NCBI RefSeq assembly: GCF_041381155.1 | Contig: NC_091145.1 | Coordinates: forward strand, 39,943,882 to 40,007,881 | DNA from: Argopecten irradians | Lineage: Eukaryota; Mollusca; Bivalvia; Pectinida; Pectinidae | Direction of reading: 5' to 3' | Length of the DNA stretch: 64,000 nt | Part shown: in pieces, positions 1-64,000 of the stretch | How positions within the stretch are numbered: position 1 is the first letter of the stretch | How the letters are laid out: each line of letters opens with the position of its first letter | The notes under the pieces: generated by a model | Database searches by the model: none | Told to the model about the DNA's origin: nothing | The model's input: the letters and a program-made list of their open reading frames with translations, nothing else | Made by a program: the position numbers and the translations under genes

Positions 1-93
1 TTATCATTAAAAATAACCTTTGGGCAGGTGAGCTAAACAAATGAAAATTGAAAGTTTATATAATCAAAATTTGAATTTATGATAGTAAGTTAC

Positions 94-3000
94 CTCCCTT
101 GATGTGGTCTGACGAAGAAAGAATTCATCATGTGGATCTTGAGGGTCACCATCAGATCGACTTTGAACATGTATAAGATTTGACCCCTGTAGACCCAGCA
201 TGTCCGGGAAAAATAAACTCATAGGTGCTAATATTGTCTCATCTCCAAACTTCATGGCATACTTTATGATATTCTGTTCTGGTTTCCGTATCAATATAGA
301 TCTGTCCTTTACTCCAAAGTTGTCCTATAAGAAAATGAGAAATTTAACTCCAAAGATGTCATATAACAAAATGGGGAATTTAACTCAAAAGAACCCTATA
401 TAGTTTATTCAACTCCCCTTTTTTGTCACAGGTCTGTGTACCAAATATTATCAAAATTTGTCAAGTAGTTTTTAATAGGAGTTTGCCGAATAAAGTTGTG
501 TCTACAGACAGACAGACAGACGGATATACGGGCAACTGGATTTTAGTATACCCCCACCTTAACTTCGTTGCAGGGGGTATACACGGAAATATGTGCCTAC
601 CTGGTCTAGATGGCAGTAGGACTCCTTATATTCCTGAAGTAGAAGTCCATCAATCGTATTTCTGGGGTCGAGTTCCCGCGGACTGAAACCCGACTTCCCA
701 AGTAACCAATGGAAACATCTTGTGATGTCACTTCCTCCGTACTCCATTGTTATTCTGTCAAAAAATCAAAATGAGATTCAATCAAATGATACAAACACAG
801 GAACAAGATAAACAGGAGTACACAATAATCATGTATATTAAAAAGAAGCAGAATTCCTGTCAATAAGTGTTCAATTGATTTTTTTGATAATCTCTTTTAT
901 ACAATGCACATGTATTGGAATATTGAATATACCATTAAAGTTGTATTATTTTTTTTTTAATTTTCACCACCATAAGTTTTGGTTTTATAAGTTTAAGGTC
1001 TTATTAACAGCCAGGGTCATGTAAGGATGTGCCAGGTTTGTTGTTGGAGAAAAGCTGGAGTTCCCGGAGAAAAACCACCAACCAGCGGTCAGTACCTGGC
1101 AACTGCTCCACATGGGATTCAAACCCGCACCCCAGAGGTAAAGGGCTTGTGGTAATATGTTGGGACATCTTAACCAAACTGTCATAACATGGATGCTTGT
1201 ATATGATTGTTCAAATCCATAAAAACATTAAAATACTATTGACATAGTGGTAAATGTCGCATTAAATATCACACGTTTTGAAAGAACTGCAACAGTCTAT
1301 GCCAAGTTTCAAATTTTACGAACAGATCAGAATAGATAGATAGTTCACATGGAAAATCTATCATGTTTAGTGAAAATAAACTACTCAGGTGAAATTTACC
1401 CACTTAAGTCTATGATTTGAGCCATATATCAATCTTTGTAAAATATTGGTAGTAAATCCAGCGACAGCATTTGAGGTATACATCTGTATATGTTATACCT
1501 ACCTTGTATTTTTGTGAGATATGCCATCCTCTACACAACACACACTGGTTTTCTGGTCACCAACATCTACCACACAGGCACTGCCGACCCCGGCACCAAA
1601 CGTAGCGCACACAGACTCCTGTATAAACACAGCAATCAATTAGAACACAGGTACTGTCAACCCCAGCACCAAACGTAGCGCACACAGACTCCTGTATAAA
1701 CACAGCAATCAATTAGAACACAGGTACTGTCAACCCCAGCACCAAACGTAGCACACACAGACTCTTGTATAAACACAGCAATCAATTAGAACACTGGTAC
1801 TGTCAACCCCAGCACCAAACGTAGCACACACGGACTCTTGTATAAACACAGCAATCAATTAGAACACAGGCACTGTCAACCCCAGCACCAAACGTAGCAC
1901 ACATGGACTCCTGTATAAACACAGCAATCAATTAGAACACAGGTACTGTCAACCCCAGCACCAAACGTAGCACACACAGACTCTTGTATAAACACAGCAA
2001 TCAATTAGAACACAGGTACTGTCAACCCCAGCACCAAACGTAGCACACACAGACTCTTGTATCAACACAGCAATCAATTAGAGCACAGGCACTGTCAACC
2101 CCAGCACCAAACGTAGCACACACAGGCTCTTGTATCAACACAGCAATCAATTAGAACACAGGTACTGTCAACCCCAGCACCAAATGTAGCACACACAGAC
2201 TCTTGTATCAACACAGCAATCAATTAGAGCACAGGTACTGTCAACCCCAGCACCAAAAACACAGCAATCAATTAGAACACAGGTACTGTCAACCCGTATA
2301 AACACAGCAATCAATTAGAACACAGGCACTGTCAACCCCAGCACCAAACGTAGCACACACAGACTCCTGTATAAACACAGCAATCAATTACAACACAGGT
2401 ACTGTCAACCCCAGCACCAAACGTAGCACACACAGACTCCTGTATAAACACAGCAATCAATTACAACACAGGTACTGTCAAACCCAGCACCAAACGTAGC
2501 ACACACAGACTCCTGTATAAACACAGCAATCAATTACAACACAGGTACTGTCAAACCCAGCACCAAATGTAGCACACACAGACTCTTGTATAAACACAGC
2601 AATCAATTAGAACACAGGTACTGTCAACCCCAGCACCAAACGTAGCACACATGGACTCCTGTATAAACACAGCAATCAATTAGAACACAGGTACTGTCAA
2701 CCCCAGCACCAAACGTAGCGCACACGGACTCCTGTATAAACACAGCAATCAATTAGAACACAGGTACTGTCAATCCCAGCACCAAACGTAGCGCACACAG
2801 ACTCCTGTATAAACACAGCAATCAATTACGACACAGGCACTGTCAAACCCAGCATCAAATGCGGTGCACACATACTCCTGTATAAACACAGCAATCAATT
2901 ACAACACAGGCACTGTCAAACCCAGCACCACATGTAGCACACACATACTCCTGTATAAACACAGCAATCAATTACAACACAGGCACTGTCAAACCCAGCA

Positions 3001-6000
3001 CCACATGTAGCACACACATACTCCTGTATAAACACAGCAATCAATTACAACACAGGCACTGTCAAACCCAGCACCACATGTAGCGTACACATACTCCTGT
3101 ATAAACACAGCAATCAATTACAACACAGGCACTGTCAAACCCAGCACCACATGTAGTGTACACATACTCCTGTATAAACACAGCAATCAATTACAACACA
3201 GGTACTGTCAAACCCAGCACCAAACGTAGCGCACACGGACTCCTGTATAAACACAGCAATCAATTAGAACACAGGTACTGTCAATCCCAGCACCAAACGT
3301 AGCGCACACGGACTCCTGTATAAACACAGCAATCAATTAGAACACAGGTACTGTCAATCCCAGCACCACATGTAGCGTACACATACTCCTGTATAAAACA
3401 CAGCAATCAATTACAACACAGGCACTGTCAAACCCAGCACCACATGTAGCTTACACAGACTCTTGTATAAACACAGCAATCAATTACAACACAGGCACTG
3501 TCAAACCCAGCACCACATGTAGCTTACACAGACTCTTGTATAAACACAGCAATCAATTACAACACAGGTACTGTCAAACCCAGCACCAAACGTAGCACAC
3601 ACGGACTCCTGTATAAACACAGCAATCAATTAGAACACAGGTACTGTCAAACCCAGCACCAAACATAGCACACATGGACTCCTGTATAAACACAGCAATC
3701 AATTACAACACAGGTACTGTCAAACCCAGCACCACATGTAGCTTACACAGACTCTTGTATAAACACAGCAATCAATTACAACACAGGCACTGTCAAACCC
3801 AGCACCACATGTAGCACACACAGACTCCTGTATAAACACAGCAATCAATTACAACACAGGTACTGTCAAACCCAGCACCAAACGTAGCACACATGGACTC
3901 CTGTATAAACACAGCAATCAATTAGAACACAGGTACTGTCAAACCCAGCACCAAACGTAGCGCACACGGACTCCTGTATAAACACAGCAATCAATTACAA
4001 CACAGGTACTGTCAAACCCAGCACCAAACGTAGCACACACGGACTCCTGTATAAACACAGCAATCAATTAGAACACAGGTACTGTCAACCCCAGCACCAA
4101 ACATAGCGCACACGGACTCCTGTATAAACACAGCAATCAATTAGAACACAGGTACTGTCAACCCCAGCACCAAACGTAGCGCACACAGACTCCTGTATAA
4201 ACACAGCAATCAATTAGAACACAGGCACTGTCAAACCCAGCATCAAATGCGGTGCACACATACTCCTGTATAAACACAGCAATCAATTACGACACAGGCA
4301 CTGTCAATCCCAGCATCAAATGCAGTGCACACATACTCCTGTATAAACACAGCAATCAATTACAACACAGGCACTGTCAAACCCAGCACCACATGTAGCG
4401 TACACAGACTCTTGTATCAACACAGCAATCAATTAGAACACAGGTACTGTCAAACCCAGCACCACATGTAGCTTACACAGACTCTTGTATAAACACAGCA
4501 ATCAATTACAACACAGGCACTGTCAAACCCAGCACCACATGTAGCTTACACAGACTCCTGTATAAACACAGCAATCAATTACAACACAGGCACTGTCAAA
4601 CCCAGCACCAATGTAGTGTACACATACTCCTGTATAAACACAGCAATCAATTACAACACAGGTACTGTCAAACCCAGCACCAAACGTAGCGCACACGGAC
4701 TCCTGTATAAACACAGCAATCAATTAGAACACAGGTACTGTCAATCCCAGCACCAAACGTAGCGCACACGGACTCCTGTATAAACACAGCAATCAATTAG
4801 AACACAGGTACTGTCAATCCCAGCACCACATGTAGCGTACACATACTCCTGTATAAACACAGCAATCAATTACAACACAGGCACTGTCAAACCCAGCACC
4901 ACATGTAGCGTACACATACTCCTGTATAAACACAGCAATCAATTACAACACAGGCACTGTCAAACCCAGCACCACATGTAGTGTACACATACTCCTGTAT
5001 AAACACAGCAATCAATTACAACACAGGTACTGTCAAACCCAGCACCAAACGTAGCGCACACGGACTCCTGTATAAACACAGCAATCAATTAGAACACAGG
5101 TACTGTCAATCCCAGCACCAAACATAGCACACATGGACTCCTGTATAAACACAGCAATCAATTAGAACACAGGTACTGTCAAACCCAGCACCAAACGTAG
5201 CGCACACAGACTCCTGTATAAACACAGCAATCAATTACAACACAGGCACTGTCAAACCCAGCACCACATGTAGCTTACACAGACTCTTGTATCAACACAG
5301 CAATCAATTACAACACAGGTACTGTCAACCCCAGCACCAAACGTAGCACACACGGACTCCTGTATAAACACAGCAATCAATTAGAACACAGGTACTGTCA
5401 AACCCAGCACCAAACATAGCACACACGGACTCTTGTATAAACACAGCAATCAATTAGAACACAGGTACTGTCAAACCCAGCACCAAATGTAGCACACACA
5501 GACTCCTGTATAAACACAGCAATCAATTACAACACAGGTACTGTCAAACCCAGCACCAAACGTAGCGCACACGGACTCCTGTATAAACACAGCAATCAAT
5601 TAGAACACAGGTACTGTCAAACCCAGCACCAAACGTAGCGCACACGGACTCCTGTATAAACACAGCAATCAATTAAACACAGGCACTGTCAAACCCAGCA
5701 CCAAACGTAGCACACACAGACTCCTGTATAAACACAGCAATCAATTATAACACAGGCACTGTCAAACCCAGCACCAAACGTAGCACACACGGACTCCTGT
5801 ATAAACACAGCAATCAATTAGAACACAGGTACTGTCAAACCCAGCACCAAACGTAGCCACACAGACTCCTGTATAAACACAGCAATCAATTACAACACAG
5901 GCACTGTCAAACCCAGCACCACATGTAGCACACACAGACTCCTGTATAAACACAGCAATCAATTACAACACAGGTACTGTCAAACCCAGCACCAAACGTA

Positions 6001-9000
6001 GCACACACGGACTCCTGTATAAACACAGCAATCAATTAGAACACAGGTACTGTCAAACCCAGCACCAAACATAGCACACACGGACTCTTGTATAAACACA
6101 GCAATCAATTAGAACACAGGCACTGTCAAACCCAGCACCAAACGTAGCACACACAGACTCCTGTATAAACACAGCAATCAATTACAAACACAGGCACTGT
6201 CAAACCCAGCACCAAACGTAGCACACAGACTCCTGTATAAACACAGCAATCAATTACAACACAGGTACTGTCAAACCCAGCACCAAACGTAGCCACACAG
6301 GACACGACCTGTATAAACACAGCAATCAATTAGAACACAGGTACTGTCAAACCCAGCACCAAACGTAGCACACACGACTCCTGTATAAACACAGCAATCA
6401 ATTAGAACACAGGTACTGTCAAACCCAGCACCACACGTAGCGCACACAGACTCCTGTATAAACACAGCAATCAATTACAACACAGGTACTGTCAAACCCA
6501 GCACCAAACGTAGCACACATGGACTCCTGTATAAACACAGCAATCAATTACAACACAGGCACTGTCAAACCCAGCACCACACGTAGCACACACAGACTCC
6601 TGTATAAACACAGCAATCAATAACACAGGACTGTCAACCAGCACAAGTAGCACACACAACGCAATCATTATAACACAGGCACTGTCAAACCCAGCACCAA
6701 ACGTAGCACACACAGACTCCTGTATAAACACAGCAATCAATTAGAACACAGGCACTGTCAAACCCAGCACCAAACGTAGCACACACAGACTCCTGTATAA
6801 ACACAGCAATCAATTAGAACACAGGCACTGTCAAACCCAGCACCAAACGTAGCACACACAGACTCCTGTATAAACACAGCAATCAATTACAACACAGGCA
6901 CTGTCAAACCCAGCACCACATGTAGCTTACACAGACTGTTGTATAAACACAGCAATCAATTAGAACACAGGCACTGTCAAACCCAGCACCACACGTAGCG
7001 CACACAGACTCCTGTATAAACACAGCAATCAATTACAACACAGGCACTGTCAAACCCAGCACCAAACGTAGCACACACAGACTCCTGTATAAACACAGCA
7101 ATCAATTAGAACACAGGTACTGTCAAACCCAGCACCAAACGTAGCACACACAGACTCCTGTATAAACACAGCAATCAATTAAACACAGGTACTGTCAACC
7201 CAGCACCAAACGTAGCACACACAGACTCCTGTATAAACACAGCAATCAATTATAACACAGGCACTGTCAAACCCAGCACCAAACGTAGCACACACAGACT
7301 GTTGTATAAACACAGCAATCAATTATAACACAGGCACTGTCAAACCCAGCACCAAACGTAGCGCACACAGACTCCTGTATAAACACAGCAATCAATTATA
7401 ACACAGGCACTGTCAAACCCAGCACCAAACGTAGCACACACACGGACTCCTGTATAAACACAGCAACAATTACAACACAGGTACTGTCAACCCCAGCACC
7501 AAACGTAGCACACACAGACTCCTGTATAAACACAGCAATCAATTACAACACAGGCACTGTCAACCCCAGCACCACATGTAGCACACACAGACTGTTGTAT
7601 AAACACAGCAATCAATTACAACACAGGCACTGTCAAACTCAGCACCACATGTAGCTTACACAGACTGTTGTATAAACACAGCAATCAATTACAACACAGG
7701 CACTGTCAAACCCAGCACCAAACGTAGCACACACAGACTCCTGTATAAACACAGCAATCAATTATAACACAGGCACTGTCAAACCCAGCACCAAACGTAG
7801 CACACACAGACTCCTGTATAAACACAGCAATCAATTACAACACAGGTACTGTCAAACCCAGCACCAAACGTAGCACACACAGACTCCTGTATAAACACAG
7901 CAATCAATTACAACACAGGCACTGTCAAACCCAGCACCACATGTAGCACACACAGACTCCTGTATAAACACAGCAATCAATTATAACACAGGCACTGTCA
8001 AACCCAGCACCAAACGTAGCGCACACGGACTCCTGTATAAACACAGCAATCAATTATAACACAGGCACTGTCAAACCCAGCACCAAACGTAGCACACACA
8101 GACTCCTGTATAAACACAGCAATCAATTATAACACAGGCACTGTCAAACCCAGCACCAAACGTAGCACACACAGACTCCTGTATAAACACAGCAATCAAT
8201 TACAACACAGGTACTGTCAAACCCAGCACCACATGTAGCTTACACAGACTCTTGTATCAACACAGCAATCAATTACAACACAGGCACTGTCAAACCCAGC
8301 ACCAAACGTAGCGCACACAGACTGTTGTATAAACACAGCAATCAATTATAACACAGGCACTGTCAAACCCAGCACCAAACGTAGCACACACAGACTCCTG
8401 TATAAACACAGCAATCAATTATAACACAGGCACTGTCAAACCCAGCACCAAACGTAGCACACACAGACTCCTGTATAAACACAGCAATCAATTACAACAC
8501 AGGTACTGTCAAACCCAGCACCAAACGTAGCTCACACAGACTCCTGTATAAACACAGCAATCAATTACAACACAGGCACTGTCAAACCCAGCACCACACG
8601 TAGCGCACACAGACTCCTGTATAAACACAGCAATCAATTACAACACAGGTACTGTCAAACCCAGCACACCAACTACCACAAGACTCTGTATAAACACAGC
8701 AATCAATTACAACACAGGCACTGTCAAACCCAGCACCAAATGTAGCGCACACGGACTCCTGTATAAACACAGCAATCAATTATAACACAGGTACTGTCAA
8801 ACCCAGCACCAAACGTAGCACACACAGACTCCTGTATAAACACAGCAATCAATTACAACACAGGCACTGTCAAACCCAGCACCAAACGTAGCGCACACAG
8901 ACTGTTGTATAAACACAGCAATCAATTATACACAGGCACTGTCAAACCCAGCACCAAACGTAGCACACACAGACTCCTGTATAAACACAGCAATCAATTA

Positions 9001-12000
9001 CAACACAGGCACTGTCAAACCCAGCACCACATGTAGCTTACACAGACTCTTGTATCAAGACAGCAATACACTTTTCTGGAATCTTCCGTTTTTTTAATTT
9101 AGACAATGTTATACATGCTGTGACTTTGTATAAAAGCATGAAGGTCATTCATTTCAATTAACTATGTTGCCCTACACTTCAGCTTAGATATACTTCTTCT
9201 TTGTTACTGAGATTAAGTAGCCTGTTCCATCCGAAATAAATCCTTATACCTCTATTGAAAGTCAATGTCATTTGAAGAAACTTCTGAATCCTTTCAGGAT
9301 GAGTGGCTTAATACCAAGAAAAGTTTCAAATCAAAATCTAATCTGAGCTTGATATTCTGCTGTCAGATGATAATATAAGGAATTCTTACCTGATGCACGA
9401 CTGCTGCCCCAAAACCTAGTTTCTCCAATAAAACATTCATCATATGTTTCACATGTTGGTGAATGTACACATCTGGTATCAGCAGAAGGGCCTTATACAG
9501 CTGTAAAAGGTGATCATAGCAATAAACAGAGCAGCAAGTGGGAAAGTCATTAACGTAAAGAAATAAGCTACTTTGGTGATTTTGCCTCAGCAAACAAGTT
9601 TGATCAATTTGAACATCAATAAAATCATACTTACTAGATATAACATATATTCAAACCAAAAAACTATAATGCAAACCAATGCTTATCTCCCTTGTTTCAA
9701 TATGCACTCGTTAAGTAAATGTAAGCTATATTTCTTTCCACGACAAAATGATCAGCCAAATTCAGCTTCTTTACAGTCAATATGTTTAAAATTTGAATTT
9801 TTTCTCAAGATTGGAAATGACATGCATATGCAAATAAAGCATGTGCTTTTGAACAACAATAAAAGGTGCAATTAAAGCGTCATTTAGTTTAATTAACTAA
9901 AGGATTCAAGAGCAAATTTAGTGTTAATGTGCTCTTGAATCCTGCATTGATAACTCATACTCAACTTTAATATCACTATCATTATTATAACTACTGAAGC
10001 ATAAAATGGTTATATTGTAAAGGATCCACGGCTCTCTTTACATTACCAGAGCTAAAGTTTACCTTAGTGTATTTAAAGTAAAATAGTCGGGAAAAGGAAG
10101 GTGAAGTGGGTAAAAATAGTGTTAATTTATTCACTTACATGTATTTAATATTTAATTCATTTTGATTTCTAATGAAACAGAAAAATAATATTCCCTGTCA
10201 AAATTGTTGTGTATGCAAAGAAAAGGAAGGCTAATTCCATAAAAATGGTGTTAATTTATCAATTTTAATTTCAAAATCATTTTGCCTGCGAAGAAATTAA
10301 TATACAGTATAGGAATCCTCCGGCTGGCTTTGTTCATGTTGACAGTTCCACCCATCCTTGCTTTCAAAGAGTTACTTTTAAAACTGTCAATTTAGTGCTA
10401 AATTTACACAGGGCTTTTCCATATTTTCAATGGTTAAAACTGGACAATATAAGCAGAACTTTATCATCGTTTTGATATGTAAGGACTTTTGGAAGGCCAA
10501 TGAACGCATTTACCAGTAGACTGGGTTCCTTTGCCTGGCTATTGACTTTTAATAAAATTCCTGTGCAAATCTTTACAAACCTTGAGGTCTTTAAGAGGTA
10601 TATCAAGCAGTGTTTGAATGGCCTGACCCCATATCGTCTCAATATCTGCCATTACTGCTGTCAAGGTTCCCCCGGGACCATTGTGGACGTTCAGGTGTCC
10701 TCCCCGCATAGGCCAGTGTAAGTGATAGTTGTCAGCTGGGTTCAAATATAATGCCTGAAACACGGTGTGACAGAAGCCTCTGTGTTATATAATTTCTTCA
10801 GTTAGTACACACTAATGATATTTATCATTATTGAGAGATTGGGTTAATATATATATATATCATATTATAATTTTTTATGTATAAAATAATCGCAAAACAA
10901 TTTATGCATGCAACTTTGTTACAAAAAATCATTTTTGATAGCCCATGACTGAATGTGAGGAAACTGGAGTCTCCAGAAAAAAGTAAGAAAACCAACAAGA
11001 TCAGGCAGATATAACCTCTGACCTTTCCATGTCTGTGGCAAGAGATCCCCTGCCAGCTATTATTAGCCCAATACATGTACCTCTTCTCCTATAATATAGG
11101 GAGAGCTCTGGTCAATAGACGTCCACTTGTGAGGGCAAATCACCTCTGTCAACTGGCCACGCACATTATTATTGTGGGAATATAGCTGAAAGTGCAAATA
11201 TAGATAAGGCTGTTACATAAGTATACACAGAAAAATCCTCATCTTGTTTACTAATATACGTGTATATATGATATGAAAAGTGCTTCCTCTACTAGAACTA
11301 ATAAATGTCAGAGTTGTTATTATTTTTAAAAATATGAAAAATCCTTTCATCTGATGATCAGACTAAAAAAGCATTGTCTAGCATCACAATGGTTACCAGT
11401 TTTCACCTTTAGAAAATAACGAAAGACCATCAATTTGCAGGTTTGAAGGTAACCATGAAATGATTACCAAAGTTTAGTATCCAAACAATACTTATTAATT
11501 AATAATGATTTACCAGTTTATGTGATGTGGGCTGTCTGTACTCCCCGGTGGAGGTCGGTTTGTAGGCCAGTGCTTCCTCTGCCTGCTTCAGACCCTGCCT
11601 CTGCTGGTGTTTACTCTCTGAGTGCTGCCAAGTTTTAAAATGATAGTTATGAGTTTCAATTACTTTCTCTCGTGTCATTGTCTTTTCAATTATATTTTTC
11701 CCATGCTCTATGTCATGTCCTTGTCTTCTCAATTAATTTTTCTCGTACTCTACATCTTGTGATTGTCTTTTCAATTAATTTTTCTCATGATCATATCAAT
11801 GGTCAATGCATGTCTATGCACTTTAAGTGAAATCCAACCTATACCCTTTATCAGCTTAATTGTCCATTGTTTTCTTTAAGAACATGTGTCTGGCCTTCAA
11901 CATTACACTATCAGCATAATTTTCAAAACTTAGTAATATTGGACAGCTTTGCTATAGTGTAGTAGGACTGAACCTACATCCGCCTCATTTACCAAAGTTC

Positions 12001-13510
12001 TGTTTGGGGTTCCGTATTGACAAAGAAACAGCACATTTAATACATTTAAAGAGTTTACTAACAAATGTTTGTTTGTTTGAGTTTTACGGCCCATCGACAA
12101 CTAAGGTCATTTAGGGCCAAACTACAAGTCAGGCATTAATATCAGGATAAAAGATCAGGGTAAGAAAAGGCAGGTAAGGACTAAAACACAGATTGTAAAC
12201 GTTTATTTGATAAAAAAAAATTTGCATGGGATAAAATAATTTTGGCTAAAACACATGAGAAAACTCATGCACAAAGTTGATGAAATGATGAAATGTTGAG
12301 TTAACAAATATAACAAGGTTCACATGTACAGTGCTCACACACGGCAGGTCAGCCTACAGCTTCGCCTGTATAACTTACACACACAGAAATGACACATTAC
12401 AGGTAAGACACAGGGACAACACACCATCTCAATGATCAGCTAATACATAGCTACTCATGGGAACAAACACACACACGCCCTACACATAGACAACAGGATA
12501 GAAGGAAAGAGTGAAGAATGAGTCTGACCAGCTCGAGGAGCTTCTCCAAATTAATGAAATAGAAATAAAACTGTGCCTTTATAGCTAATCGGCCCAATGA
12601 GAGTACAGTTTAGGAAGAACCAATAGAAACACAGGATAGAGATGAAAGTGAAAGTAGAATTTATATATAGATACGGTAGCCACATACACATGCACGACAA
12701 TACATTATATAATAACTAACATTCTACAATATCACTTTCTCATACACTCACACTTCACCATGGCCATGGTCAACATACAAATATATCAAAATTCCACAAT
12801 AGTACCTGACATTCTGGACGGAGAATCCATGGAGTAGACTGAAGTGGTTTACTGACATCTTTCTTTTTTCGTGCTATACAATGGGGTATTGTAATTGGCA
12901 ATCCATCAGCAGCTCTACCAATCCTTAGGTTGTAAGATCCAGGTTGAATTACAACAATTGTTGCTGTCTGGACAGGCTATAAATCAATTTGAAAACAAAT
13001 GTTTATATGTATGTGATTAAAAAACATTATACATTTTCCACTTGTACAAAATTTGTCCACAGCTTACACGTACAGCGTTTGGTTAAACTATTTTTGAAGT
13101 GTCATAAACCACACTAAAATATCAACAATTACTATTGAATCATGGACTTGTTGTCAGATTTGGCTATATATTTGGCAGGTTTACCCACAGGGCCTCGTTA
13201 CTAATGATGATATATATGAGATAGGTCACGTCTATTTACATACATTACTAATGTATGTGTATACATTACTAATGTGTGTGTAATGTATGTAAATAGACGT
13301 GACCTATCTTATATATATCATCATTAGTAACGAGGCCCTGTGTTTACCGGTGCTACCGGACCTGAAGAAGACTTACAACAGAAGTAAAATATTAACGATA
13401 AAATTGATTGTTCTTCGTGGTAATTTTTATTTTATTTCACAGGTGAATACTACCTCCGATGCAGGATCCGGTGCTTGTGTGTAGAGTCGTTTTGCAGCTG
13501 GGGTTGGCAT
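94..13510 (-). CDS. ACTR8: ACTR8 (actin-related protein 8), nine 5' coding exons; 3' end off window
   Basis: ARP8 is a nuclear actin-fold subunit of the INO80 remodeller, acting with actin and ARP4 in nucleosome and linker-DNA binding (family knowledge). Exons, all with GT-AG borders and matching phase: 13454-13510, 12806-12976, 11514-11624, 11081-11185, 10581-10754, 9390-9500, 1503-1618, 601-754, 94-324. They give about 410 residues without a frameshift; human ARP8 has 624, so roughly the last 200 lie to the left. Diagnostic stretches are [15 protein letters not shown] (exon 2), [18 protein letters not shown] (exon 5), [17 protein letters not shown] (exon 6), [10 protein letters not shown] and [13 protein letters not shown] (exon 7), [14 protein letters not shown] (exon 8), and APMSLFFP and GDPQDPHDE (exon 9). 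The ATG at 13510 is preceded by an in-frame TGA. The N-terminus is shorter than in vertebrates. Intron 6 (1619-9389) is dominated by a minisatellite copied from the exon 7 border. Confidence 0.93.
311..411 (-). repeat. 36-bp tandem repeat built on the ACTR8 exon 9 splice acceptor
   Basis: Units start at 311, 347 and 383, each opening ACTC on the plus strand; the third is degenerate. Read on the minus strand, the unit at 311 is the real junction: a pyrimidine tract, TTATAG, then the first exon bases GACAACTTTGGAG. The middle unit repeats this as TTATAT then GACATCTTTGGAG, so its AG has become AT. The third unit keeps a TATAG. The exon's first 13 bases are therefore duplicated inside the intron together with the acceptor. 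Confidence 0.75.
423..583. mobile_element. Non-autonomous repeat with GTATACCCCC / GGGGGTATAC end
   Basis: Lies in ACTR8 intron 8. It has a short CAGACAGACAGACGG tract followed by a palindromic end, with GTATACCCCC near 547 and GGGGGTATAC near 574 around a TTCGTTG loop. The same layout (GGAC or GACA tract, then a CCCCC/GGGGG hairpin around TTCGTT) recurs at 17930-18016, so these are members of one dispersed family. I cannot assign it to a transposon superfamily. Confidence 0.55.
985..1190 (-). mobile_element. tRNA-derived SINE
   Basis: On the minus strand a tRNA-like head is visible. TGGTTAAGATG resembles a Pol III A box, and GGTTTGAATCC matches the B box consensus GGTTCGAATCC at all but one base. 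It is followed by the body I associate with a widespread bivalve SINE (GTTGCCAGGTACTGACCG, TTTTTCTCCGGGAACTCC, ATGACCCTGGCTGTTAATAA). It sits in ACTR8 intron 7 in the same orientation as the gene. A related tail, in the other orientation, appears near 16560-16610. Confidence 0.7.
1619..9065 (-). repeat. 73-bp minisatellite, about 100 units, each an ACTR8 exon 7 start plus its splice acceptor
   Basis: The spacing between neighbouring units is 73 bp (for example 1694 to 1767), and the array fills most of intron 6. On the minus strand each unit is about 46 bases matching the first 46 of exon 7, then about 27 bases of intron end with a pyrimidine-rich tract and TATACAG. The true exon 7 (1503-1618) is the last unit in transcription order, and it alone continues past CCTGTG into the rest of the exon. 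Most units keep TACAG before GAG. Because 73 is 3n+1, reading from one unit into the next changes frame and meets TGA in the second. A few units are truncated (about 2258-2300, 6618-6665, 8668-8690). The true copy number may differ, since such arrays are often collapsed in assembly. Confidence 0.95.
12061..12165. repeat. Probable dispersed mollusc repeat fragment in ACTR8 intron 2
   Basis: A GTTTGTTTGAGTTTTACGGC run is followed by CAACTAAGGTCATTTAGGGC. I associate this start and layout with dispersed repeats in bivalve introns. Only one copy occurs in the window, so the call rests on recognition, not on an internal match. The rest of intron 2 to 12805 is AT-rich with no exon that I can see. 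Confidence 0.3.
13179..13349. mobile_element. MITE, near-perfect hairpin, probably hAT-like
   Basis: Inverted arms begin ACAGGGCCTCGTTAC at 13187 and end with the complement at 13341. They pair almost completely across about 155 bp, around a centre of two similar TACATTACTAATGT segments. The flanks GTTTACCC (13179-13186) and GTTTACCG (13342-13349) match at 7 of 8 positions, which fits an 8-bp target duplication. A CAGGG-type end and 8-bp duplication suggest hAT; the superfamily is inferred. It lies in ACTR8 intron 1. Confidence 0.75.
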
Positions 13511-13700
13511 CTTATTACAGTTTGTTCCTCATTTGATGAAGTGCATGCTCGTTTTCCTCTACAGTCAACAGTGCACTACGTCATCAAAATATGCGTACAT
13601 ATTTATTCTAAAATTAAATCGGATCTCGGATAGTAAAATAAATTTCCGAACACGTGGGAGCTTGGAAATTTAGGTGATAATATGTGTAAAAAATCTGAAT
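13511..13700 (-). promoter_or_regulatory. Probable ACTR8 proximal promoter
   Basis: This is the sequence just upstream of the ACTR8 start codon. It holds ATGACGTA (13577-13584 read on the minus strand), a CREB/ATF-like site, and a palindromic E-box CACGTG at 13651-13656. There is no TATA box at a useful distance. The function is inferred from position; the transcription start is unknown. Confidence 0.4.
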
Positions 13701-13751
13701 AAATTAACATCATTAAAATAAATGTGTCAAGTATGAATGAAAATACGGTAT

Positions 13752-13932
13752 AATGTACATTGTACGTCCTTATTTTTTTTGTAAAAAAGCTAGCTCCGCT
13801 GTTATTTAAAATACATTTTTTTAATCGGTATTCTTTGCAGGACTTTTTATTTAATTTTTAATGTACATTGTACGTCCTTATTTTTTTTGTAAAAAGCTAG
13901 CTCCGCTGTTATTTAAAATACATTTTTTTAAT
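13752..13932. repeat. Tandem duplication, 108-bp offset
   Basis: A segment starting ATGTACATTGTACGTCC at 13753 is repeated at 13861. It continues through a T-run, GCTAGCTCCGCTG and AAAATACATTTTTTTAATC with almost no change apart from homopolymer length. It lies upstream of ACTR8. The high identity suggests a recent event. Confidence 0.85.
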
Positions 13933-14229
13933 CTTATGATCTTACAGACTTTTTAAAATGTAAAACAACCTACTATCGATCATATCGATGCAAATCCCAT
14001 TTTCAGTGTCAAGTGAAAGAATATTGTATAAACTGTCAGAGATATAGTCTAGATGGTGGGATAAGAAACTGTCGCTATCAACAATCGAATTATTTCCCTT
14101 TACTCAACAAACATTTTTCAACTTTTATGCATTTAGTCCTTTTTTGCGCCTATTTCAGGACACAACTTATATCTCATTATAATAAGATATATGTAGCTAC
14201 CGTTAATTGGAATTTATTAGTCCGCGAAA

Positions 14230-14395
14230 CCTGCCAAAAAAGAGGCGTAGTTAGAAGCTTTCGCACGTGCAAGCCCATCGATGTGTCTGCGAGGGGGCAG
14301 CGCGAGCCCTGGTTGGAGTTCAGAGGGGAAGGGGGCGAGGAGCGGGGAGGGCGAAGTTCTCCGACGAAAAATGGTTTTAAGAAATTGTTTGGCCC
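14230..14395. other. GC-rich patch in AT-rich intergenic DNA with a CTCF-like core
   Basis: This stretch is much richer in G and C than its surroundings. It includes GCGAGGGGGCAGCGCGAG (about 14290-14307), whose AGGGGGCAG core fits the animal CTCF motif. An open frame covers it (14013-14399), but its upstream part is low-complexity AT-rich sequence and I recognise no protein. It could be part of a promoter, an insulator site or an old repeat. Confidence 0.3.
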
Positions 14396-14839
14396 TTGAA
14401 AATGATTTTTGGTAATGCTTGATAGGTCTATTTCTAAATTTTAGTTAATAAAATCAAACATTAAAATGTCTGTTTAATTTCCTACCTGTATATGTATGTC
14501 AACTTGATAATTAAATATATTTTATGTATATGTTTTAATGTACTTAATTAAATGCTAAGGCCTACATGTATCTTAAGTGGCTCTTAGAGGATTTCATGAT
14601 ATAGACTGGACGGAACTTCCTTATTATACGGAAGTCTTTACAAGCCCGGGTTTTTTTTATAGCACGCTATATATATGCCCCTGAAAAATATTATTATTAT
14701 CTTCCCCTAATGTACTATAACATGGCTTTATTACATGTATACCAGTAATCTTCATCGATACTCCAGGGATTCCGATCACTTACGATATCTACACACATGG
14801 ACTATTTCAAAGTAAAACTGGAGCGAACAGAACAAAACA

Positions 14840-15064
14840 TCAAAAGAGCAATATAACAGTACGGTACACTGTGGTTGGCTGTACATCTGTCTGTAGCCTT
14901 CTAAGGAACTCCGCACAGGCCGTGATTGTTTCAGATGTTTTCCGCTGAGCTGCCTCCATAATCTCACTATGAGATAGTCCCGGGATGTAGAGCTCGTAAT
15001 TGATCCGAACCACTGGAATATCGAGGATGACCAACAGCAGAATTTTATTCAATAGAGAATCCAT
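14840..15064 (-). CDS. Small ORF of unknown function, 74 aa, doubtful
   Basis: The frame opens with a hydrophobic N-terminal stretch (MDSLLNKILLLVILDIPVV) that could be a signal peptide or a membrane segment. It continues with a mixed, helix-like segment (HSEIMEAAQRKTSETITA). The composition looks more protein-like than most open frames in this AT-rich region, but I recognise no family. The frame ends at a TGA; a good GTAAGT donor lies at about 14783, beyond that stop, so a spliced version would have to use a different frame. It may be a real short gene, an exon of an unseen gene or chance. Confidence 0.22.
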   Translation of the reverse strand: MDSLLNKILLLVILDIPVVRINYELYIPGLSHSEIMEAAQRKTSETITACAEFLRRLQTDVQPTTVYRTVILLF

Positions 15065-15424
15065 ATGAACTGAAGGGCCACGAGCTGTTACATATATCTA
15101 GGCAGGTTTAGCGGAAGTTTACTATGAATTTATATTTGATTTTGAACTTAGGAAAGGGTGTTGCTGTAAGTTATCTAATGTTTGTTAAGTTACATGTAAA
15201 TATAATTGCCCACTTTTTTGCTTTTACAATAAAAACAAAATAGAAGCGATAGGTACTTACATTTCTTGTCTTTACAACAATGTCCACACATTTCAGTCAC
15301 AGAACAGAAAATAATATACAATTATGGTCCTTTGTGGAGGATGATATATAGAATTGTCTCCCTGGAAAGAGTTATTTTCTCGAGGGTGAAATATCTTATT
15401 ATACCAAACAAAATTAAAGTGATA

Positions 15425-15600
15425 CTATTTCATGCGAACGTAATGGTATTGGGTGTAAATGAAATACCATTTCGTGCGAACACAATAATATTGTGTGTGC
15501 ATGCCATGACATTGTGTGTACGCAATATTAATGCAATAATACAATAATTATTACGTTTGAACGCAATACTATCGCATCCGTATGCAATACTATAACTGAA
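15425..15600. repeat. Degenerate short tandem and inverted motifs
   Basis: Variants of a roughly 30-base unit around ATGCGAACGCAATA and ATTGTGTG recur five or six times. Some pair as inverted repeats, for example AATGGTATT with AATACCATT. It is low-complexity intergenic sequence with no coding signal. Confidence 0.4.
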
Positions 15601-16539
15601 TAACTGAAGAAAAAAATACCGTGTCAAAATTTTCACCCATCTACTTTGCACGGCACATATAACTTTAAAAGAAATCCATGTTCTTTTCAACCTCAATGTC
15701 ATCAAGATATAGACTATAATTCACCCCTGTTTGTATCATTATCAATCAACTTACCAATTGTTTATATTGTTTAATGTACGTTTAATGCATTTATGATCCA
15801 TTGACTGTAAATCAATTTCTTCCAGAATGTGTCGTCCTTGTTTTTTGTTTTTTTTTTTAATTTTCAAGGACAAATATCATACACTCGTTGTTGTAATGTT
15901 GTTTTCGTAATGACTAATGCTTGAAAATACGACAAATTACATCTAAACCACATTTTTTCTAGCGTATTTCAATAATCTAAAATGATTTGAAGCCAAACAA
16001 AACTCGTTTATAACAGAGGACAGCATGTACAGAGAACTTTAGCGAAGGAGGATATCATAAGGATATAGTATTGTATGGTTAACGTATTTGCCAACAACGT
16101 TGCTAAATCCGTTGGACTATGCACAGTCATTGAGATCAACATTATGACTTCATGATGTACCCGGGTAAGCTAATAATGACTGTACGACACATTTTTTGTT
16201 GTTCAGTTGTAGCGTCTTTGTCGAAAAATCATTAAGCAGAATGATTACCATGGGGTTATTTCCCCCATCTACCAATTCCGGTGAAATATCCAACTTATTC
16301 AACGTCATGTGATCAAGTTTAATCCAATCAGAACATTCTAAATGAAAGGTATAATAATCCATCTTATAACCTCCCTCACCTTTGTTCAACTGACAGTGTT
16401 TAACTTTGAAATCAGCGCGCGATATTGCCTTGACGTAGCTAACTCGCCCCTCCGTGTCGCGACTACTAACTAATCCCTCCGCTCTGCGTTAGACATGTAA
16501 GAAGGCAATTTAACCCTAAGTTTATTAGACCGCAACATA

Positions 16540-17160
16540 GTGTAGGCTTGTTTGTTTGTTTGTTTGATTGATTATTTTAACGTCCTATTAACAACCAGGG
16601 TCATGTAAGGACGGCCTCCCATGTCTGCAGTGTGTAGTGTATAAGTGCGAGGTGCGTGTTTTGGGAGACTGCCGTATGTATAGTGGAACTGTTGCCCTTT
16701 TTATAGTGCTATATCACTGAAGCATGCCGTCAAAGTGTAGGCTGATTATGTAGGTATGCGTAAACCCCGTCTTCCCGACAGAAAGACTGACGCACCTCCC
16801 ACTATGCACATCATTGGCACAAAGAGCTCAACCTTCTAGACTGCGATCTCCGTCACTGGTAAAGATTAAGGTCTCCTATTAGTGCACTATCTGTGTGATT
16901 TTGAGAGGCTGCGGTATTTTCATGTTGTGACTCATTATTATAGTGCACCTCTTGTCCTTTTTATGGTGCTATATCATTCAAGTTTGCTGCCGAAGAAGTC
17001 TAGTAAACATACCCCATCGTTGATATTATACAGACAACAGGCAACCCAGTCGTCCCACACTCTTTATGGTGAGAGCTAATCAGAAGCTACCACATTTGTA
17101 GAGTGTGGTGTGTCTCAGTCAGGGGGCAGAACCCAGAGCCTTCATCACTGGTACGAATGC
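16540..17160. repeat. Dispersed mollusc repeat, composite
   Basis: It starts with GTTTGTTTGATTGATT, then TTTTAACGTCCTATTAACAA and CAGGGTCATGTAAGGACGG, the same end seen in the SINE at 985-1190 but on the other strand. Two related blocks follow, each with TTTTAT(A/G)GTGCTATATCA, near 16700 and 16960. I see no open frame of interest. The 15120-16540 stretch to its left shows nothing else I can name. Confidence 0.5.
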
Positions 17161-17457
17161 TTAACTCAAGGCCAAAAGCGAAGCAGTGTCAAGGGAGACG
17201 TTAATTAAAAAACAAGGACATAGTCATCCAGATCCCCCGCCAATGGAGATATCAAAGCTGAAGTAAGTTTGATTGTGGAGACTTATGTGTATGGGAAAAA
17301 AAACAGGAAAAAGGAAGTTGAGCTAAAGAAGGATGGAGTATAATTCAAGTAGAGCGGGGCTGCAATTGTTGACTCAGGTATACAGCCTTGACATTTATAT
17401 TAGACTATATACACAAAGATGGGTGGAGTTTTGCAAAGTAACATTTACCATTTACCA

Positions 17458-18020
17458 TGATATTTTCAGCAATGTTTCCATGGTAACGGAAAAAGTGCAA
17501 AAAATGAAAACCTTAAAATAGCAAAAGGCACCACTAGACCATATGAACAATGTGTCTATGAAGTTTCATGGAAATATCTCTGCTGGTTTTAGAGTTGTGC
17601 TCCGGAAACGATTCTTACACAAAAATCTGCCATTTTCAGCAATGTTTCCATGGTTACAGAAAAAAAGTACAAAAAGTGAAAACCTTAAAATAGCAAAAGG
17701 CACTATTAGACCATAAGACCAATGTGTCTATGAAGTTTCGTGGAAATATCTCTTCTGATTTTAGAGCTATGCTCCGGAAACGAACCTAATATGATATTTT
17801 CAGCAATGTTTCCATGGGTACGGAAAAATGCAAAAAATGAAAACCTAAAAATAGTAAAAGGCACTTCTAGGCCATAAGACCAATGTGTGTATGAAGTTTC
17901 GTGGAAATATCTCTACTGGTTTTAGAGTTATGCTCCGGAAACCATTCGTACGGACGGACGGACGGACGGACGGAACCCATTTGTATATCCCCCGCCAACT
18001 TCGTTGGGCGGGGGATAAAA
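17458..18020. mobile_element. Dispersed element with three internal about 165-bp repeats and a CCCCC/GGGGG hairpin end
   Basis: TTTTCAGCAATGTTTCCATG recurs near 17462, 17634 and 17798. Each copy is followed by GAAAACCT, a pair of GGCAC and GACCA(A)TGTG(T)-type blocks, GAAGTTTC(G/A)TGGAAATATC and GCTCCGGAAAC. The end is a (GGAC)n tract followed by ATCCCCCGCC and GGCGGGGGAT around TTCGTT. It is the same family as 423-583, with no protein-coding capacity. Confidence 0.65.
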
Positions 18021-18863
18021 AGTAAGTTAGGAAGAAGGAAAATATACAATCCTAATTTTAGGAGAATTTTACAAGATATCACATGACATTCAGTAAACCA
18101 GTTTTGTAAATAAGGGATTTTAATAAAACTCCAGTCTATCGCAAGATTTTAAGACCTTGCTCTACCTATGTTTCAACACAAAATAAAACATTGATGCAGA
18201 GCTATTTTGAGAGACAAAGCTTTCCCGTAAAGATGGAAATCAAGCGAATATTAACGGTTTTCTAGGCAGTAATAGTATGAAATATTACCTCGATAAGTGA
18301 TCAGGGTTAGATGACCTAAACTGTGTTTTACACTGTTTTATTTAATTAAAAAAAAATTAATTATTGTTTTTAAGAAACTTGGCTTTTGTGTCGCAAAGGC
18401 CAATGCATCATAAGAAACAAACTATTTTTGAATGTTTAGAATTTTTATTATTTTTTGTTCTTTATTTTGTTTGGCAGTACATTCATACTTGTGATTCTGT
18501 TTTGATAGTCCACCACAAGACATGATGATATCAGAAATACCACCGACATATTAATCTTATTACAAAATATCTCGTATCAGTCATTACAAATCATCTTATA
18601 AAACACAATCATCTTAATTCATAACGTTAAATATAAAATGACTTCCACATTGTGTTGTAAATACACAATGGCACTTGTAATGAATGGACGGATGGAAATT
18701 AAAAAGTTCACATTTTAAATAATAGTTGCAAACGTTTATCTAAAACTGTTAATATCAACCCCTAATGCCAACTTAAGCACATGTCTCTTCGAAACCTTCA
18801 AAGATGGCAAGATTGTCCAGTCTCCTTTGCGTTATAAAGTGTTGAAGCTTTTAAAGTTCTATC

Positions 18864-35175
<16,312 letters not shown>

Positions 35176-35700
35176 GGTCAATAGGAAATTCTGGAAAAAA
35201 ATGTTAACCGTAACTTAAACTGAAATCAACCCATCAACAAAATAAACTATAGGACAGGACTGACTTATTGTACATACTGCACAATGTACTGATGTACACT
35301 ATATATTTTGCACGTGTTATACTTTGAGCTGCATACGATGTTTTTTTATATATTACATTCGCATTTATGTTTACAAATGTGAAATATGTCAAATAGTCCA
35401 TACAATGTACAACATAATACAACAGCACTGACTTCATATACAGCATACATCGTATATAGTAGTCCGCTATAACTAACCATAAATTTCTTATCGATGTCGG
35501 CATGAATAAATTGCATGCGATGTCCATGATTTGAAACAGTACCGTTGGTTATATTAAAACTAAACACTTCGAATTAAATAATGTGTATATATTACTGAAT
35601 ACGGTTCTCTATGTCTAACTGACAGACAGAAAACAGGTGAACTTTACCTTGTGTCCAGCTAGCTCCGATTATGTTTACAATTTCCGTGGCAACATCGCCT

Positions 35701-37211
35701 GGGTCTATAAGACGCTTGAAAATACCTATGTTATTCAAACGCACTGTAGATGATGATTAGCAACGAGAAGACGGTAGATAACTCTAAATTACTTTAGGTA
35801 GCAGAAAACAGTAGATTTTTGACTATCTATCAAAATAAGGCGCATACATTAGACATATAGATATAGTCATTTCAGTTTAAAAAAATACCTGTACAAAAGT
35901 ATTTATATATACATAATTCATCTGCAAAACTTTGCAATTACAATATGATATTTTAATAAAGATTTGGTCATATTCTGCGCTTATTCATGCATGTGAATAC
36001 CTCGATAAAAACAAAATACCCGTAAAAAATGCAAAATATCATGAATTTTAGCCCAAAATTGCAGAAAATTACACATAATTTTCTTAAACCTGCCTTAAAT
36101 TAAGCATTTCTATCACAATGGCAAAATAAGCTAATAATTTCATAGGTATGTGGATTTTTCAATAAATTTTGCCTGAACCCGCGCCATGGATTTTCCTTCA
36201 AGTAAAGCTAGCATTTCCGGTCAAGACGCACTTCCGGAGAAGCCCAAAATTTTAATCTCTAACCCATTACTGTTTAAAATGTTTGTTTTTTAGATGGAAC
36301 TTAAATCAAACCATCCATATTGGATGTACCAATTTCAGAATATATTTGATTCTTATTTTTTTATGCATGGTTCAAAACAGGGGCTCCCGCTGTTCTTCTG
36401 TGGTCTGCTACCTTAGAAAATGTAAAGGGTACACACCATAGTTTGTGAATACAATTTTATGTTGTGAACTTTCCAAATGAGTCCATTTGATAAGAATGTT
36501 TCACACGAATAAAAAAAAACCCAGACTTGATCATTCATATACTTGTTTTTTTTGGGTTTTTTTTTTTTTTAAAGTTTTATGAGAAATGCATGTATATAAA
36601 GTGTACTCTTATTTGAGAAAATTTGTAAGCATACATTGATATCTTACGTAAGACATAATCACATCGAAGTTTTATGTTTGTTTGTTGGTATATATCTTAC
36701 AAAGAAAACAATTGAATGACATATGTATGCATTAAAATTAATTCAGATTTGATAACATATTATTTTCTCTGCATTATTAATGTTTAAAGTCCACTTACTT
36801 TTATACATTTGTATATATATATCTGTCTAAGCCAGACATCTATCTGTCATAATGTCTAAGTCTGGTGTCAGGGCCAGAGTATCTCGGGCTAATATCAGTT
36901 GTAGTAAAAAAATATATGTATTTATGTATACGGATATGTTTCTTTTTAAAAAATATGATAACATAACGTCACTGTATACACGTATATTTTTACGTCAAAT
37001 TATGGAACCAGATTATGCATTTTCCCATTAACATAGTACTACGAGTAAAAGTAGCGACAGGTCTTACGAGGACTTTATAAATATGTACTGGTATATGATC
37101 GTGGTCACATAAAGCAGACAACTAGTATTATTCTTATTTTATTCAGTATAATGTCATAGACAAAAGTGCCATGCAATGTAACCGTGTGATTCCGTTCTGT
37201 GTCCTGATCAG
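35701..37211. other. Intergenic spacer between CFAP100 and the AMDHD1 remnant
   Basis: AT-rich with long T and A runs. A 36-codon open frame starts at the ATG at about 36186 (MDFPSSKASISGQDALPEKP) but ends at a stop and shows no homology I recognise. The N-terminal imidazolonepropionase exons, which would carry the metal-binding HxH motif, are not visible here. Confidence 0.5.
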
Positions 37212-39799
37212 CTTGCTGGTGCTACCTACATGGAAGTTCACAAAGCTGGCGGAGGAATACATTACACCGTAGAACACGCCCAAAAGCTTCCGAGGATGAA
37301 CTATATGACAAATTGAAACAAAGACTTAATTTATTGATGAAATCCGAGACTAGTTTAGTGGAGTGTAAAAGTGGTTATGGATTAAACAAAGACACGAAAG
37401 TAAAGAAGCTGAGAGTGATTGACAGGGCGAGGAAGGACCTTCCTATTGGAATCTCCTCAACATTCTGTGGGCCCACGCAGTACCAAAGTAAGGACAGCCT
37501 TTTGACAAGCTTATACACTGTACTTGTAAAATTACTACATTTCACTGATCATGATTTCCAACAAAATGTAAACTGATATCCCAATTTAAAAAAAGTTAGT
37601 AATGTATTATAATGTTCACTGAAATGATATGATTAGATTATGGTTTTATTTGAAATCTTCTATCGATTATATTTTATTACAATTATTTTGTTATGCGGTC
37701 TGTAAAATGTTCATACTAACATAACCGTGATGTTCACAGGGGAGGAAATTCAGAGGACGCCACAAACGACGTCATTTCTGTCCAGTTGCCATGTATCCAG
37801 AATTTGATGGACAGGAAGGAGTTAGCCGTAGATAATAAAGATGTGTTTTGTGAACAGGGTGTCTTTGATATCGCTCCAATCTTGTCGTTTTCTCACTGCT
37901 GGCAGACATCGGTTTACAGAAACATACATGTACTACTTTTAATTCAACATAAAACTGACTGCCCTTATCTTAACTAGAACTCATGTCGCGCACGGTATAC
38001 TGCTTCTTAATCATCTCTGGCAATTGCCTACATATAGAACAGTAAAATGAATCAAATAGAACATGTCACACAATCCATAATTAAGTTATAATAATCATCG
38101 AACTCTACATAGCTAGAAATGTTTATCAAAAGCAAACATTAACACTGCGTAGCAAATTAAAACCATGGGCTATTACACTGGTTGTTACTGTAAAAAACCA
38201 CGTACATGGTACATGTCTCATTCAATAGATCGTGGTCAAGTCCGCACATTACACGCAGGTTAAAACCTTTGTTTCTTTATAGCTAAGTGATAATATAGTG
38301 TTCATCACTAACATTAGAGACTTTTTATCCTTAGTAATAGCGTCTATCTCGTTTATGATAGCATCGCAAACACAATGGACGTAGAAGACATTTCTTTGGT
38401 AAAGAAATCATCATAAAGTGACGTGACACCTTCCGTGAAGTAAATTTTTTCAGTGTATCGCACGAGAAATATTTTGATCAGCATTTTTTTTTATAGCAAG
38501 GACATATATAATAAACATAAACAGATTAAGTCCTTCATAAAATGTTTAACTTTGTATGCATCGAATATTGTTTTCAAAACGACAAGGTGTGCGAAATAGT
38601 TTTAAGTCCTGCCAAATGTGTATACGTGTGCATTTGCTTCATGGAACCTGGTGCATTGCAAAGCATTGGAAATATGAAAAATCGTCCACAGACGTTAAAA
38701 GACGACATTAGAAATTGCATTCTATTGTGTCAACCGATTAAGGAACCTGTAAGCACTGGCTTAAGAAAGTAAAATTTAGTATTGGGCATGTGGCTGCTTG
38801 CTAGCATCAACACTGATCAAAGGACGGTTAACAAAAATGTAGGTCACATGCCTGATGATAAATTAAACAGAGTCAAAATAAAGTCAACTTCTGTCCATTT
38901 AAACTGTAAATACATAGTTGTTGATTAGATTAGATGGAGCTAAGAAATGGTTATACATTTTCGTTATTGATAATTTGTCGATATCATTCTAACTAAAGTC
39001 CACGTCGTAGCCGTCGGTGGTAAAACAATTCTCGATATGAAGTCATACATGTATGTAGTATATAAATATTGGTAACGCTGAAAATATGGCCTTGCTCGAA
39101 AGGTAGACCCCCAAATCTATGACACTGCAGTATGCCAAGGTCACTAGGACTTCACACTGTTCGCATCAACCACACGGGTATTGATTAATTCAAATTACCT
39201 AACATGATGGTCAGGAACAATGGGCGACTGAGGCTACATGTTGCCCCCTTCACCATATGTTCATGTAAGGTTGTATCATCGAGCTAACACACCGTATACG
39301 TACCTTAACCGACATCTCAAGAAGTCCAGTCATGAGCATGGCCAGTTGACTTATGTGGCATCCTCGTCTACATATTACATGTACTCATCGTACAAATACG
39401 TTACATTTTTACAACTGATGCTCCGTCAATAGGGATATGTATTTCAACTGGTTGTTGCACTTTAATTAATTTGATAATGAAGCTTTATATCAAGGATTTT
39501 TAAGTGAGATCTCATATACGTCCTTGTTTATATATTAAAATAAAAAAAAAAATTAAAAAAAAAAAAATAATCAAAATACGTGTATTATTGGGAAATGCAT
39601 GGTTGTGACTGACATGCTTGATTAACACGTTGTACAGCTCCCGTCATCTCCACAACACGGCTGCCTGTCATGACAATAATTATAATTGAGGTGTATTCGT
39701 CATCACTTACTGTGTTTTCCCAGCTAGTTTTTACCTCATCCCAATTGCAATCTACCCCCCAGAATACGGTGTACGGTGTACCCAGGCTTTCCAGCATGT

Positions 39800-40215
39800 A
39801 TGTACATGTATCTATTGTGATTTTAACGAAAAAGAAACTGAATCACATTTTTTATGCGACTGTGCCTTTTACAATGAAGAACGGCAAAGACTTTTTTAAC
39901 AGATCTAATAGTATTAATAATGACTTTTTAAAGTATAGTTCTGATGAAGTTTTATTTCTTGATGTCAAACAGTGAAATGCAGTCTATTTTAGCTAGTTCT
40001 ATATTCAGATTTTTAAAGAAAAGACGTTCAATTTTCTTTTTAGTTTACATGTACATATTATCAAAGCTATAACGTGTACTACATCGAATGTTTATATTTT
40101 TAACAGTGTCTTGTAAGTCATTTAGACTGGACATTTTAATTCAAATATATTTTATTGTATGTTTGAAAAATGTGTGACACGTACTCTAATAAAATAAATT
40201 ATTATTATTATATAT
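39800..40215 (+). mobile_element. LINE 3' remnant (zinc-knuckle-like end of a reverse transcriptase ORF)
   Basis: The frame contains CIYCDFNEKETESHFLCDC, then AFYNEERQRLF. This CxxC...HFLCxC...Y..ER pattern is typical of the C-terminal end of non-LTR retrotransposon proteins in molluscs. One extra T in the run near 39893 breaks the frame; the next frame continues NRSNSINNDF and FLDVKQ to a stop. The AATAAA-like and ATTATTATTAT end near 40190-40215 fits a LINE tail. It lies inside the AMDHD1 remnant. Confidence 0.5.
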
Positions 40216-40438
40216 CTAATAAGAAATGGTATTTTATGTGTTTTCAAATTCATAAACCTATATGATTTTTAAACGGTAAAGTATATTTTGTTTGTCTTAA
40301 CAAACTTCCATTGTAACAATTTCTAAAAATCACATGTACAAAAATAATACTGCAGCCCCATTCTCATGAAGCCGTGCAAACACAGAAGGCAACGATTCTG
40401 CCCTCTGGCTATATCTATCGATGGTCACCGTGAGGTAC

Positions 40439-42159
40439 CTATATAGGAGATTTCAGAAAAGATGGCGTGACGTCACAGAAAGTTTACATCCGGGTCCTCA
40501 AAGGTACAAACACAATATGGCGACTTATAAAAACAATAACAGATACGTACATCACTGCTACAAAATCGATACTGTGACAAAAGTATACACTTTCATACTT
40601 GCAAATTCTGGCATTAAAATAGTTTCTTATTGTTTCAGAGGTTACAGACATTTATATTTACATTTTCTTATTGCTAAATATATTTGTGTAGATTTATATA
40701 TAGTGTTGAGGCCAGCTTGTCGAAGCGGTGCCGGCCGTCACATGTACCCGCTTTTTGTTCACACGTAGAAATCCATGTTGTGAAAAAGTTATGAATAAAT
40801 AATTGATTCAATGTATCATATTTTCTGTAATACACGGAAAATCTGTTCATGGAACACTATTTAATATAAATATAACGAAATGTGGAACCACCTGGTCAGA
40901 CTACGGCCGCTCGTGCATGGCTTCTCCGGTAGATCACCTCGGACGACAGCCAATAGTTGGAAATATAATAATATTTATAGACGTAATTTACCAACGTAAT
41001 AACTCAACAAGTACTTGTAAAAGATATATATTTCGTTATTTTCCTATATATAATCTGGGTTTTAAAATAAATGGTATACACCACTAGGTGTTACACATAA
41101 AATGAATGAAGTATGTGTACGTACACGTACAGTATTGCTGCCGATATCTCGAAAAATAAAATAGTGAAATCGATTCAATTTCAATGAGTTTATATTTTTA
41201 ATTTTTAGTCACCCCTTATTCCATGTGCCGTTATGTGAAATGCCAAATATGAGGTGATATTACTTTTAAGTAATTATTGAATGCATGTTAGATAGACTTA
41301 CATTGTCGATATATGAAATACCAACATAGCTAGATCGTAATACTATAAATGTGCCGACCAGACACATTGCGCACGGGCTTTTCGAGAATCCCTAAAATAC
41401 TCGAATGTTTTGTTTTAAAAATATGATAAAAAGAGAAACTATAGAAATGACTCATTTGAATGTTCATAAACTAAATTCCAAAATTTCTAACTGACGAAAA
41501 AGTTAACCAGAATAAAAATTAATTTTGAGTGACTCTGCAAAAAAAGTGAGCGATAATTCGGGATCTCTGCAGAACGTGGTACGTTTAATGGCTGCCGTGC
41601 GCTTTTGGGAAGATCAACGAAGGGAAATTATAAAGAAATTTTCATAACACCACACAACGAAATACAATTTTAAACCAAGTTACAAAATCTTAGAAAACAG
41701 TAAGTCTCGCATATTAAAAATGTCCCTTATATTAAATATTGTTAAACTTGGAAAATATAATATGTTAGTATTACTGTTAAAAATAGTGAAACTTCTGTCA
41801 ATGTTTATACGTAAGACAAATGTCGATGTCGCCCTGTGATTTTATTAACTCGTGTGCGAGTCGCAAATTTAGAGTAAAAAACAGAGTAAAAATATAAGAA
41901 TAACCAGTTTTATAATAACAAAATAATATATGTTAAAAATATCTATAAACCCTTTTTTAATTAATAATCAAAACGCAATAGTTCTCGGATTGTCGCACAA
42001 TATTTATTACAAAAGAATGTAAAACAAACATCCCCAAGCGGCTTGTGTCCCACTATGTTCTTAATGTGGTAGATAATAACAGATTTGAAACCATTGAGCG
42101 CCGCGGGATGTTACCTTTGTGTGAACGTTCATCGTCCATCTTTCAGAAATCTCCTATAG
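40439..42159. mobile_element. Possible 1.7 kb non-autonomous element bounded by short inverted repeats
   Basis: TATAGGAGATTTCAGAAAAG plus ATGG at the left (40442-40465) and its near complement CCATCTTTCAGAAATCTCCT plus ATA at the right (42136-42158) match at about 22 of 24 bases. Target duplications are not clear and no transposase is seen between them. It lies where the central AMDHD1 exons would be expected. Confidence 0.35.
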
Positions 42160-43612
42160 CTGGATACTGCCTACCTGGATATGTTTGACAAGTTATAGAT
42201 TATTGGACCAGCCTCCACACACTTTACACTAACAACAATGAGTGGGACCGTGGCAAAAAGTGGGTAAACCGTAAAAACATTAATTAAAACAAGCATAAAT
42301 GTAGTGAACAATCACGTTAGCATCACGCCACCAATAAGTGGAGTACGTCACATACTTTAAAGTGGATTTAATTATGCATGGACTTTCTTTTATAGACTTT
42401 CAGTTTTTAATAAAGGATACGTAATTAAACTCTTTTTACGTACATTACACTTAGAACTTAAATTAGCAAAAGAAAATAATATATATAAGTGTAAATATAT
42501 ATTTTAATGAAAGACGATCTAGAACAGTATCGCTAGATAACTAATTGATTTGCATCAAATCTTATTTATTTAAAAGCGATGTATTTACCCGGTATATGAT
42601 TGTATTACTTACATTGTATAGTTTATTATGAAATAAAAAGTGTCTCAAAAGCACAATAAGACTGGTTTATGCTGCAATTCACAGCTGTTTTTGACTGTGA
42701 AAATGCTTGTATTTCATGTAAATGATAAATATATTTAATGCAATCTACCTATAATACATTGACTTTTGAAAACGTAATATATTTTAGATAAGAAATGGAA
42801 CCTACAGATATAAAATCAAATAGACATATACTTAATGAACAAAGATTTATCTTTCAACTTTTGCAATGAAAAGGGGTTTTATTAGATTAATGTAGCAGCG
42901 AGGATGTGTTGTAAATGCTCTTTCTTTCAAATACATTTTTCACATTTGACAAATGCATTCATTTTCCAAGACATCATTTTAGTTTAACGTTTTTTTCTTC
43001 AAATTTAATGTTTTGTCCTAGCACTTTAATTTATCTAGCCTATCGTTATGCACTTGGCTTGTGTCATATTGCGCATGTCCATGCCGGAAGTGCTGATGCT
43101 GCCACTCTGAAATGCTGCTGCTGCTCTGGAAAGTCCGACACCCACGGGTCTCTGATAGAGGGGAAGTGTGCTAACATGGTCATCATCGATGCTCCTAGGT
43201 AAAAACTGAGGAGATCGTTACGTTTAGTCCTATTTGGTAGTTAATGAAACAGCGGTATGATAAGTAAATTTATAGTAACTACAATGCAGTATGTTATATA
43301 AACCATTTTAATTCCTTATATTCGTGAGTACAATATTTGTTATACTTATAGTCACCTCTGTTCTATTTCCACTAATCATCTTTAAGTTACTATCATTGAT
43401 CGTTTTTAGCCTACCTTTCCGTTATGTTTGTGTAAGCTACATCTTTCTCTTTGTATTACTTTTCAGATGGGAGCACATTTTATACCAACTTGGTTTCCAA
43501 AACGATCTCATTGACTTTGTTGTGTGTGACGGAAACGTCGTGTATGAAAATGATTTCTAATACAACTCGTATAATACTATAATGTAATATTGATTTATCA
43601 TACAATCGTTTG

Positions 43613-43618
43613 AATAAA
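43613..43618 (+). terminator. AATAAA polyadenylation signal of the AMDHD1 remnant
   Basis: A canonical AATAAA lies 53 bases after the relic's stop codon, as expected for the ancestral gene's 3' end. Confidence 0.6.
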
Positions 43619-43619
43619 A

Positions 43620-46600
43620 ATTAATAGAAAAACACGTTTTGTTTTGTTTAAGTACAGTTGTAATTGTCAATAATGATAAACAGCGATCGTTCAGACAGCT
43701 TGATAAGCATTTTAGTGATTTCTATATGGGTCAAATACAGTTATAATATACTACGATGGTGATTAATATGTTAAAGGCATTATTTAACACTTTCCTCGTG
43801 GCGTCTCCGTGAAACAAGGAAATGGAAACATACAATGCTAAGATCCCAAGTAAAGTATCTAATAGGTCTTAATTAAAAAATCTCCATTCCCAGCCTCTGG
43901 TAGAAGGTATAAGGAACCTATACTATAGTCGAAATAGGGGTACTTAACAGTTTAAATAATTATCACGATCACAATAAATATCACGAAACAAAAGCAGATA
44001 TCACTGTGTTGTACAATTTCTCAAAAAGAAGTGTTTATGGATGATGGACTGTGCCAGATGTAATGGCCTGGAGTATGGAAATCAAAAGGTGCCTAGCTTT
44101 ACTTATAATGCCCATTTAAATAACTGAAATAAATATGTATATACTTCCCATGCACAAGGTAATACAATAGTTTGTACCTATGTACGAACAAAGGACAATA
44201 ACTCGGGAAAAAACCAACTAATGTCTTTTTGAAAGCGACGTATCATGAGAATTCGGTACTTTTGGCAACCATCGATGGATTAGGGGTATAATATATTATC
44301 ACATTAATTTAGTTTTTGAGGATGTGGGGTAGTATTTTTATGGCGGTAGTTGTGGTTAATTTTTACTGACACATACATCGAGCAAATTCGCCAAAAGCAG
44401 CTGTTAAATCAGCCCGACGTGATGACAACCCCAACACACCTGCCAGCTGTTTATTGTTCGTTAAGTCACCCAGCGTAAGATAATCATGAGGAGCTACCTT
44501 CCCTAACCGTAGGTGATGTGTACTTACAATGCATTAAATGTGCTATCTCTTTCACACCTGAATTAAACTTTAGGGCGAGTAAAGAAAATATATAATAACT
44601 CTCTTGACCTTTTTTACCTACCTAGAAATATTGTAAATGCATGATTAGAATTTTGTACTTTTAAGTAGAACCACGATGAAGAAATTATTTAATAAATCGG
44701 TTAGACCTTTACATACCCAATCTTGAAATAAGGTGTCAATGTATAGACAGATTTGGTTTACCCTCAAGTAAAACTAACAAAATATTCAATCATAGCACAT
44801 GTCAATTTTCTACGTACATCTGCTCGATATAACATTGTATAAATATCAGATATTGGGTTAAATACCCGTATACCCAATCCTGGCACTGTCGGCAGCGACA
44901 CACATGACATGGTATATAGATTGATCGAAGAGTATATTCTAGTTCTGGAATCGGTTATTCGTTATTATACGGAAATAATGAATATTTTCGAAATGCGTTA
45001 TAAATATCTTCTTGTAATGAAAGAGAAAAAAAGATTTGTCTTCTATCATGATGAAGAAGAAACTGTCAGTATTATATAGAGTCCACCTGAATCAATCTGA
45101 CAATACTATATATATAAAAGATAGGTGTTCAAGCTTACCAACGGGAACGTCAAGGTCGTGTAATCTGTGATAGAATCAATTTAACAATTCAGTAACGTAT
45201 ACAGTATGAAGCTAACAAACCGCTATCCTATAATAGCGTACAATGACGGTTAAAGGTGCATTAATTAAGTCCGTATCAAATTCACACAGAACCTGTCGTC
45301 TTGATAAAGACTAAATTATGCAAGACTTCATATAAATTGGTTAGGATCCGTCTTTTCTATCCACCACACTACTGAGGTAAATAGTCTACAGTGTTCCCTT
45401 TATAATGGTTACAATAGGCAGAAGTACATTATAATCAACACGTGTGGTAAAGATAATGGGCGATTTAATGAATAAAACATATGTTCGTTCTAGCTATATA
45501 TTCTTTAATACCACGTGTTAGTTTCAAATTCAGTTTATTGCTGTATAATATTATAGAAATGTTATTGGTAAGTAAAGATGGGTTATATTTTGACACTCTT
45601 CTCTTTGAACTCAGAATAACATTTTCAAATCCATTAAGTAATAATAAGGCATCCTTCTAAATATGCTAATGAATAATTAATTCAATACAAAAGATTTCAT
45701 TAACATTATTATGGAAATAGCGATAGGTCGTATAACCCCTTACTTACTAGTTAAACGACTACCATGTTCAAACATGTATGCGGTACTAAATACAGATGTA
45801 AATCCTGTATTATATATTCCCGTATGTTCAGAAAGTTTAGTCTTTACTTCACTACCTAGGTGATGCAATAAATTACAACGGTTAAAAAAGGATCACATTT
45901 TCCCATCGAAACATCAAAATAACTTTTTCGTAATTATCTGTACTATCGATTATTTTATTTTTGCAAAATTCAACATTAAAAAGAACCACTTTTATTGACA
46001 TTTATTTTCAGTTTCTTTCATAATCGTATTTTATAACTTCTTTCAATACCGTATGAGTTCTTCTTCTATTTTTATCAAGTTCCGATGAAGGAAGCAAACG
46101 CAATGTATCGATATTTTGTTTCAGAGCATCACTATCGAGCCCAGTAGGTCGAAATGATTAATAGTCATAATGTTTTCAAATTAACTGCATCATTCCTTCA
46201 AATAATGATATCAATTGTAGCTTGCATAGGTAGTAGATATGTAGTGGACTGTCGAACATTTCCCAGCATGCATGAAGCTGTAGGAACTAGTCTAGTACTG
46301 CAGATAATGCATATGGTTAAACTATATTAATTTCGATCATTTAGCAGATTATTTAATTCTACATATGTACTTTACATATGTAGGTGAGGAAATATCATCG
46401 CTTCCTCTAATGGTTTAAGACTATTTACAAGATCAATTACATCAAACATTGATTGGAAATTTCCAACCACACGAACCACACTGCTAACTGTCTGATTGTA
46501 AGTAGAAGTTGTAAGCAATGTGAAAAATGTAAGCGAGAAAATAGCCTTTGTGTGCGAGTCTATTAAATGGATTATAATTTTGTTCAATGTGTATTCTGTC

Positions 46601-47970
46601 CAGATGATCATTGTCGTGCATAACATTATTAGACAATATTGTCTGTAACTTCCGTCGTTATTAACCATCATTACAGAAACTGATTTTTGTCCTTTTAGAC
46701 TCATTGTTTCTTCATAGAAGTCGATCATTTTAGGACATTTATGAAGTGGTCTATATGATGTGGATGGATATAATCCCAGTCCTAAAGACTTAGAGAAAAT
46801 ATCATAAATGGTTATGTGAAATTGATATGTACACGGATACGGTTTTGAATTGTTCCATTTTTAATCGTGTTTCTTTTTTATCATTCTGGTGTCAAATACC
46901 ACATAATTTAATGTACTGTGAGGATACAAAATGTTTTATCATGATGTTTTGTTCCACAACTAAATGTAACATTGTGTTACAGATGGGCTTGACTATTGTT
47001 AAGACCACTAGACCCGAATAGAAAAACCTACCTAACATTGTCACCATTGTCGAATATCTACAAAATTAATAAGCTCCTTCGCGTTTAATGGCCTCTAGCC
47101 TTGCATATTCAGCAGATCTTTTATCTACATCTCGAAACTCGCATAGTGGGAAATATTACGCCCAACCATAAATGCACATCACAATGTTTGTTTATCGGTT
47201 ACATCTTTCTGGTTTATGCACATGATAAGCCATATTCCAAATGGTATGTAATTATATCCATAGACAGTGCGGTTGAATTCCTTAAATTGTCCTTTATACG
47301 TCACTGTCAAAGGTCATAGGAATATCATATACAGACATGTAGATGGTCATAGTTCATAATTCTTCATATCAGCAACTGTTAGCCTTATGAATGGGATTAG
47401 AATCCGGGGGAGCTCTATGAATGACAAATGGGTGTTGTTGTAACAATGATGCCATTTGACTGTTTCTGCACTTTAGTGTAGACTGCTTAGTATCAGATCA
47501 TTCTTAGGCGTAGACAGCATTGTAATGTCATGTTCCAGTAGGATGCATTTTTTATTATCTTTTGTCTCGTCACAACACATGCTAGATAGCTATCTCTGTT
47601 AGTGTATCCGATGTATGCTGTAACGTATCAATCAGCATACCATCAGCTTGAATGGAAATTCATTTTTCCAACTTTTTTATGATTAAGTAAAGTTAATGAA
47701 ATTATTTTCGCTGACACAATAACGATAATTTGCGATGGTTTCTGCCATTTCAGCAGAGCCTTTGTTTTACAGAAATCATTCAAATGTGACAGGAATGTAT
47801 GATATGTAGATACAGGTGTTGTGCATACGTAAGCTATCCATACCTTTTTTATAAGAAGCAGTAGCTGTTTTGTATGCTCACTGAAACGTAATGTATATTC
47901 TTCCCCCTCGTTCATTACATTATCACACATGAGTAAGCTTGTTGACCTGTCTTGTGACCTACATATCTTG
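43620..47970. other. Long AT-rich intergenic region, nothing assignable
   Basis: I found no exon, RNA gene or clear repeat. A 118-codon open frame on the minus strand (46372-46728) has no recognisable domain and an irregular composition; I treat it as chance. Confidence 0.5.
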
Positions 47971-47975
47971 GGGCG

Positions 47976-47983
47976 TATATAAG
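47976..47983 (+). promoter_or_regulatory. TATA box (TATATAAG) of the plus-strand secreted-protein gene
   Basis: TATATAAGAGGG lies about 30 bases before a CT- and CA-rich leader that ends in a GTAAGT donor at 48165. Spacing and donor together support a real core promoter. Other genes here lack a TATA box, which suggests this one is inducible or tissue-specific (inference). Confidence 0.55.
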
Positions 47984-48007
47984 AGGGAGGCAATAAACTT
48001 CGCCACA

Positions 48008-49599
48008 CACCACATACATCTCATCCCCCCTCACATGTACCTCACACCTCCTCACACACACACACCACATGTAACACCTACAATCTGCCATGACAACTGT
48101 GATCCACTGTGAACAGTGACAGATGTGAGCTCCTGGATACAGGAGGATTTCACACAAACACCCATGTAAGTAATCTTTTCGTATTTTATTATTTCAATTT
48201 TTTGCATTAAGCTTTTAATCACCACGTGGTATTTCGTTTGTTTCCTGTATGATGTCAAAATGTTAGTCCAGGAATTTTGTTTAAACATCCTTCTTTTGAT
48301 ATGATCATTTATGGTTTAAGGTTCCATACTAAAAAATGGAATTTAAAACTTCCTCGTGTATACAAGATCTGGATTACTGTCTTTGACACATTACTTCCCG
48401 TAATTTTCTATTCTATAAGGAAGATTTATGAAATATAAACACTCAGCGGTATGAAATTTTGGTCATAATATCTCCATCGGGTTTTGATAGAACAAGGAAA
48501 TGAAACTATTCGATATGCAATTTTTATGTAAATTTGTATTCTATTAGATGTAAGTATCGACATGTTTGTGAAATAGTATGGCGAAACGAGATATTTCATT
48601 ATTTGCACAACCACGTACTGGTGTAATTTAAAATCACGAAAAGATTGAATGTTTATCGCTACCAAAGCATGTCGGCTGCTTCAGGGGTGCAATTTATCAT
48701 CATCTTTCACAGTGACAAATAGAACGAGTTGTAATTGTATGTAAACAATATTTCAATCGCTGCTGGCAATTATCTGTACATAAGTGAACTCGTATTTGTG
48801 CTCTAGTTATATTGTGTGAAGTTTTATGGATCGCCTTCATCATCATTCATGCGACACGTCCTTTTATGCTGTTTTTTTAACATAAAATCTCTATTTAAAG
48901 ATATTTTATAATCTTAAAGAATGTAGTAGAGACTTTATAGATGTAAACTTCAACATACTGAAATTCTGACCTGTTTTTAAACGTTTATGTAAGTACGGAT
49001 AACTTCAATTTATGAATTTGTGTGATATATTAACGTCACTGCTATTGGTGGTAATACCGTGGGTTGAATATTTGATTGCGTTTCCTTCAGTTTTTTGTTA
49101 TTTCTATTCATTATGTTACGAATTTTCGCGATTGAATTTACGAAGACGTCGCCTGGTTTAAATTATATTGTCATTTACCGCCAATAAAATTGGTTGAGCT
49201 CACGTTGTTTATTTATGACTGATATTTATGTACTTGCAGAGCCTGGGGATGAGGGTACTAACACGAAGAGAAAGGATTGACTGACGAGTAGTCGTTATCA
49301 ATAACATCTGTTTATAACGATACAACACATCCTACTTGTTATCGCCAACGTCCACTGACGGCACAACATGTCTCTCTCGCCAGAATGTCATGTTCAGGGC
49401 TTCAATATGAACATCAAGATTCATACGATGTGGCAGTTGATTAGGAGACATCTGTAGTTGGTTGTTCCAGACATTCCTACAAGTACAGTACAGCTACAGA
49501 TGTTTACAATAATCATATTCCAGCAACTACTACTTTTGACTTATGGATTTGTCAGAAGCGGGAATACTTCACATATCAACTTGCCATGTTCAGAGCAAG
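48008..49599 (+). CDS. 5' end of a gene for a secreted or membrane protein (leader exon plus signal-peptide exon); rest not found
   Basis: The first exon (about 48008-48164) is untranslated or carries only short upstream frames, and ends at GTAAGT. Intron 1 ends TTTATGTACTTGCAG, and exon 2 is 49240-49599, ending before GTAATT. In exon 2 the likely start codon is at 49500, giving MFTIIIFQQLLLLTYGFV then RSGNTSHINLPCSEQ before the phase-1 donor: a hydrophobic signal-peptide-like start followed by a polar, cysteine-containing mature N-terminus. An upstream frame of 29 codons (ATG at about 49368, starting MSLSPECHVQGF) precedes it and could damp translation. I could not identify exon 3 between 49.6 kb and the window end, so the family is unknown. 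The minus-strand receptor gene may lie within its introns. Confidence 0.5.
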
Positions 49600-50654
49600 G
49601 TAATTGTATTTGATCTGAGAGCAACTTCATCATCAGCATAAAACAACTGTCTTTTTGTGCCAAAGATGAAATCTTGTTCTACTGAAGGTAGTTTTCCAAG
49701 GCACTGCCTACACATTATTAATATGTGATTATCTATCTTCAACAATGCACAATGGCTGTAATATGTTTTGGAATATTGTATAAAAACTTCATTGTGATTG
49801 ATTCTGTAGCTATACAAAGAACTACGATACAGTACAATGCCTATGTTAGCGGGATAACACTATACAATCGACCAACCGTTAGAGCATGGTCGCGTTGTAG
49901 TTTTAGTAGTCAGATAAGGTCTTTATGCTTACATTCATAATGAGTATGTTAATTTTAAGTGAAAAACAATAAATTACCCAACAATATGAGTGTAGGATGT
50001 GTATATATTTACCAAATTTCCGACATGTATGACACTTTTGATTTACAAAACACGCTTTTTAGTTGAAAACACAAGCAAGAACTTAATAGGTGAACGTGAT
50101 TATACTACAGAACAGTTTACCATTTGTATAGAGAACGGTGTTCCGACATGCATTTTAAATGTTTCCATTTATATCTCTGGTACTTATCTAATGCCCATGC
50201 TAATTGGTGGTGAACCACTCTGTTTCAGTAAATGCCAGAGAGACGAGACAATGATAAAGCATTTCCTTTTAAGAGACATCAGGATAAAATGACACATCAA
50301 ATTGACTTCAAAACGAGTCTACAGGACAGATGTCTGAAAGGATACGACACGCCATAGAGAGACATTATAGGACGTTCTGCCATATTGGAAATGGCGTTAG
50401 AATCAAACAATACGCCATATTGGAAACTACATCCGAATTATTCTGCACGCCTGGAGAAGGGGAAGGTCAATAGAGCAAACTCATTCTTCATATAGTAACA
50501 TTATAAAGACACTATATTAATGGAAAATAGCACATTGAAATAGACACTACTTTTAATGAATAATAACACATTGAAATAGGCACTACTTTTAATCACTACG
50601 CATGCCTGGTTGCACTTATCTGTTTTTGCCTGCATGATTCTATTTTGATTTTGT

Positions 50655-50935
50655 CTAGTTGTAGTAGTAGTATTAGCAATAGTAGATGTAGAAGTAGTAG
50701 TAGCAATATTAGCAGTAGTAGTAGAGTAGATGTAGAAGTAGTAGTAGCAGTAGGAGTTGTATGTGGTGGGTTACCATATCGTGTGTTTAAGTAGGTAGAG
50801 ACGTAGTTTTAGAGCGTTTGTGGTGGTGGGTTTTGTTTTATTATTACAACAGTAGAAGTAGTAGTAGAAATAGTGGTAGTAGTAGAGTAGTATTAGTATT
50901 AATAGTAGTATTGTAGTAGAAGAATTAGTAGTAGA
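50655..50935. repeat. Degenerate (TAG)n / (GTA)n microsatellite
   Basis: There are long interrupted runs of GTAGTAGTAG with AAT and GAT variants, broken near 50760-50840 by about 80 bp of other sequence. A shorter pure TAG tract lies at about 52375-52410. Confidence 0.85.
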
Positions 50936-51116
50936 ATTTTTGTCTGCTTTTATATACAGTATATTCAAGGATTTGCATGGTTTGGTGTAGTATCGCTATA
51001 GCTTCCATTAATATAGTACTAAAAGTAGTGTTTATTTCAATTCAGTTTAAAAAGTACACCCATGTATACTTACACACCTACAATTTATACACTTATTTCA
51101 CACATACAATACTTTA

Positions 51117-51190
51117 AGACTCTTTCATAAGTGGATATGAAGGATAGGGATATTATACCCCTATCCTTCATATCCACTTATGCAAGAGTA
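51117..51190. repeat. Perfect 24-bp inverted repeat (hairpin), imperfectly extended to about 31 bp
   Basis: CATAAGTGGATATGAAGGAT plus AGGG (51126-51149) is exactly complementary to the arm ending at 51182, with a short AT loop. The flanks ACTCTTT and CAAGAGT extend the pairing with one mismatch. It could be the relic of a palindromic MITE. Confidence 0.85.
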
Positions 51191-54100
51191 TTTTTCTCTC
51201 ATACCTCGACGTTTCATTGCAATTTTACTGCTATGATTTCTTACCATTTTGAAATAAATTCGGGGAAAAACGCGACTGTAAGTTAATTCTCCATACATAA
51301 AAATATGCGTGATATTTTCCACGCAAATCCCTTTGTGTGTATCTTTTAAAGCAAATCCCGCCTAGTTTCTAAAAAAATGTTATAATTGTACCTAGCAAAT
51401 AGTGATTCTGTTGATACTGTGACGTCACGAGGCATTATTGCATGGGTAGCCATGCAATACAGCCTCAGGCGACATGAGTGTATTGCCCTGGACCAGCCAG
51501 TATTACACGTGTAGGTATGAGAGAAATTAAATGTATGTTTAGTTTCTTGATTCCCGCAACACAATAAAATACCTCGCGGAAATCAAGTTATGTGCAACAA
51601 TTACACAATTTTGTATGTTAACTTCGGGGAGATGTCATGTTTGACAGTTTTGAAAATTTAAGTTAATATCATAAACACAATATGGTAACACATCAGAGAA
51701 ATAGTAACTTCTTCTATAAATCTTTATCCAGAATATAAAAGTATAATGTGTAACCCATAATACATCATTTTAATTTAAAGCACTGATTTGATCTTTTTGA
51801 CATCAATATTTAATGAAGTAATGTATTTATTCCAATTAAGTACAAAATCAGTTTCGTTAACATTATTTCCTGTTGAATACCCACTGGGATCATTACTTAA
51901 ATTAATACCTCACATTGAGATATTCCGCATTTTTAACATATCACGATGACTACTGTAAACAAACTTCTGCGTGCGATTGATTTTCGCAAATTTCGCGATC
52001 AAAGTAAATTCGCGAACGTTTATCTCCGCGAATTGATATCATTGAATAAAAGAAAATCCGCAAAAATAAATCTCTGAGAACTTATTTTGAAATAGAAATC
52101 GAGAAATGTTCGCTAAAAACAGTTGGTTTACAGTAAATGTTTTAATGGTTTTTGAATCGATATTGCATGCGTTTGAATTGAAACAGTAGTTTAGAAGTAA
52201 TAAGTAGAGTGTGTGACGTAGAATAGTTTACTAACAAAACTTAATACAATTTACTAACAATATATTTTTGATGTGTTTAACTATCCACAGCACTGTATTG
52301 ACAAAGCGGTGACTGTTGGAGCCTGGGTCTATACTTACAATACTTACAATGTACTTACATATCTAATAATTAGTAGTAGCTGTAGTTTAGTAGTAGTAGT
52401 AGTAGTAGTTTTAGAAGTTGCAGTTGTAGTAGATTTAGTGTGGTAGTATATTAGTACACTATACAATTGGGCGGTACAGCGATCGAGTACGTGCTGTATT
52501 TTGTATTCACTGTGACACACTGGAAAATGCAGAAAATCTACCGAGAAAAGTTATCAATTGATTAAAGAACTTTGTTATTTAGGGAAAGATAAAACTTTAT
52601 AGCCTATGGTCACATTGGTCCAGTGTGTATGCATCCGGTTGTACAGTGTACTTTAGGTGAGTGATGCATGCGTTTTTATATCTATTATACTCGTCACGAG
52701 GCGATGTTCTATTGAACTCTAGCCTAAGACAATTCCACAAGGTCATTATTGGTGATGGTTTTAGTGACTGTGATACTGGTTATATTTGCGGCTAAGCGCG
52801 ATGTAAAATGTTTCGGCAAACATAACCATTAACATAGTATGTGTGCTTTTATATTTATTATCTATTTATTAAGCGGTAGTTCTAGTCAATAGTTATTTAC
52901 CTATGTTAATATGCTCAATTAGTTGTTTTTAATATCTAATATATTTGCTTCTGTAGTATTTTTCATTGTACAGTAATTGAAGATCTTTGATTTTAGTTGA
53001 TTAGTGTCGTAAATTACTCTTGGTCAGTCACCATTCACACCTGGATTTTGTATTTGGAGAAAAGGAAAATTAAGTTTAAATATCATTGATGGAATTGTAG
53101 TTCAAAGCCGAACTATTATTTAAATGAACTTTACCTTGTAAATTTGTTCTTTATTTTTTGTCTTAAATACACATTGTTTTCCCAACTCCCATTGGTTTAC
53201 TTCCTTGATATAAAATGTAGATCGCATTATAACTATATAAAATGCAAAGAATTGAAACCAGCAGATGTGATCTGATCTTGGTGCTCTAGATGTAAATTAA
53301 GGCCGTTCCCACGACAGCAGTTTTCACTGTTCACATGCCAGAGGAGTTAACGACCAAAGTCATTTGTCAATTAAAGCAGTTACATTTAGTTACCGTAGCT
53401 ATATATATGTTGATTTATAGTTCGTAGACTTAATTATGTGTCATGTGTTTAGTATTTACATATCCAAGCTAGTTAGGTGTTATAAGTTTAAAATACATAT
53501 CCAAGTTAGACTATTTAATTATGTTGGTTATTGCTTTGTAGAACAAATAAAAAGCTTTAGAGTCTCTCGTTTTGTTTGTTATATGTCCTATTTGTAAGAT
53601 AAGATAGTGCATGAACACTGTTACCAATACAAGAGTTGTAGTTACATGGGAGTTAGGAAATACTCGAGGTGAATGTATAGCACTAGACAGATTTCAACAA
53701 GTTTGACATAGGGCGTATTCTGCATTGGAAAATCCCAAAATGTTTGTTATTATCTAAATTTATAGTGGGGCCTTTATTTCAATTTTACTTATCAAGACAC
53801 ACACAGAGATAAGTATCTGTTAGGAAACAATTATAGTTTGGAATTGTATAACTTACCCTAACCACAATCCAACAACTCTCACTAAATATTGGTATCCGTG
53901 AGACGTTGACGTTCAAAGCAATTTAAAATACTATTTAAAACTAAAAATTCAATAAAATTTTAACAATTAATTAAGGAATTTAAAAAAAAATCAAAGATAT
54001 CATATTGACCTTAATGGCAATAGATAATAAATTTTACGATAAAAGCTAATGTAACTCGCCAAATCATTAAACCAGGAAACTAATTAAGAGTAATTAAATA

Positions 54101-55082
54101 GGTCACAATACAGGCCGAAATGTATTGTATACATAAGTTGGATATAATAATAAAGTTGGAAAAGGGAAAGATAATTCGGTTTTCTGAAAGGCACAAATAA
54201 TAGAACAAGCATGGTGATTCCAATGATTTATTGTGTATGTGTGTGTGTTTAGATGATTCTGATGTAAAGCACCACAAACCTGTATACAAAACGGTCATTA
54301 AATGTAAAGATGAAGTAACCAAATTAATACCGAGATATTCAAGAATGACAGATGCATACATATTTACAGGACAAATATTGAACTGAGTACACGGCTGTTT
54401 AAAGTCAAATACTACAAGTATATAGGAAACACATTATTTAATATTGGCTCCAAACGTATAAGACAAAACGACGGAAAAGACAGGCACACAACGTAAACAC
54501 CTATGGTATACATTCAGCATCCATTCTACTCTGAACACTCCCACATAATAGTTTATAAATTATAGTCACTTTTTTCTGTAAACGTTACATATGAATTAAC
54601 TACGGTAATGAAACAGTGTAAATGAACATGTATTAGCACCGGCATCATAACATTAATATAAACCACTGGAGATAAACAGCATGCATCATCGTACTACACA
54701 ATGAAAATAAATGTAACTTAGCTACTAAAATAATGTACACATGAACGTATGTATTATGAGCAATATGCTTTTTCGATGTTAATTGCAAATTGTTCATTGC
54801 AAAAAGCGTTGGACCCCGAACATGTAAAATGCTTGAGATCGCTATATGATAACCTCGACTGTGAAATACAAAGCATCATAGCTGCTGTTATTAAGAAAAG
54901 AGTTATCAAATGATAAATAATGTACTTTTATGTTACCCAATAAAGCGCTGCCATACATATGTATTTCAGAATCCAAATAGAACATAAATCACATTTATAC
55001 AATAATTTTGACATCATACGGTACGTTCAGTCCTCAATGCTAGCATGTTTTCGTTCAGATCAGAATGTTTTTTGTGAATGTA

Positions 55083-55088
55083 TTTATT
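55083..55088 (-). terminator. AATAAA polyadenylation signal of the CUB-LDLa receptor gene
   Basis: TTTATT on the plus strand reads AATAAA on the minus strand. It lies about 80 bases after the receptor's stop codon (55170-55172). Confidence 0.5.
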
Positions 55089-55169
55089 TGACACACTCCG
55101 TCAAACATGTTAAAATCTGCTTGGCTTGCTATTGTGTTATGCATTGGTATCCTAAATATATAACATTCG

Positions 55170-58100
55170 TCACACACCGTTCCCATTTACATCGTCCACT
55201 GTGTCTACGTACTCGATATCATCACAGTTCATCAGACATATCCGATTGGAGTAGTCAGGAGTTCTCTCCCCTGATTTTGCGTTATCTAGGCTACCTTTAC
55301 CACCTGTGATCTGGAAGTCCGATGTAACAGATATCAAGTCCTCCTCTAGATTACTACTTCCACTTTCTTGTGAACTTTCCTCTGCATACGTCCCAGAATC
55401 TTCCTGACCGGAAGAACTAGACCGAGAACACTCATCGGATTTCGAATCGCTGTCATCTGAGATATGTATCAATGGTTCGTTGTCAGGAGAGAGGTTTTCT
55501 TGTTGGCAAGGAATAACATTTTCATTGTCATTTAATCTATCCTGTTCAGGTGCAGCTATACATACCATTTCGGTTTGGCACTCCTCTGGATTTTCTTTAT
55601 TATCATTATCACAAGGACGTTCGATACACACCACTGTTACCCTGTTCAATGACCTGACAGAATACGGCGACCCTTGGAGGTCTGTCTGGGGGAGAGTGGA
55701 CACCACATCGTAAGCTGGGGGAGGTTCCTCACTAACCTCCTTCCTTACAACATCCTCATAGGTGGGCGGGGCATACAGTTCAGTAACGCCCAAAGTGTCG
55801 ATATTGTTTCCCAGTTCCCATTCCCCATTGGCTTTCCGCTTGGCAAACATTTGGACGCTCTGTTGTCGAATATAACTGAAAACGAAAGAGGAAAATTTCA
55901 AGCAAAGCAAATTTTACACAAAAACGCACACTATAGCAAACGGTTTAAAAATAGCATTACTGTCGTCTAAAATACCAAAATCTTGATCTAGGTTATATGT
56001 ATTTCAGTAAAAATTATTTTGATAACTCTATTTAAAAAAATGTATAATTTCGTGGGGAAATATACTGGACCGTTATATATCTTATCTAGATCACTATCAC
56101 AAGGTTACAGAAAAACACTTTCAAAATTACTTGACCAACGATTGATACTTAAACGGGAACAAGCATTTTATACTATCACACGTTGCTCCTATCTATACAG
56201 TGAGTGACCACAGTCAGACCTACCTCCTTCTGTTGTATTTCTTAAGGACACAGAAGACAACGACGATGACAAGTAGGAACACAGTGATGGCCACTCCGGC
56301 AGCTACAACAGCTGTGATGGTCGCTTCTGTCAGGGTAGAAAGAAGTATTCTTAGAATAAACACAGGAGTTCATTAATCATGTCTATTAATCTTTCGGGGA
56401 GAGCCCAATACGGTGATATATTACACACAAACTGACATACCATCACATTAATCATTATTTTGAATGTTGCAAATTAAGTATGTTGAGGAGAAATTCAATA
56501 AATGGGTTAACTCTCTTTTCTTATAGATTCGTTTTCAAGTCATTATTTTCAAGTTTTATGAAAATAAAACAATAAGGTAAACACTAAAACATATAGTACA
56601 TTGATAGTATTATTGACACTAACCTGCCCCTTTCCAGTCCATGTCCACCAATAGGTGACAGATGTTCTCGTCAGTAAGTTCCCCGTCCCCTTTATTGATA
56701 GTATTATTGACACTAACCTGCCCCTTTCCAGTCCGTGTCCACCAATAGGTGACAGATGTTCTCATCAGTAAGGTCCCCGTCCCCTTTGTTGATAGTATTA
56801 TTGACACTTACCTGCCCCTTTCCAGTCCGTGTCCACCAATAGGTGACAGATGTTCTCGTCAGTAAGTTCCCCGTCCCCTTTATTGATAGTATTATTGACA
56901 CTAACCTGCCCCTTTCCAGTCCGTGTCCACCAATAGGTGACAGATGTTCTCGTCAGTAAGTTCCCCGTCCCCTTTATTGATAGTATTATTGACACTAACC
57001 TGCCCCTTTCCAGTCCGTGTCCACCAATAGGTAACAGGTGTTCTCGTCAGTAAGTTCCCCATCCCTTTATTAATAGTATTATTGATACTAACCTGCCCCT
57101 TTCCAGTCCGTGTCCACCAATAGGTGACAGGTGTTCTCGTCAGTAAGGTCCCCGTCCCCTTTATTGATAGTATTATTGATACTAACCTGCCCCTTTCCAG
57201 TCCGTGTCCACCAATAGATGACAGGTGTTCTCGTCAGTAAGGTCCCCGTCCCCTTTGTTGATAGTATTATTGACACTAACCTGCCCCTTTCCAGTCCATG
57301 TCCACCAATAGGTGACAGGTGTTCTCGTCAGTAAGTTCCCCGTCCCCTTTATTGATAGTATTATTGACACTAACCTGCCCCTTTCCAGTCCGTGTCCACC
57401 AATAGGTGACAGATGTTCTCGTCAGTAAGGTCCCCGTCCCCTTTGTTGATAGTATTATTGACACTAACCTGCCCCTTTCCAGTCCGTGTCCACCAATAGA
57501 TGACAGTTGTTCTCGTCAGTAAGGTCTCCGTCCCCTTTATTGATAGTATTATTGACACTAACCTTCCCCTTTCCAGTCCGTGTCCACAGGTGTTCTCGTC
57601 AGTAAGGTCCCCGTCCTCTTTATTGATAGTATTATTGACACTAACCTGCCCCTTTCCAGTCCGTGTCCACCAATAGGTGACAGGTGTTCTCGTCAGTAAG
57701 GTCACCATCCCCACAGTTGTACTCGGTATCACACATCACAGACAGTGGTACACAGATCTGGGTCCGTCCACACAGATGGTGTAGCCGGTCACAGTCCTCG
57801 CTTTGTACGTCTGCACAGGAAGATAGGAAAAACCTCTTTTATTTTCATGTTCAGACATAGTAGTATTTTGTAGGTAGCAATTTGCAAATATCGCATTTGA
57901 AAAGAATTATGTACTAAATATATGTTATATAATGTATGAGTATATTTACTGGCTGGTCTATTGACATGAAAACCTCAACCTGTCTATAAAGGCAACCTGT
58001 CCATAGTGACCGTTTTTCTGTCTTCAATTAAGTTGTCGTTATATACAGGTTTGATTGTATATCATATGAGAATGTAGTTATATATATGACAGATGGTATA

Positions 58101-60631
58101 AATAGATATTGTCCCTTTAGTTTATCTGTATGTTCTATATGTGTTCATTGTTTATGTTTGTGTGTACGTCCGTGACCGTCCTTAACATGTTATTTTATTT
58201 GTTCTTCTTGTGTCTTGACAAAGGGGCAGATCGCCTCGAAAATTCGACAATCTTTTGTCCACACTGTTATAATTACTTCTTTGCGCTATATTTACTACTT
58301 TAAGTAATTCGTATCCTACAAACATATGTCTATAAAGATCCAGTGTTATATGGAAAATAACTGTTGATATTACTTCCTTGACCCATATGACATATGGTAT
58401 AACATAATATGCACAGTTTCGTCAAAGTTTCCAAACATTCGACTTGGCACTTCCATATGAACTATATGTATGGATTTAAATGCGATCATAGCTTACTAAA
58501 TAGAAAGTCTTATATTGTGAAGTACGTTTCGGATATAAAACAGTTTAAACAATTGCAATGTACCTTTAAATGAGGTAATGAGTACCCTAAACCCGCTGTA
58601 GATCAGATTAGGCTTGCCCATGTAGTCTAGGCGGAGTTTGTTGAGGGAGGACTTATAGTCCATGACACCCGGACTGGTATCCTTGTAGTAGGAATCGTAC
58701 ACCCCAAACAGACCCATCACAGGGCTCACTTGTTTTACCCCACCACCCGGCCGGAAGTCATAGATGTGCAATCTGAAATCGAGTATTAAAATAGAATAAA
58801 TAGCAGATCTAAATAGCATACCAATAGATCTTCTAATCAGGAAAACACAAATAACAAAATTGAAGAACAATTGTGATGTTTTAGACGGTTTAGGAGGCAA
58901 TCTTTTAACTAATAAATACATTAGGAGGCGACAAAATTATAAAATTACGAAAGATAAGAAGGCGACAAAATTTTAAACTAACAAAAGATAAGAGGGCAAC
59001 AAAATCTAAACTAAAGAAGCATAAGAAGGCGACAAAATCTAAACTAACTATAGGCTAACGTCAACAATGTTTATCAACCGTAAGAGTTGTGTCCCTTTTA
59101 ATGTAAAATTTTTATGCTTCGGAAGTAACTGGGACCAATGGGACAATTCCATGAAACAAAATAAATTTCATGGACAAAATCAGAACATTAATGCTGAGCG
59201 AGACCACAGTGTTACACCAATCTGACACCGCAACATTGATTAAAGATGTTCTACTGCCGTCAGAGTATAAATATCATTTGGATGATAGTAATGCTCAAAT
59301 GAATGTATATATATGTGTGTCTAAATAACACGAATATATGTATAAAATAGTTTGTTTTGTTTTCATTTTCTGCGCAATCAGTGCCTCACTCCATATAGGG
59401 GATATTGCCATGGATATTTAGGAATACAATTCATTCATTTATATACTTGTACTCTAAAGTAAAATACCAAATGTTGGTAATAGCGTAAAGTAAGTAACTT
59501 TTGGTACCCATGAAAAATACTTATTCGCCTACGTAATCTTGTTTTAAGAGATGAAATTATCATTCTTAATAGCAACTTTGTTGTTGGACACATTTCCTGA
59601 GAGTGAACACATAGTAGTCATTTGAAACAGTGTCAAGACAACTATACACGGAATATGTATTGCTTAAAGATACTATGCTAAAAAGTATTTCGGTATGTAA
59701 CAATCTCTGGTATCATGTAGCTGTACATGTTTTCCAAGTAAGTTATCGTGTGGTATGTAGAGTTGAATAGTTTTTATAATTACACATAAAAACTCGGATT
59801 GACTAGGTTTCCATAGTCAGATACTGAACTCAGTGAGGTTTCTTCCACTCAAATGAAAAGTTTTAATAATAACATATCTTAAATTATATGTGACGTAGTT
59901 TTCATATCTATTGATAAAGAAGAGTTTTTAAATATTTCATTTACCACCGAAAATTACGAAAATTTTGAGAATTACAATACTATAATGCATGTTTTAATTT
60001 TATAAGAACAAATAAGATCTAGAAATGATCTTGGCAGTATAATGCCAAAAACATATTTACAGCTATAGTGCAATTTATTGAAGCAAATTTGTGGTCTGCT
60101 ATTTCATTTAATATTTTAACAGTGATATTAGTAATTAGAAAGTATGCTCCTTACGTACATACAAACAGGAATGTTACAGTCCATCAATTCTGTGTTGTAG
60201 CAAATGTTTATAAAGACAACATTGATTACCTGTTCATATGAATGATTTTCACAACTTAATTCATCACACCTGGTGGGTTTTAAATATATTACTGTTGGGA
60301 AAATAACATGTCAAAATTGTTGCCCTGTTATGGCACATAAAACTTTTTACGAATACACTTTAGTTACCTTTTACATGATGCTTTATTCAGCGTTTACATT
60401 ACCTATCCGGGGTGAGATTGTCCTTGGAAATGTCGATAGATAGGAAGTGAAGGAGAAGACGCCGGGAGGGGTCTGTGACGATGTCTACAGCACAATGTAG
60501 GAACTTGTCTGACCGCTCCTCCAGTATCTCCTCTGTCAACTCCACAATCACACTGTCGTTAACATAGATCGGCAGGTTGACGCGGGATAGTGCTGTCATC
60601 GACTTGATGCTTGTCATACATAGGACGCTTC
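55170..60631 (-). CDS. CUB - LDLa - transmembrane receptor-like protein with PPxY tail (NETO/LRP-like layout), 5' exons not found
   Basis: Five exons with consistent phases: 60403-60631, 58564-58772, 57646-57810, 56224-56326, 55170-55875, about 469 residues. The first two form a CUB-like domain (LLLHFLSIDISKDNLTPDR, then LHIYDFRPGG and SSLNKLRLDYMG). The third is an LDL-receptor class A module with six cysteines (CDRLHHLC, TQICVPLSVMC, YNCGDGDLTDENTC). The fourth is one membrane helix (AVVAAGVAITVFLLVIVVVF) followed by KKYNRR. The last exon is a roughly 230-residue cytoplasmic tail with two PPxY motifs (PPTYEDVV, PPAYDVV) and a Ser/Glu/Asp-rich part. PPxY motifs bind WW domains, often of NEDD4-type ubiquitin ligases (family knowledge). 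CUB plus LDLa plus one helix recalls NETO and LRP10/12; the tail recalls LDLRAD3/4. The ligand is unknown. The signal peptide and any second CUB domain must lie upstream. The LDLa exon's donor is repeated 12 times. Confidence 0.82.
56618..57720 (-). repeat. 94-bp tandem array, 12 copies of the LDLa exon end plus its 5' splice site
   Basis: Donor copies (GGGGCAG before GTTAGTGTC on the minus strand) start at 57645 and recur about every 94 bp to about 56626. One shortened unit lies near 57585. Each unit repeats the last roughly 66 exon bases (encoding GDGDLTDENTCHLLVDTDWK, then GAG), the donor and roughly 28 bases of intron (TCAATAATACTATCAATAAA). The copy at 57646 belongs to the complete exon; the other 11 lie in the following intron. 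The copy at 56811 has GTAAGT instead of GTTAGT. Reading past any GTTAG donor in the exon frame gives GGT then TAG, a stop. Confidence 0.95.
58922..59052. repeat. About 36-bp tandem repeat, four copies
   Basis: AGGCGACAAAAT(T/C) followed by (T)AAACTAA, a short A-rich spacer and GATAAGA or CATAAGA recurs near 58925, 58961, 58997 and 59026. It lies in the receptor gene's intron, about 150 bp from the CUB exon at 58564-58772, and contains no exon bases. Confidence 0.75.
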
Positions 60632-60997
60632 CTAGGAACCAAACATAACAGATATATTAATATAAAAAAGTCACATCACTGTAAAGCTTTCTTATTATAA
60701 ATATTATATAATAATGTGTAAAACACATTTTGCTTTAACACATCACAACTTATAAAGATACTTCAAAATTCACCCTTACCCGAGCAACAAATACTGACAC
60801 AATTCATTCTAATACTAGTAGGTGATATTATCGTCAAAGTTGTTTGTTGACATGAAATCTGGATCTTCGATAAAAATGAATAGACATGGGGACTATCTTT
60901 ATTGTTAAATCAGGTTTATATTCCTACTCATTATATCTTAAACCTAAATACAAAATATAGAGCTATCTGAGAGTATGAGTGTGGCGTGTTGTGTTTG

Positions 60998-61092
60998 CGA
61001 GCCTGGATAGAAAATGACGTTATAATGACGTCACAATGAAAACCTACCCACAAGGGAGGTAACTCTGTAATATGCAAAGACAGAATTAGGAG
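60998..61092. mobile_element. Half-copy of the MITE family seen at 19985-20165
   Basis: TGACGTCACAATGAAAACCT, then ACCCACAAGGGAGGTAACTC and TGTAATATGCAAAGACAGAA match, on the other strand, the left arm of the copy at about 19985-20055 (TTTGCATATTACAGAGTTAG, CTCCCTTACGGGT). The opposite arm is not present. Confidence 0.6.
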
Positions 61093-61589
61093 GTAGGTGT
61101 AATCCATCAATGTTCTCATACCAAGATTTATAGCGTTAGATCTTCAAACGATTGTCTATTGTTGATTAAAGAAAAACATAGTGTGAACCTTTGTTGATAG
61201 AATGACTTTTATTGGTGGATTGAATCAGTGACGAACCTAGCAGTAAGTAAATCTAAACAGATAGTGAAACTGAATATCGGAGAAAATAATATAAATATTC
61301 CAATAAAGAAAGTCAAGATGAATCCATTATATAGAGTGTTAAATCAAACGTTATTCTATGACACTACCGGCACTATGGGGCTCTCGTGAATGATCCTTTT
61401 AAACGGATTCGATTCCATTTTACATATGTATTGATACGTCGACAATGGGACTACATCCTCATAAAAGTCAAGTGGAAAATGAAACTGATCAGACGAAAGA
61501 TAACACGATTTAGATGAGGTATCGGTCTATCATTTCATAAACACAACATACTACATACGTCTGGGGCTTCTAGATGGATATATAAGGAC

Positions 61590-61790
61590 AAAGTATGGTT
61601 AGGTTGATTTAAGGTTATATAGCATGATTAGTTGTGGAAAGTCAAAAATAAAGTTTGGTTACATGCAGTTTGTTAAAATGCAATGACCAGTAGCGGTAAG
61701 TAAAAGATAAAGTATGGTTAGTTTGATAAAGTACAATGGCCATTGAGAAAAGTCAGAGGTAAAGAAGAAGTTGTGTTGTCGAATCAAAAT
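61590..61790. repeat. Degenerate about 58-bp tandem repeat, three to four copies
   Basis: AAAGT(A/T)TGGTTA(G/C) followed by TTGAT or CAGTTTGTT, an AATG(A/G)CCA-type core and AAAAGTCA or GTAAGTAAAA recurs near 61590, 61650 and 61711. The function is unknown. Confidence 0.5.
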
Positions 61791-64000
61791 GAACCATAAC
61801 AGAAAGTTCGGGATAACAATGATAACAATATCAGTATTGAAGGACAAAATAAACCAGAGGAGGAAACATCAGGGCAAACTATCGTTAGTTGGAAAACAAA
61901 GCATAGCATGGTTAGTCTACCTAAGACAGCATGGTATAGTTGTTGTACTAAGTTTAAATTTCCGTACTTGTACCAATAGGGTAATTTGATTAGGCAGGGG
62001 AATTTAATATTTCTAATGATTTTGTTTTTTTAACATTGTCACGTTTAGCAAATTTTAGAAAATTAAACAAATATATTGTGTTCTCCGAGATCTCTATGGC
62101 AGTTTTCACCAAGTCCATTCGGATGTTTGAATGTCAGGACTACCAGACTAGTATATGCCTGGTTTATAATGATTATGTACGACAGTGCCTATGAAGACAG
62201 TGAGTAATTCAGACTAAATAAAACCTAATGAGAAGCCTTGGCTTTTACTGCGATCCAATTACTTTTTAATTGCGTACTAGTCCAACATAAACTCCTTGGA
62301 GAAATATATTAGAGATTGACCTGATCTTGACTTACTATTGACTACCTGTTATGTAAATGATGTAGTACATATTTATTATAAATTACGAATCTAATCTTAT
62401 CAGTAAATATCCTTGGTGTAATGAAAGTTCTCGACTAGATTTATTGGTACACGTTATTTATACAAATGCGACACTAGACATTTAGTAAACTTAAAAAATG
62501 AAGAAATATTGAATATTTTCGTGTCATTAGTTGGTTGTAAATTAATTTTCCTGATATATCAATATATATGATAATAATTACAGCTGATCACATGCACATC
62601 TGCGTTTGCCTGATGGAAAAACAACTTATCAAACATGAAGTTATTTAGATGAGATTCATCAATATATATCGATGAGTAAGAATGTCTATATATGTGTATA
62701 TAGATAGACTTATCAAACCTGATTGCACACTTTTTCAATTTTCAAAATGAAAGAGGTCTTTTCTGTCGATGTAAATGTACACCTTGGAGTTAGTGAGGCT
62801 TGAAGGAGCGCCCAGTACTTTTAAATGAAATGTGATTTCCTAAAGGATATTTCAATTTCCAAACCATGAACTAACCAGTGTTGATGACAGTCAAATGACT
62901 TGTAATATAGAATATATTTCATTACAACAATACGTGTAAGGGCATGTACCAGCTAATGTTTCAGGATGTGAGAAGTTGTATTAGAGTTTTGTGGTATCTG
63001 AATACTTTCACAAACATAAAATCGAACAACCCGTGTCATATGCTTATATAGAACCAGTCAACACTCAACAGCACATCGATCAAATAACATTTCTTATTAT
63101 ACAGAATATATGGTATAGCTATATTTGGAGGAATACCAGCTGTTTCATCTTAGACGATCTTAAATTTGTATTACCACCATGATTATGATTACTTCTTTGT
63201 GGCCATATTTTACCATCAGAAGAATTTTATATTCTACAGACATACGTTTGTAAGGACACCGTGGTACCCGAAACATATAGTTGATATTATTCAATCAGTT
63301 CGCCACATGTTTCTTTTTATCGTGTATTCGAATGTCAAACAAAATGAAAGTCTAATCAACATGACAGCATGAAAGGACCTGTTAATATATGTATCATTTC
63401 ATATCTCACACGTATAATACATTGCTAGATTATGTTTATTGTAAGTACCCATTCGCATAAAGATCAAACGAGCAGGGGCACGTTTATACAATCTAAGAAA
63501 TGGTTAAATAGGTTCGGGAGTTAAAGCAATGGAACAGATTACAAAAATTGTAACGCATTAACAAAAATTACATTTCATAAAGACTTTTTAATAATTTGTA
63601 ATAATTTTCTTTCTTTTTATGAATACACACAAATTTTTATCAATTTTATATACCAGGGGCCGAATGCATGAGAAAGCGCAGTAGATTAACTCATCAAAAG
63701 TTGACACCGTACGATAAACAAATTAACAGTTAGATATGTTAACAATGCTGTCTCCAATCCTTCAAATTCCATCGGTATTGACAGTTGTATCGATACTAAA
63801 TAAATTATATCCAGCTTGGTATCACTTACAATAGTAGGTTTACTTAAACGTTTGTGGTATACAAAAGGGTTTTATACTTGTTATCGAGGGAGTGTGTGTG
63901 TCGCTCTCCCAGGATATACTGATATGCTTCTCGAGTCAATATCAAACCTAAATATCGACAGAGGCCAAGTTTATTGTTCGGTCGTAAAAGAAAGAATTAT

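Follow-up and report, generated by a model that had tools for sequence, protein, structure and literature searches.

The window, a stretch of 64,000 nucleotides of the Argopecten irradians genome, contains three genes, several exons of which are bordered by tandem arrays. Two of the genes are certain by sequence, namely ACTR8 (PDB match 4fo0, E=4.9e-135) and CFAP100 (E=3.2e-122). The third returns a weak match to the LDLa domain (20.6 bits vs a Pfam cut-off of 24.1) and is thus only weakly typed as a receptor. Window exons were positioned via peptide matches and then checked for AG/GT borders, and joining them with the gene-side sites gives open frames across 9 ACTR8, 15 CFAP100, and 4 receptor exons. 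The splice sites listed for the window number 56, close to the estimate of about 53 made in an earlier reading of the letters; two were not AG/GT as first placed, and one of these two, a CFAP100 5'UTR donor, is non-canonical as placed and stayed unconfirmed. Five exons adjoin or enter the arrays:

94..324, minus strand: ACTR8 exon, acceptor inside array A (4fo0 match, AG/GT, frame)
1503..1618, minus strand: ACTR8 exon, acceptor inside array B (protein match, AG/GT, frame)
24159..24255, minus strand: CFAP100 exon, donor adjoining array D (protein match, AG/GT, frame)
31525..31682, minus strand: CFAP100 exon, donor inside array C (protein match, AG/GT, frame)
57646..57810, minus strand: receptor exon (weak LDLa), donor inside array E (LDLa match, AG/GT, frame)

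Tandem arrays at exon borders of the window

The arrays themselves were delimited with Tandem Repeats Finder (TRF) or by eye:

311..411, minus strand: array A, straddles an ACTR8 acceptor (TRF 311-392 and sequence reading)
1568/1572-9067, minus strand: array B, straddles an ACTR8 acceptor (TRF and unit starts; exon edge 1618)
22674..24158, minus strand: array D, abuts a CFAP100 donor (TRF; exon edge 24159)
about 31328-31537, minus strand: array C, straddles a CFAP100 donor (read by eye, exon edge 31525)
56600..57712, minus strand: array E, straddles the receptor donor (TRF; exon edge 57646)

Array A consists of a 36-bp unit repeated 2.3 times (TRF 311-392), plus a decayed further copy reaching to about 411, and each unit combines 14 exon nt with 22 intron nt (exon edge 324). 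Array E is a 94-bp unit repeated 12 times, with 67 exon nt and 27 intron nt per unit. Array C, with a unit of about 42 nt that includes about 13 exon nt, comprises five donor copies, which are too diverged for the array to appear in the TRF list. Array B is the longest, a 73-bp unit (about 47 exon nt and 26 intron nt) in about 105 copies (105 unit starts), spaced by exactly 73 in 84 of 104 cases; binned by tens, its units share 80-93% identity with the gene-side unit, without a clear gradient. Array B is also irregular and indel-rich in places, for example at about 2260-2300, 6613-6714, and 8650-8690, and such irregular stretches make array copy numbers unreliable. A different ACTR8 intron has a similar, B-like indel-rich stretch (-1516 to -1037).

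Array D, a 37-bp unit repeated 40 times, has its end precisely at a CFAP100 donor, with no exon base copied into its units; considered as a junction copy, it was rejected because no exon base is held in common. The first-pass annotation had described five arrays anchored on real exon edges of ACTR8, CFAP100, and a receptor gene, four of them copying exon bases along with the splice site. All five are present at slightly shifted coordinates, and the copying is borne out for A, B, C, and E. That each array ends at an exon border, as the same description had it, is true for D alone; elsewhere the border falls within the first unit.

Straddling arrays in the flanks and at kinesin exons

The window belongs to contig 12 of a genome of 845.8 Mb, and we sampled flanks of 200 kb and 50 kb around it. 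Over the joined 314 kb, 131 tandem arrays cover 79 kb, or 25%. Window and flanks together form the contig sample, with 73 exons, 135 borders, and eleven genes. Among the flank genes, ABCA3 was identified by sequence match (E=0); others, which we take from their Pfam domains to be THNSL1, KLHDC10, ZC3HC1, UBE2H, LLPH, and UBL4A, were named less directly, and a Death-domain-like gene is weakly typed, with one exon at 17.4 bits, under the 22.6 cut-off. The borders of flank genes were placed by an exon scorer trained on the window exons, which recovers 21 of 24 internal exons exactly on that same training set. Predicted exons at -75914, -48049, -20637, and -18859 have low-complexity translations and were excluded as evidence.

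A second sample comprises 38 kinesin-domain exons on 14 contigs, each with 210 bp on either side of the match. Its loci come from 79 of 130 places that were taken before sequence inspection and shuffled, 38 of them being used. Four loci without a predicted exon (L043, L065, L066, and L069) fall outside the 68 kinesin borders, and for L047 and L064, where the scorer ran into the array, the exon ends were assigned manually once the sequence had been read. Straddling arrays were found in both samples (flank positions are relative to the window):

-114691: ABCA3 donor, 24-bp unit
-83587: donor of the Death-domain-like gene, array copies exon and splice site
-60544: THNSL1 acceptor, array copies exon and splice site
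-52822: THNSL1 acceptor, array copies exon and splice site
111187: KLHDC10 acceptor, array copies exon and splice site
L034 donor, L045 acceptor, L047 donor, L064 donor: kinesin exons, exon and splice site copied

L034 and L045, about 5 kb apart, are probably one gene. Of the 70 flank borders counted, 4 carry a straddler, as do 4 of 68 at kinesin exons. Counting every case, array C included, 13 of 203 sampled borders (about 6%) carry one, that is, 9 of 135 on the contig and 4 of 68 at kinesin exons. The 13 comprise 4 from the window, 5 from the flanks, and 4 from the kinesin sample; array D is additional and abuts only. They are spread over about ten genes and four chromosomes (C12, C9, C6, and C5) and affect both boundary types (6 acceptors and 7 donors). 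Unit lengths of the arrays run from 24 to 110 bp.

Array edges and founder placement near exon borders

As one of two readings, the first-pass annotation had suggested a process that nucleates tandem duplication at exon-intron borders, on the ground that chance would rarely do this, and had proposed a peak of array edges at zero distance from the border as the check. We therefore walked outward from a start 70 nt inside each exon to the first array edge. On the contig (124 borders), edge density is 0.83 per kb in exon and, in intron, 0.73 (0-60 nt), 0.75 (60-120 nt), 0.78 (120-240 nt), and 0.50 (240-480 nt) per kb; the underlying counts are 7 edges in 8.4 kb of exon, and 5 in 6.9, 5 in 6.6, and 9 in 11.5 kb of the first three intron intervals. 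At kinesin exons the density is 0.86 per kb in exon (4 in 4.6 kb) and 0.80 (0-60 nt, 3 in 3.7 kb), 0.56 (60-120 nt, 2 in 3.6 kb), and 0.23 (120-200 nt) per kb in intron. Pooled over the 124 contig and 68 kinesin borders, exon (0.84 per kb) and the first 120 nt of intron (0.72 per kb) do not differ (P=0.69), so that the proposed peak is absent from these samples. A flat edge density is as expected if founders that happened to cross a border were simply tolerated.

A complementary test asks how many straddlers arise if each array began as one randomly placed unit, with border crossing tolerated. For the 12 intronic arrays of the window (median intron 594 nt), random placement alone yields 1.65 straddlers, which does not bear out the view that chance would rarely produce them; 4 were found (P=0.065), or 5 if the abutting array D is counted (P=0.014). 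The window was picked for this pattern, and its own test therefore cannot decide. On the contig, 39 TRF arrays in 62 introns include 7 straddlers vs 3.96 expected (P=0.085), or 8 vs 4.04 with array C added (P=0.036); the THNSL1 acceptor at -60544 was left out of these tests, as its upstream exon was not found. The flanks by themselves give 4 vs 2.33 (P=0.19), or 3 vs 0.92 for units of at least 20 and less than 140 bp (P=0.058), and contig introns shorter than 6 kb give 6 vs 4.15 (P=0.22).

The outcome depends on how dispersed repeat families are treated. Such families account for seven of the 39 arrays, which were counted in one null and dropped from the other. None of the seven straddles a border, and six, with units of 145-325 bp, are presumably transposon-borne. 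Against the remaining 32 locus-private arrays, the contig has 7 straddlers vs 2.20 expected (P=0.0048). With the expected rate derived from the contig as a whole, including the window, flanks and kinesin exons together have straddlers at 8 of 138 borders vs 2.45 expected under the locus-private null (P=0.0038) and vs 4.41 under the all-array null (P=0.079). A modest excess over founder placement is likely, its size depending on the null chosen. The founder test can give an excess despite flat edges because border-crossing units must exceed their exon-internal part.

The locus-private excess (7 vs 2.20; 8 vs 2.45) counts against plain tolerance, which does not predict it, and is the argument that exon edges might be hot spots of minisatellite birth, with R-loops, replication pausing, or recombination in the vicinity of exons as conceivable triggers. 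Against this stand the missing edge peak, the shrinkage of the excess under the other nulls (7 vs 3.96; 8 vs 4.41; 6 vs 4.15), and the position of the border, which, measured from the exon end of the unit, varies between 16% and 71% of its length and so indicates no fixed breakpoint at the junction. We regard hot spots as an unlikely source of the arrays. The quantitative form of the idea, in which exon edges here exceed other intron positions about threefold and roughly 6% of borders carry junction-copying arrays, is doubtful; were it true, hot spots would keep supplying duplicated splice sites from which new introns and alternative splicing could draw. Border nucleation as first suggested is, on these data, neither shown nor excluded, with the edge distribution speaking against it and the straddler excess for it under the locus-private null only.

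Unit contents, splice-site choice, and mirage minisatellites

The contents of the repeat units bear on what has been retained. Intron content is at least 17 nt in 13 of 13 straddling units, and at least 22 nt in acceptor units, a floor that departs from uniform splits of the unit (P=0.001, in a test made post hoc). Exon content ranges from 4 to 67 nt over the 13 units without a floor (P=0.43), the exon part of the L064 unit entering this test as 45 nt. The combination of an intron floor with no exon floor fits a filter that keeps duplications with a complete splice signal. Such a floor is expected under selection because a gene-side acceptor keeps its own intron end only if the unit held it. 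The alternative offered by the first-pass annotation, that selection tolerates only duplications preserving an intact junction, is accordingly supported by the gene-side frames of the three window genes and by the intron content of all 13 units, and falls short of proof.

Arrays of this kind are known from lancelets as mirage minisatellites, described in Adh3, the globins BflGb6 and BflGb9, and PGBD5 in the available portions of two papers (PMC3087553, PMC3902484); in the first of these, splicing is undisturbed by RT-PCR and the genomic mechanism is termed unclear. As in lancelets, the arrays at 13 borders here, array D excepted, hold exon bases and the splice site, and unit lengths overlap (10-72 and about 150-160 bp in the lancelet accounts as available, 24-110 bp here). 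Mirages can involve 5' as well as 3' boundaries and retain AG/GT splice signals in many of their copies, and both traits recur here. One array here has about 105 units, and the available lancelet descriptions proceed gene by gene, whereas we count 13 of 203 sampled borders in a non-lancelet genome. Mirages are also characterized by length that is unstable between haplotypes or cells, and by homogenization of copies inside a cluster to the exclusion of those at the boundary; the present arrays are known from one genome assembly. No mollusc case turned up among the openly licensed PMC papers that our searches listed. The arrays described here are a further instance of this known structure.

We consider it probable (roughly 70%) that they arose as mirage minisatellites, through chance duplications spanning a border, ordinary growth, and purifying selection acting as a filter. 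We infer the steps of founder duplication, splicing choice, and selection as follows. A segment some tens of bases long would be duplicated in tandem, by chance across an exon edge, and the repeat would then expand as any other minisatellite does. The spliceosome would keep to the gene-side junction, the copy that, under exon definition, pairs with the partner site to delimit a proper exon, and extra copies would count as intron because that junction is still used. Purifying selection would retain a border-spanning duplication only when the unit carries a complete splice signal, with which the gene-side junction keeps a signal of its own. This account yields a testable rule, namely that only units with a complete splice signal survive. 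If the figure of about 6% holds genome-wide, the arrays would offer an extensive natural experiment in spliceosomal choice among near-identical junctions, and would bear on how often such duplications become new introns.

In array B, 79 of 310 AGs come within 3 bits of the true acceptor's score, and decoys of comparable strength by this 3-bit margin occur in 8 of 10 arrays examined, arrays A and D having none. The array-bearing junction nonetheless belongs to the top-scoring exon in 9 of 10 loci, and at array B the true exon ranks highest, with 34.5 against 20.3 for the best decoy exon. These rankings are weak evidence, since the scorer was trained on window exons, and in the flanks they are circular, since the same scorer set the exon borders there. 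The exception is ABCA3, where the scorer favors a donor inside the array.

The strength of many decoys, as in array B, raises the question of whether the arrays function as alternative splice sites, or represent nascent introns or repeat-bearing exons. The 24-bp unit of ABCA3 and the 33-bp unit of kinesin L047 are open in frame, and tandem repeats at exon-intron boundaries in human segmental duplications can create alternative introns, according to the available part of one study (PMC2812944). A function of this sort is nevertheless improbable here: in array B and in the receptor array, the closest decoys of similar strength would change the reading frame, each 51-nt insertion at THNSL1 -52822 adds a stop, and A and D offer no comparable decoy. 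In the human cases, as far as the available text goes, recent paralogs carry exon-derived repeat copies that have turned into introns or alternative exons, unlike the copies here, which lie within existing introns of genes not known as recent duplicates. Assembly artefact, for which the indel-rich stretches inside array B and its counterpart in another ACTR8 intron might be cited, is very improbable as a general explanation, given that the 13 straddlers are spread over four chromosomes and about ten genes, that their copies have diverged, and that the exons flanking them are intact.

The mirage-minisatellite reading also touches on intron gain by tandem duplication of segments with AGGT ends, which is reportedly the subject of work by Rogers in 1989, Zhuo in 2007, and Gao and Lynch in 2009, and of PMC4974935. 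The duplicated segment here likewise includes splice-site sequence; the difference is that, in the present gene model, the arrays add length to introns rather than new introns.

Long arrays and relatives of the junction arrays

Two further introns carry arrays of about 10 kb in the flank sequence, where negative coordinates are counted relative to the start of the window. An ACTR8 intron holds 169 copies of a 61-bp unit (-16284 to -5999), an array that precedes the last ACTR8 exon and lies 69 nt from its acceptor, and an ABCA3 intron holds 546 copies of a 19-bp unit (-107158 to -96789). The 73-bp unit of array B, which straddles an ACTR8 acceptor, recurs as indel-rich copies in another ACTR8 intron (-3214 to -1037); these look like either noisy, unpolished sequence or an array copied in cis. 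The 37-bp unit of array D, the array that abuts a CFAP100 donor, has a 33-nt relative (88%) in the adjacent CFAP100 intron, at 20466-20498.

Dispersed elements and an inverted repeat

Dispersed arrays with units of roughly 155-172 bp lie at 17457-17974 and 21420-21888 in the window and at -126297, -124485 and -1007 in the flank. One of them is followed by a run of ACGG, and the arrays resemble the tandem cores of bivalve Helitron-like elements. The ACTR8 intronic segment at 972-1176 is also a dispersed element: scoring of the 40 best candidates gave at least 39 further places with an identity of 90-93%. The first ACTR8 intron contains a near-perfect inverted repeat (13186-13342), with 63-nt arms that are 98% complementary and spaced 31 nt apart.

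Repeats at kinesin exons

At L047, a kinesin-domain exon locus elsewhere in the genome, the reading frame is open throughout the unit of the 33-bp donor array (L047:336-564), so that splicing from donors further along the array would lengthen the kinesin by an 11-residue repeat. At a second such locus, an in-frame tandem duplication of 21 bp (L064:293-343) lies within the kinesin exon proper.
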